NCBI GenBank assembly: GCA_020445745.1
Contig: JAGRGB010000053.1
Location: 1 to 64,000 of the forward strand
DNA length: 64,000 nucleotides
DNA from: Rhodocyclaceae bacterium
Lineage (GTDB): Bacteria; Pseudomonadota; Gammaproteobacteria; Burkholderiales; Rhodocyclaceae
Direction: 5' to 3'
Positions within the stretch are counted from its first letter, which is position 1; every line of letters begins with the position of its first letter. The notes below the pieces were generated by a model. It ran no database searches, was not told where the DNA came from, and worked only from the letters and a program-made list of their open reading frames with translations. Positions 1-64,000 of this stretch are shown here, piece after piece. Position numbers and translations under genes: made by a program.

Positions 1-30
1 AAACCGAGGCGAATTCGAGGAGCGAATCCG

Positions 31-1095
31 ATGGACGAATTGATCCGCGAATGGCGCGAGCGCATTCAGGCGGCCGCGTCCCGTGGCGAGGCGTTGCAAT
101 TGCGAGGCGGCGGCAGCAAGGATTTCTATGGCATGCCACCCGCGGGCGAGGTACTCGATACCCGCGCCTTTTGTGGTGTCGTGGCCTACGAACCCACCGA
201 ACTGGTGATCACCGCCCGCTGCGGCACACCGCTCGGCGAACTGCAGGCGGTACTCGCCGAGCGAGGTCAGGAGCTGCCCTTCGAGCCACCGGCCTTCGGC
301 GAAAGTGCCACCGTCGGTGGCTGCATCGCGGCGGGCCTGTCGGGGACGCGGCGTGCGAGTGTCGGCGCGCTGCGCGACTTCGTGCTCGGCACCCGCATCA
401 TCGACGGCCGCGGTGACGTGCTGCGCTTCGGCGGGCAGGTGATGAAGAACGTTGCCGGATACGACGTCTCGCGACTGATCGCCGGCAGCCTGGGTACCCT
501 GGCATTGCTGCTCGAGGTCTCCCTCAAGGTGTTGCCGCGGCCGGTCGCCGAAAGGACCCTGGGCTTCGAGATGGATCAGGACGAGGCCCTTGTCCGGCTC
601 AACGCCTGGGGCGGCAAGCCGCTGCCGATCGGCGCCTCTTTCTGGCACGACGGTGTCCTGTCGCTGCGACTGTGCGGTGCCGAAGCCGCAGTCGCGGCAG
701 CCGGCCAGGAACTGGGCGGCGAGGTGGTCGAAGCCGAGCGGGCGGCGGCCCTTTGGCACGACATCCGCGAGCAACGCCATGCGTTTTTCGACGGCGACGA
801 AGCCTTGTGGCGCCTGGCGGTGCCGAGCGATGCAAGGTGCCTGCCGCTCGATGAGCCGGTGGCGGTCGAGTGGGGGGGCGCGCAACGCTGGGTGCGCGGC
901 GACCAACCGGCACGGCGCATCCGCCAGGTGGCGGACGCGGTCGGTGGCCACGCGACCCTGTTCCGGGGTGGCGACAAGGCGGAAGGGGTGTTCCATCCGC
1001 TGCCGCCGGCGCTGGCCAGGATCAACCGACGCATCGCGCTGGCATTCGATCCCGACGATGTCTTCGGCCGTGGCCGCATGTATCCGGTCGAATGA
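31..1095 (+). CDS. glcE: Glycolate oxidase, FAD-binding subunit GlcE
   Basis: GlcE works with GlcD and GlcF to oxidise glycolate to glyoxylate at the inner face of the membrane. The 354-residue protein has the usual family length. The N-terminal FAD-binding segment is visible as GGGSKDFYG (about residues 26-34), followed by the glycine-rich ESATVGGCIAAGLSG stretch and MKNVAGYDVSRL. The ATG is preceded by GAGGAG at 17-22. GlcF follows after 29 bp, so the two are cotranscribed. GlcD is presumably just upstream, outside the window. Identification rests on recognised sequence pattern plus the GlcF neighbour. Confidence 0.93.
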   Translation: MDELIREWRERIQAAASRGEALQLRGGGSKDFYGMPPAGEVLDTRAFCGVVAYEPTELVITARCGTPLGELQAVLAERGQELPFEPPAFGESATVGGCIAAGLSGTRRASVGALRDFVLGTRIIDGRGDVLRFGGQVMKNVAGYDVSRLIAGSLGTLALLLEVSLKVLPRPVAERTLGFEMDQDEALVRLNAWGGKPLPIGASFWHDGVLSLRLCGAEAAVAAAGQELGGEVVEAERAAALWHDIREQRHAFFDGDEALWRLAVPSDARCLPLDEPVAVEWGGAQRWVRGDQPARRIRQVADAVGGHATLFRGGDKAEGVFHPLPPALARINRRIALAFDPDDVFGRGRMYPVE

Positions 1096-1124
1096 CCGAC
1101 TGACTCCCGCGAAAGGCGCAATCC

Positions 1125-2375
1125 ATGCAGACGAATCTCGCCGATTTCATCAAGGACACCCCGCAAGGTCGCGAAGCGGAGCGCATCCTGCGCGCTTGCG
1201 TGCACTGCGGATTCTGCACCGCCACCTGTCCGACCTACCAGTTGCTCGGCGACGAACTCGACGGTCCGCGGGGACGCATCTATCTGATCAAGCAGGTGCT
1301 CGAGGGGCGCGAGGTCACCGCCAGTACCCAGCAGCATCTCGACCGGTGCCTGACTTGCCGCTCGTGTGAATCTACCTGTCCGTCGGGCGTGCAGTATGGT
1401 CGTCTGGTGGACATCGGTCGCGAAGTGGTGGACCGGCGAGTGGCGCGTCCGGCCGGCCAGCGCGCGGTGCGCTGGCTGCTGAAGGAATTCGTGCCACGCA
1501 GCGGCCTGTTCGGCATGTCGATGACGCTCGGGCGGGCGGTCAAGCCGCTGCTGCCCCAGGTCCTCAAGGCCAAGGTGCCCGACCTGCGCCCACCAGGCAG
1601 GTGGCCGGCGAGCCGCCACCAACGCCGCTGGATCGCGCTGGCCGGTTGCGCCCAGCCGGCGATGGCGCCTTCGGTAAACAGTGCCGCCGCTCGGGTACTC
1701 GACGCAATCGGGATTTCGCTGACCGAGGTCACCGGCGCCGGTTGCTGTGGCGCCGTGCGCTATCACCTGAACGACCAGTCGGGAGGCCTCGATGACGCAC
1801 GGCGCAACGTGGACGCGTGGTGGCCCCTGCTCGAGCGCGGCGAAGTCGAGGGCGTGCTGATGACCGCCTCGGGCTGCGGCGTGCAGGTCCGCGAATATGG
1901 CCACCTGCTGGCCGACGATCCGGCCTATGGCGAGCGCGCCCGGCGGATCAGCGAGTCGACTCTGGACATCTCCGAGCTGCTGGCCCGGGAGGCGGCGCAA
2001 CTGGCGCACGAACTGCAGGGGCGCGGCGCCGGCAGCGGTGAGCGCATCGCGTTCCATGCGCCCTGCACGCTGCAACACGGCCAGCAGATCCGGGGCGTCG
2101 TGGAGCGGCTGCTGTCGTCCGCCGGTTTCGAACTCACGGCGGTCGCCGATCCGCATCTGTGCTGCGGTTCCGCCGGCACCTATTCCCTGCTGCAGCCCGA
2201 GCTGTCGACCCGCCTGCGCGACAACAAGCTGGCCGCGCTCGCTGCCGGTGGTCCGAGCCGCATCGCCTCGGCCAATGTCGGCTGCATGACCCATCTCGAA
2301 TCGGCTGCGACGGTGCCGGTGGCGCACTGGATAGAACTCATCGACGAGCGGCTTGCCACGCCGAAGAGCGGCTGA
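1125..2375 (+). CDS. glcF: Glycolate oxidase, iron-sulfur subunit GlcF
   Basis: GlcF is the electron-transfer subunit of the glycolate oxidase complex. The 416-residue protein shows two 4Fe-4S ferredoxin motifs near the N-terminus (C25-x2-C28-x2-C31-x3-C35-P and C75-x2-C78-x2-C81-x3-C85-P). Two CCG-type cysteine domains follow (GAGCCGAVRY in the middle, CCGSAGTYS near the C-terminus), as in heterodisulfide-reductase-like proteins. It sits directly downstream of glcE. The next gene begins 44 bp later on the same strand. Confidence 0.94.
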   Translation: MQTNLADFIKDTPQGREAERILRACVHCGFCTATCPTYQLLGDELDGPRGRIYLIKQVLEGREVTASTQQHLDRCLTCRSCESTCPSGVQYGRLVDIGREVVDRRVARPAGQRAVRWLLKEFVPRSGLFGMSMTLGRAVKPLLPQVLKAKVPDLRPPGRWPASRHQRRWIALAGCAQPAMAPSVNSAAARVLDAIGISLTEVTGAGCCGAVRYHLNDQSGGLDDARRNVDAWWPLLERGEVEGVLMTASGCGVQVREYGHLLADDPAYGERARRISESTLDISELLAREAAQLAHELQGRGAGSGERIAFHAPCTLQHGQQIRGVVERLLSSAGFELTAVADPHLCCGSAGTYSLLQPELSTRLRDNKLAALAAGGPSRIASANVGCMTHLESAATVPVAHWIELIDERLATPKSG

Positions 2376-2418
2376 AAGTGGCCTAAAGAGCGCTCGTGCA
2401 TCGCCCGTAAATGGCGTG

Positions 2419-3243
2419 ATGAGCGATCTTTCACTGGCCCACGCCGACGTACGCATTCCACCCCAGCCCGCGGTCCTGGCACGGCTGTTCGAGCTGCTGG
2501 CCGCCGGGGAATGTGACATTCGGCGGGTCGCCCAGGTCATCGCCGGCGACGCCGGCCTCGCTGCGCTGCTGTTCAGGCTCGCCGCCTCGCCGATCTACGC
2601 CAAGGGACGGCGCGCCGACTCGCTCGAGCGGGTGCTGCAGGTGGTCGGCGTCCAGCAATCCTTCAATCTCGCGCGCGCGCTCGCGCTCGAGGGCGCAATC
2701 GGCGGTGACCGCCGGGTGCTTGAGGTGTTCTGGCAACGGTCGGGCGACATCGCGCGAATTGCCGCCGAGGTGGCGTCGGATCGGGTCGCGGTATGCAACG
2801 TGTTCCCGGACCAGGCCTATCTGGCCGCGATCTTCCAAGACTGCGGCGTGCCGCTGCTGGCCGAGCGCTTTCCCGACTACGGCAGCCTGAAGACACTGGC
2901 AGTCGGTGCCGCGTGCTGGGCGTCGATGGTCGAGGAGGATCGGCGCTATTCGACCGACCATTGCGTCGTCGGCTACCTGGTGGCGCGCCACTGGAAACTG
3001 CCTGATTTCGTCGCCGACGCGATCCGCTGTCATCATGAGCTGGTCGGTCTCGGCGAGCACCGGGTGCGCAGTCTGGTCGCCATCCTGATGCTGGCCCAGG
3101 AAATCTATTGCCGCGAGCATGGCATCCACAACGCGGAGTGGTTCGGTGCCGCGGACCTGGTGATGTCCGAACTGGGCCTGGATCCGGCCGGACTCGACGA
3201 ATACTGCGACGAAATACGCGATCGCTGCCACGCCGCCGGTTAG
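2419..3243 (+). CDS. HDOD domain signalling protein
   Basis: The 274-residue protein consists mainly of an HDOD domain, a non-catalytic relative of HD phosphohydrolases used in bacterial signalling. The opening (PPQPAVLARLFELLAAG, DIRRVAQVIAGDAGLAALLFRLA) and the following helices match the HDOD fold. No output domain is attached. I start at the ATG at 2419 because the open frame extending upstream to 2353 overlaps the end of glcF and looks non-coding. Substrate and partner are unknown. It lies between glcF and a PP2C phosphatase. Confidence 0.8.
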   Translation: MSDLSLAHADVRIPPQPAVLARLFELLAAGECDIRRVAQVIAGDAGLAALLFRLAASPIYAKGRRADSLERVLQVVGVQQSFNLARALALEGAIGGDRRVLEVFWQRSGDIARIAAEVASDRVAVCNVFPDQAYLAAIFQDCGVPLLAERFPDYGSLKTLAVGAACWASMVEEDRRYSTDHCVVGYLVARHWKLPDFVADAIRCHHELVGLGEHRVRSLVAILMLAQEIYCREHGIHNAEWFGAADLVMSELGLDPAGLDEYCDEIRDRCHAAG

Positions 3244-3299
3244 GGAGGCGCGGCAAATGCCGCTAATCTTGCCTACCGCTACCTGCCGCGCCTCCGATC

Positions 3300-4064
3300 A
3301 TGACCCTCAGCGTTGAAACCTGTGTTGCCAGCCATCTGGGCGACCGCCCGGAACAGCAGGACCGGGCGACCGTGTTTGGCCATCCGCAGCACGCTGGCAT
3401 GCTGATGGCAGTACTCGCCGACGGCATGGGTGGCCATTCGGGAGGTGCGATGGCGGCCGAGCAGGTATTGCTGAAGGCCCGGCAGAACTTCGAGATGTAC
3501 GCGCCGCGATCCGAGACACCCGAGAATCTGCTGCGGGAAATCGTCGACGAGGCTCATATCGTCATCAAGCTCACCAGCTTCACCAGCGAGAAGGATCCCC
3601 ACAGCACCGCCGTCGTGATGCTGTTGCAGCCGGACCGAATCGACTGGGTGCACTGCGGCGATTCGCGCCTGTACCACTTCCGCGACGGTACCCTGGTCAG
3701 CAAGACCGAGGATCAGTCGCTGGTCGAGCAACTGGTGAGGAAGGGCGTGATCAGCGCAGAGGCGGCGATCGACCACCCCCATCGCAATGTGCTGCTGTCC
3801 TGCCTCGGTGCCGACAAGCCGCCAAAGGCATTGCACGGTCACGTCGGCGAATTGCGTGCAGGTGATGCCTTCGTGCTGTGTTCGGACGGGCTGTGGGCCT
3901 ACTTCGATGACGCCGAGCTGGGCGGCATCGTCCATCGGCGGGGGCCGCGCGATGCCGCCGAGACGCTGATCGGCCATGCCCGCCAGCGTGCCGACGGCGA
4001 GGGCGACAACATTTCGGTGGCGATCGTCAAGCTGGTCGATGCGGCGCCAGCCGGCAAGCGTTGA
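3300..4064 (+). CDS. PP2C-family protein serine/threonine phosphatase
   Basis: A stand-alone PP2C-type phosphatase of 254 residues. Metal-binding and catalytic elements are present: RPEQQDR near residues 16-22, LADGMGGHSGG around 39-49 (metal-binding D41-G42), CGDSRLY, LCSDGLW and GDNISVAIV near the C-terminus. Such proteins usually oppose Ser/Thr kinases or control partner-switching; no kinase is adjacent, so the target is unknown. It follows the HDOD gene by 56 bp and converges on corA. Confidence 0.88.
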   Translation: MTLSVETCVASHLGDRPEQQDRATVFGHPQHAGMLMAVLADGMGGHSGGAMAAEQVLLKARQNFEMYAPRSETPENLLREIVDEAHIVIKLTSFTSEKDPHSTAVVMLLQPDRIDWVHCGDSRLYHFRDGTLVSKTEDQSLVEQLVRKGVISAEAAIDHPHRNVLLSCLGADKPPKALHGHVGELRAGDAFVLCSDGLWAYFDDAELGGIVHRRGPRDAAETLIGHARQRADGEGDNISVAIVKLVDAAPAGKR

Positions 4065-4212
4065 CGGGCCGCTACCTCGACCCGGAAGCCGTGGTCGAAC
4101 GCTCGTCGCAGTCCGCGAGGCCATCAACGCTACCGACCCGTGCCCCGGCGGCTTGGTCGCGATCCGCCCGGGCTGCTCGAATGATCCGTGTGCGCAATCG
4201 GGTCTTCCGGCT

Positions 4213-5310
4213 TCAATCGCTTTGACGCAGCAGGCGGTGGCGCCAGAACAGACCTGCCATTGCCGTCGCGCACACCACCATTATGCCGATCACCCACCAG
4301 AAGCCTTCGTTTTCACCGGTCAATGGCATGCGATCGAAATTCATGCCCCAGATACCGGCGATCAGGGTGGCCGGCAGGAACAGGACCGACAGCACGGTCA
4401 GCACGCGGACCTCGACATTGAGCCGGTTGGAAACGCTGGACAGGTAGATTTCGAGCAGATCGCCGAGTTGGTCGCGCACGCCGTCGAGGGATTCGAGTAC
4501 ATGGATCGAGTGATCCTGGACGTCACGCAGGTAAAGCCGGGTCTCGGCGCTGAAATTGGCACGGTCGCCACGCTGCAGAGTGCCCACCAGCTCGCGGAGC
4601 GGCCATACCGCCCGTCGCACCGTCAGGGTGTCGCGCTTGCATCGGTTGATGCGGACCAGCAGCGCGGGGCTCGGTCTCGTCATGGCCTCCTCCTCGAGCG
4701 CCTCGGCTTGCTCGGAGAGGTGGTCCACCAGCAGGAAATAGCGATCGACGACGATGTCCAGCAAGGTATAGGCGAGATAATCGGGGCCACGTGCGCACAG
4801 CGTCGACTTCGGTGCGCGCAGGCGCTCGCGCACCGGCTCGAACGCCCCGCGGGCATATTCCTGGAAGCTCAGCAGGAAATCGCGGCCGATGACCAGGCCG
4901 AACTGGTCCGACCCGATGCCTTGTCCGGCATCGGCGACGTCGAGCAGTCGCAGCACGAGGAACAGGTAGGACGGATACTCCTCGAGCTTGGGGCGCTGGG
5001 ACGTGTTGAGCACGTCCTCCAGCGTCAGCGGGTGCAGACCGAAGTGCTCACCGATGGCGGTCAGCAGTGCCGGGTCGTGAAGGCCATGGACGTTCAGCCA
5101 CAGGTGATCCCGGGCACGTCGATGGGCCCGCAGTTCCGACGCCGACGTGAGGCTGTACTCGTCGCAGCCATGGGAGTCGTACTCGAACACCGAGATCCGC
5201 GCCTGATCGGTGCGTCGTTCCCCGACGTGGATCGGCGTGCCCGCGGGGACGCCGAGCTTGCGATTGATGGCTTTGCCGCGACGGCGTCGGCCGGGATGTT
5301 TTTCGTTCAT
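4213..5310 (-). CDS. corA: CorA-family magnesium/cobalt transporter
   Basis: CorA forms a homopentameric channel for Mg2+ and Co2+ in the inner membrane. The 365-residue protein has the long soluble N-terminal funnel domain, then two C-terminal membrane segments. The first ends in the signature GMNF (within IAGIWGMNFDRMPL) and the second is WWVIGIMVVCATAMAGLFW. The C-terminus is basic, as expected. It is divergent from pntA across about 220 bp and convergent with the phosphatase gene. Confidence 0.93.
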   Translation of the reverse strand: MNEKHPGRRRRGKAINRKLGVPAGTPIHVGERRTDQARISVFEYDSHGCDEYSLTSASELRAHRRARDHLWLNVHGLHDPALLTAIGEHFGLHPLTLEDVLNTSQRPKLEEYPSYLFLVLRLLDVADAGQGIGSDQFGLVIGRDFLLSFQEYARGAFEPVRERLRAPKSTLCARGPDYLAYTLLDIVVDRYFLLVDHLSEQAEALEEEAMTRPSPALLVRINRCKRDTLTVRRAVWPLRELVGTLQRGDRANFSAETRLYLRDVQDHSIHVLESLDGVRDQLGDLLEIYLSSVSNRLNVEVRVLTVLSVLFLPATLIAGIWGMNFDRMPLTGENEGFWWVIGIMVVCATAMAGLFWRHRLLRQSD

Positions 5311-5530
5311 ATTTGCGCTTCCCCGAAAATCGCGGGTGGCCGGTATCGGGCGATTTCAGTAATATGCACCGCGGGGTATTCATCGGGCGCGGCCGCATCG
5401 CCTCCGATGGTGCCGGCACTCAAAGTACAAGAATTCGCCGGGTGGCGCAGGGGTCCGTTGCGGGAGGCACCGGAGCTGCAGTCCGCACATGTCGCGACCG
5501 GGTCCGATTCATCGAAAATTGGGAGTTCCA

Positions 5531-6655
5531 ATGTCCATGGTCATCGGAATTGCGACCGAGTCCGTCGCCGGCGAGCGCCGGCTCGCGGTGGTGCCGGAAG
5601 TCGTCAAGCGCTACCGGGCACTCGGCGCAGAAGTCGCCATGCAGGCCGGCGCAGGCAGCGCCGCTCACTTTCGCGACGAGGATTTTTCTGACGTCAAGAT
5701 CGTCGCGGATGCAGGCGCCGTGATCGGCGAGGCGGGATTGCTGCTGTGCGTGCAGCCACCGCCCGTCAAGCTGATCAAGAAGTTCAAGCCGGGAACGGTG
5801 CTGCTGGGCATGCTCCAGCCATGGTCCGACAAGGCGCGGCTGAAGGCGCTGGCAAGTGGTGGCATCACCAGCTTCTCGCTCGAACTGCTGCCGCGCATCA
5901 CCCGCTCCCAGAGCATGGATGCGCTGTCCAGCCAGGGAGCGGTGGCGGGCTACGAATGTGCCCTGATCGCCGCCGATCACTCGCCCAAGTTCTTCCCGAT
6001 GCTGACCTACGCGGCGGGTACCATCCGTCCGGCGCGAGTGCTGGTGATCGGCGCCGGCGTCGCCGGTCTGCAGGCGATTGCCACGGCGCGACGTATCGGC
6101 GCGATGGTCGAGGCCTACGACGTGCGCCCGGAAACCCGCGAACAGATCGAATCCCTCGGTGCCCGCTTCGTCGACACCGGGGTGTCGGCGGTCGGCAGCG
6201 GGGGTTACGCCCGGGAATTGAGCGAGGACGAGAAGGCCCGCCAGACCGAGAAGCTCGCCAAGGCGGTCGCGCAATGCGATGCCCTGATCACCACCGCGGC
6301 GGTTCCCGGCAAGCAGGCACCAGTGATCGTGACCAAGGAGATGGTCGCAGCGATGAAGCCAGGGGCGGTGGTGGTGGACATGGCCGCCGAGAGCGGTGGC
6401 AACGTCGTGGGCGTGGTCGCCGGCGAAAAGACCTGGATCGGCGAGGTGCTGGTGATCGGGCCGACCCATATCCAGAGCCGGATGCCGGTCCACGCTTCGG
6501 AGATGTACGCCAAGAACCTCTTCAACTTCATCAGCCCGTTCATCCGTGACGGCGAGCTGGCACTCGACTGGGACGATGAGGTGGTGGCCGGCTGTTGCTT
6601 GACCCACGATGGCGAGATACGTCATGCGGGCGTCCGCGAAGCCCTCGACCTGTAG
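5531..6655 (+). CDS. pntAA: NAD(P) transhydrogenase subunit alpha part 1
   Basis: This is the soluble NAD(H)-binding domain (dI) of the proton-translocating transhydrogenase. The 374-residue protein has the Rossmann motif VIGAGVAGLQAIATARRIGA and the RSQSMDALSSQ loop. I chose the ATG at 5531 because GGGAG at 5521-5525 lies at proper spacing; an in-frame start 14 codons upstream (5489) lacks this. The alpha subunit is split into two genes, as in many alpha- and betaproteobacteria, unlike the fused E. coli PntA. It is first gene of a pntAA-pntAB-pntB operon. Confidence 0.94.
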   Translation: MSMVIGIATESVAGERRLAVVPEVVKRYRALGAEVAMQAGAGSAAHFRDEDFSDVKIVADAGAVIGEAGLLLCVQPPPVKLIKKFKPGTVLLGMLQPWSDKARLKALASGGITSFSLELLPRITRSQSMDALSSQGAVAGYECALIAADHSPKFFPMLTYAAGTIRPARVLVIGAGVAGLQAIATARRIGAMVEAYDVRPETREQIESLGARFVDTGVSAVGSGGYARELSEDEKARQTEKLAKAVAQCDALITTAAVPGKQAPVIVTKEMVAAMKPGAVVVDMAAESGGNVVGVVAGEKTWIGEVLVIGPTHIQSRMPVHASEMYAKNLFNFISPFIRDGELALDWDDEVVAGCCLTHDGEIRHAGVREALDL

Positions 6656-6679
6656 TAGCCAAGACAAGAGAGAATAAAC

Positions 6680-6973
6680 ATGGAAGGCATCGTCTATCTG
6701 TACGTGTTCATGCTGGCCGCGTTCACCGGCTACGAGGTCATTTTGCGTGTGCCGGTGATCCTGCACACGCCGTTGATGTCCGGGTCCAACTTCATCCACG
6801 GTGTCGTGCTGGTGGGGGGCATGGTCACCCTGGGTCATGCCGAAACCGGCACCCAGATGGTGCTGGGCTTCGTCGCGGTGGTGCTCGGCGCCGCCAACGC
6901 AGCCGGCGGCTACGTCGTGACCGAGCGCATGCTCGGCATGTTCAAGTCTGGCAATCGCAAGGGAGGCGCGTGA
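6680..6973 (+). CDS. pntAB: NAD(P) transhydrogenase subunit alpha part 2
   Basis: A 97-residue membrane protein supplying the alpha-side transmembrane helices (part of dII) of the transhydrogenase. Three hydrophobic segments are visible (VYLYVFMLAAFTGYEVIL; HGVVLVGGMVTLG; MVLGFVAVVLGAANAAGGYVV). Its TGA overlaps the ATG of pntB by one base, so translation is coupled. Confidence 0.92.
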   Translation: MEGIVYLYVFMLAAFTGYEVILRVPVILHTPLMSGSNFIHGVVLVGGMVTLGHAETGTQMVLGFVAVVLGAANAAGGYVVTERMLGMFKSGNRKGGA

Positions 6974-8352
6974 TGACTGGGCAAACGTTCCTCCATGCCG
7001 CCTATCTGGCGGTGGCGGTGGCATTCATCTTCGGCCTGAAGGCGATGGCTTCGCCGGCGACCGCCCGCAAGGGCATCGTCTGGGCCGGCTACGCGATGGT
7101 CGCCGCGGTGATCGTGACCTTCTTCTGGCCCGGCATGGAAAACCGCTGGCTGATCTTGCTCGGCATTCTGGTCGGCGGTGTCGTCGCCTGGCGCTCCGGA
7201 AAGAAGGTGGCGATGACGGAAATGCCGCAGATGGTCGCGATCTACAACGGCATGGGGGGCGGCGCCGCAGCCGCGATCGCTGCGGTCGAGTTCGCGCGCG
7301 GAGAGGTCCACGGACCGGCGATGCTGGTGATGGCGGTGCTCGGCGCGTTGATCGGCGCGGTCGCATTCTCGGGCTCGTGCGTGGCGTGGGCCAAGCTCGC
7401 CGGCAAGATGAAGAAGGCCTATCGTTTTCCCAGCCAGAGCACCCTCAACATCTTCCTCGGCATCATCGTCGGCTGGCTCGGCATCGGCATCGTCGTCGAC
7501 GGCCACCCGTGGGCGATCGCGATCGTGCTGTTCTTCGCGGTCTCGCTGCTGCTCGGCGTGGTGCTGACGGCGCCGATCGGCGGTGCCGACATGCCGGTGG
7601 TGATTTCTCTGCTCAACGCCTTCACCGGCCTGGCGGTCGGCTTCGAAGGCTACGTGCTGCAGATCCCGGCGCTGATCGTGGCCGGCATCGTGGTCGGTGC
7701 GTCCGGCACCCTGCTGACCCATCTGATGGCCAAGGCGATGAATCGCCCGATCCGCAACGTGCTGTTCACACCGCTGACCGGTGAGGCCCAGGAGGAGGGC
7801 CAGGCCATCGAGGGGCGCATGCAGGAGACCTCGGCGCTGGACGCCGCGGCGACCATGCGCTATGCCGCCAAGGTGGTCGTGGTACCGGGCTACGGCATGG
7901 CGGTGGCAGGGGCCCAGCACAAGGTATGGGAGATGTGTCAGTTGCTCGAGGAGGCCGGTGTATCGGTGTCGTTCGCGATCCACCCGGTCGCCGGTCGGAT
8001 GCCGGGGCACATGAACGTCCTGCTGGCGGAGGCCGGTGTGCCCTACGACAAGATCTTCGACCTCGACGAGATCAACAACGACTTCGCCCAGACTGACGTC
8101 GCGCTGGTGATCGGTGCCAACGACGTCGTCAATCCGATCGCCCGGACCGACAAATCGAGTCCGATCTACGGCATGCCGATCCTCAACGTGGACCATGCGA
8201 GGAACGTCATCGTGGTCAAGCGCGGCCAGGGGACCGGCTACTCGGGTGTCGAGAACGCGTTGTTCTACATGGAAAACTGCCGCATGCTGTACGGCAGTGC
8301 GCAGGAGGCCATCGCCGACGTGATCCAGCACGTCAAGAGCATGGAAGGCTGA
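6973..8352 (+). CDS. pntB: NAD(P) transhydrogenase subunit beta
   Basis: PntB carries the membrane channel and the NADP(H)-binding domain dIII. The protein is 459 residues, the normal family length. The N-terminal half is a series of hydrophobic helices. The C-terminal dIII has VVPGYGMAVAGAQHKVWEM and GANDVVNPIART, both characteristic of NADP binding. The start at 6973 is fixed by the overlap with the stop of pntAB. A strong terminator follows 24 bp after the stop. Confidence 0.95.
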   Translation: MTGQTFLHAAYLAVAVAFIFGLKAMASPATARKGIVWAGYAMVAAVIVTFFWPGMENRWLILLGILVGGVVAWRSGKKVAMTEMPQMVAIYNGMGGGAAAAIAAVEFARGEVHGPAMLVMAVLGALIGAVAFSGSCVAWAKLAGKMKKAYRFPSQSTLNIFLGIIVGWLGIGIVVDGHPWAIAIVLFFAVSLLLGVVLTAPIGGADMPVVISLLNAFTGLAVGFEGYVLQIPALIVAGIVVGASGTLLTHLMAKAMNRPIRNVLFTPLTGEAQEEGQAIEGRMQETSALDAAATMRYAAKVVVVPGYGMAVAGAQHKVWEMCQLLEEAGVSVSFAIHPVAGRMPGHMNVLLAEAGVPYDKIFDLDEINNDFAQTDVALVIGANDVVNPIARTDKSSPIYGMPILNVDHARNVIVVKRGQGTGYSGVENALFYMENCRMLYGSAQEAIADVIQHVKSMEG

Positions 8353-8376
8353 CGGCGCCGGTCGCGCTGAAGATAA

Positions 8377-8400
8377 GGGGCCGCTGCGGCGGCCCCTTTT
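8377..8400 (+). terminator. Rho-independent terminator of the pnt operon
   Basis: Perfect 8-bp stem GGGGCCGC (8377-8384) / GCGGCCCC (8389-8396) with a 4-nt loop, followed by TTTT at 8397-8400. It sits 24 bp after the pntB stop and separates it from the convergent gene. Confidence 0.9.
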
Positions 8401-8419
8401 CGTACACCCGGTCCAGCCC

Positions 8420-11083
8420 TCAGGTGGCGCTGCGCCCGAGTTCGGCGGCGATGATTCTGCCGAAGGCCTCCGCGTCCACCGGCGGGCCATGGAACAGGCC
8501 CTGGCTGGCGCTGCAGCCCAGCGCCGCCAGCCGGTCACGCTGGGCGGCATTCTCGACCCCGGCGGCGACCACGTCCAGCGACAGCCCACGTGCGGTCTGC
8601 AGGATCGCCTCGATCATCACCGAGCCTTCATCGCCGAGCTGGAGATCCCGCACGAACTGGGGATCGATCTTCAGCCCGGACAGCGGCAGATGGCGCAGCG
8701 CGGACAGCGGCGAGCCGTCGGAGCCGAAACGGTCGATGCGCAGACGAACGCCGAGTTCCTGCAGCGCATAGAGGTTGTTCATGGCGGCCGCATTGCGTGG
8801 CAGTGTGGCGCAGTCGATCAGCTCGAGTTCCAGCAACTGGGGTCGGAGCGCCGCCTGCCGCACGTAGTCTTCGAGTTCGTCGGTGAATTCGGGTCGTTCG
8901 AGTTCGCGGGCGGCGATGTTGATCGAAACGGTCAGATCGCACTCGAACGCTTCGTGCCAGGCTGCCGCCTGCTCGCAGACATGAGCGAGCGCCCAGCGGC
9001 CGAGCGCCGTGATGCTGCCGGTGCGAATCGCCGACGGCACGAACTGCTCGGCCACCAGCAGTCCCAGCTGCGGGTGGTTCCAGCGCAGCAGCGCCTCTGC
9101 ACCGATCAGGGCGGAATCCGCCAGCCGGTAGCGCGGCTGCCAGTGCAGCGCGAGCTCGCCGCGGTCAGGGGCGCGGCGGATCGCGGCGTCGAGTCCCGAC
9201 CGGGCCAGCGAATCGACGGTGTCGGCAACATCGAACAGATGAACGGGTCGGGACGCCGAACGGGCCGCGTGCAGTGCGTGCTCGGCCGCCGACAGCAGGC
9301 TGGCGAGGTCTTCGCCATGGTCCGGGCCGATCGCACCGCCGATCGTCGCAGCCAGCGTCACCGTCGTGGGCCCTGCCTTGATCGGTTCGGCGACGAGGTC
9401 GAGGATTCCTTCCGCGAGCGCAAGCACGTCGTCCCTGCCGTGGAGCTCGCCGACCAGAATCACGAAGCTGTCGGCACCGATGCGTGCCACAGCCGAGTCG
9501 TCCGGGGCGGCCATCACCAGGCGCTCGCCGAGCTGTGCCAGCAAGCGGTCGGCATGGGCTTCGCCCAGTTGCGCGTTGACACGGTGAAAGCAATCGAGAT
9601 CGATGACCATCAGGGCCAGCTTGCGGCGGCTCTGGCGATTGCGGCAGGCCAGCGCCATGTAGGGACCGGCCAGGCCTGCCCGATCGGGCAGTCCGGTGAC
9701 GCCATCGACCGGATCCGGCCCGCAGGCCTGGGACGCGGCTTCAATCGCGTGGCGGATCGTGACGAGGTAGTGCGGGGCGGCGGCGAGTTTGCGCTGCACG
9801 CGCGCGATGCGGATGATGCTCGGTACGGCGGTGGCGTCGTGGCGCCGCGTCGGCAAGTCCCGCCGGAGCCGCCCGGATGCCTCTTGTCGCGCTGCTTCGA
9901 AGGGGTTTCCGGTGCCGTCGGGCACGAGGATGGTGGCCGGCTCCCCGAGCAGTTGGCGGCGTTCGAATCCGGTCAGGCGGCAGATTGCCGGATTGGCTGC
10001 GACGATGCGCAGGGCGTGGTCGAGGATCAGCACGCCGTCGTCACTGAGGCCGAACAGTTCGCTGGCGAACAGCTGCACCGCGTCCGGTGTCGGGGGCGGT
10101 CGATGCATCACCAGCCGTTCGGCATTGCCGTCCGCCGACCGCAGTTCGACGGTCGCGACATCGACTTCGAATTCGCTGCCGTCCTTGCGCCGGTGTATCT
10201 GGCGGTCGCTACCGTTGGCGTCGGCCACCTGCAGCTGTGACAGGCGCATCTGCTGCAATTCGCCCCGCGCGAACGCGTAGGCCTGCTCCGCAGCGGGGTT
10301 GACGTCGACGATCCGCCCGTCGTCGCCGGCACAGATCAGCGCCGGCATCGGCAGCGCGTCGAAGGCTCGCCGGGGACTGCCGTCGGCCGGGGGGTGGCTG
10401 ACGACCTTCGCGCCGCGCCCATCGTCCGGGTACGGAAGGGCGACGACGCGCCATCCCGGCTGCGGTCCCGGCAGGGTGCGACAGCCGGCGGAATCTATCC
10501 GCAGTCCGTCGAAGTCCTGCCCGATCAGCGCGCGGTCTCGTCCGAGACGCGCCCGGGCAGTGGCGTTGGCCGCCTTGACCAGACCATCCGCGCCGATGAC
10601 CAGAACCGGCTGCTGGACGGCGGCGGCGAGCCGTGGCCACAACGCGTCGGTCGGTTCCGCCTCGGACGGGGGGACTTCGACCGCCGCGGTATCGGGACTC
10701 AGAACCAGTGCATGCACGCCAGGCCGGACCCGTGCCGCCGACAGGCAACGCAGGTGGCGTCGTCGGCCGCCGGGCAGACGCAACAGCAGACTGCCGCGCG
10801 ATGCCCCCTCGACGAAGAGCACGCCGCGAGCCGCGAGAAACGCCGCCTCGGTCGGGAACAACTCGGACAGCGAATGACCGACGAGCTGGGGGTAGGAACG
10901 CTCCAGCAGGCGGCAGGCGGCGCTGTTCACCTCGAGAATGGTCTCGTCGCTGGTGATGATCAGTCCTTCTTCGACGAGTTCGAAGAGTGCCAGATAGAGT
11001 CCGGCCTCGGCACCGTCGGAAAGATCGGGAACCAGCGTTTCAGGGACAGCGTCCGGTGGGCGCCGGATCGGGAAGATGTCCAT
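8420..11083 (-). CDS. PAS-GGDEF-EAL protein with degenerate catalytic sites
   Basis: A cytoplasmic 887-residue protein with PAS-like segments at about 30-125, 150-200, 240-325 and 340-420, a GGDEF-type domain at about 455-620 and an EAL domain at about 635-880. The GGDEF signature has become GADSF (536-540), so cyclase activity is unlikely. In the EAL domain the EAL triplet (663-665), the Asn of SINIA (720-724) and the Lys of LKID are kept. However, the DDFG motif is IDRFG (second Asp replaced by Arg785), and the base of EGVE is Ala841 (VAAGVE). I infer a c-di-GMP receptor or protein-interaction module rather than an enzyme. It stands alone on the minus strand. Confidence 0.88.
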   Translation of the reverse strand: MDIFPIRRPPDAVPETLVPDLSDGAEAGLYLALFELVEEGLIITSDETILEVNSAACRLLERSYPQLVGHSLSELFPTEAAFLAARGVLFVEGASRGSLLLRLPGGRRRHLRCLSAARVRPGVHALVLSPDTAAVEVPPSEAEPTDALWPRLAAAVQQPVLVIGADGLVKAANATARARLGRDRALIGQDFDGLRIDSAGCRTLPGPQPGWRVVALPYPDDGRGAKVVSHPPADGSPRRAFDALPMPALICAGDDGRIVDVNPAAEQAYAFARGELQQMRLSQLQVADANGSDRQIHRRKDGSEFEVDVATVELRSADGNAERLVMHRPPPTPDAVQLFASELFGLSDDGVLILDHALRIVAANPAICRLTGFERRQLLGEPATILVPDGTGNPFEAARQEASGRLRRDLPTRRHDATAVPSIIRIARVQRKLAAAPHYLVTIRHAIEAASQACGPDPVDGVTGLPDRAGLAGPYMALACRNRQSRRKLALMVIDLDCFHRVNAQLGEAHADRLLAQLGERLVMAAPDDSAVARIGADSFVILVGELHGRDDVLALAEGILDLVAEPIKAGPTTVTLAATIGGAIGPDHGEDLASLLSAAEHALHAARSASRPVHLFDVADTVDSLARSGLDAAIRRAPDRGELALHWQPRYRLADSALIGAEALLRWNHPQLGLLVAEQFVPSAIRTGSITALGRWALAHVCEQAAAWHEAFECDLTVSINIAARELERPEFTDELEDYVRQAALRPQLLELELIDCATLPRNAAAMNNLYALQELGVRLRIDRFGSDGSPLSALRHLPLSGLKIDPQFVRDLQLGDEGSVMIEAILQTARGLSLDVVAAGVENAAQRDRLAALGCSASQGLFHGPPVDAEAFGRIIAAELGRSAT

Positions 11084-11193
11084 GCGTCGGATCGAACACG
11101 GATTCGCAATGAAGCGACTGTAACGACCGGACGCCCGGGGACTTGACCGGATTAGCGGGAGGAAACCCGTGCTTTTCCGGCCGGGGGCAGGTT

Positions 11194-12612
11194 TCAGCCG
11201 GGCTTGCGGCCCAGGCCGCCGAGCAGGAAGGCGATCGGACGCTGGTGCCGGCGCGCGCCGGCCGTCGGCTGGATCTCGTCCGGCTGGCTGTCCGCCACCC
11301 GGCTGTCGCTCCGTGCCATGGGCTCGTAGGGCTGGGTGAAATCGAAGCCGTCGGCGGCCACGCTCGGCGGCTGACTGCTGCGCCCCTCGCCGGACCTTCC
11401 GCTGCCCCGGCCGCTGCGCTGGCGCTTGTCGCCGCGGTGCCGGCGTTGCCCATCATCGCGGAATTCGCTTTCCGCGTCGAAGCCGGGGATCGGTTCCTGC
11501 GGGATCTGGAGATTGATCAGTTTCTGGATCTCTGCCAGACGGCCGCGTTCCTCGGCGCACACCAGCGATACCGCGTTACCGGTTCTTCCCGCGCGGCCGG
11601 TCCGGCCGATGCGGTGGACGTAGTCTTCCGCCGTGTGCGGCAACTCGAAGTTGATCACGTACGGGAGGTCGTCGATGTCGAGCCCGCGGGCGGCCACATC
11701 GGTCGCCACCAGCACCCGGATGCGTCCGGACTTGAAGCCCTCCAGGGTTTCGGTGCGCTGCTGCTGGCTCTTGTCACCGTGGATCGCGTCGGCGGCGATG
11801 TCGTGACGGGACAGGAAATGGGCCAGCCGGGCACAAACCATCTTGGTGTCGACGAACACCAGGACCTGGGAATCGGGTTCATGGCGGAGGATATGGGCGA
11901 GCAGGTTGCGCTTCAGGCCGGCCGACACCGGATGCACCCGATGGCTGATGGTCTCGCTGACGGTGTTCCGGCGTGCAACCTCGATCAACTGCGGATTCTT
12001 CAGCATCTGATCCGCGAGTTTCTTGATCTCGTCGGAGAAGGTCGCCGAGAACAGCAGGCTCTGGCGCTTCGCCGGAAGCAACGCGAGGATGCGCCGGATG
12101 TCCGGGATGAATCCCATGTCCAGCATGCGGTCGGCCTCGTCGAGCACGAGGATCTCGACCTGGCCGAACTGGATCGTCTTCTGCTGGACATGGTCGAGCA
12201 GGCGTCCTGGTGTGGCGACCACGATCTCGATGCCGCGCCGTAACTCCTGCATCTGCGGATTCATGTCGACACCGCCGTAGATGCAGGTCGAGCGCAGGGG
12301 AAGATACTTGCCGTAGGTCTGTACCGATTCGTGGACCTGCATCGCCAATTCGCGCGTCGGCGCGAGAATCAGGGCTCGTACCGGATGGCGGGCGGGCGAG
12401 GTGCTGGTGCTGGCGTGGCGAGCCAGCCGATGCAGCATCGGCAGCGTGAAGCCGGCGGTCTTGCCGGTACCGGTCTGGGCGCCGCCCATCACGTCGAGCC
12501 CGTGCATCACGATCGGGATGGCCTGCTGCTGGATCGGCGTCGGCTCGGTGTAGCCGGCGTCGGCCACGGCGCGCTGCAGTTCGGGGATCAGCCCGAGGTC
12601 CGCAAATTTCAT
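11194..12612 (-). CDS. rhlE: DEAD-box RNA helicase, RhlE type
   Basis: ATP-dependent RNA helicase of 472 residues. All core motifs are present in order: Q motif (PTPIQQQAIP), AQTGTGKTA, PTRELA, ATPGRLLD, DEAD (VLDEADRMLDMGF), SAT (LFSATFSDEI), ARGLDID and HRIGRTGR. A basic, Gln/Ser-rich tail of about 90 residues follows, as usual for RhlE proteins. I start at MKFADLGL (12612) rather than 17 codons upstream, because family members begin there and GGAG lies ahead of it. Probable role: ribosome assembly or mRNA decay. Confidence 0.92.
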   Translation of the reverse strand: MKFADLGLIPELQRAVADAGYTEPTPIQQQAIPIVMHGLDVMGGAQTGTGKTAGFTLPMLHRLARHASTSTSPARHPVRALILAPTRELAMQVHESVQTYGKYLPLRSTCIYGGVDMNPQMQELRRGIEIVVATPGRLLDHVQQKTIQFGQVEILVLDEADRMLDMGFIPDIRRILALLPAKRQSLLFSATFSDEIKKLADQMLKNPQLIEVARRNTVSETISHRVHPVSAGLKRNLLAHILRHEPDSQVLVFVDTKMVCARLAHFLSRHDIAADAIHGDKSQQQRTETLEGFKSGRIRVLVATDVAARGLDIDDLPYVINFELPHTAEDYVHRIGRTGRAGRTGNAVSLVCAEERGRLAEIQKLINLQIPQEPIPGFDAESEFRDDGQRRHRGDKRQRSGRGSGRSGEGRSSQPPSVAADGFDFTQPYEPMARSDSRVADSQPDEIQPTAGARRHQRPIAFLLGGLGRKPG

Positions 12613-12774
12613 TCGCTGGATCGCTCCGTAATCCGCCCGCCGCATCCGGTCTGCGGCCGGCACGGGCGTGGATTGGGGTCATTCTTTCGGTGCGTGGCGC
12701 CGGCATCGGGCGCCAGTCGTGCCCGTTGACCGGCTCGGCACGCGCAAAAACTGCAGATTATACATCGTCATCGA

Positions 12775-13872
12775 TCAGCCCGATGGACAGGCCGCCAGAT
12801 AGGCCGTCACTTCCTCCCGATCGTGATAGAGCTGGCGCAGGCGCAAGTCGAAGTCGGTCGATGCCTGCGCGAAGCGCCTGCCGATCAGTCGACGGCAGTT
12901 CTCGATCTCGGCGAGGCGCTTCTTCATCGGCAACTTGAGGTTGAAGATTGCCCTCCTGGCGCGACCGGAAGCGACCCAGTCCGCCATCAGCCTGCTGATC
13001 CGGGCGGGTTGTTCGACCATGTCGCACACCAGCCAGTCGACGCCTGTGGCGGGTCGCCACGTGAAGCCGTCGGCGCGCACGTGCTCGACCATGCCGGTGG
13101 CCAGCACCTGCGGCGACATCGCGCCGTTGTCCACGGCGGTGACCCGCAGGCCGCGATTGGCGAGCTGCCAACTCCAGCCTCCCGGGGCGGCGCCGAGGTC
13201 CACCGCCCGCTGGCCGGGACGCATCGCGGCTTCGAGTTCCGCGGTCGTCAGCAGCGTGAGCAGGGCTTCCGCAAGCTTGAGGGTGGCCCGGCTGGGGGAC
13301 CGGGAGGGCATCCGCAAGCGCGGGATGCCCATCGGCCATGGCGACCCGTTGGCGGCCGACGACAAGCCCAGCCAGGCCCGCTCGGGAGCGGCAAGCAGGA
13401 TATTCAGGCGCGGCAGCTGGGTGCGGCGCGGCCGCAGCAGGTGATGCTTTTCGAAAGCGCGGTCGAGGGGCGCCTGCAGGCGGCGGGCGAGTGCGGCGAG
13501 GGGGCGCTGGGCGGTGCCGTCGGCGGCCTCGGGGAGGATCGCGGAGAATGGCGTGCCGGCCTTGCGCGCGGCCACCAGCAGCGGCGACACGCGATCCTTG
13601 TCGGCCAGTCCGTCGATGTCTGCGAAGCCGAACGACAATTGCCGGACAAACGTCAGCGCAGCAAGGCGGATTGCACGGTCGAGGAAGTCGAACGGGTGTA
13701 TGTTGTCGAGATCGATGCGGACCTGGCCCGAGCGAGGGAAGGCGCCGTGGCGACCGTCGATGGCGCAGTGGTCGAGGCGGGCGATCAATTCGCCCGCGCA
13801 TTCGCCTTCGAAGCCCGGGCGGCAGAGCGCCATGACGAAGCGGCATTCGACGATGCCGGACTGGGGCGTCAT
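12775..13872 (-). CDS. rlmM: 23S rRNA 2'-O-ribose C2498 methyltransferase RlmM
   Basis: SAM-dependent rRNA methyltransferase, 365 residues, near the E. coli RlmM length. The N-terminal THUMP-like region carries the family opening LCRPGFEGECAGEL. The Rossmann-like domain has VDLGAAPGGWSWQLANRGLRVTAVDNG in its SAM-binding loop and DWLVCDMVEQPAR further on. It is divergent from the tas gene and lies downstream of rhlE's start on the same strand. Confidence 0.92.
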   Translation of the reverse strand: MTPQSGIVECRFVMALCRPGFEGECAGELIARLDHCAIDGRHGAFPRSGQVRIDLDNIHPFDFLDRAIRLAALTFVRQLSFGFADIDGLADKDRVSPLLVAARKAGTPFSAILPEAADGTAQRPLAALARRLQAPLDRAFEKHHLLRPRRTQLPRLNILLAAPERAWLGLSSAANGSPWPMGIPRLRMPSRSPSRATLKLAEALLTLLTTAELEAAMRPGQRAVDLGAAPGGWSWQLANRGLRVTAVDNGAMSPQVLATGMVEHVRADGFTWRPATGVDWLVCDMVEQPARISRLMADWVASGRARRAIFNLKLPMKKRLAEIENCRRLIGRRFAQASTDFDLRLRQLYHDREEVTAYLAACPSG

Positions 13873-13999
13873 CGGGCGAACGGGGGAAGCGCCGGGCCTG
13901 TGAGGATGGTTGCGCCGGAGCGTTGGCGCGACGGACGATGGCCACTGGCGGGCAGCGTGAGCGGGTGGGTGATCATGGAGTCGGATTTGCGTGCTTGAA

Positions 14000-15031
14000 A
14001 TGCGGCGGTTGGGAACGAGCGATTTGTCGGTGTCGCCGGTCTGTCTGGGAACGATGACCTTCGGTCAGCAGAATAGCGAGGCGGAGGCCCATGCCCAACT
14101 CGACCTCGCCCTGGCACGCGGCGTGAATTTCTTCGACACCGCGGAACTGTACGCGGTACCGCCGTGCGCCGAAACCTATGGCGCCAGCGAGCGCATCGTC
14201 GGCAACTGGCTGCGGCGCCAGCCGCGCGCCAGGATCGTGCTGGCGACCAAGGTGACCGGACCGGGTCGCCGGCTCGACTGGATCCGTGGCGGGGAGCTGT
14301 CGCTCGACCGGGACAACATCCGCGCCGCGCTCCATGCCAGCCTCGAACGGCTGCAGACCGACTACATCGACCTCTATCAGCTGCACTGGCCGGAGCGCAA
14401 CCAGCCGATGTTCGGCCAGTGGCAGTACAGGCCCGAGGCCGAACGCGCGGGCACGACGATTCGCGACCAGCTCGAGGCGCTCGGCGAACTGGTGAGCGAG
14501 GGCAAGATTCGCCATGTCGGCGTTTCCAACGAACATCCCTGGGGTATCGCGGAATTCCTCCGCTGTGCCCGCGACCACGATCTGCCGCGCATTGCTTCGA
14601 TTCAGAACGCCTACAGCCTGCTCAACAGGGTGTTCGACTACGGACTCGCCGAGATGTGCCACCGCGAGCAGGTGTCGCTGCTGGCCTATTCGCCGCTGGC
14701 CTTCGGTCACCTGACCGGGAAGTACCTGGACCACACCGATGCCCGTGGCAGGCTCACGGAATTTCCGGGTTTCGGGGCCCGTTACCAGAAACCACGGGTG
14801 CGGGAGGCGGTGGCGGCCTATCAGGCGCTGGCCCGGGAGGCCGGCATGACCCTGACCCGAATGGCCTTGTCGTGGAACTACCATCGCTGGGCGGTCGGCA
14901 GCACGATCATCGGCGCGACGTCGGTCGCCCAGCTTGCCGAGAATCTCGACGCGTGGGCCGACCCGCTGCCGGGTGGCCTGCTAGAGGCGATCGATGCGAT
15001 TCATGTCAGCTTCAGCAATCCCGCTCCGTGA
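14000..15031 (+). CDS. tas: Aldo/keto reductase, Tas family
   Basis: NADPH-dependent aldo/keto reductase of 343 residues, strongly resembling E. coli Tas: LGTMTFGQQNSEAEAHAQLD, FFDTAELYAVPP (catalytic D and Y), LATKVTGPGR, DYIDLYQLHWP and IQNAYSLLNR. An in-frame GTG at 13991 would add three residues; I prefer the ATG at 14000 because relatives start with MxxxRLG. Physiological substrate is not known from sequence. Confidence 0.87.
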   Translation: MRRLGTSDLSVSPVCLGTMTFGQQNSEAEAHAQLDLALARGVNFFDTAELYAVPPCAETYGASERIVGNWLRRQPRARIVLATKVTGPGRRLDWIRGGELSLDRDNIRAALHASLERLQTDYIDLYQLHWPERNQPMFGQWQYRPEAERAGTTIRDQLEALGELVSEGKIRHVGVSNEHPWGIAEFLRCARDHDLPRIASIQNAYSLLNRVFDYGLAEMCHREQVSLLAYSPLAFGHLTGKYLDHTDARGRLTEFPGFGARYQKPRVREAVAAYQALAREAGMTLTRMALSWNYHRWAVGSTIIGATSVAQLAENLDAWADPLPGGLLEAIDAIHVSFSNPAP

Positions 15032-15068
15032 CCGACATGAAATCAGTGCGCCAGTGGAACGGACGAGC

Positions 15069-16619
15069 ATGAAGGAGATCATTGCCAGCGAGGAGCTGAC
15101 CATCGGCATGTTCGTGGCCGATCTCGACCGGCCGTGGATCGACTCGCCGTTCCTGCTGCAGGGCTTCCTGATCGAGGATGAAGAGACCCTCGGTCAGTTG
15201 CGCCGGTTGTGCCGCTTCGTGTCCGTCGATCGCCTGCGCTCGGTCGGCGACGCGCACCGGGCGCCGAAGCACGAGGACGTGGCGTCGACGGTCGGCGACA
15301 GCTTCCGGCCGCCCGCGCCGACCGAATCCGCGTCGAGGTGCGCAGCTCCGGCCGCCATCGAACTGCCCGATTTCGTCGAGATACTTCGACTGATTCGCGA
15401 CGGACAGATCGACAAGCTGCCGACCATCGATGCGCGTGAGATCGAATCTGCCGCGGTCTTCGACGACGCCTTCGACGCCGACGAGCCCCCGTCCGGCAGC
15501 GAGCCGGATGTCGCTGCCAGCCGCGGCATCGGACGCCTGCTGGATCCGCTGAAGGGGGTCTTTGCCCGCTTCGAACGGGATCGTGACCAGATCGATGGCC
15601 GCGCTTCCGTCGGCCCGCGTACCGCGGCCCAGCAACTGCGAAACCATGCCTCGCGGATCAGGGAGCGCACCCGCGTCGAGCGGGAGCTGGTGTATGTGGC
15701 GCCGCGTTACACGAAAGTGCAGCAAGCCCTCGAAAAGGTCCTCGACGACATCTGCAACAGCATCTCGCCCGACATCGGCGCGCTACGGGACGGCATCGAC
15801 GACATGGTGCGCAGCATCGCCCGCAACCCGGACGCGCTGATCTGGCTGACCCGGCTGAAGGCGACCGACGAGGGCAGCTACCAGCACTCGCTGCACACCG
15901 CGGTGCACATGATGGTGTTCGGGCGCAGCCTGGGCATGAGCGATGGGGAGACCCAGATGCTCGGGCTGGCCGGCATGCTCCACGATGTCGGCAAGATCCG
16001 CCTGCCGGCCCGACTGCTGGCCAAGAATGCCAAGCTGTCGCCCCTCGAGTACGAGATCTTCAAGACCCACGTGGATTACTCGGTGGCGATTCTCGGTGAA
16101 CTCGCGGAACTGCCGGCCGAGGTGCTGGAGATCGTGCACCGCCATCACGAGCGATTCGACGGCACGGGCTATCCGAAGGGTCTGGCCGGCGATGAAATCG
16201 GCATGTCGGCAGAGATCGCCGGCCTCGTGGACAGCTATACGGCGATGACCGGCAAGCGGGAATACAACCCGGTGTTCAGCACTCACCAGGCCCTGGAGGA
16301 TCTGATCCGTCTGCGCGGGTCCCGCCACCGGACGATGCTGGTGGACCAGTTCATCCAGTGTATCGGCATCTATCCGGTGGGCTCACTGGTGGAGCTCAAC
16401 AGCGGCGAGGTGGCGGTGGTGATCGGCCAGAACCGCATCCGTCGGCTGAAGCCGCGAGTGATGGTGCTGCTGGCACCCGACAAATCCCAGAACCCTTATC
16501 CACCGCTGCTCGACCTTCTGTACGACCCGGTGACCCCCACCGGTGAACCGTATGCGATCGCTCGTGCGCTGCCGCCCGATGCCTATGGGATAGACCCCCG
16601 GGAGTTCTACCTGGGATGA
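15069..16619 (+). CDS. HD-GYP cyclic-di-GMP phosphodiesterase
   Basis: A 516-residue cytoplasmic protein. The N-terminus has the short DUF3391-like segment often found ahead of HD-GYP domains (SEELTIGMFVADLDRPW). The catalytic half has H305-D306 in LHDVGKIRLP and H359-H360-E-R-F-D-G-T-G-Y-P, the conserved HD-GYP signature, so it is probably an active c-di-GMP hydrolase. Its stop overlaps the start of the next gene (ATGA at 16616-16619), giving a coupled pair of phosphodiesterases. The ATG at 15069 matches relatives; the open frame extending 25 codons upstream overlaps tas. Confidence 0.9.
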   Translation: MKEIIASEELTIGMFVADLDRPWIDSPFLLQGFLIEDEETLGQLRRLCRFVSVDRLRSVGDAHRAPKHEDVASTVGDSFRPPAPTESASRCAAPAAIELPDFVEILRLIRDGQIDKLPTIDAREIESAAVFDDAFDADEPPSGSEPDVAASRGIGRLLDPLKGVFARFERDRDQIDGRASVGPRTAAQQLRNHASRIRERTRVERELVYVAPRYTKVQQALEKVLDDICNSISPDIGALRDGIDDMVRSIARNPDALIWLTRLKATDEGSYQHSLHTAVHMMVFGRSLGMSDGETQMLGLAGMLHDVGKIRLPARLLAKNAKLSPLEYEIFKTHVDYSVAILGELAELPAEVLEIVHRHHERFDGTGYPKGLAGDEIGMSAEIAGLVDSYTAMTGKREYNPVFSTHQALEDLIRLRGSRHRTMLVDQFIQCIGIYPVGSLVELNSGEVAVVIGQNRIRRLKPRVMVLLAPDKSQNPYPPLLDLLYDPVTPTGEPYAIARALPPDAYGIDPREFYLG

Positions 16620-18406
16620 CGAACGGCGCCATGGGTCAGGCACGAAGCCCGGATTTCGAACAGGCACTCGTGAATCACGCTGTGGGTGTCGAGGAGATGG
16701 CCGCGATCAGGGCATTCGCGCGGGTGGTCGCGGCGGCCGATATCGCCAGTGAATTCGCGCTCTGCCTGGCCCGGATCGCCCAAGGATCGGTAATGTCCGG
16801 CAGTGAGCAGGCGCAGGCGCATTTCTGCCGCGTGCTCGTCGATTGTGCGCGATGGGCCGAACCCCAGCCCTGGTTCGATCGGCTGCATGCGAGCTGGGCC
16901 GAATGCCTCGATGGCGGTGCCGCGCCCGGGTTCTCGCTCGACGCCTGTGCGGCCCTGGTCAAGGCCGCGGCACGCTGTCTGGCGGGCGACCGGGCCGCCG
17001 TCCCTCGGCTGGAGATGGACATCCTGTTCGCGATCGACGCCTTTGCCTGGTGCGCGGCGTCGCTGCTGGCGCGCGAGCTGCCGTCGCGGCCTGCCGACGG
17101 CGCGTCAAGCGGCGACGTCGATGCCGCCACCGGCCTGCCCGACCGCCATGCGATCGGCCGTCTGCTGGGGCAATGGCTGCCCGGCGCCGGCGAGGGGCAG
17201 CGTGTCGGGCTGGTGGTGCTGTCGATGGAATGGGGCGTCGCGGTTCGCAATCTCCCGGCCTCCGAGCGCGATCGCCTTTGTGTGGCGCTATCGCAGCGGC
17301 TCGCCGAGGAACTGCGGGCCGGCGACGTGCTGTGCGCGAGCGGCGACCAGGAGTGGTCGCTGCTGTTGCCGGCGCTGCGCAGTCCGGCGCAACTGCGGCT
17401 CGCCGCCAACAAGCTGATCATGGCGTGCGACATGCTGCTAGAAGACGAGGTCGGCGAGCGCTGTGGCCGCTTGCGGGCCGGCGGGGCGGTCGGACCGGCC
17501 CATGGCCATGACGCCGCGTCGCTCGAGGTCGCGGCAAGGACCGCGCTGCTCGTCGCGCGTCGGCGGTCGCTGGATTTCGAGGAATACTGCGACGAGTTCG
17601 CCGAAGTCGTCGACGAAACCGTCGATTTCGAACGCGAGTTGCTCAGCGCCCTGCATCTGCAGGAGCTCCAGCTATACCTGCAGCCCCAGGTCCGGCTGTG
17701 CGATGGGCGCTGCGTCGCCGTCGAGCTGCTGCTGCGCTGGCAGCGCCACAGCGGCGAGTGGGTCGCGCCGCCACGGATCATCGACGGCGCCCAGCGGCTC
17801 GGCGTGCTGCCGCGCCTCTCCAACTGGCTGATCATGCATGGCGCCAAGGTTGCGGCCGCGCTCGTTCACGCCGGCGTCGATGTCAAGGTCAATGTCAATC
17901 TCACCGCAAGCGACGTGATGGACGACGAACTGCCGGTGATGGTCGCCCAGGCATTGGATACCTGGCGGGTGGCGCCCGGGCGCTTCGGCCTCGAGATCAC
18001 CGAATCTGCACTGGTGCCGGACGAGCAGCGGGCGGCCAAACTGATCTCCTACCTTCGCCAGCTCGGCTGCCCGGTGGCGCTGGACGATTTCGGTACCGGA
18101 TTTTCCTCGCTCGCCTACCTGCGCAACCTGCCGGTGACCGAACTGAAGATCGATCAGATGTTCGTGCGCGGGCTCGGCCAATCGCGGGCCGACCAGGCCA
18201 TCGTCGAGGCCGTGATGCGCCTGGCCGACGGCTTCGGTCTGCAGGTCGTCGCAGAAGGCGTCGAGGACGCGCGTGCACGCGAGATGCTGGCCGAAATGGG
18301 CTGCGATCTGGTGCAGGGCCATCTCGAGGCGCAAGCGATGCCGCTCGGCGAATTCATCGGCTGGTGGCGCGCGCGCGAGGCGGGGCGGTCCTCAGTGCCG
18401 GCCTGA
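16616..18406 (+). CDS. Degenerate GGDEF plus EAL phosphodiesterase
   Basis: The 596-residue protein has an N-terminal helical region without a recognised domain, a GGDEF-type domain whose signature is SGDQE (242-246) and therefore non-cyclising, and a C-terminal EAL domain. In the EAL domain all key residues are kept: ELL at 370-372, VNVNLTA, FGLEITES, D490-D491-F-G-T-G, LKID, E547-G-V-E and VQG. I infer an active c-di-GMP phosphodiesterase. It is translationally coupled to the upstream HD-GYP gene. It is convergent with the small lipoprotein gene. Confidence 0.9.
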   Translation: MTNGAMGQARSPDFEQALVNHAVGVEEMAAIRAFARVVAAADIASEFALCLARIAQGSVMSGSEQAQAHFCRVLVDCARWAEPQPWFDRLHASWAECLDGGAAPGFSLDACAALVKAAARCLAGDRAAVPRLEMDILFAIDAFAWCAASLLARELPSRPADGASSGDVDAATGLPDRHAIGRLLGQWLPGAGEGQRVGLVVLSMEWGVAVRNLPASERDRLCVALSQRLAEELRAGDVLCASGDQEWSLLLPALRSPAQLRLAANKLIMACDMLLEDEVGERCGRLRAGGAVGPAHGHDAASLEVAARTALLVARRRSLDFEEYCDEFAEVVDETVDFERELLSALHLQELQLYLQPQVRLCDGRCVAVELLLRWQRHSGEWVAPPRIIDGAQRLGVLPRLSNWLIMHGAKVAAALVHAGVDVKVNVNLTASDVMDDELPVMVAQALDTWRVAPGRFGLEITESALVPDEQRAAKLISYLRQLGCPVALDDFGTGFSSLAYLRNLPVTELKIDQMFVRGLGQSRADQAIVEAVMRLADGFGLQVVAEGVEDARAREMLAEMGCDLVQGHLEAQAMPLGEFIGWWRAREAGRSSVPA

Positions 18407-18410
18407 TGCG

Positions 18411-18812
18411 TCAGTGGCTCTCGCCAGCACGCGAGCGATTGCGCAGTCGTGCGAGCGGCGTGTCCGCTGACCCATCCTCCGCGTGCGTTTCCGGCGGCGC
18501 GTCGGCCTCCTGGACATCGGCCGTGGCATCGGCCGGCAGCTTCGGCGGAATCATCGGCTTGACCGCCACGATGTTGTTTTCGGTCATGTAGTCGTTCATC
18601 GTGCGCCAGCCCTCGAACACCGAGGCCTTCTGGGCCTCGGGATTGAGTGCAAAGCAGTCCTCGAGGGCGCGGCCGGCGTGTCGGCAGGCGCTGCCGATCG
18701 CCCGTCCTTCCGCCTCTGTGGCCGCCGCCCGCCTTTCGGGATCGGGAATGCCGAGCTGCTCGCAGGCGGACATCAAGAGGCTGATCATCAGGCAAGCTAG
18801 GATGCGTCCCAT
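18411..18812 (-). CDS. Small conserved lipoprotein
   Basis: A 133-residue protein with a lipoprotein signal (ILACLMISLLMSAC, lipobox LMSAC), so it is probably lipid-anchored. The mature part has paired cysteines (ACRHAGRALEDCFALNP) and a WRTMNDYM segment. I recall this pattern from conserved hypothetical lipoproteins of beta- and gammaproteobacteria. The C-terminal third is low-complexity, acidic and proline-rich. Function unknown. Confidence 0.75.
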   Translation of the reverse strand: MGRILACLMISLLMSACEQLGIPDPERRAAATEAEGRAIGSACRHAGRALEDCFALNPEAQKASVFEGWRTMNDYMTENNIVAVKPMIPPKLPADATADVQEADAPPETHAEDGSADTPLARLRNRSRAGESH

Positions 18813-18964
18813 CGAACGGTTACCCGTGGAGTTTCGGTGTCTGGAGGCAGTAACGTCCTTGCAGGCAGATTCTTGACAACATTCGGCGCAGCGATGGCAG
18901 GCAAGTCAACCACCGGCATGACATGGCATGCGATGATCGTGCGGTACACCCCGACGAGAGAACG

Positions 18965-19729
18965 ATGAACGACGGCGGCTACCTTCCCCGCATCGTGGCG
19001 CACCGCTGCGGCGGCGCGCTGGCGCCCGAAAACACCCTGGCGGGCCTGCGGGTGGCTGCGGCGCTGGGTTGCCGTGGCGTCGAGTTCGACGTCCAGGCGA
19101 GTGCCGACGGCGAAGCCGTGGTGATCCACGATGACCACCTCGACCGGACCACCGACCGGGCCGGGCGGGTCGCCGCGCTGACGGCTGCGGAACTGGCCTC
19201 CTGCGATGCCGGAGTGCGCCACCATCCGGCCTTTGCCGGCGAGGCGGTGCCACGGCTCGCCGAGATCGCCGACTCGTGTCGCCGTCTCGGCCTGGTCGCC
19301 AATGTCGAGCTGAAGTGCGAGGACGCCGGCGGCGACGCGCTGGCGCGCCTGGTCGTGCCCAAGGTCGTCGCCTGTTGGCGTGGCGCCGCGGCGCTGCCGC
19401 TGCTGTCATCCTTCTCCGAGGCGGCGTTGGCGGCCGCTGCCGAAGGCGCGGCGTTGGTGCCGCGTGCGCTGCTGGTCGAACAGGTGCCCGCGGACTGGCG
19501 TGAGCGGCTCGCGAGGCTCGGCTGCATCGCGCTGCACTGCCGTGTCGATGCGCTCGAGGAGGGCCTGGTCAGGGACGTCCATCGAGCCGGCTATCGGCTG
19601 GCTGCGTATACCGAGAACGATCCCGAGCGTGCCGCGCGATGGCTGGCGCTAGGGGTGGACGCCTTGTTTACCGACCGGCCGGAGCTGCTGCTGGAGGTCG
19701 ATCGGGCGGTTGCCGACGCGTCGCCTTGA
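18965..19729 (+). CDS. Glycerophosphodiester phosphodiesterase
   Basis: Cytoplasmic GDPD-family enzyme of 254 residues (no signal peptide), hydrolysing glycerophosphodiesters to glycerol-3-phosphate and an alcohol. Diagnostic elements: HRCGGALAPENTLAG near residue 12, GVEFDVQASADG, and IHDDHLDRTT, which hold the catalytic His residues and metal-binding Glu/Asp. The C-terminus has the AYTENDPERAARWLALGVDALFTDRP pattern typical of UgpQ, here cited as AYTENDP and LFTDRP. The ATG at 18965 is the first that matches the family. Confidence 0.88.
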   Translation: MNDGGYLPRIVAHRCGGALAPENTLAGLRVAAALGCRGVEFDVQASADGEAVVIHDDHLDRTTDRAGRVAALTAAELASCDAGVRHHPAFAGEAVPRLAEIADSCRRLGLVANVELKCEDAGGDALARLVVPKVVACWRGAAALPLLSSFSEAALAAAAEGAALVPRALLVEQVPADWRERLARLGCIALHCRVDALEEGLVRDVHRAGYRLAAYTENDPERAARWLALGVDALFTDRPELLLEVDRAVADASP

Positions 19730-19779
19730 CGGCCTACGGTGCCGAACCTACCATCGCGTTTTTTCGCGCCGCCGCACCC

Positions 19780-20748
19780 GTGCCCCCTCACCAGCTCTAC
19801 TTGCCCATCAACGCCGACATGCAGGCCGTAGACGCGGTGATACGCGAGCGGCTGCACTCCGACGTCGTGCTGATCCGGCAGGTCGCCGAATACATCATTC
19901 AAAGCGGCGGCAAGCGGCTGCGCCCGGCGCTCGTGCTGTTCTCGGCCGGCGCGATGGGGTACCACGGCCGGCACCATCACGAGCTGGCGGCCGTGGTCGA
20001 ATTCATTCACACGGCGACCCTGCTGCATGACGACGTGGTGGACGAGTCGGATCTGCGACGGGGCCACCAGACCGCGAATGCGCTGTTCGGCAACGCCGCG
20101 TCGGTGCTGGTCGGCGATTTTCTCTACTCGCGTTCGTTCCAGATGATGGTGTCGGTCGGCAGCATGCGCGTGATGCAAGTGCTGGCCGACGCCACCAACA
20201 CGATCGCCGAGGGCGAGGTCCTGCAACTCCTGAACTGCCACGAGGCGGATGTCTCGGTCGAGGACTACCTTCGGGTGATCCGATACAAGACCGCCAAGCT
20301 GTTCGAGGCTGCGTGCCGGCTCGGCGCGATCCTCGGCGGCGCCGACGAAGCCGTCGAGAGCGGCTTGGCAGCCTACGGCATGCACCTCGGCACCGCCTTC
20401 CAGTTGATCGACGACGTCCTCGATTATTCCGCCGACGAGGCCGACACCGGCAAGCATCTCGGCGACGATCTGGCAGAGGGCAAGCCGACCCTGCCGCTGA
20501 TCCACACCATGCGTCACGGCACGACCGAGCAGTCGGCACTGGTGAGGCGGGCGATCGAGTGCGGCGGGCGTGACGAGTTCGCGAAGGTGCTGGCGGCGAT
20601 CCGCGACTGTGGCGCGCTGGAAGAGACACGCCGCTGTGCAGCGGTCGAGGCTGCGCTCGCGAATGCCGCCATCGAGCCACTTCCACCTTCCATTTTCAAG
20701 GAGTCTTTGCTAAACTTATCCGACTTTGCCGTTGCAAGAGACCGGTGA
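19780..20748 (+). CDS. ispB: Polyprenyl (probably octaprenyl) diphosphate synthase
   Basis: Trans-prenyl transferase making the ubiquinone side chain. Both Asp-rich motifs are present (LLHDDVVDESDLRRG and QLIDDVLDY) along with GGKRLRPALVL. From the GTG at 19780 the protein is 322 residues, matching IspB length; the alternative ATG at 19819 would give 309. The open frame continues further upstream to 19639 but overlaps the preceding gene. Chain length is inferred from family, not visible directly. tRNA-Pro follows 28 bp downstream. Confidence 0.9.
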   Translation: MPPHQLYLPINADMQAVDAVIRERLHSDVVLIRQVAEYIIQSGGKRLRPALVLFSAGAMGYHGRHHHELAAVVEFIHTATLLHDDVVDESDLRRGHQTANALFGNAASVLVGDFLYSRSFQMMVSVGSMRVMQVLADATNTIAEGEVLQLLNCHEADVSVEDYLRVIRYKTAKLFEAACRLGAILGGADEAVESGLAAYGMHLGTAFQLIDDVLDYSADEADTGKHLGDDLAEGKPTLPLIHTMRHGTTEQSALVRRAIECGGRDEFAKVLAAIRDCGALEETRRCAAVEAALANAAIEPLPPSIFKESLLNLSDFAVARDR

Positions 20749-20776
20749 GCCGGGCGCCGCGGAAAAGAAAGCAAAA

Positions 20777-20853
20777 CGGGGAATAGCTCAGCCTGGTAGA
20801 GCACTGCGTTCGGGACGCAGGGGCCGGAGGTTCGAATCCTCTTTCCCCGACCA
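20777..20853 (+). tRNA. tRNA-Pro, anticodon CGG
   Basis: A 77-nt cloverleaf. The acceptor stem is CGGGGAA/TTCCCCG, the D arm contains AGCTCAGCCTGGTAGAGC, the anticodon stem is CTGCG/CGCAG with loop TTCGGGA giving anticodon CGG, the T loop is TTCGAAT, and CCA is encoded at 20851-20853. The first base C1 is typical of proline tRNAs. Confidence 0.97.
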
Positions 20854-20871
20854 GTCTTGCTCTGAAAACAT

Positions 20872-20900
20872 GGGATTGACGGCAACGTCAGTCCCTTTTT
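20872..20900 (+). terminator. Terminator after tRNA-Pro
   Basis: Ten-pair stem GGGATTGACG (20872-20881) / CGTCAGTCCC (20886-20895) with one G-T pair, a GCAA tetraloop, and TTTTT at 20896-20900. It lies 19 bp after the CCA end. Confidence 0.9.
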
Positions 20901-20946
20901 CATGGCCGGCCGCCACCTGCGGAGTCTACCCGGGCAGGTGTGGCGA

Positions 20947-22206
20947 TTACTCGAGGTAGCGGGCCAGGAACGCGCCTTCGTGCGACGGTGGCAGCGGCAG
21001 GCGGACACGGTGGCCGCTACCGGGGGCGCACTCGAGCGCGCGGCCTTGCCGGTCGAGCATCGTCGCGACCAGGTGGTCGCGGTTGCCGCGGGGGTGGATG
21101 ATCTCCAGGCGGTCGCCGATCGCGAAGCGGTTCTTGACCTCGATTTCGGCGAAGCCCTCCTGGTCGTAGCCGAGCACGTCTCCGACATACAGGCTGCGAC
21201 CCGATTCGGAATGGCCGCGCAGGTAGTTCTGGGTGTCGGCCGGCGTGTGGCGACGGTAGAATCCGTCCGTGTAACCACGGTTGGCAAGCCCTTCGAGCTG
21301 GCCGAGCAGGGCCGGGTCGAGTTCGCGCCCGGCAGCGGCGTCGTCGATTGCCCGGCGATACGCCTGGCAGGTGCGGGCGGCGTAGTAGGCGCTCTTGGTC
21401 CGGCCCTCGATCTTCAGCGAATCGACGCCGATCTCGACCAGCCGCCGGACATGCTCGATCGCCCGCAGATCCTTCGAGTTCAGGATGTAGGTGCCGTGCT
21501 CGTCCTCTTCGATCGGCATGAAGCTGCCCTGCCGCCGTTCGCGTTCCTCGATCAGATGAACGTCGCCGCCGGCGTCTTCGCGAGCCTCGTGGACCTTGAA
21601 GTCCCAGCGGCACGAATTGGTGCAGCTGCCCTGGTTGGCATCGCGATGGTTGAAATACCCGGACAGCAGGCAGCGCCCCGAATAGGCGATGCACAGGGCG
21701 CCATGCACGAACACCTCGAGTTCGCTGTCGGGGCAGGCGTCGCGAATCGCGGCGATTTCATCGAGCGACAGCTCGCGCGACAGGATCACGCGGGCGACTC
21801 CCGCCTGGCGCCAGAATCTCACCGCCGCCGCATTCACGGTATTGGCCTGTACCGACAGGTGGATGGCGATGTCGGGCCAGGTTTCGCGGACCATCATGAT
21901 CAGTCCCGGATCCGCCATGATCAGAGCGTCCGGCGCGAGTGCGACGACCGGCGCCATGTCGTCGACATAGGTCCTCAGCTTGGCGCCGTGGGGATAGATG
22001 TTGGAAACCAGATAGAAGCGGTGACCGCGTGCATGGGTGCGCCGGATGCCTTCCGCGAGCACCTCGAGTCGGCCGAAATCATTGTTTCGTACGCGCAGTG
22101 AATAGCGCGGCTGGCCGGCATAGACGGCAGTGGCACCATAGGCGAGGGCCGTGTCGAGCATCGACAGGGTGCCGGCGGGGGCGAGCAGTTCCGGTAGGGC
22201 GGGCAT
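20947..22206 (-). CDS. U32 family protein, tRNA 5-hydroxyuridine formation (TrhP/YegQ-like)
   Basis: A 419-residue U32-family protein. It opens with PELLAPAGTLSMLDTALAYGATAVYAG and carries the U32 signature LEVFVHGALCIAYSGRCLLS, followed by conserved cysteines in GSCTNSCRW that probably bind an Fe-S cluster. E. coli YegQ (TrhP) takes part in prephenate-dependent hydroxylation of wobble uridine. The architecture fits that branch rather than the ubiquinone proteins UbiU/UbiV, which are shorter, but this is a family-level call. Confidence 0.82.
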   Translation of the reverse strand: MPALPELLAPAGTLSMLDTALAYGATAVYAGQPRYSLRVRNNDFGRLEVLAEGIRRTHARGHRFYLVSNIYPHGAKLRTYVDDMAPVVALAPDALIMADPGLIMMVRETWPDIAIHLSVQANTVNAAAVRFWRQAGVARVILSRELSLDEIAAIRDACPDSELEVFVHGALCIAYSGRCLLSGYFNHRDANQGSCTNSCRWDFKVHEAREDAGGDVHLIEERERRQGSFMPIEEDEHGTYILNSKDLRAIEHVRRLVEIGVDSLKIEGRTKSAYYAARTCQAYRRAIDDAAAGRELDPALLGQLEGLANRGYTDGFYRRHTPADTQNYLRGHSESGRSLYVGDVLGYDQEGFAEIEVKNRFAIGDRLEIIHPRGNRDHLVATMLDRQGRALECAPGSGHRVRLPLPPSHEGAFLARYLE

Positions 22207-22301
22207 GGTGCAGCGCCGTATTCGACAGGGGGCGAAGATTATAGGCCCGATCGCCGGCAGCGGAGGTCGATTGCCGGCGAAGCGGCTAGCCGGTCGCTAG
22301 T

Positions 22302-22508
22302 TCAGGTCGTCGCCCGGTCGTCTGCATCGGGCGGCAGTGGTGTTTCACGGCGATAAAGTCCGCGGCCGAGCAAGTACTGCGTGTAGCCGATCGAGCCGAT
22401 CACCACGCCTGCCGGATACAGCTGGCGGCCGACGCGGTCGTAAACCGCGAACGGCAGGGGGGTTCGTGCCGATATTTCGTCGGCGAGGACGCGTCGCAGG
22501 GCCGGCAT
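22302..22508 (-). CDS. Small hypothetical protein
   Basis: A 68-residue reading frame in an otherwise empty 404-bp gap between the U32 gene and the helicase gene. It contains PLPFAVYDRVGRQLYPAGVVI, which resembles the short beta-rich segment found at the start of some PilZ or HD-GYP signalling proteins. No catalytic motif, signal peptide or membrane segment. It may be real because its composition is protein-like, but a ribosome-binding site is weak. Confidence 0.45.
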   Translation of the reverse strand: MPALRRVLADEISARTPLPFAVYDRVGRQLYPAGVVIGSIGYTQYLLGRGLYRRETPLPPDADDRATT

Positions 22509-22610
22509 GTCTATTCGTGCGGGATAAGCTGACTAAAGAATAGCGCCTTGCCGATGCCGTTGGAATACCCTGTGGCGCATCGCAGGGGGCGGCACCGGGG
22601 ACGGCCCCCG

Positions 22611-24692
22611 TCATCGCCACATGTCGCGCATGCTGGCGGCAAGATCGACAGCCGCCCGACGTGGATCGGGATGTTGCGCGGCGGCGTGTGCGGCCGGCGG
22701 CCAGCTCTGCTGATCGAAATGTTTCAGCAGCCGGTTCGGAATGAACCGGGTGCGGCCGGCATAGACATGGCGATCGCCGAGGCCGGCCTGGTGGGTGACA
22801 TAGAAGCGCTGCGGCAGCATCAGGTCCAGTTCGTTGCGGGCGCGGGTCATCGCCACGTAGAGGAGGCGGCGTTCCTCGTCGATCGCCTCGGCACTGCCGG
22901 TTGCCAGATCGGACGGCAAGCAGCCGTCCACCGCATTCAGCAGGGTGACGGCTGCCCATTCCTGGCCCTTGGCGGAATGGATCGTGGACAGGATCAGGTA
23001 ATCCTCGTCGAGGGGCCCCGGCCCGGCCTCGGCGCTGGTGGCTTCGGGTGGGTCGAGCGTCATTTCGGTGAGGAAGCGCCGGGCGTCGGGGTAGGTGGCG
23101 GCGAGTGCCGCCAACTGGCGGATGTCCGCCGCGCGCATCGCCGGTTCCGGGTAGAGCCTGTCAAGCAGCGGCAAGTACCAGTCACACAATCGATCGAAGG
23201 CGGCCGGCCAGGCGGTGTAGTCACTGCGGCAGGTGTCCACCAGCTCGGCGAATGCCCGCCAGTTGTTGCCGGTGTGGGCCGGTACCGGCTGCTCGCGCAG
23301 GAGGCTCGGCCCGGCCGGGCTCGCCGCCAGATTGTCGAGGATCGTCGCGGCCGAGCGCGGTCCGATGCCGGCGAGCAACTGGATCGCCCGAAAGCCCGCC
23401 ACCCGGTCGCGCAGATTGTGCGACCAGCGCAGGACCGCCAGCACGTCCTTGACGTGGGCGGCCTCGAGGAAGCGCAGGCCGCCGTACTTGACGAATGGGA
23501 TGTTTCGCCGACCGAGCTCGATCTCCAGCCGGGCGCTGTGGTGGGCGGCACGGAACAGCACCGCCTGACTCTTGAGGCGCATGCCGGCCTCGCGGCGGGC
23601 GAGTACCTGCTCGACGACGCAGCCGGCCTGATCGGCTTCGTCACGCACCGAGATCAGGGCTGGCAGCCGCCCGCCGTCGCGCTCGGTCCATAGGGACTTC
23701 TCGAACGCCTCGCCGGCCAGCGAGATCACCGCGTTGGCCGCCGCGAGTATCGGCGCGGTGCTGCGATAGTTGCGTTCGAGGGCCACGCGCTCCGCTGCCG
23801 GTTCGAACTGCCCGGCGAAGTCCAGGATGTTGCGGACGGTCGCGCCGCGAAACGCGTAGATCGACTGGGCGTCGTCGCCGACCACGGTCAGGCCCCGGCC
23901 GTCGGGCTTGAGGGCCCGCAGGATGCCGGCCTGCAGGCGATTGGTGTCCTGGTATTCGTCGACCAGCACGTGGCTGAAACGCGTGCCGATTTCGGTGACC
24001 AGCGCCGGCGCCTCGAGCATACGAACCCAGTAGAGCAGCAGATCGTCGTAGTCGAGCACCTGCTGAGCCTGCTTGGCCTCGACGTATGCCAGGAACAACC
24101 GACGCAGTTCCGTCTCCCACTCCCGGCACCAAGGGAAGCTGTGCTGCAGCACCTCGCCCAGTGGCCGGCAGGTGTTGATCACCGAGGAATAGATTCCGAG
24201 ACAGGTAGCCTTCTGTGGAAAGCGCCGCTGTCGCGCGGACAATCCGTGCTCGTGGCGCAGCAGATTCATCAGATCTGCGGAATCCTCCCGGTCGTGGATC
24301 GTGAATCCGGGATCGATGCCGACGCATCCGGCATATTCGCGCAGCAATTGCGCTCCGACGCCATGGAACGTGCCGGACCACGGCAGTTGCAGCCCGCGCT
24401 CGGCGCTGCCGGTTGGAGCTGCCAGCAGGCGGGCGACGCGCCGCTTCATCTCGTCAGCGGCGCGGCGCGAGAATGTCAGCAACATGAGCGCTTCCGGCCG
24501 CACGCCATGCTCCAGAAGCACCGCAACCCGGTGGGCCAGGGTACTGGTCTTGCCGGTACCGGCACCGGCGATGATCAGCAGGGGCGGATGGCGCCCGTCG
24601 GCGACGCCGGCGGTCGCCGCCTGGCGCTGGGCCGGATTGAGCGTCGCCAGCCGATCTTCGCCGGTGGCGGGTTCGGCGCACGGCGCGCTCAC
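22611..24692 (-). CDS. UvrD/Rep-type superfamily 1 DNA helicase
   Basis: A 693-residue 3'-5' DNA helicase. Motifs: Q motif LNPAQRQAA, Walker A AGAGTGKTSTL (near residues 44-54), Walker B VDEYQDTNRLQ, motif III GDDAQSIYAFRGA, motif IV ERNYRST, motif V HSAKGQEW and motif VI AMTRARNEL. It lacks the long C-terminal tail of UvrD, so it may be a shorter Rep-like repair helicase. It starts with GTG at 24692. It is divergent from the secretion operon across a 561-bp regulatory gap. Confidence 0.88.
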   Translation of the reverse strand: MSAPCAEPATGEDRLATLNPAQRQAATAGVADGRHPPLLIIAGAGTGKTSTLAHRVAVLLEHGVRPEALMLLTFSRRAADEMKRRVARLLAAPTGSAERGLQLPWSGTFHGVGAQLLREYAGCVGIDPGFTIHDREDSADLMNLLRHEHGLSARQRRFPQKATCLGIYSSVINTCRPLGEVLQHSFPWCREWETELRRLFLAYVEAKQAQQVLDYDDLLLYWVRMLEAPALVTEIGTRFSHVLVDEYQDTNRLQAGILRALKPDGRGLTVVGDDAQSIYAFRGATVRNILDFAGQFEPAAERVALERNYRSTAPILAAANAVISLAGEAFEKSLWTERDGGRLPALISVRDEADQAGCVVEQVLARREAGMRLKSQAVLFRAAHHSARLEIELGRRNIPFVKYGGLRFLEAAHVKDVLAVLRWSHNLRDRVAGFRAIQLLAGIGPRSAATILDNLAASPAGPSLLREQPVPAHTGNNWRAFAELVDTCRSDYTAWPAAFDRLCDWYLPLLDRLYPEPAMRAADIRQLAALAATYPDARRFLTEMTLDPPEATSAEAGPGPLDEDYLILSTIHSAKGQEWAAVTLLNAVDGCLPSDLATGSAEAIDEERRLLYVAMTRARNELDLMLPQRFYVTHQAGLGDRHVYAGRTRFIPNRLLKHFDQQSWPPAAHAAAQHPDPRRAAVDLAASMRDMWR

Positions 24693-25064
24693 CGGACGAC
24701 CTTGCCGTCACTGTTCGCCTGGCCAAGGCCGCCTGTGCGTTGCTCGTTGGTCCTGCGGGCGGGAAGTGGTGCTGCCCGACGCGCCCGCCCCACCTTCGCG
24801 GCTGGAGGGGGGCCGCCACTGGGCAGCCTGGCGGGGCCGCTCATCGCGCTTGCCGGCGCTTGCCGGGTCCATCGGATGCTGCGCACCCGCGTCGCGGGGG
24901 AGTCGCCGACGGCGGGCCGGATGTCCGGACGCCCGTGTCTGGTGGCGGCGCCCGTCGTCGGCGCGTGGGTCTTCGTCGATCTGCGACAACATGTCATGAG
25001 CTGTAATTGTATACACCTTTCGATCATTCGCAACGGCAGTGCCGGCGAATCGCCGGGGCCGACA

Positions 25065-25114
25065 TTCCCCACTGCTTTCCCCACATTTGAGGAATACCGG
25101 GCCGGAGTGGGGAA
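25065..25114. promoter_or_regulatory. Cluster of three TTCCCCAC elements (probable activator binding sites)
   Basis: TTCCCCAC occurs at 25065-25072 and 25077-25084, twelve bases apart, and in inverse orientation as GTGGGGAA at 25107-25114. They lie about 64-113 bp ahead of the inferred start of transcription, the usual range for enhancer sites of NtrC-family activators. The same octamer recurs upstream of the multicopper oxidase gene (38478-38495). The activator encoded at 34982-36421 is the obvious candidate, by inference. Confidence 0.65.
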
Positions 25115-25151
25115 TCTTTATAAATCAGTTGTCTATTGTGATTTCTGGGCG

Positions 25152-25167
25152 TGGCATGGTTCTGGCT
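25152..25167 (+). promoter_or_regulatory. Sigma-54-type promoter of the secretion operon
   Basis: TGGCATGGTTCTGGCT fits the -24/-12 consensus TGGCACG-N4-TTGCW with two mismatches. It keeps the invariant GG (25153-25154) and GC (25165-25166) ten bases apart. Transcription would start near 25178, leaving a leader of about 76 nt before the gspE ATG. Confidence 0.7.
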
Positions 25168-25253
25168 TCGGGGGGGTGGGACATTGCTTTTCGAGGGTCA
25201 ACAGATGCCGAACCTGGATCTCAAGGGAGGCTGCGGCGGTAGCGGAGGGCGCC

Positions 25254-26931
<1,678 letters not shown>

Positions 26932-26954
<23 letters not shown>

Positions 26955-27741
26955 ATTCTGCGCCGCGCTGGCACCCGGCCGGATCGAGCTGACGCGCCTC
27001 GCCGACGGCCTGCGTCGAAGGGTCGAGGCGTGGCGTCGTGCCGACCTCAGTCCCGCCGCGGGCAAGGCCGACTGCTGGCGATTCGTGCTCGACGCGCTGG
27101 CCTCGATGCTGCAGGGCGACGTCGCGGTGCGTGGTCGCCTGAAGGTCGTGCTGTCCAGTCACTGGGTGCGATTTCAGGTGATTCCGTGGAATCCGGAGAT
27201 CGCTTCGCCCGCCGAATTCGCCGCCTACGCCAGGGCATGCTTCGAGCGGGTGTACGGTGATGCGGCCGCAGACTGGGAAATCCGCTTCGACGAGGCGCGC
27301 TCGGGGGACGGGCGGATGGCCTGCGCGATCGAGCGCGAACTGCTCGACAGCATCGGCCGCGTGACGCGCGAGGCCGGCTGCCGACTGACCGGCGTGCAGC
27401 CCTATCTGATGCATGCCTTCAACCCGCTGGCGTTGCCGCTCGGGCGGCGAAACTTCGTGTTCGTGCTGGCGGAGCCCGGACGCGTCACGCTCGCGGCCGG
27501 AGATCGTGGCGGATGGACGTCGGTTCGCAACTGCACGGCGACGGTCGACGAGGGCGGCCTCCAGGCGCTGATCGAGCGCGAGCTGGAACTGATCTGCGGT
27601 GACGGCCAGCCGGAGGTCATCGTCCATGCACCCCGCATCGTCGCGAACGATTTCGCATGTGTCGATGAGCTGGGCTGGAAGCTGGTGCCGGCGGCCGGCA
27701 CGAACGACTACGCGATGGCTTGGGGAACGGGGGCGCCATGA
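26932..27741 (+). CDS. PilM/GspL-like cytoplasmic assembly protein
   Basis: A 269-residue soluble protein in the place where GspL or PilM normally lies. The start is GTG at 26932, overlapping gspE by 23 bp. Actin-like fold remnants can be guessed (FVFVLAEPGRVTLAAGD) but the sequence is divergent. It has no transmembrane segment; that is supplied by the next gene, so the arrangement is PilM+PilN-like rather than a fused GspL. Assignment rests mainly on position and size. Confidence 0.65.
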
Positions 27742-28295
27742 AGAGTCTGGATCTGGACTTCCAGCAGACGCCGCGCAGTTCCGTCGTCGGCATGGCGCTG
27801 CTGCTGGCGGGACTGGTGGCATGCGGCCTGGTGCTGGCCGAACTGGTCGAGGTGCATCAGGCACTCGATCGCGAGGGCGGGATCCTGGCCCGCATGGATG
27901 CGGCGCGTCCGGCCGCAACGCAGGCCGGCCGGCGCGTTGCCGAAACGAACCGGAAAGCCGCGCGGATCGCGCGCGAGAGGCTGGAAGGCGCGCAGGCCGT
28001 CGTCGACCGGCTGGCCATTCCGTGGGGGGAACTGCTCGCCGAGATCGAAGCGGCCGACGGCGACGATGTCGCGGTCACCGCGCTGCTGCCGGATCCGGAC
28101 AAGAGACTGGTTCGCATCGACGGGCAGGCTCGCGACCTGCGGGCGATGTTGCGGTATCACGCACGGCTGGCGGCGTCGCCGACGCTGGCCAGCGTCGCGC
28201 TGATCAACCATGAATTGGTCCTCGAGGACCCCGAGCAGCCGGTGCGTTTCAGTCTGAGCGCCGTGTGGAGGCAGCACGATGACCGCGATCAGTAA
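27738..28295 (+). CDS. PilN-like inner-membrane assembly protein
   Basis: A 185-residue bitopic protein: short cytoplasmic N-terminus (MKSLDLDFQQTPRS, the PilN-type tail that contacts PilM), one membrane helix at about 18-40, then a periplasmic coiled coil and a ferredoxin-like region. Its ATG overlaps the preceding stop (ATGA). Position between PilM-like and PilO-like genes supports the call. Confidence 0.7.
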   Translation: MKSLDLDFQQTPRSSVVGMALLLAGLVACGLVLAELVEVHQALDREGGILARMDAARPAATQAGRRVAETNRKAARIARERLEGAQAVVDRLAIPWGELLAEIEAADGDDVAVTALLPDPDKRLVRIDGQARDLRAMLRYHARLAASPTLASVALINHELVLEDPEQPVRFSLSAVWRQHDDRDQ

Positions 28296-28824
28296 GCTGA
28301 GGCTGGCGGAGCATTGCCGTCACGCCGGACCGACCGGTGCCCTCGGCGTCGGTCTGATGACCTGCGCCCTGGTGGCCGGCTTCAGCGCCCTGGTGCCGGC
28401 CAAGCGTCAGTTGCAGGAAACCCTGCTTGCGCTCGACGAAGCCCGGGCCCACGCACAGGCACCGCGGCCGGGCAGGGAAGTCAAGTCCGTCGAGGAGCAA
28501 CTGGCAAGCTTCTACCAGCACTTTCCCGACCGCAACCAGGCACCAGAGCTTCTCGAAAAGGTGTATGCGGCGGCGGGCGATTTCGGTCTGTCAGTGCAGC
28601 GTGGCGACTACTCCGTGGCCGACGATCACCGCGCCGGGCTGGTCAGCTACCAGGTGCGGGTGCCGCTTCGCGGCCAGTATGAGCAGATTCGGGGTTTCGT
28701 CGATCAGGTCCTGCGCTCGGTGCCGACGCTGGCCGTCGATGAACTGGATTTCGCCCGCGAGCGAATCAGCCAGAGCCGGCTCGATGCCCACGTACGGCTG
28801 AACCTGTACATGGCGAGGATGTAG
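28279..28824 (+). CDS. PilO/GspM-like inner-membrane assembly protein
   Basis: A 181-residue bitopic protein with an N-terminal membrane helix (about 20-41), a short coiled coil and a periplasmic alpha/beta domain. FYQHFPDRNQAPELLEKVYAAA is the pattern seen in PilO-type proteins, here noted as FYQHFPD and LLEKVYAAA. It overlaps the previous gene by 17 bp. Confidence 0.7.
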   Translation: MTAISKLRLAEHCRHAGPTGALGVGLMTCALVAGFSALVPAKRQLQETLLALDEARAHAQAPRPGREVKSVEEQLASFYQHFPDRNQAPELLEKVYAAAGDFGLSVQRGDYSVADDHRAGLVSYQVRVPLRGQYEQIRGFVDQVLRSVPTLAVDELDFARERISQSRLDAHVRLNLYMARM

Positions 28825-28825
28825 C

Positions 28826-29353
28826 GTGGGCATCGACCGCAGACGTTTCTGGCAGTTGTTTCTCGGCGCTTCGGCACTGCTGACGCTGGGCTCCGAGCTT
28901 CTGCCGGCGGACGATCCGGGCGCGGAAAGCTGGATGCCGGCCCATGCCGCGGTGCACCGGATGGAGGCGCCGGAGACCGCCCTCGGCGATCCCGAGACCT
29001 CGCCGGTGATCGAGTTTCCGGCGTCGCGGCAGGTGGCCGCCGGTGGAGCGGTGTTCCGCGGCAAGAGTTTTGCCGCGCCGCCACCGCCGCCGCCGCCGCC
29101 GCCACCAGCGCCGGCACCGTCGCCGCCGCCGTCGCCAAGGGTCCCTCCGGTGCCGTTCAAGTACATCGGCAAGCTGCTCGAGGGAGGTGTGCTGACGGCT
29201 TACCTGTCCCTGGGAGATCGCCTGATCGCGGTCGAACCGGGCGTCGTCATCGACCAGCGCTACCGCATCGACAGCGTCGAACCACGGCAGATCCTGTTGA
29301 CCTACCTGCCGCTGCAGGCTCCTCAGTCGATTCCAGCCGGGGCCCCGCTATGA
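28826..29353 (+). CDS. GspC/PilP-like periplasmic connector
   Basis: A 175-residue protein with one N-terminal hydrophobic segment (FWQLFLGASALLTLGSEL), a long proline-rich linker (about residues 82-110, with an unbroken run of ten prolines), and a small C-terminal beta domain of the homology-region type (FKYIGKLLEGG, AVEPGVVIDQRYRIDSVE). Such proteins link the inner-membrane platform to the secretin. It starts at GTG and its stop overlaps the gspD ATG. Confidence 0.72.
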   Translation: MGIDRRRFWQLFLGASALLTLGSELLPADDPGAESWMPAHAAVHRMEAPETALGDPETSPVIEFPASRQVAAGGAVFRGKSFAAPPPPPPPPPPAPAPSPPPSPRVPPVPFKYIGKLLEGGVLTAYLSLGDRLIAVEPGVVIDQRYRIDSVEPRQILLTYLPLQAPQSIPAGAPL

Positions 29354-31725
29354 GCGGGGGCTGCTCGTCGGGCCGCCTATTGCCGGCGCTCTGTCTGGCG
29401 GTGGCGATCGCCGGCTGCGCCAGCCCGCGCCTGCGCGACGAGGGGATGGTGCTGGTCGACGATGGTCGCATCGAGGAAGGTCTGGCGCTGCTGCGGCAGG
29501 CCGCGGCCGAGCATCCCGGCGAACCGTCCTATCGGGTCGCCCTGATCCAGGCTCGCCAGCGGGCGATGGATCGCATCCTTGCCGATGCCCGCGAGGCCGA
29601 ACTGGCCGGTCAGGCCGATCGCGCGCGCGAGGCCTACCGGCGGGCGCAGGCGATCGACCCGGAGCATCCGCGGGTGCGCGAAAGCCTGCGCATGGCCGCC
29701 AATCGCGACGTGCTCTCGGACATCGACGCGCAGGCCCGCGAGGCCTTGGCGCGGGGCGACATCGATGTCGCCGAACGCCTCACCGCAAACGTGCTGGCGC
29801 TCGATCCCGGCGATGACGAGGCGCGGGCGCTGAAGGCCGAGATCGACCGCGTTCGCCTGCGCGAGGCGGCGCAGCTGCCGCAGATGCGCTCCAGGCTGCA
29901 CCAGCCGGTGTCGCTGGAGTTCCGCGACGCGCCGCTGAAGATGGTGCTCGACGTTCTGTCGCGGGCCAGCGGCATCAACTTCCTGCTCGACAAGGACGTG
30001 CGCGGTGCCACCGATGTCACGATCTTCGTGCGCGACGTGCCGATCGAGGACGCGATCGAACTGCTGCTGGTGCAAAGCCAGCTCGAACGCCGGCTGATCA
30101 ACGAGAACACGATCCTGATCTACCCCAACACACCGCAGAAGGTGAAGGAATTCCAGGATCTGGTGATCAAGCCCTTCTACCTCACCAACAGCGACGTCAA
30201 GCACGCCCAGCAGATGCTCAAGACGATCCTCAAGGCCGACGACGTCTTCATCGACGAGCGCCTGAACCTGCTGGTGATGCGTGACACCCCGGAAGCCATC
30301 CGGCTCGCCGAAAAGCTGATCGCCGCCCAGGATTTGGCCGAGCCGGAGGTGGTGCTCGAGGTCGAGGTGCTCGAAGTCACGCGCAGCAAGCTCACCGAGC
30401 TGGGCCTCAAGTTCCCGTCGCAACTGGTCGGTCCGGGCGGCACCATCGAAAATGCCCGGATCCTCAACGGCGGCACGATCGGTCTTAACAGCGGCCTGGT
30501 CCTCAACCTGAAGAAGGAGGACGGCGACACCAACATCCTGGCCAGCCCTCGCATCCGGGTGCGCAGCCGCGAGCAGGCCAAGGTGCATATCGGCGATCGT
30601 GTGCCGGTGGTCACGGCGATCGTGACGCCGTCCACCGGCACGCCGGTGACCACCGACCAGATCCAGTATCTGGACGTGGGCCTCAAGCTGGAAGTCGAGC
30701 CGACCGTGCACCTCGACGACGATGTCGCGATCCGCGTCGGGCTCGAGGTCAGCACCTTCAGCCGCCTGCCACCGACGCCCAACGGCACCACGCCGATCCA
30801 GGTCAGCACGCGAAACGCCCAGACGATGCTGAGGCTGCACGACGGCGAGACCCAGGTGCTGATGGGGCTGCTGCGCGACGACGACACCCGTACCGCGACC
30901 AAGGTGCCGCTGCTCGGCGATCTGCCCGGCATCGGCCGTCTGTTCTCGAGCGAACTCTCCGATGCCAAGAAGACCGAGGTGGTGTTGCTGATCACACCCC
31001 ACGTGGTGCGCAACGTGCGACGCCCCGAGCTGAGCCTGGCGGGCATCTGGTCCGGTACCGACAGCGTGCTGCGCGTCGCGCAGCCGCTTGCCCGTGGTCC
31101 CGTCGTCGGTGCCCCGCTGCTGGCCGACGCGAGCGCGTTGATGACCGCGGCCGCCTCGCTTCCGGCGTCGACCGGCGTGAGCGACTTCGCCGCGCCACCG
31201 AAGGTCGCCAGCGCCCAGGCAGCCCCGGCGGGGGCGCCCGTGGCAACGACGATCGCGTCCGAAGGTGCCGCTGGCGACAGCCGCATCCGGGGCGCTGCCG
31301 GAGGCGCGGCGGTGCGCTACACCTGGCGGGGCCCCAGCCACGTGCGGGTCGGCGAGGCGTTCGAGCTGTCGCTGGTCTCCGACAGCGAAACGCCGCTGAG
31401 TGCAACCTCGCTGCAGATGCGGCTCGATCCGGCCGAGTTCGAGGTGCTCGAGATCAGCGAAGGCGGGGCCCTGCGCGACGGTGGCGGTGGCACCGCCTTC
31501 CGCCAGCGGATCTACCCGGCCGGTGGCCGCATCGCAATGGGCGTGGTGCGCGACGACGGTCGCGCAGTCGGCGGCAGCGGCGAACTCGTGATCCTGCGCC
31601 TGCGCGCCCGCAAGCTCGTCGACGAGGCCCTGGTGCATCTGTCCAGCGTCGCACCGACCGGCGCCGATCGGCAGAGCCTGCCGGTGCGGGCAAGCGGACC
31701 GTTCAGGATCAAGGTGGTGCCATGA
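29350..31725 (+). CDS. gspD: Secretin (GspD-like) with N-terminal TPR region and C-terminal cohesin-like domain
   Basis: Outer-membrane secretin, 791 residues. It has a lipoprotein signal (AIAGC, Cys23), TPR-like helices at about 30-165, an N0/STN-like domain at 185-260, an N1-like domain at 268-330 and the secretin barrel at about 335-555 (with VPLLGDLPGIGRLFSS and KTEVVLLITPHVV). A linker of about 90 residues then leads to a cohesin-like beta domain (about 660-790: VRVGEAFELSLVSD, LSATSLQMRLDP, LVILRLRARK). Classical GspD has neither the TPR region nor the cohesin-like tail, so this is a divergent secretion branch. It lies in the middle of the operon. Confidence 0.9.
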   Translation: MSGGCSSGRLLPALCLAVAIAGCASPRLRDEGMVLVDDGRIEEGLALLRQAAAEHPGEPSYRVALIQARQRAMDRILADAREAELAGQADRAREAYRRAQAIDPEHPRVRESLRMAANRDVLSDIDAQAREALARGDIDVAERLTANVLALDPGDDEARALKAEIDRVRLREAAQLPQMRSRLHQPVSLEFRDAPLKMVLDVLSRASGINFLLDKDVRGATDVTIFVRDVPIEDAIELLLVQSQLERRLINENTILIYPNTPQKVKEFQDLVIKPFYLTNSDVKHAQQMLKTILKADDVFIDERLNLLVMRDTPEAIRLAEKLIAAQDLAEPEVVLEVEVLEVTRSKLTELGLKFPSQLVGPGGTIENARILNGGTIGLNSGLVLNLKKEDGDTNILASPRIRVRSREQAKVHIGDRVPVVTAIVTPSTGTPVTTDQIQYLDVGLKLEVEPTVHLDDDVAIRVGLEVSTFSRLPPTPNGTTPIQVSTRNAQTMLRLHDGETQVLMGLLRDDDTRTATKVPLLGDLPGIGRLFSSELSDAKKTEVVLLITPHVVRNVRRPELSLAGIWSGTDSVLRVAQPLARGPVVGAPLLADASALMTAAASLPASTGVSDFAAPPKVASAQAAPAGAPVATTIASEGAAGDSRIRGAAGGAAVRYTWRGPSHVRVGEAFELSLVSDSETPLSATSLQMRLDPAEFEVLEISEGGALRDGGGGTAFRQRIYPAGGRIAMGVVRDDGRAVGGSGELVILRLRARKLVDEALVHLSSVAPTGADRQSLPVRASGPFRIKVVP

Positions 31726-32204
31726 CCGTATTGCGGGCTTGCGGGGGTTTCACGCTGATCGAGATGGTGGTGACGCTGGCCATTGTCGGCGTGCTCGCAT
31801 CGGTCGCCCTGCCGATGGCGGAGCTGGCGGTCCAGCGCGGCGACGAGCAGGAACTGCGTCATGCGCTGCGCCAGATCCGGACAGCCCTCGATGCGTACAG
31901 GCAGGCGGTGGAACGCGGCCGCGTGGCCAGCCCGGCGGATGCCTCCGGCTATCCGCCGAGACTCGAGGCGCTGGTCGAAGGTGTCGTCGACCTGCACGGC
32001 AGCCGCGGCGAACGCATTTTCTTCCTGCGCCGCCTGCCGCGCGATCCGATGCATCCGGATCACACCCTGGCGGACGCCCTGACCTGGGGCAAGCGCAGCT
32101 ACGCCAGTTCCCACGACGATCCACGTGAAGGTGCGGACGTCTTCGATGTCTATTCGCTTTCCGATCGACGGGCGATCGACGGCAGCTGGTACCGGGAGTG
32201 GTGA
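31722..32204 (+). CDS. Pseudopilin (GspG-like) 1
   Basis: A 160-residue type IV pilin-like protein. The prepilin peptidase site is G9|F10 in GGFTLIEMVVTLA with the conserved Glu at mature position 5. A C-terminal segment (LPRDPMHPDHTLADALTWG) resembles the GspG calcium loop region. It overlaps gspD by 4 bp and the next pseudopilin by one base. Confidence 0.85.
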   Translation: MTVLRACGGFTLIEMVVTLAIVGVLASVALPMAELAVQRGDEQELRHALRQIRTALDAYRQAVERGRVASPADASGYPPRLEALVEGVVDLHGSRGERIFFLRRLPRDPMHPDHTLADALTWGKRSYASSHDDPREGADVFDVYSLSDRRAIDGSWYREW

Positions 32205-32578
32205 TGAAGATCCGTCGGGGTTTCACACTGATCGAGATGCTGGTGGTGATGGTCGTGATCGCGATGCTGCTGACGATCGCCACGCCCCGCTACCTGCATA
32301 GCGTGGATCGCGCGCGGGAGAACGTGCTGCGCGAAAACCTGCTGCTGATGCGCGATGCGCTGGACAAGCATTTCGCCGACCACGGGCGGTATCCGGACGC
32401 TCTGGTGCAGCTCGTCGAGCGCCGCTACCTGCGGGCCGTGCCGGTGGACCCGCTGACCGACAGCGCCGAGACGTGGCTGCTGGTGGCACCGCAGCGTGCG
32501 GATCTCGGGGTCGTCTACGACGTTCGCAGTGGCGCCGAGGGCACGACGCGCGGCGGCGTCGCCTACGGAGAGCTGTGA
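32204..32578 (+). CDS. Pseudopilin (GspG-like) 2
   Basis: A 124-residue pilin-like protein with cleavage site G6|F7 in RRGFTLIEMLVVMVVIAM and Glu5 conserved. The globular part has YPDALVQLVERRYLRAVPVDPLTD, the GspG pattern, given here as YPDALVQL and VPVDPLTD. Its ATG overlaps the preceding TGA, preceded by GGGAG. Confidence 0.85.
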   Translation: MKIRRGFTLIEMLVVMVVIAMLLTIATPRYLHSVDRARENVLRENLLLMRDALDKHFADHGRYPDALVQLVERRYLRAVPVDPLTDSAETWLLVAPQRADLGVVYDVRSGAEGTTRGGVAYGEL

Positions 32579-32580
32579 GC

Positions 32581-33198
32581 ATGGACCCGATGCCCCGATC
32601 TTGCGCGCGGATGTGGATGGCGCGACGCCGGGCGGCGGGATTCACGTACGTTGCGCTGTTGCTGGGCGTCGCTCTGCTGGGCAGTTCGCTGGCCTGGCTC
32701 GGGCAGTCGTGGCAGCTCGCCAGCCAGCGCGAAGCCGAGCGCCAACTGCTGTTCGCCGGCCGCCAGATCCGCCAGGCCCTGCTTTCCTATCAGCGCAGCG
32801 GACCTGCCTTCGGCCAGTTGCCCTACCGTCTCGACGAATTGCTGGACGACAGCCGGGGCGTGTCCGTTCGACGGCACCTGAGGCGTATCTATCCGGATCC
32901 GGTCGGCGACGGGCAGCCGTGGGCGTTGATCACCGACGAAGCCGGCCGCGTCCTCGGCGTGCACAGTCGTTCCCGGCGGCAGCCGCTGAAGCGTGCGGGA
33001 TTCGCGAGCGGCGAGGAAGAATTCGAGGCGGCCGGAAGCTACGCCGACTGGCGCTTCGCGGTGCGGCATGCTGCGATGCGGGAAGACGAGGCTGGGGCTC
33101 CACCCTCACGGGACCAACGCCACCGCTATCGCCCCGGCGCCCATCCGCCCACGGCGGCGGTCGCACCGGACGACGACAGAGACATCGGGAAGCCATGA
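32581..33198 (+). CDS. Pseudopilin 3, lacking the conserved Glu5
   Basis: A 205-residue pilin-like protein. The likely cleavage site is in RRAAGFTYVALLLGVALLG, but mature position 5 is Ala instead of Glu, as in tip-type minor pseudopilins such as GspK. The body contains LPYRLDELLDDSRG and RRIYPDPVGDGQPWALI, similar to the GspG globular domain; the tail is long, basic and probably disordered. It follows pseudopilin 2 by 2 bp and is last in the operon. Confidence 0.75.
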   Translation: MDPMPRSCARMWMARRRAAGFTYVALLLGVALLGSSLAWLGQSWQLASQREAERQLLFAGRQIRQALLSYQRSGPAFGQLPYRLDELLDDSRGVSVRRHLRRIYPDPVGDGQPWALITDEAGRVLGVHSRSRRQPLKRAGFASGEEEFEAAGSYADWRFAVRHAAMREDEAGAPPSRDQRHRYRPGAHPPTAAVAPDDDRDIGKP

Positions 33199-33426
33199 CA
33201 TGCCAATGTTTACGCGATGTTGGGACCGGCACGGGGTAGCGACTACCCGAATAGCATATCAGCCCCCGGGGGGCGCCTCGGGGTGGACTTTTTCGAAAGA
33301 AAATGTGAGCGCAATCAAGGTTTTTAGTCCAGAATCGGAGCAAAGTAGGTGGTGCACCTGCAGCGTACATACCGGCTCACGGTGCCGGAGCAGCGAACCG
33401 CAGGGGCATTGCAAGGGGATAGAGGC

Positions 33427-34981
33427 ATGGAGTTGTCGATAGTGAACGGCGGGCTCAGGGCGGGACGCCCGGCCGCCGCAGGAGGGGCCGCCACCGCGCC
33501 GTTTCCTGCATCGCCCGGGGAGGTGTCGAGCGGGGCCGGGGTGGCCAATCGCCCGGTCGAGAATGCACCGGACCGGTTCCGTCTGCTGAAATGGTTTGCC
33601 GCCGCGAGTTTTGTCGCCGTGATGATGGTGATCGCTGCGTTCGCGGCGTTGCTGTCGCACTTCGTCGGTGAGGCCATCCTGCGTCACGACGCCACGCTGA
33701 CCAGCGAATTCATCGGCAATCTGGCCGATACCGAGGTCTTGCATGGCGGCATGATCGGGCAACTGACGCTCGGTCAGATCCTCGATCCGCATTTCGATGC
33801 CGACCGCTTCGACGTGTCCGCCGAGCGTGCCGCGGCGGCCCGCGCCGAGTTCCTGTCCCATGTCGCGATGCTGCCCGATGTCGTGCTGGTGAAGGTCTAT
33901 TCGCAGGCCCGCGAGCTGGTGTGGTCCACCGCGGTCGGAGAAATCGGCGAGCCCGAAATGGCCAATCGCGAATTGGAGAGGGCGTTTCGCCAGAAGAAGC
34001 TCACGGTCAGCCACAGTTTTTCGCCGTTCGACGACAACCAGGTGCGGCGCATGGACCACGGCTATGCGGGCGACGGAGGCGGTTACTTCGTCGAGGAATA
34101 CATCCCGCTGTTCGACATGAATGGCGAGGTGGCGTCGGTGGTCGAGGTCTACAAGCAGCCCAAGTCGCTGCGCCACACGCTATTTACCGGCAAGCTCCTG
34201 GTCTGGACGCTGGCCTTGTTCAGCGGCGTCGTGCTGTTCGGCGCGCTGGTCTGGATCGCACGCCGCGGCGAGAAACTGATCAACCAGCAGCAGGCCCGGC
34301 TGATCGACGCCGAGAACCTGATGGTGATCGGCGAGATGTCGGCGGCGGTCGCCCACGGCATCCGCAATCCGCTGGCAGCGATCCGCTCCAGCGCCGAACT
34401 CGCCCTGGAAAGCGATGGCGCCTGCCTCAAGCGCAATCTCGATTCGATCATCCGGCAGTCCGACCGGCTCGGGCGCTGGCTCAAGGAACTGCTGATCTAT
34501 GCCGGGCCGATCAACTCGCACTCCGACGAGGCGGTGGATGTCGGCGCCGTCGTCCATGAATGCCTGGCCGGAATGCGCACCCAGATGGAGAAGCAGCGGG
34601 TGGACGTGGTCCTGACCCAGCGTGGCGAAATCGTGCCGGTGATCTCGGGCAGCCGGGCCGTCGTCGCCCAGCTCGCCCACACCGTGCTTTCGAACGCCCT
34701 CGAAGCGATGCCGCGCGGCGGCATGCTGCGGGTGACCATCGACGGCCAATCCGGCCGCCGTCCGCTGCGGGTGGTGGTCGAGGACAGCGGTCCGGGCATG
34801 ACGGCCGAACAGATGCAGCAGATATTCAAGCCCTTCTTCACCACCAAGAGCACCGGACTGGGCATCGGGCTGCCGCTGGCGCGGCGGATCATCGATCGCC
34901 TGGGTGGCGACATAGCGTTTTCGAGCCGCCCCGGCGCCGGTACCCGCGTGGAAATAACGTTTGGAAAGCTGGAGGCCGGCA

Positions 34982-34989
<8 letters not shown>
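33427..34989 (+). CDS. Membrane sensor histidine kinase (NtrB-type partner)
   Basis: A 520-residue sensor kinase. The N-terminal 50 residues are low complexity. Membrane helices lie at about 55-80 and 257-278, enclosing a periplasmic sensor region of about 175 residues with no recognised domain. The HisKA box has H310 in SAAVAHGIRNPLAAIRSS, and the ATPase domain shows LSNALEAMP, DSGPGM, FKPFFTTKSTGLGIGLPLA. The start at 33427 is chosen because AGAGG lies just upstream; upstream in-frame sequence is not protein-like. It overlaps the response regulator. The stimulus could be a metal or redox cue, by context only. Confidence 0.88.
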
Positions 34990-36421
<1,432 letters not shown>

Positions 36422-36461
36422 CGCGACCGCGGCGAGGCGGTTCCGGCGCCGCCCGGGGATC

Positions 36462-37646
36462 CTACTGGATGCTGCCGGCCAGTTCGAAGATCGGGATGTA
36501 CATCAGCACCACGATGACGCCGATCAGACCGCCGATCACGGTCATCATCGCCGGCTCGATCAACTTGACGAACCAGTCGATCCAGCGCGTGATTTCTTCG
36601 TCGTGGAAGTCGGCGCTTCGCTCCATCATCTCGCCCAGGTTGCCCGACTTCTCTCCCGCCCGTAGCATCCGCAGGGCGATCGGCGTGGTCAGGCCGTGGC
36701 CGTCGAGTGCCCGGGATACCGCAACACCCTGGCGGATTTCCTCGGCCGCGGCGTCGAGGCGATCGCGCAGCGCGCCCGGAACGAGTCCGCGTGCCATGCG
36801 GATCGACTCGAGCACCGGGATACCGCCGCGCAGCAGGATGCCGAGCGAGCGATAGAGGCGTGCCAGCCGGTACACCAGCAGGTGGCGCGCAATTCCCGGC
36901 AGGGATTCGGCCCACAGCCCGAGGCGGGCGCGCAGGCCGCCTTGTCGCAAGGCCAGGGTGATTGCCGCCACCGCCGCGGCCAGACCGGCCAGCAGGGAGC
37001 CCTGATGGGCGTGCATGAACTTGCCCCAATGCAGCAGCAACTGTGACAACAGCGGCAGGTGGCCGCGCATGTCCTCGTAGACCTGGCTGAACCGCGGCAC
37101 CACATAGCCCACCAGGAACAGCAGCACGGCGCCACCGACCAACAACAGCACGGCCGGATAGATCGAAGCCGATACCAGCTTCTTGCGTACCTGGTCGGTC
37201 TGTTGGCGATACGCGACGAAGCGGAGCAGCGCCCGCGGCAGATCGCCGGTACGCTCGGCCGAGCGCATCAGCGCGACGTAGAGTTCGGGGAACACCGCGG
37301 GGTGCTGCTCGACCGCCTGGGAGTAGGACTTGCCTTCGTAGAGACTGCGGGTGAGCTGGGCGAAGACCTTGCGGGCGGCCGGGCTGTCCTCCTTGTCGGC
37401 CAGTCCGTCGACGGCTTCCACCAGCGGCAGGCCGGCCGTCAACAGGGTCGCGAGCTGCTGGCTGAACAGCGCGATCGGCAGGCTGCCGTCGCGCTGCGCG
37501 GTGGGCAGGCGCATCGCCGGTCGTGCCGACAGGGCGCGCAAACCCTGAGCCGATGCCGCGCGGAGCGCGTCGTCGCGGCTGTCGGCCTCGATCGGCAGCG
37601 AAACGATGCGTGCCCGGGCGTCGAGCGCGCGTACGTGGAACAGCAT
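36462..37646 (-). CDS. gspF: Type II secretion inner-membrane platform protein GspF
   Basis: A 394-residue polytopic protein with two T2SF domains, each with the LLTAGLPLVEAVDGLAD / LLRGGIPVLESIRMARG pattern (given in part), and three membrane helices (around 165-195, 215-240 and 365-390). It forms the inner-membrane platform of the secretion machine. It is separated from the rest of the operon by the two-component genes and is transcribed the opposite way, three bases downstream of gspG. Confidence 0.92.
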   Translation of the reverse strand: MLFHVRALDARARIVSLPIEADSRDDALRAASAQGLRALSARPAMRLPTAQRDGSLPIALFSQQLATLLTAGLPLVEAVDGLADKEDSPAARKVFAQLTRSLYEGKSYSQAVEQHPAVFPELYVALMRSAERTGDLPRALLRFVAYRQQTDQVRKKLVSASIYPAVLLLVGGAVLLFLVGYVVPRFSQVYEDMRGHLPLLSQLLLHWGKFMHAHQGSLLAGLAAAVAAITLALRQGGLRARLGLWAESLPGIARHLLVYRLARLYRSLGILLRGGIPVLESIRMARGLVPGALRDRLDAAAEEIRQGVAVSRALDGHGLTTPIALRMLRAGEKSGNLGEMMERSADFHDEEITRWIDWFVKLIEPAMMTVIGGLIGVIVVLMYIPIFELAGSIQ

Positions 37647-37649
37647 CGA

Positions 37650-38084
37650 TCAGCCACCGCCGCGCACGTCGGCGGCCTCGGCGGCCCCCCCTGGCCGACC
37701 GTCCTTGCCCAGGCTGTAGAGTTCGTATTCGCTACGGCTGCCGGGCTGGCGGTAGATGTATGGCCGGCCCCAGGGATCGCGGGGCAGATCCTTCTTCAGG
37801 TAGGGGCCGCCCCAGCGGTTCTCGTCGGCCGGTGCCTGCATCAGCGCTAGCAGACCTTCCTCGCTGGTGGGATAGCGCCCGGTATCGATGCGGAACATGT
37901 CGAGAGCCTTTTCCAGTGCTTCGATCTGGGCGCGGGCGGTGTTGGTCTCGGACTTGCCGATCTGGGCGAAGTACTTGGGCGCGACATAGCCGGCAAGCAT
38001 GCCGAGGATGACCATCACCACCAGCAGTTCGAGAAGCGTGAAGCCGGTCGGGCGCCGGCGTGTCGGAATGGGGTGAGCGTTCAT
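37650..38084 (-). CDS. gspG: Major pseudopilin GspG
   Basis: A 144-residue major pseudopilin. The processing site is G14|F15 in RPTGFTLLELLVVMVILGM, with Glu5 at residue 19. The C-terminal domain has the classical GspG motif YPTSEEGLLALMQAP and WGGPYLKKDLPRDPWGRPY (cited as its two ends). GAGG lies ahead of the ATG. It is cotranscribed with gspF and diverges from the oxidase gene; a sigma-54-type promoter is at 38121-38136. Confidence 0.95.
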   Translation of the reverse strand: MNAHPIPTRRRPTGFTLLELLVVMVILGMLAGYVAPKYFAQIGKSETNTARAQIEALEKALDMFRIDTGRYPTSEEGLLALMQAPADENRWGGPYLKKDLPRDPWGRPYIYRQPGSRSEYELYSLGKDGRPGGAAEAADVRGGG

Positions 38085-38120
38085 TTGGTGTTGCCTCAGG
38101 TTGCCGGATCACCCGGGAAT

Positions 38121-38136
38121 AGCAAGGTCGGTGCCC
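38121..38136 (-). promoter_or_regulatory. Sigma-54-type promoter of gspG-gspF
   Basis: On the minus strand the sequence is GGGCACCGACCTTGCT, matching TGGCACG-N4-TTGCW except at positions 1 and 7, with GG and GC at the required spacing. Transcription would begin near 38111, 27 nt before the gspG ATG. The CCCCAC cluster lies about 300 bp upstream of it. Confidence 0.6.
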
Positions 38137-38394
38137 GCTCTCCGCCGGAACCGGTCAGAGCTGGCACTGAAAATGCGGTATAGGAGCCAGGGTCGTCCGG
38201 GCTGACGCATCGACCAGGGGGCCATGATGCGCCGCTAGCCGCCCGGGCGACCCTACTCACCCAGCCGTTTCCGGACCCGGAAATGGCGCTCCGAAACGGC
38301 GGCAGGCCGCTCGTGGCGGCGCTTTCGGCGGCCGCAGGGGCTACCGACACGCCAGACACGGCAGTCGGATCGACTATTCCATTCGCGTAAGAAA

Positions 38395-38409
38395 AGTCCC
38401 TACGGGACT
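38395..38409. repeat. Perfect 15-bp palindrome
   Basis: AGTCCC-TAC-GGGACT, 6-bp arms with a 3-bp centre. There is no T-run after it, so it is more like a protein-binding site than a terminator. It lies just upstream of the CCCCAC cluster. Confidence 0.5.
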
Positions 38410-38418
38410 ATTGGCGGT

Positions 38419-38495
38419 TTCCCCAACTGTGGGGGGCGCCAACCCAATGCTGGGGTGTGGGTGCGGATGTGGGGAGATTCCCCACGCTTCCCCAC
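38419..38495. promoter_or_regulatory. Cluster of CCCCAC/GTGGGG elements (probable activator binding sites)
   Basis: TTCCCCAA (38419-38426) faces GTGGGG (38429-38434). Further on GTGGGGA-GAT-TCCCCAC (38469-38485) is a perfect 17-bp palindrome, followed at once by another TTCCCCAC (38488-38495). They lie about 81-157 bp before the inferred transcription start of the oxidase, suitable for NtrC-type enhancer sites. The octamer is identical to that in front of gspE. Confidence 0.7.
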
Positions 38496-38549
38496 GACCG
38501 ATTTTTCCCGGATCGACCAAATTCCCATTGACACAAGGGTTTTGGGCCG

Positions 38550-38565
38550 TGGCATGGATGCTGCA
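38550..38565 (+). promoter_or_regulatory. Sigma-54-type promoter of the multicopper oxidase gene
   Basis: TGGCATGGATGCTGCA matches TGGCACG-N4-TTGCW with two mismatches and the invariant GG/GC correctly spaced. It shares the -24 half TGGCATGG with the gspE promoter. Transcription would start near 38576, giving a leader of about 85 nt. Confidence 0.72.
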
Positions 38566-38660
38566 AAGAGCACTCGCCGTGGCGCGTGCCTGTGATTTCG
38601 GTCACGTGGGGAGGTGCGATCCGCCATGGTCCGTGAAACGGTTCCTTCCAGGAGGTAGCA

Positions 38661-41600
38661 ATGTCAAAACGAAGCGATTCAGTGCCGAGGCCGCAGCGGC
38701 GGCATCGGTCGCGCGGATCGACCCGACTGGGGCAGATGCTGGCAGTGTCCAGCCTGGCCGGTCTGGCGATCTGGGCGTCCCCGGCACAGGCGCAGGTTGC
38801 GTGCAGCAAGACGTTCCGTGCCGAAGTCGTGGCCATCGATCAACCGGTGATGTTCAACCGCCTCGGCGCGCAGAACATCAACTGGATGATGTATGCGCTC
38901 AAAGAAGATGTGGTCGACAGCAACAACGTGCCGCTCACCATGGCCGGTTCGAATCCGCAGCCGGGGCGGGTCAAGCTGCGCGGCGACAAGCGTCCGCGGC
39001 CACTGGTGCTGAGGGTGCCGGCGGGTACGTGTCTGCAGGTGGAACTGACCAACCTGCTGGCGTCGGCCGCCAATCCGAACAATGCGCCGATTCCCGGCAC
39101 GCCGCCGTTCAATCTGCAGATCGACGATCAGGTGGCGGACCGCCACGTCGGATTCCACTCGTCCGGTCTGCAACTGGTCGGCAGCATCGACGACGACGGC
39201 AGCATGGTCGGCAAGAATCCGGGCGCGGTCGGAAGCCTGGTGCCGGTCGGTTCCACTCGCACCTACACACTCTTGGCGGAGAAAGAGGGCGCGTACGAGG
39301 TTACTAGTCACGGTGCGCAGTTTGGCGCCGACGCGACGGCTGGCAACACCACGAACGGGCTCTTCGGTGAGGTGATCGTCGAACCGACCGGCTCTTCAGT
39401 ATACCGCAGCGCCGTCACCGAAGAGGAGATGCGTCTGGTAACAAGGCTCGACCGCAACGGCAATCCGCGCCGCACGCCGGACGGTCAGCCGATCATCAAC
39501 TACGAGGCGGTCTATCCGAACGAGCAGCCGTGGATTGCCGAGGGCAAGGCCGGCCGGACGATCCTGAACATGATCCAGGGCGGCCGCATCGTGCATACGG
39601 AAATCGACGCGGTCATCGCCTACGGCCCGACCGGCAAGATCTCCGGCGACGGCAGCTTCCCGGCCTCGACCTATCCGCTCGAGAGCGTCGGCAAACGCAA
39701 CCCGACCTACCCGACCCGGTTGCAGCCGTTCCGTGACTTCGCGTCGGTCTTCCACGACGAGAACGCCGCGTCCCAGGCCTTCCCGGAGTGGTATCTCGAT
39801 CCGGTGCTCGGTCACACCCTGCATGGCGTGCGCGACAGCTTCATGATCAACTACGGTTCCGGCGGCATCGGCACCGAGATCATCGCCAACCGGCTCGCCG
39901 TCGGACCGATGCACGACTGCCTGGGCTGCGCCTACGAGGAGTTCTTCCTGACCTCGTTCACGGTCGGCGACCCGGCGATGCTGGTCGATGTGCCCGCCAA
40001 CTTCGGTCTGGAAGGCTGCACGCCGGCACTGGTCGGTTGCGAGGACGTCGGACCCAAGGCCAACGAGGCCCTGTACCCGGCAGACCCCTCCAACGTGCAC
40101 CGCAGCTACGTGGGTGACGCGGTCAAGTTCCGCAACATCCATGTCGGCAAGGAACAGCACGTCTTCCACCTGCACAACCACCAGTGGCTGTTCAATCCGA
40201 ACGACGACAACGCCAACTACCTGGATGCCCAGGGCATCGGTCCGGGTTCGGGCTACACCTACGAGATCGCCTTCGGTGGTTCCGGCAACCGCAACAAGAG
40301 CGCGGGCGACGCGATCTTCCACTGCCACTTCTACCCGCACTTCGCGCAGGGCATGTGGTACATGTGGCGGATCCACGACGTGTTCGAGGAAGGTACGCGC
40401 CTTGCGGCATCGGGCGAGGCCTTCCACGACTCGCCGTTTGCGCTGCAAAGCGGCAAGCCGGCTGCCGGTGCCCGGGCGTATCCCGACGGCGAGATCGTCG
40501 CCGGTTCGCCGATCCCGGCCGTGGTGCCGCTGCCGGGCAAGGCGATCGCGCCGATGCCGGGCGAAGTGACCGTGGTGCCGAAGATCGCCGACAACGGGGT
40601 CACCGTCGGTTCCAACGCCAAGGTCATCGACCGTGACGTCAACCCGGGCTATCCGTTCTGGGTGGCCGGCATCGAGGACACGGTAGGACAGCGTCCGCCG
40701 ACGCCACCGCTCGACATGGCATCGAAGGCGCTGATGGCCCAGCTCAAGGGTTCGGGTGATCCGCTGTGGGCCAAGGTCGACGCCACCGGCACCGCCGAGG
40801 GCTTCGACGGCGGTCTGCCGCGCTTCGCGACCCAGGGCTTCGCCGACGGCGGTACCGCGGTGGCGACCCAGAGCCGCCTCGACCTGTCGAAGATCGTGAC
40901 CAAGGCCAAGCCGGTGTACTTCCCCGAGGAAGGAACGGATCTCGAGCAAGTGGCGATGCGCTTCATGGCGCAGCGCGCTCATCCCTCCTACAAGGTGGAT
41001 GCCAATGGCGCGGTCAGCACGGCCGACTTCATCGTCAATGGCCTGCCGCCGGTCGCCGGGGCGCCGTATGCCGATCCCTGCGTCGATGACGGCGGGCAGC
41101 GGCTCAATGCCGGTGTGGTCGGCAACTTCTTCGGCGCGGTCGGGCTGTCCACCAGGGGCGCCTCGCCGTTCAACGCCGATTCGCCGCGGGTCTACAAGGC
41201 CGGCAACGTGCAGATCGACGCGGTCTTCAACAAGGTCGGCTACCACTATCCGCAGCAGCGCATCATCTCGCTGTGGGAGGACGTCAACCCGTTCATCAAC
41301 AAGACGAAGGCGCCCGAGCCTTTCGTCATCCGGATGAACACATTTGACTGCACGATGTATGCGCACAGCAACTTCGTGCCGGCGGAGTTCGAGGTGGACG
41401 ACTTCCAGGTGCGTACGCCGACCGACATCATCGGTCAGCACATCCACCTGCCGAAGTGGGACCTGACGACCGCCGACGGTGCAGCCAACGGCTGGAACTA
41501 CGAGGACGGCACGCTCTCTCCGGGTGCGGTGCGCGAGCGCATCGAAGCTATCAACCACTTCAACGAGGAGCGTGAAGCCGCCGGTCTCGAGCCGGTCGGC

Positions 41601-44600
41601 CCGCACCTCGAGCCGCAGCCGCACCCGTTCCTGGGCGCTGGCGTGCGCAACGAGTGGCTGGGGGCGCGGGTGACGCTGCAGCGCTGGTTCGCCGACCCGG
41701 TGGTCAACACCGACGGCGTGGACCGCGGCCTGGGCATCATCTTCACCCACGACCACTACGGTCCTTCGACCCACCAGCAGATCGGTCTGTACGCTACTGT
41801 ACTGACCGAGCCGGCCGGATCGAAGTGGGTGCATAACGAGACCGGCGACCAGATGTACACCCGTGCGGACGGCGGGCCGACCAGCTGGCAGGCCTCGATC
41901 CTCCCGGGCGAGGTGGGTGGCTACACCCAGAACGTCGGTGCCAGCGAGCTCGATGCGTTCCGCGAGTTCTACTTCGAGTACAGCGACTTCCAGAGCGCCT
42001 ACCAGAAGGGCGTGTATGTCGGCGCGGGCCCGGATGGCCGTCCGCATACCACGGTCGGTGCCGACGGCGTCGGTCACCCGGTGCACGACGCCGCTGGCAT
42101 CAACACGGCCTTCCCGGTCACTGCCGCCACCTTCCGCGACTCGATCAACCCGTCCTTCCGCCAGGAAGCCGGGCTGCCGGACATCGTCAACCACCCGGCG
42201 TTCTGCCCGGGCGGTGTGCCGCGTCCGTGCCCGGAGGCGATCACCGCCGACGACACCGGCATGCTCGTGGTGAACTACCGCAACGAGCCGGTCGGTCTGC
42301 GGGTGTTCGATCCGGATCAGGAGGGCCCGGATGGCCGGATGGGAACCCAGGCCAATGGCCGTCGTGGCGACCTGGCTTTCGCGCTGCAGTCGCGTACCGA
42401 CCGCCGTATCCCGCAGATGAACACCGTGCTGGGCGATACGCCTTATCCGGCGCTCAACCGCGACCTCGATCCGGGTGATCCCTTCACCCCGACCTTGCGG
42501 ACCTACTCGGGCGACCTGGTCAAGGTCAAGTTCCAGGCCGGTGGTCACGAGCACGAGCACAACGTCACGATCCACGGCGTCAAGTGGCTGCAGGGCGGCT
42601 CGGGACACGGCAAACAGCCGAACGCAGGCTGGAAGAACGGCCAGAGTGCGGGTATCTCGGAGCAATTCACGCTGTCCACGCCGGTCGTCGCCGACTTCCA
42701 GCAAGGCAGCGAGATGGCCGACTACCTGTGGAGCGTGGACGCGAGCCAGGACGGCTGGTGGAGCGGCATGTGGGGTCTGCTGCGCAACTACACGATGTTG
42801 CGCGACGACCTGCCGGCGCTGCCGAGCAATCCGAAGCCCGTGGTCGCTGCCAACCGCGATCAGTTCGACGGTGTCTGCCCGAAGACCGCTCCTATCCGGC
42901 GCTTCGACGTCACCGCGGTGCTGGCCAACAACGCCCTGCGCAACCGCCTCGGCGTCGCCATTCCGGAGAACAACAACCCGCTCGACAACGTCGGTGGTCG
43001 GTTGGATCCGGACGGCGGCACGCTGGTGTACAACCCGCGTCGCACCCAGATCCGCAATCTGACGGTTCAGCTGGACAACGGCGAGACCCTGCAGATCGCG
43101 GGCAACAAGGGGCCGCTGCATGACCCGACCGGGATCATGTTCGTGCGCACTGCCGACCTCAACCAGGAAGGCAAGCTCAAGAGCAGCGCTCCGGTCGAGC
43201 CCCTGGTGTTGCGAGCCAACGCCGGTGACTGCCTCTACGTCACGCTGCGCAACGAGCTGCACGACGAGATGCCCGATCTGGCAGGCTACAACACGCTGCT
43301 GCAGGTCGTGCGTCGAGATCGTGGCCGTCGCGGTGGCGCGCTGACCTGGTTCGAGAACAACCTGATCCGTCCGTCCACGGAGCTGGGCCTCCACCCGCAA
43401 CTGGTGGAGTACGACGTGACCCGTTCCGACGGCGTCAATGTCGGCCAGAACCGTGTGCAGACGGTCGGGCGTGGCGATGTGGCGACCTACCAGTGGTACG
43501 CCGGCCACCTCGAGCCGGGTGGCAACCGCCAGCCGTTGTCGGCCACGGTCGCCCAGCAGATGGAGGCGGCGGAAGCCCAGGTGCTCAACGATGGGCGGAT
43601 CGACGACGACGTCGTTGCCGAGACCGAGATCAAGAACCTGGCTTCGACCGAGTTCCTTGACGACGACTTCAGGCTCGGCGATGTCGATCAGGCGACGCGC
43701 GACGCGATGGTTGCCCAGGAGGAGCTCGAGTACGAGCTCGGAGGTCCTGACGACGGCATGACCGAGGACGCCGACCGGCTGATCGTCGCGGTGCCGACCG
43801 CCGACACCACCGACATGGTGGATCTGGTGGCGACCGCGGTCGAGTTCGGTGGCTCCAACCTGACGCCTGCCGACAAGATCAAGCAGACGCAGAAGGGCAT
43901 GGTCGGTGGTCTGGTGATCGAGCCGGAAGGTGCTACCTGGGCGGACGACCGTGTGCTGGCCAACCTCGACCGGACCATCGACCACCAGGTCGACACCACC
44001 GGTCTGGCGACGCCGGCGACCATCGGTACCCGTGCTCAGGTCACCGTCACCAACGGCGAGCGCGCGTTCCGCGACCTGGTGCCAGTGCATCAGAAGGCGC
44101 TGAACCTGCGCTTCGCCGACGGTGCCGCCGTGCCCAACCTGTCCGCCGAGGGTCAGACGATCCCCGAGGACAGTCACGACGCGGGCCAGATGGCGATCAA
44201 CTACGGCACCGAGCCGGCCTGGTTCCGCTTCGGCCTGCCCGCGCAGTCGCCGTTCGGCAAGCAGGGCTTCGGTGGCGTGGCCAACGCCCACCAGCTGTTC
44301 AGCAACCAGTGCTGCGATAACGGTGGTACCGCCACCACGGCGACCAGCGACGTCGGCGAACCGGCCACCCCGGTATTCGTCGCGAGCGCTGGCCAGGAAG
44401 TGCGCATGCGCGTGCTGGAGCCCTCGGGCGCCGGTCGCGGCACGATCTTCAGCCTGCATGGCCACCTGTGGGCGCGCGATCCGTACTTCTGCCCGGGTGA
44501 ATCCCGCAACGGCCTGCCGGGCGCTTGCGAGATGAACACCGTGGCTTCCCGTGCGATCGGCGTCAACCCGCTCTCCTTCCTGTACCTCGGGGCGCAGGAG

Positions 44601-44741
44601 AGCGTGCAGCCGATGGCGCACTTCGAGCTGTTCCTGCCCAAGGCAGGCGGCCAGGGTGCGATCGCCGGTGACTACCTGTTCGTCGATCGCGGCGCCTTTG
44701 GTCGTACCAACGGCCTGTGGGGCCTGATGCGCGTGCAGTAA
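38661..44741 (+). CDS. Giant multicopper oxidase, MofA/MnxG (manganese oxidase)-like
   Basis: A 2,026-residue secreted protein with an N-terminal export signal (hydrophobic stretch about 27-42, cleavage after AQA near residue 45). Copper-ligand motifs are spread over the whole length: H503-L-H-N-H507; HCHFYPHFAQGM at 554-565 (a T1-type His-Cys-His...Met cluster); H927-I-H; H1030-D-H-Y-G-P-S-T-H; H1296-E-H-E-H; H1933-G-H-L-W; H1987 near the end. Size and the early placement of the HCH...M cluster resemble MofA of Leptothrix and MnxG of Pseudomonas putida, both implicated in Mn(II) oxidation. Mn(II) as substrate is inference; another metal or an organic is possible. AGGAGG precedes the ATG. It has its own sigma-54-type promoter and follows a type II secretion locus that may export it. 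Confidence 0.85.
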   Translation: MSKRSDSVPRPQRRHRSRGSTRLGQMLAVSSLAGLAIWASPAQAQVACSKTFRAEVVAIDQPVMFNRLGAQNINWMMYALKEDVVDSNNVPLTMAGSNPQPGRVKLRGDKRPRPLVLRVPAGTCLQVELTNLLASAANPNNAPIPGTPPFNLQIDDQVADRHVGFHSSGLQLVGSIDDDGSMVGKNPGAVGSLVPVGSTRTYTLLAEKEGAYEVTSHGAQFGADATAGNTTNGLFGEVIVEPTGSSVYRSAVTEEEMRLVTRLDRNGNPRRTPDGQPIINYEAVYPNEQPWIAEGKAGRTILNMIQGGRIVHTEIDAVIAYGPTGKISGDGSFPASTYPLESVGKRNPTYPTRLQPFRDFASVFHDENAASQAFPEWYLDPVLGHTLHGVRDSFMINYGSGGIGTEIIANRLAVGPMHDCLGCAYEEFFLTSFTVGDPAMLVDVPANFGLEGCTPALVGCEDVGPKANEALYPADPSNVHRSYVGDAVKFRNIHVGKEQHVFHLHNHQWLFNPNDDNANYLDAQGIGPGSGYTYEIAFGGSGNRNKSAGDAIFHCHFYPHFAQGMWYMWRIHDVFEEGTRLAASGEAFHDSPFALQSGKPAAGARAYPDGEIVAGSPIPAVVPLPGKAIAPMPGEVTVVPKIADNGVTVGSNAKVIDRDVNPGYPFWVAGIEDTVGQRPPTPPLDMASKALMAQLKGSGDPLWAKVDATGTAEGFDGGLPRFATQGFADGGTAVATQSRLDLSKIVTKAKPVYFPEEGTDLEQVAMRFMAQRAHPSYKVDANGAVSTADFIVNGLPPVAGAPYADPCVDDGGQRLNAGVVGNFFGAVGLSTRGASPFNADSPRVYKAGNVQIDAVFNKVGYHYPQQRIISLWEDVNPFINKTKAPEPFVIRMNTFDCTMYAHSNFVPAEFEVDDFQVRTPTDIIGQHIHLPKWDLTTADGAANGWNYEDGTLSPGAVRERIEAINHFNEEREAAGLEPVGPHLEPQPHPFLGAGVRNEWLGARVTLQRWFADPVVNTDGVDRGLGIIFTHDHYGPSTHQQIGLYATVLTEPAGSKWVHNETGDQMYTRADGGPTSWQASILPGEVGGYTQNVGASELDAFREFYFEYSDFQSAYQKGVYVGAGPDGRPHTTVGADGVGHPVHDAAGINTAFPVTAATFRDSINPSFRQEAGLPDIVNHPAFCPGGVPRPCPEAITADDTGMLVVNYRNEPVGLRVFDPDQEGPDGRMGTQANGRRGDLAFALQSRTDRRIPQMNTVLGDTPYPALNRDLDPGDPFTPTLRTYSGDLVKVKFQAGGHEHEHNVTIHGVKWLQGGSGHGKQPNAGWKNGQSAGISEQFTLSTPVVADFQQGSEMADYLWSVDASQDGWWSGMWGLLRNYTMLRDDLPALPSNPKPVVAANRDQFDGVCPKTAPIRRFDVTAVLANNALRNRLGVAIPENNNPLDNVGGRLDPDGGTLVYNPRRTQIRNLTVQLDNGETLQIAGNKGPLHDPTGIMFVRTADLNQEGKLKSSAPVEPLVLRANAGDCLYVTLRNELHDEMPDLAGYNTLLQVVRRDRGRRGGALTWFENNLIRPSTELGLHPQLVEYDVTRSDGVNVGQNRVQTVGRGDVATYQWYAGHLEPGGNRQPLSATVAQQMEAAEAQVLNDGRIDDDVVAETEIKNLASTEFLDDDFRLGDVDQATRDAMVAQEELEYELGGPDDGMTEDADRLIVAVPTADTTDMVDLVATAVEFGGSNLTPADKIKQTQKGMVGGLVIEPEGATWADDRVLANLDRTIDHQVDTTGLATPATIGTRAQVTVTNGERAFRDLVPVHQKALNLRFADGAAVPNLSAEGQTIPEDSHDAGQMAINYGTEPAWFRFGLPAQSPFGKQGFGGVANAHQLFSNQCCDNGGTATTATSDVGEPATPVFVASAGQEVRMRVLEPSGAGRGTIFSLHGHLWARDPYFCPGESRNGLPGACEMNTVASRAIGVNPLSFLYLGAQESVQPMAHFELFLPKAGGQGAIAGDYLFVDRGAFGRTNGLWGLMRVQ

Positions 44742-44756
44742 GCATCTTGCGTTACC

Positions 44757-44812
44757 CCGGCCCCGCCAGGGGCCGGCGGGATGCGGTCGGACAGGACCTG
44801 GCCGCATCCCGC
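44757..44812 (+). terminator. Two tandem stem-loops between the oxidase and downstream genes
   Basis: First hairpin: CCGGCCCC (44757-44764) / GGGGCCGG (44769-44776), loop GCCA. Second: GCGGGATGCGG (44776-44786) / CCGCATCCCGC (44802-44812), an 11-bp perfect stem with 15-nt loop, followed by TTCTCCTT. No clean T-run is present. They could cap and stabilise the oxidase mRNA or partly terminate it, lowering expression of the following genes. Confidence 0.6.
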
Positions 44813-44887
44813 TTCTCCTTCCTGACGTCGATGTCGCGTGCGGCAGCGACGTGATGACGGAGGCAACCGAATACAGGAGATTAGGCT

Positions 44888-46852
44888 GTGACAGTCAGAA
44901 CTTTCAAGGCACTGGCGATCGCGACGGCGATCTGGACCATCGGCGCGGTCGTCCCGGCGCCGGCACTGGCCGCGAACCAGGTGGTCGCGCCGCCGAGCAC
45001 GGTCGATGTGCCCGGCCGGATCAGCGACCGGCTGGTGCGCGACGGACTGGTGATCGACTTCGAGGCGACACCGGTCGAGAGCGACGCGATCACCGAGGGC
45101 CTGCTCACCGACGTGCGCTTCCGCATCACCCAGGAAGCCAGCGGCGAGCCGGTCAAGGGCGTGTACCCGGCGGCCTGGCTCGACGTCGGCGCCAACATCG
45201 GCGGCAAGGACGGCGAGATCAAGGAGTGCCGCGACAAGGTCGGTCTGTACCTGAAGGGCATCGTCGGCATCCGGCCGATGCTGGATCTCAACGGTTACTA
45301 CGTGCTGGTGCTGAACAAGGATCCGAGCATTTCGGTGGTGGACCCGATGGTCAACATGGCCGGCCGCACCAGCACCTACGCGATCATCGTGCTGAAGCGC
45401 CCGCCGATGGACTGGGCCCGCAGCAAGGACGAGAAGACCCTGTTCGTGTCGATGCCAGTGGCCGACGAGGTCGCGGTGATCGACGCCGACCATTTCAAGG
45501 TCACCCACAACGTACCGGCCGGCGACAATCCCACCCGTGTCGTCGTGCAGCCGGACGGGCGCTACGTCTGGATCGGCAACAACGGTGTCGGCGACAACAG
45601 CGGCGTGACCGTCCTCGACGCCGAAAGCTACAAGAAGGTGGCCTTCGTGCCGACCGGACCTGGCCACCACGAGATCAGCTTCTCGGACGACTCGGCCCAC
45701 GCCTTCGTCACCAACCGCGACGACGGCAAGGTCAGCGTCGTAGACGTCGCCAGGCTCGAGAAGATCAAGGATCTGGACGTCGGCAAGCAGGTGTTGTCGG
45801 TCGGTTACTCGGCGCTCGCCAAGGCCGCCTACGTGGCCGACGGCAAGACCGGCCAGATCACCGTGATCGACGGCGAGAGCCTCGACATCCGCAAGCGCAT
45901 CCAGTCCCACCGGGGCCTCGGTCCGCTGCGGGTGTCGCCGGACGGCCGCTGGGTGATGACCGCCAACACCCTGAAGGACCAGGTGCTGGTCATCGACGCC
46001 GCCAACGACCAGGTGGTGAACAGCATCGACGTCGCCGGCGAGCCGTTCCAGCTGACCTTCTCGCGCAGCTTCGCCTACGTGCGCGGCCTGTCCACGTCGA
46101 AGGTCAGCCTGATCAACCTGTCTTCGCTGGGCGAGGGCAAGAAGCCGATCATCAACAGCTTCGATGCCGGCAACAAGGCGCCGAAACTGGCCGGTGATCT
46201 GCCGCTGGCCGACACGATGACGACGGCGAGCACCGACACCTCGGCCTTCATCGTCAATCCGGCCGACAACACCACCTACTTCTACATGGAAGGCATGAAT
46301 GCGCCGATGAGCAACTACAAGAGCTTCGGCCATGTCGCGCGCGCCGCCAAGCTGGTGGACCGCAGCCTCAAGGAAGTGGAGCCCGGCGTCTATTCGACCA
46401 AGGTGCGGCTGCCGGTCGATGGGCGTTTCGATGTTGCGCTGATGCTCGACACGCCGGAACTGGTGCACTGCTTCTCGATGAGCGCCGAGCGCAACCCGAG
46501 CATGCACCAGGCAGGCAGCTGGAACGTCGAATTCGTCGGCGAGCGCCAATCGGGCATCGTCGGCGAGCACGCCCGCCTTCGCTTCCGCATCGTCGACCCG
46601 GTCAGCGAGGAGATCAAGCACGGCGTAGAGGATGCCACCGTCACCTGGTACCGGGCGCCGGCCTTCGAGCGGCGTCAGGCGCACGCGACCGAGGTCGAGC
46701 CGGGTGTCTACGAGGTCCGGCTGGAGTTCGCGAAGGCGGGTGCCCACTACGCCTTCGTCCAGGTGCCGTCCCTGAAGATCAACCAGGAGAATTCACGTTT
46801 CCGCTCGATCCGGGTCGACGCGGAGCGGGTCGCAGCCGCCAAGGCCAAATGA
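44888..46852 (+). CDS. Secreted YVTN/cytochrome-D1-like beta-propeller protein
   Basis: A 654-residue exported protein (signal peptide ending APALA, near residue 29). The middle part, about 150-420, has repeated blades (LFVSMPVADEVAVIDAD, VVVQPDGRYVWIGNN, AFVTNRDDGKVSVVDVA, VTPD-like RVSPDGRWVMTAN). It then has a C-terminal beta domain at about 500-640 (VALMLDTPELVHCF, GVYEVRLEFAKAG) like those of FixH/YtkA-type proteins. No CxxCH heme motif is present. The start is GTG 44888 with AGGAG upstream. Its role is unknown; position between the oxidase and copper chaperones suggests a periplasmic redox or copper-related partner. Confidence 0.8.
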   Translation: MTVRTFKALAIATAIWTIGAVVPAPALAANQVVAPPSTVDVPGRISDRLVRDGLVIDFEATPVESDAITEGLLTDVRFRITQEASGEPVKGVYPAAWLDVGANIGGKDGEIKECRDKVGLYLKGIVGIRPMLDLNGYYVLVLNKDPSISVVDPMVNMAGRTSTYAIIVLKRPPMDWARSKDEKTLFVSMPVADEVAVIDADHFKVTHNVPAGDNPTRVVVQPDGRYVWIGNNGVGDNSGVTVLDAESYKKVAFVPTGPGHHEISFSDDSAHAFVTNRDDGKVSVVDVARLEKIKDLDVGKQVLSVGYSALAKAAYVADGKTGQITVIDGESLDIRKRIQSHRGLGPLRVSPDGRWVMTANTLKDQVLVIDAANDQVVNSIDVAGEPFQLTFSRSFAYVRGLSTSKVSLINLSSLGEGKKPIINSFDAGNKAPKLAGDLPLADTMTTASTDTSAFIVNPADNTTYFYMEGMNAPMSNYKSFGHVARAAKLVDRSLKEVEPGVYSTKVRLPVDGRFDVALMLDTPELVHCFSMSAERNPSMHQAGSWNVEFVGERQSGIVGEHARLRFRIVDPVSEEIKHGVEDATVTWYRAPAFERRQAHATEVEPGVYEVRLEFAKAGAHYAFVQVPSLKINQENSRFRSIRVDAERVAAAKAK

Positions 46853-46866
46853 AGGAGTTCATTCCG

Positions 46867-47589
46867 ATGCACATGCCAATTCGTACCCGTACCCGGTTCC
46901 CCGCCATCGCGGCGACCCTGCTGATGCTGTCGTCTGTGGCGTCGGCAGGCGACATGGCGCATGCCCAGCACCCGCCCATGGACCACTCCCGGCACCAGGC
47001 GATGGATCATTCCGCCCATGGCGGCGCGGATCCCCATGCGGCCCATCGGGCAGCGACGGCCAAGGCGACCGCGCCGACCACCCTCGATGTCGTGGTGCCG
47101 AATGCCCGACTGCTCGACCAGGACGGCCGGCAGGTCGCTTTCGTCGATGACGTGCTGGGCGACAAGGTGGTGGTCATCGACTTCGTCTACACCACCTGCA
47201 CGACGATCTGTCCGGTGCAGTCGGCGGTGTTCAACGCGCTGCAGGGCAGGCTGGCCGACAAGCTGGGTGACAGCGTCAGGCTGGTCTCGCTGTCGGTCGA
47301 CCCGCGCCGCGATTCGCCGGCACGCCTCAAGCAGGCCGCCGACAAGTACGGCTCCGGTCCCGACTGGACCTGGCTCACCGGCGAGCACGCCGAGGTCGAG
47401 GACGTGCTCAGGGCCTATGGCGCCTATACACCGAACTTCACCGACCATCCGCCGCTGGTGCTGGTCGGCGATGCGGTGAGCGGCAAATGGACGCGGTTCT
47501 TCGGCTTCCCGGACATCAGCAGGATCCTCGATGTCGTCGACGCGTCCATGGCCGCGCGCGAGCCCGCGAGCTATGCCCGCGCCCACTGA
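46867..47589 (+). CDS. SCO1/SenC-family copper chaperone A, with His/Met-rich N-terminus
   Basis: A 240-residue periplasmic thioredoxin-fold protein. The SCO copper site is present: C111-x3-C115 in TTCTTICPV and His194 in FTDHPP. The segment after the signal peptide is rich in His and Met (HPPMDHSRHQAMDHSAHGG) and probably binds copper too. I chose ATG 46867 with AAGGAG at 46852-46857; an ATG at 46849 overlapping the previous stop lacks such a site. SCO proteins load copper into cytochrome oxidases; here delivery to the multicopper oxidase is a contextual inference. Confidence 0.88.
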   Translation: MHMPIRTRTRFPAIAATLLMLSSVASAGDMAHAQHPPMDHSRHQAMDHSAHGGADPHAAHRAATAKATAPTTLDVVVPNARLLDQDGRQVAFVDDVLGDKVVVIDFVYTTCTTICPVQSAVFNALQGRLADKLGDSVRLVSLSVDPRRDSPARLKQAADKYGSGPDWTWLTGEHAEVEDVLRAYGAYTPNFTDHPPLVLVGDAVSGKWTRFFGFPDISRILDVVDASMAAREPASYARAH

Positions 47590-47625
47590 AGCCGACACCG
47601 AACCACGGGTTCAAAGGAGAAAACC

Positions 47626-48297
47626 ATGAAACGTACAGTCGCCCCCTTCGTGGCTGCCCTCGGACTCGCACTTGCAGCGCTGGCGAATGCGCACGAATCG
47701 GCCGGCGACGGTCCGGGCGCGCCGGTGGCACGAGCTGGTTCGAACAAGCCGGTGGCCACCGATATCGCGGCGGTCCGCCGCAAGGCGCCGGATGCGCGGG
47801 CCTACTTCACCGACCTCGAACTCCAGGACCAGCATGGACGGACAGTGAAGTTCTACTCCGACGTGCTGGCCGGCAAGGTGGTGATGCTGAACTTCATCTA
47901 CACCAGTTGCGAAGACGCCTGTCCGCTGATCACCCAGGCGATCGTCGCGGTCAAGGACCAGATCCCAGAGATCTTCGGTTCGCCGGTGCATTTCGTCTCG
48001 ATCAGCGTCGATCCGGTCACCGACACGCCAGCGCGTCTGCGCCAGTTCGCGGCCAGCAACCGGGCCGATGTCGAGGGCTGGACCTTCCTCACCGGCGATC
48101 CCGCCAATGTCGCGCACATCCTCAAGAAGCTGGGCCAGTTTTCCGAGGAGCGCGAGGCCCATTCGACGCTGCTGATCGCCGGCAACGTGCCGGCCAAGCG
48201 GTGGAGCAAGATCCGGCCGGAAGCGCCCGCGGCCGCGATCGCCGAGCGCCTGCGGGCGCTGGCCGCGGCCGGGGTCCAGGCCCGTGTCCACGAGTAG
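47626..48297 (+). CDS. SCO1/SenC-family copper chaperone B
   Basis: A 223-residue exported protein with SCO fold and residues C95-x3-C99 (YTSCEDACPL) and His179 (EAHSTLL). It lacks the His/Met-rich extension of the neighbouring SCO protein, suggesting different tasks, for example thiol reduction versus copper transfer. It follows 36 bp after SCO A and overlaps the next gene by 14 bp. Confidence 0.88.
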   Translation: MKRTVAPFVAALGLALAALANAHESAGDGPGAPVARAGSNKPVATDIAAVRRKAPDARAYFTDLELQDQHGRTVKFYSDVLAGKVVMLNFIYTSCEDACPLITQAIVAVKDQIPEIFGSPVHFVSISVDPVTDTPARLRQFAASNRADVEGWTFLTGDPANVAHILKKLGQFSEEREAHSTLLIAGNVPAKRWSKIRPEAPAAAIAERLRALAAAGVQARVHE

Positions 48298-49870
48298 GCT
48301 TGCGCGACTGCGCGGCATCGCGGTGCTCCTGGGCGTGCTCGCCGCCGGCCCGTCGGCTGCCGCCCTGAGCGCCGAAGAGGCGGCCGGCCGGCGCTTGTAC
48401 GAAACCGGCATCGGCGTTTCCGGCGAAGCGCCCCAGGCCCGGGTCGGCAGTGGCGGCCTGGCCTTGCCGGCATCGGCGCTGCCGTGTGCGAACTGCCACG
48501 GCCGGGATGGACGCGGACGCCCGGAAGGCGGCGTGACGCCGCCCGACATCCGCTGGTCGGAACTGATCAAGCCCTACGGCCACGTGCACGAGAATCGGCG
48601 TCGGCATGGTCCCTTCGATGCCGATGGCTTCCGGATCGCGGTCGGCGATGGGCTCGACCCGGCCGGCAACCGGCTCGACCAGGCAATGCCGCGTTACCTG
48701 TTCGGCGCGAGGGATCTCGACAACCTGAGGGCCTACCTGCGGCATCTGGAGAAGCGGGCGGCACGCGGCGTTGGCGACATGCATGTTCAGATCGGCACGC
48801 TGCTGCCGCTGCGCGGCCCGCTGGCCGACGCCGGCAAGGCGGTGCGCGGCATGCTGGAGGCCTACTTCGCCCGAGTCAATGCCGCCGGCGGAATCTATGG
48901 TCGCCGCCTCGAACTGGTAGTGGCCGAGTATGCCAACGATGCCGAGCGCAGCGTAGACAATCTGGGTCACGCCCTCGACGATGGCGACGGCGTGTTTGCA
49001 CTGCTGTCGCCGTTCGCCGCCGGCTTCGAGCGCCGCCTGACCGATCTCGCCAAGGCGCGGGATCTGCCGGTCGTGGCGCCGGTGGTGCTGGTGCCGGACA
49101 ATCGCCCGGCCGCCAACAGCCACGTCTTCCATCTGCTGTCCGGTGGTACCGAGCTGGCGCGGGTGCTGGCCGACTATGCGCGCGCGACGCTCGAGCTGGA
49201 CAACCGGGACATCGTGCTGGTGCAGTCGGCCGGGAGCGCCTGGGACGGCGCGGCGCAGGATGTCAGCGCCCATCTCGAGCGCGGTGGCGACGGCAGTCCG
49301 GGTCGGACGCTGTTTCGTCGCGGCCTGACAGATCTCGATGGCATGGCGGCGAAGCTCGAGGCCGACGGCGCCAAGGCGGTGATCCTGCTCGGCGGCGATC
49401 TCGATCCCGCGGTTTTCGCTGCCGCCGCTGCCCGCAACGACTGGTATCCGGAATTGCTGGTGCCGGGCCCGTTCGCTTCGCAGGATGTGATGGCATTGCC
49501 GCCAGGCTTCGACGGCAAGGTCTTCGTCGCCTATCCGAGCTTGCCCACCGACCGCGACAAGGCCACCTGGCAAGACTACCTCGCGCTGCTCGCCGAGGCC
49601 GGCATCGACCGCGCCCCCCATGCCACGCTGGTGGCGAGCTATGCGGGCGCCGAACTGCTGGTCGAGGCGCTGAAGCGGGCCGGGCGCGAACTCAGCCGCG
49701 AGGCGATGGTGCTCGGCCTCGAGAAGATCCAGGGCTTCGAGTCGGGGCTGCTGCCACCGCTCACCTACAACACGACCCGCCGCGTCGGGGCCCTCGGCGG
49801 CTACGTCGTTGCCGTCGATCTCGCGAAGCGGGTGTATCGGCCGATCGGGCCGTGGCGCAGCCTCGACTGA
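48284..49870 (+). CDS. Fusion of cytochrome c and type 1 periplasmic binding protein
   Basis: A 528-residue exported protein. After the signal peptide comes a class I cytochrome c domain (C68-A-N-C71-H72; possible axial M135 in LDQAMPRY). It is followed from about residue 155 by a complete LivK-like periplasmic binding domain (VQIGTLLPLRGPLADAGKAV, GGIYGRRLELVVAEYANDAE, and on to the C-terminus). No permease or ATPase genes lie near. The start GTG 48284 overlaps the SCO B gene. I infer a periplasmic electron carrier whose binding domain senses or docks a ligand; substrate unknown. Confidence 0.85.
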   Translation: MSTSRLARLRGIAVLLGVLAAGPSAAALSAEEAAGRRLYETGIGVSGEAPQARVGSGGLALPASALPCANCHGRDGRGRPEGGVTPPDIRWSELIKPYGHVHENRRRHGPFDADGFRIAVGDGLDPAGNRLDQAMPRYLFGARDLDNLRAYLRHLEKRAARGVGDMHVQIGTLLPLRGPLADAGKAVRGMLEAYFARVNAAGGIYGRRLELVVAEYANDAERSVDNLGHALDDGDGVFALLSPFAAGFERRLTDLAKARDLPVVAPVVLVPDNRPAANSHVFHLLSGGTELARVLADYARATLELDNRDIVLVQSAGSAWDGAAQDVSAHLERGGDGSPGRTLFRRGLTDLDGMAAKLEADGAKAVILLGGDLDPAVFAAAAARNDWYPELLVPGPFASQDVMALPPGFDGKVFVAYPSLPTDRDKATWQDYLALLAEAGIDRAPHATLVASYAGAELLVEALKRAGRELSREAMVLGLEKIQGFESGLLPPLTYNTTRRVGALGGYVVAVDLAKRVYRPIGPWRSLD

Positions 49871-49926
49871 CACGCGGGCGTTCGAGTCGATCCGGCATCT
49901 GATCTCGTAGAGACAAGGACTTGCAC

Positions 49927-50344
49927 ATGGAACGCAGAGAACTCCTGATCGGAATTGCCGGAGCCGCACTGGCCAGCCTCGCGCGCGTTCGCGCAGCACG
50001 AGCACCATCACCCGGCCGGCAGCCTTGCGCGAGACAGTTTGGTGGATGCCGCTGGCGCCTGCGTGGCACGCGCCGAGGCGTGCCTGGCCCACTGCCTGGT
50101 GCTGATGGGCGACGGAGACACGGCGATCGCCGCGTGCGCCCGCTCGGTCAATGAGACCATCACCGCCTGCACGGCACTGCAGAAGCTGGCCGCACAGAAC
50201 TCGAGCCATGCGCCGAAGATGGCCGTGCTGACCGAGGAGATTTGTCGCGCCTGCGAGGACGAGTGCCGCAAGTAAGAGGACGAGCACGCCGAATGCAGGG
50301 CCAGCGCCGATTGCGCCAAGGCGTGCAAGGGTCTTTCCGCCTGA
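49927..50344 (+). pseudogene. Csp1/DUF326-type copper-storage protein, disrupted
   Basis: The gene starts as MERRELLIGIAGAALASLA, an export signal. It then needs a frame change within the GCGCGCG run at 49981-49987: restoring two bases gives ...ARAFAQHEHHHPAG. It then continues as a Cys-rich four-helix protein (ACVARAEACLAHC, SSHAPKMAVLTEEICRACEDECRK). An in-frame TAA at 50273-50275 interrupts it. Beyond this, the same frame still reads EDEHAECRASADCAKACKGLSA up to TGA at 50342, the normal Csp ending (22 codons, described here in two parts: EDEHAECRAS and DCAKACKG). Two lesions mean a decayed gene unless these are assembly errors. Intact Csp proteins store Cu(I). Confidence 0.75.
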
Positions 50345-50410
50345 GCGCCCTGTCGTGACACGGCGAATTGCCGAGGGTCGATAGATGACGAACCGTAGGC
50401 TGCCTTCGCG

Positions 50411-50817
50411 TTGGACGCAGGAATTGTCGATCGGCCGCTCGGACCGCGGCGCAACCTGGCCTGGCTCGGCGTCGGCCGGCCGGCGGCTGGCGAACTGGTC
50501 GCCGCCGTCGGGGCGCATGCGGCAGCGAATGTCCGGCGCGTCGTCCGATTCCATTCGGCGACGGAGCCATGGCGATCGCGACCTGGGCAAGTCCGGTGAA
50601 TGTAGCCATGGCCGCCTGCGAGACCGGCCGGCAACTCGTCGTGCACAAATCATCGCATGCGAGAATGCCGGCTGCGTCGGCCAGGAAGATCTGCACGGCC
50701 AGCGTGGACGAGTGCCGCAGGAACGACGACAAGCATGCCGGGTGCAAGGTGTGCGCCAAGTGGGGTGCCGAATGTGCAAAGACCTGGCGGGTCTGCGCGG
50801 TGTGGTCGCCGTCGTGA
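50411..50817 (+). pseudogene. Second, more degraded Csp/DUF326-like copy
   Basis: An 82-codon reading frame at 50569-50817 aligns with the previous gene: GDGAMAIATWASPVN against GDGDTAIAACARSVN, HKSSHARMP against QNSSHAPKM, KICTASVDECRRNDDKHAGC against EICRACEDECRK-EDEHAEC. Upstream homology (ELVAAVGAHAAANV against SLVDAAGACVARAE) is in another frame, and many cysteines are replaced. I read it as a tandem paralogue decayed by frameshifts; exact left edge is uncertain. Confidence 0.5.
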
Positions 50818-50833
50818 GGCGTCGCGGATCGCG

Positions 50834-51229
50834 ATGCGAATGCCGCTGACGACGCGCCGATCGCCTCGGCAGCCCGCGCCGGCCGGCCCGTTACATGCCG
50901 GTCGTATCGCGCGTGCGCTGGTCTTGCTGTTCCTGCTGCTGCAGGCGCTGCCGCTGGCCCACGCGCTCCTGCAGCAATTCGATCCGCTGCTCGGCGACAT
51001 CTGCGTCGCGGTCGACGCCGACGAAGGCGGATCGCCGTCCGGCAGCGAACACCACGGCGGCTGCGGGACCTGCTGCTGTGGCGGTGCCTCCCCCCTGCCG
51101 GGCAATGACCCGGCGCGGGCGCTATGCCCCGCGGTGCAGCCGCTCGCGCAGCGATCCGTCCCATATTCCCCGTCGACGGGTGCGGACTTCGCCCGTCCGT
51201 GGTCACGGGCGCCTCCCCGCTCCAGCTGA
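50834..51229 (+). CDS. Small Cys/His-rich membrane-associated protein (DUF2946-like)
   Basis: A 131-residue protein with a hydrophobic N-terminal segment (ARALVLLFLLLQALPLAHALL), then an acidic stretch and a metal-binding-like cluster SEHHGGCGTCCCGG, and a later ALCPAV. This resembles the DUF2946 group often found near copper genes. An ATG at 50840 is an alternative start. Function unknown; copper binding is inference from the cluster and the neighbours. Confidence 0.5.
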   Translation: MRMPLTTRRSPRQPAPAGPLHAGRIARALVLLFLLLQALPLAHALLQQFDPLLGDICVAVDADEGGSPSGSEHHGGCGTCCCGGASPLPGNDPARALCPAVQPLAQRSVPYSPSTGADFARPWSRAPPRSS

Positions 51230-51328
51230 ACCGCCACCCGCCAGTGCGGCGTCATTGACGACGCCCGCCACGTTCAGCCTTGTTTGCGCAGCGCGAGGCC
51301 CATGCCCATGCGCGCGCGGGAGATGTTC

Positions 51329-52294
51329 ATGCACCAGTCCGTCCGGCCCCTCGCGGCCACCCTCGTTGCCGCTTCGGCGTTCTTCGCCGGCAGCACCCAA
51401 GCGTCCTGCGGAGCCGCCTTCTGCAGTGTCAATACCACCAGCGGCATGATCGACCTGCCGGCCGAAGGCCAGACCCGTGTCGACCTGCGATTCGAGTTCA
51501 TCGACCAGAACCAGCCGCGCAGCGGCAGCCGCGACGTCGCGGTCGGCGAGATCTCGGCGCATCACGACGAAGTTCGCACGATCAACCGGAATCTGCTGGC
51601 GACGGTTGATCACGTCTTCGTCGGCGGCTGGCAGCTGGGACTGACCCTGCCGGTGGTCGATCGCAGTCACACCCACATCCACAATCATCATCACGAAGGG
51701 GCGGTGCTGCACCTGAACGACCACTGGGACTTCACCGAGATCGGCGATCTGCGCGTGGACGTTCTCCGCGCCCTGGTCCGCGATCATCACCAGCAGGTGG
51801 CGGTGCGCCTCGGAGTCAAGCTGCCGACCGGCAGTACGACCGTCACCAACGACGACGGTGACGAGGCCGAGCGCAGCCTGCAGCCCGGCAGCGGCACGAC
51901 CGACCTGGTGCTGGGCGGCTACTGGCGCCGGGTGCTGCAGGGCGGCGGCGCCGCGTCGATCGGCATGGCCGCGCAATTCGCTACCGGCGAGCACGACGAC
52001 TACCGGCCCGGTCATCGCCTCCAGTTCGACCTCGGCTACGAGCATCCGCTGACGCCACGCCTGACGCTGCCGGTACAACTGAACGTGTTGCTGAAGGCGC
52101 GTGACCAGGGCGAGGAGGCGGAGCCGGAGGACAGCGGCCTGCAGACGATCGCCCTGAGCCCGGGATTGAGCTTCGAGGCCGGGGGTGGCTTGCGGCTCTA
52201 CGGGTTCTACCAGCGGCCGCTCTACCAACACGTCCATGGTGTCCAGTTGACCGCCCACTGGAGTGCAGTGCTGGGCGCCAGCTACACGTTCTGA
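51329..52294 (+). CDS. Outer-membrane beta-barrel protein with His-rich loop
   Basis: A 321-residue exported protein (signal ending TQA|S). It has alternating beta-strand patterns and ends in GASYTF, with the terminal Phe typical of outer-membrane proteins. A striking loop DRSHTHIHNHHHEGAVLHLN (about residues 112-131) could bind metal. It resembles DUF3187 or transporter-type barrels near copper genes. I start at ATG 51329 with GGGAG at 51318-51322; earlier starts would add a non-hydrophobic prefix. Confidence 0.72.
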   Translation: MHQSVRPLAATLVAASAFFAGSTQASCGAAFCSVNTTSGMIDLPAEGQTRVDLRFEFIDQNQPRSGSRDVAVGEISAHHDEVRTINRNLLATVDHVFVGGWQLGLTLPVVDRSHTHIHNHHHEGAVLHLNDHWDFTEIGDLRVDVLRALVRDHHQQVAVRLGVKLPTGSTTVTNDDGDEAERSLQPGSGTTDLVLGGYWRRVLQGGGAASIGMAAQFATGEHDDYRPGHRLQFDLGYEHPLTPRLTLPVQLNVLLKARDQGEEAEPEDSGLQTIALSPGLSFEAGGGLRLYGFYQRPLYQHVHGVQLTAHWSAVLGASYTF

Positions 52295-52400
52295 TTCGCG
52301 GATCCGGTGGCCATCGGGGGCACGCCCGCGTCGCGGGTTGCCCGCGACAGCGTCAACGCAGCGTCGGGCGCGGCCGCCGGCGGCCCGCCCGGCTGCCCGA

Positions 52401-52925
52401 TCAGGCCGCGCGGCAATGCGCGGCGCTCACTGCCAGCCAGGTCTGCTGGAGGATCATCGCGTCGCTGCTGGCGCGGTGGCGCACACAGGGCAGTTGTCGC
52501 AGCAGGCGGTCCTTGGTCGCATGCCAGGCCGCCGCCTGGGCGTCGTCGAGCAGCGCGCGCACCGACTCGAGGCGAAAATGCTGGACCATCTCCGCTTCGT
52601 CGAACAGCTTCGCCAGCCACGGCATGTCGTTGCCCCAGGCGTCGGAATAGGCCGTCTGGCCGGCAAGCCGTTCGTTCAGAGCGCCGGCCACCTCGCGGGC
52701 AGGGCGTCCGAGCGAGTTCAGGCGGCTTCGCGGGATGCCGTGGATCCGTTCGGCCGAAGAATCCCAGTGCGTCCATGTCGCCGCCGGGCGGATCAGCCAG
52801 CAGTGCCGCGTGCCGTCGGCGAGAACGATGCCGACCTCGACCGGATAGCTGCCGCGTCCGAGTCCGGAAGCTTCGACGTCGATGAATGGCGGAGGGGGGG
52901 CCGGGAAGGCACTTGCTGGTTTCAT
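52401..52925 (-). CDS. DEDDh-type 3'-5' exonuclease (DnaQ/RNase T-like)
   Basis: A 174-residue exonuclease-fold protein. Catalytic residues fit the DEDDh pattern: Asp and Glu in FIDVEASGLG, Asp in AYSDAWGND, and His and Asp in HRASSDAM. No extra domain. I start at MKPASAFPAPPPPF (52925); the frame continues upstream for 35 codons but is rich in Arg and not conserved-looking. Substrate unknown. Confidence 0.8.
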   Translation of the reverse strand: MKPASAFPAPPPPFIDVEASGLGRGSYPVEVGIVLADGTRHCWLIRPAATWTHWDSSAERIHGIPRSRLNSLGRPAREVAGALNERLAGQTAYSDAWGNDMPWLAKLFDEAEMVQHFRLESVRALLDDAQAAAWHATKDRLLRQLPCVRHRASSDAMILQQTWLAVSAAHCRAA

Positions 52926-53214
52926 CAGGATCCGGTCTGCTCGGGCGCCGGGCGGCAACCCGAGTCGCGGCCTCTTCCGGTTGTGGTTCGGACAGTCTTC
53001 GTTGGATGTCTTGTCGGCGCGACGCGGCACCGACTTTAGGCCATCCGCAGCGCCGCAGCCGGGCGACCGGGCTGGCCTGTGACCGAACCCGCGGCATATC
53101 CGTCCCGCGCCAGGGCCTCGACGACGCCGACATGTCTATTGCATGGATGGCGTGGTGGTCAGCTGCACGGGGCGACCGCGGTATCCGGATTCAAGCCTGG
53201 GCACGAGGATGCCG

Positions 53215-54645
53215 ATGAAACGGCATTGCCGCATTGCCCGAACCAGCATGCTCGAGCCACCGCCGCCGGCCGGCCGCGAAGACCCGCCGACGATCGACCA
53301 GAAGATTCTCGATGCCCAGGTGCGCACGCTTCAGCGCAACGTGCCGTCGATGGTCGGCGGCACGCTGATCACCGCATTTGCGACGGTTCATTTCTTCTCG
53401 GCGACGATGCCGCCCGGCGTCGACCTCCACCACTGGCTCGCCGCAATGATCGTGATCAGTGGGATTCGACTCGTGGTCATGTGGCTGTGGCGGTGTGATC
53501 CGGACGCCGGGCGCCGGCCTGCCCACTGGGCCCGCTGGCTGCTGGCATTGGCTGCATTGAGCGGCCTGGCCTGGGGTTCGCTGGCGACCGTATTCATGCC
53601 GACCGAGGCCAGTGCCTACCGTCCGGTGATGGTGAGCCTGCTGATGGGCGTGTCGGCCGCGGTGGTGGTCTCCCAGGTCACGCTCTACCGTGCTTTCGCG
53701 ATCTTCCTGGTGTTCATGCTGGTGCCCGCGCTGCTGAGCTTCGCGTTGCTTTCCGGCGACGTCGCGCGGATGCTGGCAACCATGCTGGGTATCTTCCTGG
53801 TGCTGCTGCTGGTCGGCGGGCGTCGCAGCGCGGACGCCAGCACGCGCTCGTTGCGATTGCAGATCGAACTGCGGGAGCTGGCCCAGGCAGAGGAGCGGGC
53901 GCGCCTTTCCGCCGAACGCGCCAATGCGGCCAAGAGCCAGTTCCTGATGAACATGTCCCACGAGCTGCGCACACCGATGCATGCGGTCATGGCCTACGCG
54001 CGGCTGGGTGCCACGCTCAGCGGCGAACCGCGCATTCGCGGCTACCTGGAGCGCATCCACACCAGCGCCAACGGGTTGCTGGTCCTGCTCGGCGACCTGC
54101 TCGACCTGGCCAGCCTCGAGACCGGGCACATGGCGTTCAGGATGCGGCCAAAGGATCCGCTGGCGCTGGTGGAGCGCGTTGCCGCCGAGTTCGCGCACCA
54201 GGTCAGCGACCGCGGCATTCGGCTGGAAATCGTCGCGGCCGATCATCTGCCGATGGTGCCGCTCGACCCATCGCGCGTCGCGCAGGTGGTCCGCAATCTG
54301 ATTGCCAACGCGTTCCGCCATTCACCGGATCACGGCACGATCTCGATCGTGCTCGAGGTCGCCGATCGCAAGCGCCGACGCGAACTGGTGCTGCGCGTCC
54401 GCGACGAGGGGGTCGGCATTCCGGACGACGAACTCGAGGTGGTATTCGAAAAGTTCGTGCAGGGCCGCAACACCCGCAGCGGCGCGGGTGGGGTCGGCCT
54501 GGGGCTGGCGCTGTGCCGGGAAATCGTCGATGCCCATGGCGGCCGCATCCAGGCGCTTCCCAATGACGGCGGCGCCCTGCTCGAAGTCGTTCTGCCGCTG
54601 CCGCAGGCGGCCTCCGCGGAAAAGCCGCCGGCGATGGCGGCGTGA
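53215..54645 (+). CDS. Orphan sensor histidine kinase with multi-helix membrane domain
   Basis: A 476-residue kinase. The N-terminal half has five or six membrane helices between about residues 50 and 200 (for example VMVSLLMGVSAAVVVSQV, FAIFLVFMLVPALLSFALL). Then come a coiled coil, a HisKA box with SHELRTPMHAV, and an ATPase domain with NLIANAFRHS, DEGVGIPDDE and GLGLALCREI. No response regulator lies near. The start is uncertain: ATG 53215 has GAGG at suitable distance, but 53143, 53209 and 53248 are possible. Confidence 0.85.
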   Translation: MKRHCRIARTSMLEPPPPAGREDPPTIDQKILDAQVRTLQRNVPSMVGGTLITAFATVHFFSATMPPGVDLHHWLAAMIVISGIRLVVMWLWRCDPDAGRRPAHWARWLLALAALSGLAWGSLATVFMPTEASAYRPVMVSLLMGVSAAVVVSQVTLYRAFAIFLVFMLVPALLSFALLSGDVARMLATMLGIFLVLLLVGGRRSADASTRSLRLQIELRELAQAEERARLSAERANAAKSQFLMNMSHELRTPMHAVMAYARLGATLSGEPRIRGYLERIHTSANGLLVLLGDLLDLASLETGHMAFRMRPKDPLALVERVAAEFAHQVSDRGIRLEIVAADHLPMVPLDPSRVAQVVRNLIANAFRHSPDHGTISIVLEVADRKRRRELVLRVRDEGVGIPDDELEVVFEKFVQGRNTRSGAGGVGLGLALCREIVDAHGGRIQALPNDGGALLEVVLPLPQAASAEKPPAMAA

Positions 54646-54669
54646 GTTCCGCCGTCGCGCGACGCCAGG

Positions 54670-55506
54670 TCAGATCGGCCGGCCGTCGCCCAGCGGCAAC
54701 AGTCGACCGAGCAGGCGGGCGGCGTCGAACAGTGTTCCGTCGAAGGCGGCCACGCCGATTTCGTGGAACCGTCTGCCCGCCGGGCTCTCCAGGAACTCGA
54801 CGTAGGATGCCAGTTGCTCGTCCGACAGGCTCCGGTAGGTGTCCGCGGACATCGCCAGGGACAGCTCGCCGAAAGCGTCGCTCAAGGCCGGCCGGCTGAC
54901 CTCGATGCGGCCGCGCAATTCGTCGAGGACCGCGGCATCGGCTGCCTGTCCACGGGCAAGGCGGGCGCCGTATTCGAGCCCGATGGTGGTGTTGATGACC
55001 ACGTCCTCTGCCATCTGTACTGCCCGGGAGGCGTTGATCGCCCGCTCCAGCAGGGTCCGGCGCGCGGGCGGCAGTGCCGCGACCCGGGCCGCATTGTCGG
55101 CGATGATGCGTTCGTTGGTGCGCTCGTCGTCGAGGCCGGCTGTCTCTAGCCGCGAGATTTCCGCGCCGAGATCGCTCCGATACCAGCGCAGCAGATCCCG
55201 GGCCTGGTCCGGCTGCAGTTCGCGGGTGAGCCGTTCGAGCACCGAGGCGCGCATCCGGGGCGCCGAATAGGCGCTATCGACGGCCGCCTCGATCTGCGCC
55301 CGGTGTGCCGCGGGAAGCTCCCCGCCGCCAGCCGCGAATCCCTTGCGGAATCCTGCCTGCACTTGCCCCGGCAGATACTCCAGCACGTGCGCCATGCCGG
55401 AGAGGTCGATCAACAGGATCGCGGTTTCCGAAGCGATCTCGGCCGTCGCGAGCGTGGCCCGCAGGCAGAGCATTGCGGCCAGGCCGAGGTGAAGCATGCT
55501 GCGCAT
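54670..55506 (-). CDS. Exported DUF2059-like protein
   Basis: A 278-residue protein with a signal peptide (LGLAAMLCLRATLATA) and an all-helical mature part. The C-terminal part (YRSLSDEQLASYVEFLESPAGRRF, quoted in pieces: LSDEQLASYVEFL, ESPAGRRF) is the hallmark of DUF2059. Function unknown. It is convergent with the kinase gene. Confidence 0.72.
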   Translation of the reverse strand: MRSMLHLGLAAMLCLRATLATAEIASETAILLIDLSGMAHVLEYLPGQVQAGFRKGFAAGGGELPAAHRAQIEAAVDSAYSAPRMRASVLERLTRELQPDQARDLLRWYRSDLGAEISRLETAGLDDERTNERIIADNAARVAALPPARRTLLERAINASRAVQMAEDVVINTTIGLEYGARLARGQAADAAVLDELRGRIEVSRPALSDAFGELSLAMSADTYRSLSDEQLASYVEFLESPAGRRFHEIGVAAFDGTLFDAARLLGRLLPLGDGRPI

Positions 55507-55581
55507 CGCGGCCTCCGGGTCGAATTCGATGTGTCCGACCCGGCATGATACTGAACGGCCGCCCCGATCATGCAGCTTGCA

Positions 55582-56229
55582 TCAAAAACTTTGTGGCTGA
55601 CGAGGGGCGCCGCGGCGTGCCGCCAGTGCTGTGAGCTGGCGGTCATGGGCCGGTGCCAGCGCAAGCAGCGTGGCGAGGGCGCCGAGCAGTGCGCAGAACA
55701 TGTCCGACTGGGTATCCCACGGATCACCCTGGGTGCCGAGGAACTCGTCGGCGCCCTGGCCCATCGCCAGCGCTGCCCACCACTCGATCAATTCGTAGCT
55801 GGCACTGATCGCCAGCACCACGCAGACCACCAGGAAGCCGGTCATCCGACGGCCGCGCACGTAGCTTCCGCGGATCAGGATCTCCCTTGCGGCGAGGGCA
55901 GGCACCAGACCCTGGAAGAAATGGCCGATCTTGTCGTAGGGATTGCGCGCGAGCTCGAGCCAGTCCGCGAGGTATTGGCCGAGGGGGACGCGGGCATAGG
56001 TGTAGGTGCCGCCCAGTATCAGCACCAGCGAGTGCACCAGGATGCCGACGTAGAGCAGAGTGGTCAGCGGGAAGCGGCGCGCGGTGAGCCACAGCACCGG
56101 CACCACCAGCATCACCGGCAGAACTTCCATCAGCCAGGTCAGCCGGTCGAAGGGGTCGATCGCCGAGGCCGCCAGGGCGGTGACCAGGAGCATCGTGATC
56201 GGCAGCAGCGGCGCCGGGCGGACGATCAT
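55582..56229 (-). CDS. DUF2238 (YjdF-like) inner-membrane protein
   Basis: A 215-residue polytopic protein with about six membrane helices. The conserved segments YDKIGHFFQGLVPALAARE and SYELIEWWAAL and DPWDTQSDMFCALLGA mark the DUF2238 family. Its start codon overlaps the purT stop (ATGA at 56229), so the two are coupled, though no functional link is known. Confidence 0.85.
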   Translation of the reverse strand: MIVRPAPLLPITMLLVTALAASAIDPFDRLTWLMEVLPVMLVVPVLWLTARRFPLTTLLYVGILVHSLVLILGGTYTYARVPLGQYLADWLELARNPYDKIGHFFQGLVPALAAREILIRGSYVRGRRMTGFLVVCVVLAISASYELIEWWAALAMGQGADEFLGTQGDPWDTQSDMFCALLGALATLLALAPAHDRQLTALAARRGAPRQPQSF

Positions 56230-57440
56230 CACCTGTCGGCCGCCGACGCGGGCACCGGCCGCACCCGGGATGCCGCCTCCCTGGCCCGGGCGCGGGCCTC
56301 GTCGATGTCGCCGCCATTGGCGGTTGCGACGCCCATGCGACGCTTGACGAAGGCCTCGGGCTTGCCGAACAGGCGCAGATCCGAGCGCGGTACCGCGAGC
56401 GCCTCGGCGACGCCCTCGAAAGCGATGCCATGGGCATCGATGCCGCCGTAGATCACGGCCGAGGCGCCGGGTTCGCGCAAGCCGACATCGACCGGCAGTC
56501 CGAGAATCGCGCGCGCGTGCAGTTCGAACTCCGAGAAGCGCTGCGAACACAGGGTCACCAGGCCGGTGTCGTGGGGCCTCGGGCTGACCTCGGAGAACCA
56601 CACCCGGTCGCCGCGAACGAACAGTTCGACGCCGAACAGGCCGCGACCGCCGAGATTCGAGGTCACGGCGCCGGCGATCTGCCGGGCGCGGGCCCTGGCG
56701 GCCTCGCTCATCCTCTGGGGCTGCCAGGACTCGACATAGTCGCCGGCCACCTGACGATGGCCGATCGGCTCGCAGTAGTGGGTGCCGACCTCGCCGTCCT
56801 CGCCACAGGCGCGTACCGTCAGCTGGGTGATCTCGTATTCGAAGTCGATCAGGCCCTCGACGATCACCCGCCCCTGATCGACACGGCCGGCCGAGGCCGC
56901 GTAGTCCCACGCCGGCGCGACGTCGACCGCGGCGCGCAGCAGCGACTGCCCCTTGCCCGACGAAGACATCACCGGTTTGACGAAGCACGGAAAGCCGATC
57001 TCGGCCACCGCGGCACGAAGCTCGTCGAGGGAGCCGGCGAAGCGGTACGGGGAGGTGGGCAGACCCAGTTCCTCTGCGGCCAGCCGGCGGATGCCCTCGC
57101 GATTCATCGTCAGGCGCGTCGCGCGAGCGGTCGGAATCACCTCGGCGATGCCTTCGTCCTCGATCTGCTGGAGCGTTTCGGTGGCGATCGCCTCGATCTC
57201 CGGCACGACGAGATGAGGCCGCTCCTGCTCGATCAGGGCGCGCAGCGCGCCACCGTCGGACATCTTGATGACGTGGGCGCGGTGGGCGACCTGATGCGCG
57301 GGGGCATCCTGATATCGGTCCACGGCGACGACTTCGACGCCGAGGCGCTGCAGCGCGATGACGACTTCCTTGCCGAGTTCACCGGCACCGAGCAGCATCA
57401 CCTTGAGGGCGCTGGCCGTCAGCGGGGTTCCGAACTGCAT
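56229..57440 (-). CDS. purT: Formate-dependent phosphoribosylglycinamide formyltransferase PurT
   Basis: ATP-grasp enzyme using formate to formylate GAR in purine synthesis. The 403-residue protein starts [20 protein letters not shown] and contains [31 protein letters not shown], the ATP-grasp segment [14 protein letters not shown] and [22 protein letters not shown] lies ahead of the ATG at 57440; the upstream extension to 57479 is not conserved. Confidence 0.95.
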
Positions 57441-57523
57441 GGGATTCTCCTGGTCCGCACGCGCACCAAGGGCGTGCAAGTCCGGATTCTATGCGCAGGC
57501 GGCAGCGCGGCGCGAACCGCCGC

Positions 57524-58393
57524 TCAGCGCCCGTCGTGGCGGCGTCGGAGGTCGGCCAGCACTTCGAGATCGATTAGGGCGTCATCGCGGATCCGGTTGT
57601 CGTAATTCTCGACGCCCATGAAGCGTGCCATCGCGGTGATGCAGGCCTCGTCCCACAGCGCCCCGGGCGGCAGCGAGCGGAATCCGGCCGCGGCGAGGAT
57701 GGCCTTCAGCTCGGCGGCGATCGCGGCGTCGATCGGTGCCAGATCGGCGTCGTTCGACGGAAAGTAGGACAGCCGGTGTAGTTCGTAGCAGCGGGCGAGT
57801 TCTTCGATCGGCTCGGGATGGTCGTACACCGAGACATCGACGTGGCGGCCGTCGCGACCGCCATAGCCGCCGCCCGGCTTGACCACCAGCAATGCCGCCG
57901 ATTGCTGGCCCCGCAGTTCGCCGCCGGCATCGCGTCCGGCAGCCAGCGCCTGCAGCAGGCGCCGGGCGATCTCGCCGCTGGCGGATTCGAAGGCGTCGAC
58001 CATTGCGGTCACCACCGACTCGCCGGCCAGGGTGTTGCCGCTGGCGACCGCATCGCCGCCGACCGCCGAGCCCGACCAGCCGTCCCAGCGCTGCACTTCT
58101 GCGCCGGTATGGGCGCCGGCCGCCCCCTGGTGCGTCATCACCGCGAGCTGGCGCTGATCACGCTGAGGATCGTTGCGCAGCAGTATCGCGAGGGTTTCCT
58201 CGGCGCTCGCTCCCCGTTCGAGCAGTTCCAGCCCGTGGTGACCGTGGTCGGGATTGGCGAAGGCCTGGGTGGTTATCGCACCGGCGCCGGCACTGGCATG
58301 GGCGACGATGCTGCCGACACCGGGAAACTTGGATTGCACGGCGATGCCGAGTTCGCCCCGTTGCGGGTCGCGGCCGATGATCGAATAGGTCAC
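57524..58393 (-). CDS. DUF1028 family protein (Ntn-hydrolase-like)
   Basis: A 289-residue protein. The opening VTYSIIGRDPQRGELGIAVQ and later HASAGAGAITTQAFANP and VASGNTLAG are diagnostic of DUF1028, a cytoplasmic Ntn-hydrolase-like fold of unknown activity. I start at GTG 58393, where relatives begin; an upstream TTG at 58450 would add 19 residues over a duplicated segment. Ribosome-binding site is weak. Confidence 0.78.
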   Translation of the reverse strand: MTYSIIGRDPQRGELGIAVQSKFPGVGSIVAHASAGAGAITTQAFANPDHGHHGLELLERGASAEETLAILLRNDPQRDQRQLAVMTHQGAAGAHTGAEVQRWDGWSGSAVGGDAVASGNTLAGESVVTAMVDAFESASGEIARRLLQALAAGRDAGGELRGQQSAALLVVKPGGGYGGRDGRHVDVSVYDHPEPIEELARCYELHRLSYFPSNDADLAPIDAAIAAELKAILAAAGFRSLPPGALWDEACITAMARFMGVENYDNRIRDDALIDLEVLADLRRRHDGR

Positions 58394-58424
58394 GATCGCC
58401 CGGGGATCACGATCGCCCGGGGAC
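58391..58424. repeat. Tandem 17-bp duplication at the start of the DUF1028 gene
   Basis: CACGATCGCCCGGGGAT (58391-58407) is repeated as CACGATCGCCCGGGGAC (58408-58424), 16 of 17 bases identical. The minus-strand GTG start of the DUF1028 gene lies in the first copy. A 17-bp step is not a multiple of three, so a second GTG is placed out of frame. Confidence 0.85.
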
Positions 58425-58534
58425 GCCGATGCCGCGTGCGGCGCAGCCAATCGTCGCCCCGCGGGACGCGCGGCGACGCACTGCCCGCAATCGCGCGCTC
58501 GGCGATCGGGCGTGCGGAGTCAAGCCATTGGCCG

Positions 58535-58732
58535 TCAGGCGAGCGGCCTGATGAAGAACTGCATGATCGCTGCGGAAGTCTCGCCGTCCGCCAGGATAGC
58601 CGTGGCCCACTTGGGTATCGCCTGGATCGCCCAGACGACCACCACCGCCAGAATGATCCTGCGGCCGCGCGACATGGCCTGCAGGCGTTCGAGCATCTCG
58701 TGCGGGACGCCGCTCTTGTCGGTCTCTCTCAT
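58535..58732 (-). CDS. Small single-span membrane protein
   Basis: A 65-residue protein with one membrane helix (IILAVVVVWAIQAIPKWATAIL) after a short charged N-terminus with LERLQAMSRGRR. GGGG/GAGG-like sequence precedes the ATG. No homologue recognised and function unknown; its composition looks protein-like and the gap is otherwise empty. Confidence 0.55.
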   Translation of the reverse strand: MRETDKSGVPHEMLERLQAMSRGRRIILAVVVVWAIQAIPKWATAILADGETSAAIMQFFIRPLA

Positions 58733-58902
58733 GGGTGTAACGCCCCTCGTCTTACGGCGCGGGCAGTTGCCCGAACCACTGGAGTCTTTCTGATGGAGCG
58801 TTTATAGCGGGAGTTTCGGAAAACTGCTAGCTGCAGTGCAGCACAGGGGCGGTGCGGCCGCGAGGCCCGGCGGTCCGGGCATCGTGGGCCGCCCGCGGGG
58901 GG

Positions 58903-59472
58903 TCAGGGCTTGATCGCTTCGAGCGCGATGATCAGCTGCACGTCGTCGGAAACGTAGGGGGCGTATTTGCCGGCGTTGAACTCGCTGCGCTTGATCGTCG
59001 CGGTCGCATTGGCGCCGATCGCGTCCTTCTTCTCGATCGGATGCGGCATCGCGTGAAAGCTGGTGACCTGGAGGGTGACCGGCTTGGTGACGCCCTTGAT
59101 CGTCAGATCGCCTTCCACCGTGGCCGGCTTGTCGCCATCGAAGGTGACCTTGGTGGACTTGAAGGTGATCGTCGGGAAGTTCGCGGTGTCGAAGAAGTCC
59201 TTTTCCTGGATGTGCCCGTTGAAGATGTCGTAGCCGGTGTTCACCGAAGTCGCGTCGATGGTCACGTCCACCGCGCCGGTCTTGGCTTCGCGGTCGATGG
59301 TGACGGTGCCGCTGGTCTTGTCGAAACGGTGGATCTGGTTCGAATAGCCGAAGTGGCTGTATTCGAAGCGCGGCGCGGTGTGCTTCGGATCGATCTGATA
59401 GGTTTCGGGGGCGGCCAGGGTGGTGCCGGCAAAGCCGGCGGCAAGCAGGCAGGCGAGGGTGAAGCGTTTCAT
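58903..59472 (-). CDS. YceI-family periplasmic protein 1
   Basis: A 189-residue exported lipocalin-like protein. Signal peptide ends TTLA|A. YceI features: ETYQIDPKHTAPRFEYSHFG, GSGTVTID-like SGTVTIDREAK, DFFDTANFPTITFKST, GDLTIKGVTKPVTL. YceI proteins bind polyprenoid or quinone-like lipids in the periplasm. It follows a second YceI gene and a cytochrome b561 gene in the same direction. Confidence 0.93.
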   Translation of the reverse strand: MKRFTLACLLAAGFAGTTLAAPETYQIDPKHTAPRFEYSHFGYSNQIHRFDKTSGTVTIDREAKTGAVDVTIDATSVNTGYDIFNGHIQEKDFFDTANFPTITFKSTKVTFDGDKPATVEGDLTIKGVTKPVTLQVTSFHAMPHPIEKKDAIGANATATIKRSEFNAGKYAPYVSDDVQLIIALEAIKP

Positions 59473-59509
59473 GGTGACTCCTGGGTTGTCGTAACGGGTG
59501 GGTTGAAAT

Positions 59510-60064
59510 TCACTGGGCCGGGGCTGCGATGCGGAAACGGATCTCGACTTCGTCGGCGACCACGCTGGTGTCGCTCCACATGCCCTCGCCGATCGCGTAG
59601 TCCGAGCGCAGCAGCTTGAAGCTGCCGCTGAAGGCGCCCACGGCGCCCGGCTCGAAACGCGCGTCGGTGACGATTTCGCGGGTCTTGCCCTTGATCGTCA
59701 GCTGGCCGTGGATGCGGAAGAGCTGGTTGCCGAGGGGCTCGACCGAAGACGACGCGAAGATCGCCTTGGGGTGCTGCGCGATGTCGAACCATTCCGCCGA
59801 CGCCACTTCCTCGTCGGCCTCCTCGAGGCCGGTGTCGATGCTCGCCAGTTCGACCTCGAGGTGCGCGCTGCCGCCGGCAGGGGCGTCCGGATCGAAATGG
59901 ATGCTGCCGTCGAAGCGCTTGAACCGTCCTTCGACCGGCACGTTCATCTGGGTGGACACGAAACTCACCCGGCTTTCGCCCGGCCTGAAGCCGGAATATT
60001 CGTTCGCCATCGCCGGCACGACCAGGGTCAGGCCCAGCAGACAGCCGATCAGCGATCTCGTCAT
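59510..60064 (-). CDS. YceI-family periplasmic protein 2
   Basis: A 184-residue exported protein (signal ending AMA|N). YceI elements are GESRVSFVSTQMNVPVEGRF, EWFDIAQHPKAIFASSS and GQLTIKGKTREIV. GAGGAG precedes the ATG at 60064. Its start overlaps the cytochrome b561 stop (ATGA), so the two are translationally coupled and probably share a redox or lipid function. Confidence 0.92.
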   Translation of the reverse strand: MTRSLIGCLLGLTLVVPAMANEYSGFRPGESRVSFVSTQMNVPVEGRFKRFDGSIHFDPDAPAGGSAHLEVELASIDTGLEEADEEVASAEWFDIAQHPKAIFASSSVEPLGNQLFRIHGQLTIKGKTREIVTDARFEPGAVGAFSGSFKLLRSDYAIGEGMWSDTSVVADEVEIRFRIAAPAQ

Positions 60065-60624
60065 CGTGGACTCCTCGGGGTTGTCGACCACGGCAGCATC
60101 CGCGTCAGGACGTCGTCGCGATCCAGATAATGGTGTTTGAGCGCCGCAGCCGCATGAGACAGCACGATCGCCGCCATGCCGAGGTTCAGCACCTTGTGTA
60201 CCTGCTTCAGCACCTCGCCCAGTTCCTTGTTCTTGTCGAGCAGGTCGGGCAGCGGCAGGACGCCGAAATAGACGGTCTGCACGCCGAGCGCCGAGCTCAT
60301 CAGCCAGCCGCTGACCGGCACCACGAACATCAGCAGATAGAGTGTGTGGTGCCCGGCGTAGGCTGCCTTCTTCTGCCAGCCTGGCATCGCCGCGGGGAGC
60401 GGCGGCGGGGTATGCTGGCTACGCCAGGCCAGCCGCAGCGCGACCAGCAGGAAGACGCTGACACCGGCCCATTTGTGCCACGAGTAGATCTTCAGCTTCC
60501 ACGGCGAGAGGGGCAGCTCGTGCATGTAGATGCCGAGCGAGAAGTTGCCGATGATGACGATGGCGACCAGCCAGTGCAGCGTGATCGCCACCGCGTCGTA
60601 GCGAGTTTGTCGGGGTTGCGGCAT
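60061..60624 (-). CDS. Cytochrome b561
   Basis: A 187-residue membrane protein with four helices and heme-ligand histidines (ITLHWLVA, YSWHKWAG, YAGHHTLYLL, VLSHAAAALKHHY). Family members pass electrons between quinol and periplasmic acceptors. It is coupled to the downstream YceI gene, an arrangement common in proteobacteria. Confidence 0.92.
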   Translation of the reverse strand: MPQPRQTRYDAVAITLHWLVAIVIIGNFSLGIYMHELPLSPWKLKIYSWHKWAGVSVFLLVALRLAWRSQHTPPPLPAAMPGWQKKAAYAGHHTLYLLMFVVPVSGWLMSSALGVQTVYFGVLPLPDLLDKNKELGEVLKQVHKVLNLGMAAIVLSHAAAALKHHYLDRDDVLTRMLPWSTTPRSPR

Positions 60625-60797
60625 CCGGGTCTTCCGCGTGATATGACGGACGCCATTTTATTGCCGGTTTGTGCCGGGATAAACCTCGGTTATGGCAACT
60701 GACTGTTGCACGGTTCGGGACGCCGGATCCTCAATCGGCCGGCCTTGCTCCGCTTCGCGGCGTGCCTGCCGGAGGCCGCCGCCGCGCCCACGCCCAG

Positions 60798-61265
60798 TCA
60801 ACGTATCGTGACCTCGCCTTCCATGCCCAGTTCGCGGTGGTCGTCGATGCTGCAGAAGAAGCTGTAGCGGCCGGCGCGGATCGGCACCAGCCACATCTCC
60901 ATCTCCTGGCCATGCTTGATATAGACCGAACTCAGCACCGGTGTCACGACCCGCCCGGCCGAGTTTTGCGCCATCTTGATCGCCACGCCGCTGAAGAAGG
61001 AACCGCCCACCATGTTGTGGGAAACGTTGCCGACGTTCTTCAGGCGGATGATGTAGGGCTTGTTGCGCTCGAGCTCCAGATCGGCCGGCGTGTAGCTGTG
61101 GTCTTCCAGTTTCAGTTCGACGACCTCGGCCTGGTTCCAGTCGATCTGGTCCATGATCGTCGCCACACCGCTGTCCAGCCCGACCGGCGAACGCAGCTTG
61201 GTTTCAGCGATGGCAGTGCCCTGCAGCAGCAGGGCGCAGGCGGCGGCGATCAGAGATGATTTCAT
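60798..61265 (-). CDS. Exported cupredoxin
   Basis: A 155-residue protein with a signal peptide ending TAIA|E and a C-terminal cupredoxin fold. Type 1 copper ligands can be assigned: His in NVSHNMVGG, Cys and His in FFCSIDDHRELGM, and Met in the same segment. It is a small blue-copper electron carrier by inference. No partner is adjacent except the cytochrome b561 group 170 bp downstream. Confidence 0.88.
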   Translation of the reverse strand: MKSSLIAAACALLLQGTAIAETKLRSPVGLDSGVATIMDQIDWNQAEVVELKLEDHSYTPADLELERNKPYIIRLKNVGNVSHNMVGGSFFSGVAIKMAQNSAGRVVTPVLSSVYIKHGQEMEMWLVPIRAGRYSFFCSIDDHRELGMEGEVTIR

Positions 61266-61349
61266 CGCGATTCCCGGGAAGTGGTCGATACGGTCAATAA
61301 CGGCTGCGGCGGTCGCGCCTTGATCGGCGGCCCTCCGCGGAGTCTTGCC

Positions 61350-62975
61350 TCAGGCGCTGCGCAGGCCGGCCAGCCGGGTCAGCAGAATCGTCAGCAGCGG
61401 CAGCAGCAGCCCGATCGCCGTCACCGCCAGCAGCAGGTTGCCCAGATCGCCGTAGTCGGCGGGCGTCACCACTGCCGCGCCGGCCGGGTCGCGCACCTCG
61501 CGCGACACGACGAAGATCTGATTGAGGTACTTGGTGCCGAGCTGCGAGGCCGACAGCGCGAGGTTGGTGAACGACGCCATCACCGCGAAGAAGGTGGCCT
61601 TGAGATGGCTCGGCGCGGAGTTGGCGATCCACGCCAGCATCGGCACCATCGCGATCTGGCCGAGGGGCGATTCGAGGGCGGTGTCGAAGATCGCGATGAA
61701 GCGCGCGTCCACGACGCCGGCGGTTCGGGCCGCGGTCCACTCGTGAAGGCCGTGGTACATGCCGAGGATGGGCAGCGCCAGGGCAGTGCCGGCCACGGTC
61801 AGGAAGGTCACGATCCAGGCGATCGAGCGTTCCGCCATCATCCGGCGAAACAGGAACAGCCCGGCGAGGGTGAGGCTGGCGCCGATCAGCGACAGCCTGG
61901 CGAGAAAGCTCTGGTCGAAACCGAGTTCGTCGATCATCCACCAGGTCGAGCCGGCGCCCGGGCCGGGCAGGGCGCGGAACACGAAGATCACGATCGCGGT
62001 GCCGAGCAGCGTGTTGCGGGCACCGGCCTCGAGTTCGCGCAGCAGACGGCTCATCAGGAACGCGATGACCGCGAAGCTGCCGACGAAGATGATCTCCTGT
62101 CCGTGCGCGAGGCCCGACAGGCCGACGCCGACGGTGATCACCGCGAACAGCAGGCTGCCTCCGAGAATCCACCAGTTGGGCCGGGTCAGGCCGTCCCCGC
62201 CGGGGCGGTCGAGATCCGCGATCGTGTCGGCGGCGGCGCCGCCGGCGATCAACTGGCGCCGCCTGCGGCGATGCAGCCAGCCGGCCCAGGCGACGCCGGC
62301 CACCGACAGCAGCGGGATCACCAGCGCCATTCGGTAGATGTCCAGGTAGATCGTGACCTTGGCGTCCTGGGGCAGGGATTCGGTGCCGGCGAACATCACC
62401 ACGTTGGCGAGCGACACCAGGACGCTGCCGCCGATGATCGCAACCCGTCCGAGGGTCTGCATGGTGGTGTTCATCAGCCGCCGGGTGTCCTCTGGCACGG
62501 GGGTGCCGTCGGCTTCGAAGCGCGGGACCGCCTCGACCGTCATCGCGTCTGCGACCGCGTCCTGCATGACGTAGCCGATCGGTGCCAGCAATACCGAAAG
62601 CACGAACCAGCTCTCGGCGCTCATGATCTCGCGCATCGCCTGCGGCGAGCCGATCAGCCCGATCATGATCGCGATGCTGCCGGCGATCAGCCCGGCACCG
62701 AGGTACACCAGGGCCGCCTTCCAACGCCACAGCAGGTCCACCAGGTGGCCCACCGGCATCTTCAGGGCCCACGGGATGCCGGCCCAGAAGCCCAGCGCGG
62801 CGAGGAAGGCCGCCGACAGCCCCAGGTATTCCTTGACGAAGAAGGTGCCGACCAGGCCGGTCAGGCCGGATACCCCCGCCGCCATGTAGACCATCAGCGG
62901 CGGCAGATAGGACCAGCGCATCTCGCGGCCGAGTTCGATGAAGTTGCGGTCGATCCAGTGGTACAGGCGTTTCAT
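61350..62975 (-). CDS. MFS transporter, BT1/folate-biopterin-transporter-like
   Basis: A 541-residue polytopic protein with about twelve helices. The N-terminal part (FFVKEYLGLSAAFLAALGFW, GIPWALKMPVGHLVDLL) and the central DAVADAMTVEAVPRFEADG are reminiscent of the BT1-type MFS branch. Substrate cannot be told from sequence. It starts 13 bp downstream of lrgB in the same direction. Confidence 0.72.
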   Translation of the reverse strand: MKRLYHWIDRNFIELGREMRWSYLPPLMVYMAAGVSGLTGLVGTFFVKEYLGLSAAFLAALGFWAGIPWALKMPVGHLVDLLWRWKAALVYLGAGLIAGSIAIMIGLIGSPQAMREIMSAESWFVLSVLLAPIGYVMQDAVADAMTVEAVPRFEADGTPVPEDTRRLMNTTMQTLGRVAIIGGSVLVSLANVVMFAGTESLPQDAKVTIYLDIYRMALVIPLLSVAGVAWAGWLHRRRRRQLIAGGAAADTIADLDRPGGDGLTRPNWWILGGSLLFAVITVGVGLSGLAHGQEIIFVGSFAVIAFLMSRLLRELEAGARNTLLGTAIVIFVFRALPGPGAGSTWWMIDELGFDQSFLARLSLIGASLTLAGLFLFRRMMAERSIAWIVTFLTVAGTALALPILGMYHGLHEWTAARTAGVVDARFIAIFDTALESPLGQIAMVPMLAWIANSAPSHLKATFFAVMASFTNLALSASQLGTKYLNQIFVVSREVRDPAGAAVVTPADYGDLGNLLLAVTAIGLLLPLLTILLTRLAGLRSA

Positions 62976-62988
62976 CGATGCGTGCTCG

Positions 62989-63723
62989 TCAGGGTCGGAA
63001 CAGGGATTCGAGCCAGGGCAGCAGAAGCGGCAGCGTGGCGGCGGTGAACAGGCCGTTCAGGCCCATCGCCAGCGCCGCGAACGCGCCCGCCTGCTCGCTG
63101 ACCTGGAACGCGCGGGCGGTGCCGATGCCGTGGGATGCCAAGCCGATCGCGAAGCCCCGCACGGCGTGGTCCTCGATGTGCAGCAGGCGATACACGTAGC
63201 GGGCGCCGATCGCACCGAGGATGCCGGTGGCGATCACCAGCACCGCGGTCAGCGAGGGCAGGCCACCGAGCCGTTCGGCGACACCCATCGCAATTGGCGT
63301 GGTCACGCTCTTCGGGGCGAGCGACATCAGCAGCTCGCGGCTGGCGCCGAACATCGCGCCGAGCGCCACCGCCGACAATGCCGCCGCCAGCGATCCCGCC
63401 ACCAGCGCCACCAGCAGCGGCAGCGCCAGCTTCTTCAGGCGCTCGAACTGCGCGTAGAGCGGAATCGCCAGCGCGACGGTGGCCGGCCCGAGCAGGAAAT
63501 GGACGAACTGGGCGCCGTCGAAATAGACCGGATAGGGGGTATCGGTGGCGAGCAATACGGCCACCAGCATCGCCACCGCCAGCAGCACCGGATTTGCCGC
63601 CGGGTGCATGCCCAGCCGGCGATGGATCGCGAACGCGATCTGGTAGCAGACCAGGGTCAGCGTCAGACCGAGCAGCGGCGTCGCCGCCAGATAGACCCAG
63701 ATGTCGGCGATCGGGTTGCTCAC
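62989..63723 (-). CDS. lrgB: LrgB/CidB-family membrane protein
   Basis: A 244-residue membrane protein. The conserved core is ASRELLMSLAPKSVTTPIAM and GILGAIGARYV and ASHGIGTARAF, which define LrgB. Members act with LrgA in murein hydrolase control or in export of small organic acids such as glycolate or pyruvate. The start is GTG 63723, overlapping the lrgA stop (GTGA). Confidence 0.92.
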   Translation of the reverse strand: MSNPIADIWVYLAATPLLGLTLTLVCYQIAFAIHRRLGMHPAANPVLLAVAMLVAVLLATDTPYPVYFDGAQFVHFLLGPATVALAIPLYAQFERLKKLALPLLVALVAGSLAAALSAVALGAMFGASRELLMSLAPKSVTTPIAMGVAERLGGLPSLTAVLVIATGILGAIGARYVYRLLHIEDHAVRGFAIGLASHGIGTARAFQVSEQAGAFAALAMGLNGLFTAATLPLLLPWLESLFRP

Positions 63724-64000
63724 GAGCCGGCCTCGTCGCGCCGGCCGCGCCGGATCATCATGTTCAGCACCAGCGCGGTCACCGCGATGCCGATCAGCGT
63801 GCTCGCCACCAGCGCGACCGAAAGGGCCAGCCATTCGTCTGCCACCCGCTGGAAGTGCAGCAGCACACCGGTGCCGGCCGGCACGAACAGCAGGGACAGA
63901 TGGGACAGCAGGGTGTTGGAGGTCTCCCGCAATTCGCCGCCGGGCCCGCCGCGGGTCAGCAACAGCAGGAACAGCAGCGCCATGCCGATCACCGGTCCGG
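63720..64000 (-). CDS. lrgA: LrgA/CidA-family membrane protein, cut by window end
   Basis: The last 93 codons of an LrgA gene. The frame is open to the window edge and reads GPVIGMALLFLLLL, the conserved first half of the family, followed by LLFVPAGTGVLLHF and two more helices. The true start lies beyond 64000. It is coupled to lrgB. Confidence 0.88.
   Translation of the reverse strand, partial: GPVIGMALLFLLLLTRGGPGGELRETSNTLLSHLSLLFVPAGTGVLLHFQRVADEWLALSVALVASTLIGIAVTALVLNMMIRRGRRDEAGS

What the first reader, a model, noticed from the sequence alone, without database searches (positions are those of the whole stretch)
25065..50344. Putative regulon: sigma-54-controlled giant metal oxidase with its own secretion machine and copper-supply genes
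A type II-like secretion operon, an NtrC-type two-component system, gspFG and a 2,026-residue multicopper oxidase lie together. They share sigma-54-type promoters and an octamer motif and are followed by two SCO chaperones, a cytochrome-c/binding-protein fusion and Csp copper-storage remnants. Known parallels are partial. In Geobacter a pseudopilin gene (oxpG) is needed to export the multicopper oxidase OmpB. In Pseudomonas putida GB-1, Mn oxidation needs an NtrC-type regulator MnxR, and type II secretion is involved in export of the Mn oxidase. Here sensor, regulator, exporter, oxidase and copper supply form one block. That reading of the block is my inference.
Basis: partly seen in the sequence, partly recalled or inferred. 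Interest (0 to 1): 0.9.

Follow-up and report, generated by a model that had tools for sequence, protein, structure and literature searches.

The report
Manganese-oxidase regulon with its own exporter
A bacterium close to the Rhodocyclaceae carries, side by side, a giant enzyme of the kind that turns dissolved manganese into mineral, a machine that probably exports it and a sensor-regulator pair that probably switches both on, with a shared DNA switch that recurs in front of the same genes in distantly related bacteria.

Summary
The block is a Rhodocyclaceae version of a known system: MnxG-type manganese oxidase operon, MnxS/MnxR-type two-component system, and a PilMNO-type type II secretion cluster like the one beside mnxG in Pseudomonas. 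The new part is regulatory. The octamer is half of an inverted repeat, core TGGGGA-N3-TCCCCA, near sigma-54 promoters. A matrix trained on Pseudomonas mnxG promoters ranks the window's oxidase and gspE promoters first and second in 64 kb, though the third site scores almost as high as the second. The core occurs at two places in this genome: before the giant oxidase, and before a second oxidase 66% identical to the McoA-position gene of P. putida ASAD. Regulator orthologue and sigma-54 promoter co-occur: 21 of 22 genomes against 0 of 4. I read the repeat as the MnxR binding site, placing exporter, oxidases and copper supply in one predicted regulon. Against: no UAS before the sensor operon, a weaker gspFG promoter, mixed gspE evidence, a broken Csp gene. 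Expression, secretion and Mn oxidation are untested.

The parts
25055..25114 (.). UAS cluster (two TTCCCCAC, one GTGGGGAA) upstream of the secretion operon
   Evidence: half-sites aligned in sister loci L149 and L151
25152..25167 (+). sigma-54-type promoter TGGCATGGTTCTGGCT of the secretion operon
25254..26954 (+). GspE-type ATPase (566 aa)
   Evidence: Pfam T2SSE; 60% identical to P. putida ASAD gspE beside mnxG
26932..27741 (+). PilM/GspL-like protein, named by position
   Evidence: no Pfam hit; 37% to the P. putida ASAD gene in the same place
27720..28295 (+). PilN-like protein
   Evidence: Pfam PilN, below gathering score
28279..28824 (+). PilO/GspM-like protein
   Evidence: Pfam PilO
28826..29353 (+). 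PilP/GspC-like proline-rich protein, named by position
   Evidence: no Pfam hit; 30% to the P. putida ASAD gene in the same place
29350..31725 (+). secretin with N-terminal TPR-like region
   Evidence: Pfam Secretin, STN, TPR
31722..32204 (+). pseudopilin 1
   Evidence: N_methyl
32198..32578 (+). pseudopilin 2
   Evidence: N_methyl
32581..33198 (+). third pseudopilin-like protein
   Evidence: my reading of the sequence; the longer open frame gave no Pfam hit
33427..34989 (+). histidine kinase, MnxS-like
   Evidence: HisKA, HATPase_c; 41% and 38% to the two kinases beside the P. putida ASAD regulator
34961..36421 (+). NtrC-type response regulator, MnxR orthologue
36462..37646 (-). GspF
   Evidence: T2SSF
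37650..38084 (-). GspG major pseudopilin
   Evidence: T2SSG, N_methyl
38121..38136 (-). sigma-54-like promoter GGGCACCGACCTTGCT of gspG
   Evidence: identical in L017
38468..38495 (.). UAS: GTGGGGAGATTCCCCAC palindrome plus TTCCCCAC
38550..38565 (+). sigma-54 promoter TGGCATGGATGCTGCA of the oxidase operon
38661..44741 (+). MnxG-like giant multicopper oxidase, 2,026 aa
   Evidence: NF041487 2461 bits; alignment A1
44888..46852 (+). YVTN-type beta-propeller with YtkA-like domain
46849..47589 (+). SCO1/SenC copper chaperone 1
47626..48297 (+). SCO1/SenC copper chaperone 2
48284..49870 (+). CxxCH cytochrome c-like region fused to Peripla_BP_6
   Evidence: CANCH
49929..50344 (+). Csp1-family copper-storage gene, broken (frameshift and early stop)
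   Evidence: intact in L017

Best explanation
The block is an MnxG-type manganese-oxidation locus together with its exporter. The MnxS-like kinase senses a signal (Mn in P. putida, by literature; unknown here) and phosphorylates the MnxR orthologue. MnxR binds inverted repeats with core TGGGGA-N3-TCCCCA, in the window about 60-100 bp upstream of sigma-54 promoters, and activates three transcription units of this genome: gspE to secretin to pseudopilins; the oxidase operon (oxidase, propeller, two SCO proteins, cytochrome c/binding protein); and an mcoA-like second oxidase on another contig, where the sites lie about 180-260 bp upstream of the sigma-54 site. gspGF may be switched from the same sites. 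SCO proteins supply copper, and the PilMNO-type secretion system moves the folded oxidase across the outer membrane. Shown: genes, order, motif, sigma-54 sites and their conservation. Inferred: binding of MnxR to the repeat, transcription units, co-expression, cargo identity, Mn(II) as substrate.
For: Gene order: of the 69 of 80 loci with at least 9 kb downstream of the oxidase, propeller in 67, both SCO genes and cytochrome/binding protein in 66, gspE in 63. P. putida ASAD: gspG(divergent)-mnxG-propeller-SCO-SCO-cyt/PBP-SurA-receiver-gspE-pilMNOP-secretin ... kinase-oxidase-SCO-kinase-regulator within about 40 kb, the layout reported for DSV-1 and MS-1, where mcoA-SCO lies between mnxS1 and mnxS2 (PMC11409713, section 8 read). 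Regulator orthologue of at least 56% identity in 23 of 27 oxidase genomes that I picked, with a nearly identical C-terminal helix in 13 of the 14 fetched. sigma-54 score of 26 or more before the oxidase in 71 of 77 evaluable loci; base shuffles mean 0.39, maximum 2. Heptamer TTCCCCA/TGGGGAA: 125 copies in 80 upstreams; dinucleotide shuffles mean 10.2, maximum 21. Matrix trained on Pseudomonas found, p 0.010 or less, in 7 of 7 non-Pseudomonas oxidase promoters that have both regulator orthologue and sigma-54 site (all 7 lie in one family). Core palindrome at 2 places in the genome: giant oxidase and mcoA-like gene. Footprints in sister species. rpoN present.
Against: No expression or binding data. 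The oxidase misses the MnxG curated cut-off and in a midpoint-rooted tree groups with L018, L030 and L095, apart from the Pseudomonas, Aromatoleum and Burkholderiales rows; the genomes of L018 and L095 lack a regulator orthologue, that of L030 has one. The loci are not independent: 66 of 80 are titled Pseudomonas, and the 7 out-of-sample promoters are the window, L017, four Aromatoleum and L023, one family. Best sites lie 68 bp from the -24 element in only 3 of these 7; the others at 82, 92, 105 and 298 bp. In the window the top matrix score (18.6) is reached by 1 of 20 shuffled windows, the third site (10.3, inside the propeller gene) nearly equals the gspE site (10.7), and shuffled windows hold more sites of 5 bits or more than the real one (mean 26 against 11). 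gspE: p 0.045 or less in 4 of 8 upstreams, and G140 (L150) has a different upstream. The sites before the mcoA-like gene score weakly in the matrix (6.7 and below). In one pattern search this genome gave 1 hit, not at these genes, against 2 in the control. gspE relatives are common without MnxG: 81 of 199. Ramlibacter L029 has the regulator but no such promoter before its mnxG.
Confidence: 0.78

Rival explanations
1. The secretion cluster is a general type II exporter that merely lies next to the oxidase; the oxidase uses another route.
For: gspE relatives at E 1e-150 or better occur in 81 of 199 family genomes, while MnxG was found in 8 of 199. Genome G003 has a gspE 66% identical and no MnxG hit; G194 has MnxG pieces but only a cut gspE fragment.
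Against: The 9 gspE genes over 720 bits lie in 7 genomes with a MnxG hit, in G104, whose contig stops just before the oxidase, and in G003. Shared UAS and sigma-54 promoter here; gspE near the oxidase in 63 of 69 loci.
Confidence: 0.12
2. The repeat is bound by some other regulator and not by the MnxR orthologue.
For: No binding data; each genome holds many related regulators; the L029 exception.
Against: sigma-54 promoter and regulator orthologue co-occur (21 of 22 against 0 of 4); the C-terminal helix is conserved while the whole protein is 56-60% identical outside the sister species; the repeat marks genes of both oxidase types linked to MnxR in P. putida.
Confidence: 0.12
3. The oxidase acts on another substrate (iron, copper or an organic compound) and the system is a metal-resistance regulon.
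For: Score below the MnxG cut-off, separate branch, an acidic insertion of about 85 residues net that is absent from the four relatives in A1.
Against: Same operon order, regulator type and exporter as in Pseudomonas loci whose GB-1 counterparts are Mn oxidases (literature); an McoA-like partner behind the same repeat.
Confidence: 0.15

Closest known systems
mnxG operon of Pseudomonas putida GB-1 (PMC11409713 Table 4; PMC8218464 Fig. 2 legend)
   Same: oxidase, YVTN propeller, SCO, SCO, binding protein with cytochrome c domain, in that order
   Different: GB-1 has a SurA-domain gene next; no such hit among the window ORFs scanned, where a Csp gene follows; the oxidase is below the MnxG curated cut-off
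MnxS1/MnxS2/MnxR two-component system
   Same: sigma-54 response regulator 56% identical to that of P. putida ASAD with a nearly identical C-terminal helix; kinase homologous to both neighbouring kinases (41%, 38%)
   Different: one kinase beside the regulator (a second elsewhere was not searched for); adjacent to gspFG and the oxidase
Gsp-related (Xcm) pathway for the Mn-oxidizing factor of P. putida GB-1 (de Vrind 2003, title seen; Xcm cluster of GB-1 and KT2440 named in PMC4509608, passage read; PMC3521999, passage read)
   Same: PilMNO-type secretion cluster with gspE near mnxG and divergent gspFG
   Different: here upstream of the oxidase with its own UAS and sigma-54 promoter, not downstream of the mnx operon; no sequence named xcm was compared
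Geobacter OmpB/OxpG
   Different: not compared by sequence

Membership tests
MnxG (NF041487 equivalog) | score at or above the curated cut-off of 3100 bits | tested here: not met
   2461 bits, two stretches; L002, L003, L004, L005 and L010 exceed it
mnxG operon | order oxidase, propeller, SCO, SCO, binding protein/cytochrome c | tested here: met
MnxR | NtrC-type regulator orthologous to the one beside the mnxS kinases | tested here: met
   P. putida ASAD regulator 56% identical; next-best regulators mostly near 42%, though some genomes hold a second group at 47-58%
MnxR | required for oxidase expression | not testable with these tools
   needs mutants
sigma-54-controlled promoter | -24/-12 elements with the right spacing, conserved, and rpoN in the genome | tested here: met
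   oxidase and gspE promoters; consensus and weights recalled
Xcm-type type II secretion system | sequence match to the named xcm cluster | tested here: inconclusive
   matched to the cluster beside mnxG in P. putida ASAD, not to a record named xcm
Type II secretion system | ATPase, secretin, GspF, major pseudopilin, inner-membrane platform | tested here: met
   a prepilin peptidase was not searched for outside the block
McoA | orthologue of the oxidase lying between mnxS1 and mnxS2 in Pseudomonas | tested here: met
   second oxidase 66% identical over 919 residues to the P. putida ASAD gene at that position; no sequence named McoA was compared

The most novel reading that the evidence does not exclude
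The inverted repeat TGGGGA-N3-TCCCC(A) is the MnxR box: one conserved switch that, in Rhodocyclaceae and Pseudomonas, ties the manganese oxidases MnxG and McoA, their copper chaperones and a dedicated type II exporter into a single regulon, either by separate boxed promoters (here and in P. resinovorans) or by placing the exporter downstream of the mnx operon (P. putida).
Probability: 0.66. Interest if true: 0.68.

Novelty: new variant of a known kind. Interest (0 to 1): 0.58.

Why it matters
Why bacteria oxidize manganese and how they control it is open; a 2013 paper states that the regulon of the GB-1 two-component system is unknown (PMC3798386, passage read). A candidate MnxR box turns that into a short test list: mnxG, mcoA, the exporter and their copper supply. 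It predicts that oxidase and exporter are made together, and offers a sequence marker for likely Mn oxidizers. On print: four papers in the searched library hold both names mnxG and mnxR. Passages in three (PMC11409713, PMC11930936, PMC8218464) show no MnxR binding site; the fourth (PMC10978986) was not opened. PMC11930936 reports predicted IHF and sigma-54 sites in both oxidase promoters in a supplementary figure that I could not see. Papers outside that library were not searched.

Tried and rejected
Rejected: the octamer by itself as a signal (53 in the genome, reversed control 70). The C147 pair of octamers, 61 bp apart, was fetched (L097); its open frames were not searched against families and showed nothing I recognise. 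Two further TTCCCCA plus sigma-54 matches (C100, C169) were not examined; L098 was fetched but not analysed. Two pattern hits in Aromatoleum precede a frame that reads to me like an aromatic ring-cleavage dioxygenase (L145, L146; no family search), probably another sigma-54 regulator. The pattern gave 33 hits in 15 genomes against 8 in the reversed control, but 1 against 2 in this genome. gspE as a marker of MnxG failed: 81 of 199 genomes carry a relative. No Rfam match in the gspG-oxidase intergenic region.

Faults of my own: locus L030 was given a wrapped upstream (its oxidase starts at the contig end) and is left out of the sigma-54 counts, with L019; both were still in the 80 upstreams. 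L021 was too short. One row of the first tree was on the wrong strand; rebuilt. The regulator alignment ignored strand and the script crashed; redone. The window row of the kinase alignment was out of frame and is not used. The training set of 65 includes L052, titled Pantoea. sigma-54 weights are mine on a recalled consensus. Shuffles keep base content only. The Fisher test (21 of 22 against 0 of 4, p 3e-4) ignores relatedness, and its genomes were picked by me: 28 of 80 loci, 27 genomes, L030's left out.
Full report
What is there. The window is 1-64000 of a 112,685-base contig of a 4.88-Mb genome. Its nearest named relative is a Rhodocyclaceae MAG, L017 (94% oxidase identity in the best segment).

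What it is. The oxidase matches the NCBI family for MnxG at 2461 bits, under its cut-off of 3100, so I call it MnxG-like. Motifs that I recall as multicopper-oxidase copper ligands (HLHNHQW, HCHFYPHFAQGM, LHGHxW) are invariant with four relatives that are 57-61% identical. In a midpoint-rooted tree of 22 rows it falls with L017, L018, L030 and L095, apart from the Pseudomonas, Aromatoleum and Burkholderiales rows.

Conservation of the block. A genome scan found 430 relatives and returned the best 80 loci; 66 of the 80 are titled Pseudomonas. Of the 69 with at least 9 kb downstream, 67 have the propeller, 66 both SCO genes and the cytochrome/binding protein, 63 gspE. Of 58 with at least 4.5 kb upstream, 38 have gspG and 37 gspF. 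Kinase and regulator lie within the fetched flanks in 5 of 80 (L017, L023, L054, L059, L072). In P. putida ASAD the regulator lies about 30 kb beyond the end of the oxidase gene in a kinase-oxidase-SCO-kinase-regulator cluster, the mnxS1-mcoA-SCO-mnxS2-mnxR layout reported for strains DSV-1 and MS-1 (PMC11409713, section 8 read). This identifies the window regulator as an MnxR orthologue (56% to ASAD) and the kinase as MnxS-like (41% and 38%).

Regulator distribution. I searched the regulator in 27 genomes that carry the oxidase, reached through 28 of the 80 loci. An orthologue of at least 56% identity is present in 23. The best match is 37-42% in the genomes of L088, L018 and L095, and 51% in that of L039. 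All four lack a sigma-54 site of 26 or more before the oxidase; 21 of the 22 evaluable others have one. The exception is Ramlibacter L029. That genome has a half-site cluster and a 27-point sigma-54 site before an McoA-like gene instead (L126).

The motif. Across 80 oxidase upstreams (79 loci and the window) the heptamer TTCCCCA/TGGGGAA occurs 125 times against a mean of 10.2 and a maximum of 21 in 200 dinucleotide shuffles, in 57 of 80 upstreams. Of 124 copies placed against a sigma-54 site, 71 lie 65-69 or 75-79 bp upstream of the -24 element. A matrix trained on 65 upstreams, all titled Pseudomonas but for L052, gives GTGGGGAATnTCCCCCGA at 66-70 bp. On other loci it is found (p 0.010 or less, 200 shuffles) in the oxidase promoters of the window, L017, L022, L023, L043, L045 and L072, at 82, 92, 105, 298, 68, 68 and 68 bp from the -24 element, and in the gspG promoters of L023 and L072. 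It is not found for L018, L029, L039 and L088; L095 gives p 0.025 but has no sigma-54 site. These seven positive loci belong to one family as grouped, so the comparison is between two families, Rhodocyclaceae and Pseudomonadaceae, not many. For gspE: window 0.030, L149 0.005, L151 0.284, L054 0.045, L059 0.005, L072 0.731, L023 0.935, L022 0.269; in the last three gspE lies downstream of the mnx operon. In the 64-kb window the two best sites are 38468 (18.6 bits) and 25055 (10.7), the oxidase and gspE promoters; the third is 45949 (10.3), inside the propeller gene; 1 of 20 shuffled windows reaches the top score.

Footprints. Between window and L017 the UAS block and both sigma-54 sites of the gspG-oxidase intergenic region are conserved while the stretch between UAS and promoter has diverged; a hairpin and the leader before the oxidase are conserved too. 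The gspE upstream with half-sites and sigma-54 site aligns in L149 and L151 but not in L150. G104 carries the same block (genes 54-92% identical) up to the end of its contig, 0.1 kb after the UAS.

The regulon outside the window. The core TGGGGA-N(2-4)-TCCCCA occurs at two places in this genome, control none; in six genomes of the genus at four places, three of them in the gspG-oxidase intergenic region and one elsewhere, with one control match in G194. The other place (C109, L159) holds a cluster of half-sites about 440 bp before, and a 26-point sigma-54 site 205 bp before, the start of a second multicopper oxidase of 931 residues, 66% identical over 919 residues to the P. putida ASAD gene between the two kinases, which by position is mcoA. 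mnxG and mcoA are both Mn oxidase genes in GB-1 (PMC5906577, PMC11409713, passages read), activated only with Mn present, and MnxS/MnxR are proposed to be needed (PMC11930936, passages read). The pattern search thus led to the partner oxidase without being aimed at it.

Mechanism. Kinase to regulator to UAS to sigma-54 polymerase is standard for NtrC-type systems (general knowledge). In Pseudomonas sp. MS-1 an rpoN insertion abolishes Mn oxidation and is complemented (PMC11409713, passage read). In P. putida ASAD the genes before gspE run in the same direction with gaps of about 14, 142 and 84 bp by my gene starts, so one transcript may cover the mnx operon and the exporter. Here and in P. resinovorans-like genomes (L054, L059: repeat and sigma-54 site before gspE) the exporter has a promoter of its own. 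The common outcome would be co-production of exporter and cargo. This is inference.

Limits. No expression, binding, secretion or enzyme data. The loci are not independent. De Vrind 2003 was seen as a title and through passages in PMC4509608 and PMC3521999; Geszvain and Tebo 2010 only through other papers.

Noticed in passing
window 38189-38254: Near-perfect hairpin (14-nt arms, MFE -40.6 kcal/mol, z -2.3) in the gspG-oxidase intergenic region, with 45 nt identical in L017 and a copy in G104, no Rfam match.
   Followed up: partly
window 49929-50344: Csp1-type copper-storage gene reads as frameshifted with an early stop here, while sister locus L017 has an intact gene with a signal peptide at the same place; a second fragment seems to lie near 50650-50820, by eye.
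   Followed up: partly
window about 43512-43829 (oxidase residues about 1618-1723): Acidic insertion of about 85 residues net in the oxidase, absent from the four relatives in alignment A1.
   Followed up: no
L159:3355-6614: McoA-like oxidase on contig C109 of the same genome behind a cluster of the same repeats.
   Followed up: yes
L002 and L010 (G009:C106), same contig as L019: Two MnxG-type genes in tandem on one contig of a MAG; the accessory genes did not match in L019. The same MAG has a further copy with the full block, L023.
   Followed up: no
G003:C19:28248-29885: A genome of the same family with a gspE 66% identical to the window's but no MnxG hit: possible orphan exporter.
   Followed up: no
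G202:C3:336565 and G209:C2:24845 (genomes of L054 and L059): A further repeat plus sigma-54 site between mnxG and the propeller gene in P. resinovorans-like genomes, suggesting a second promoter inside the operon.
   Followed up: no
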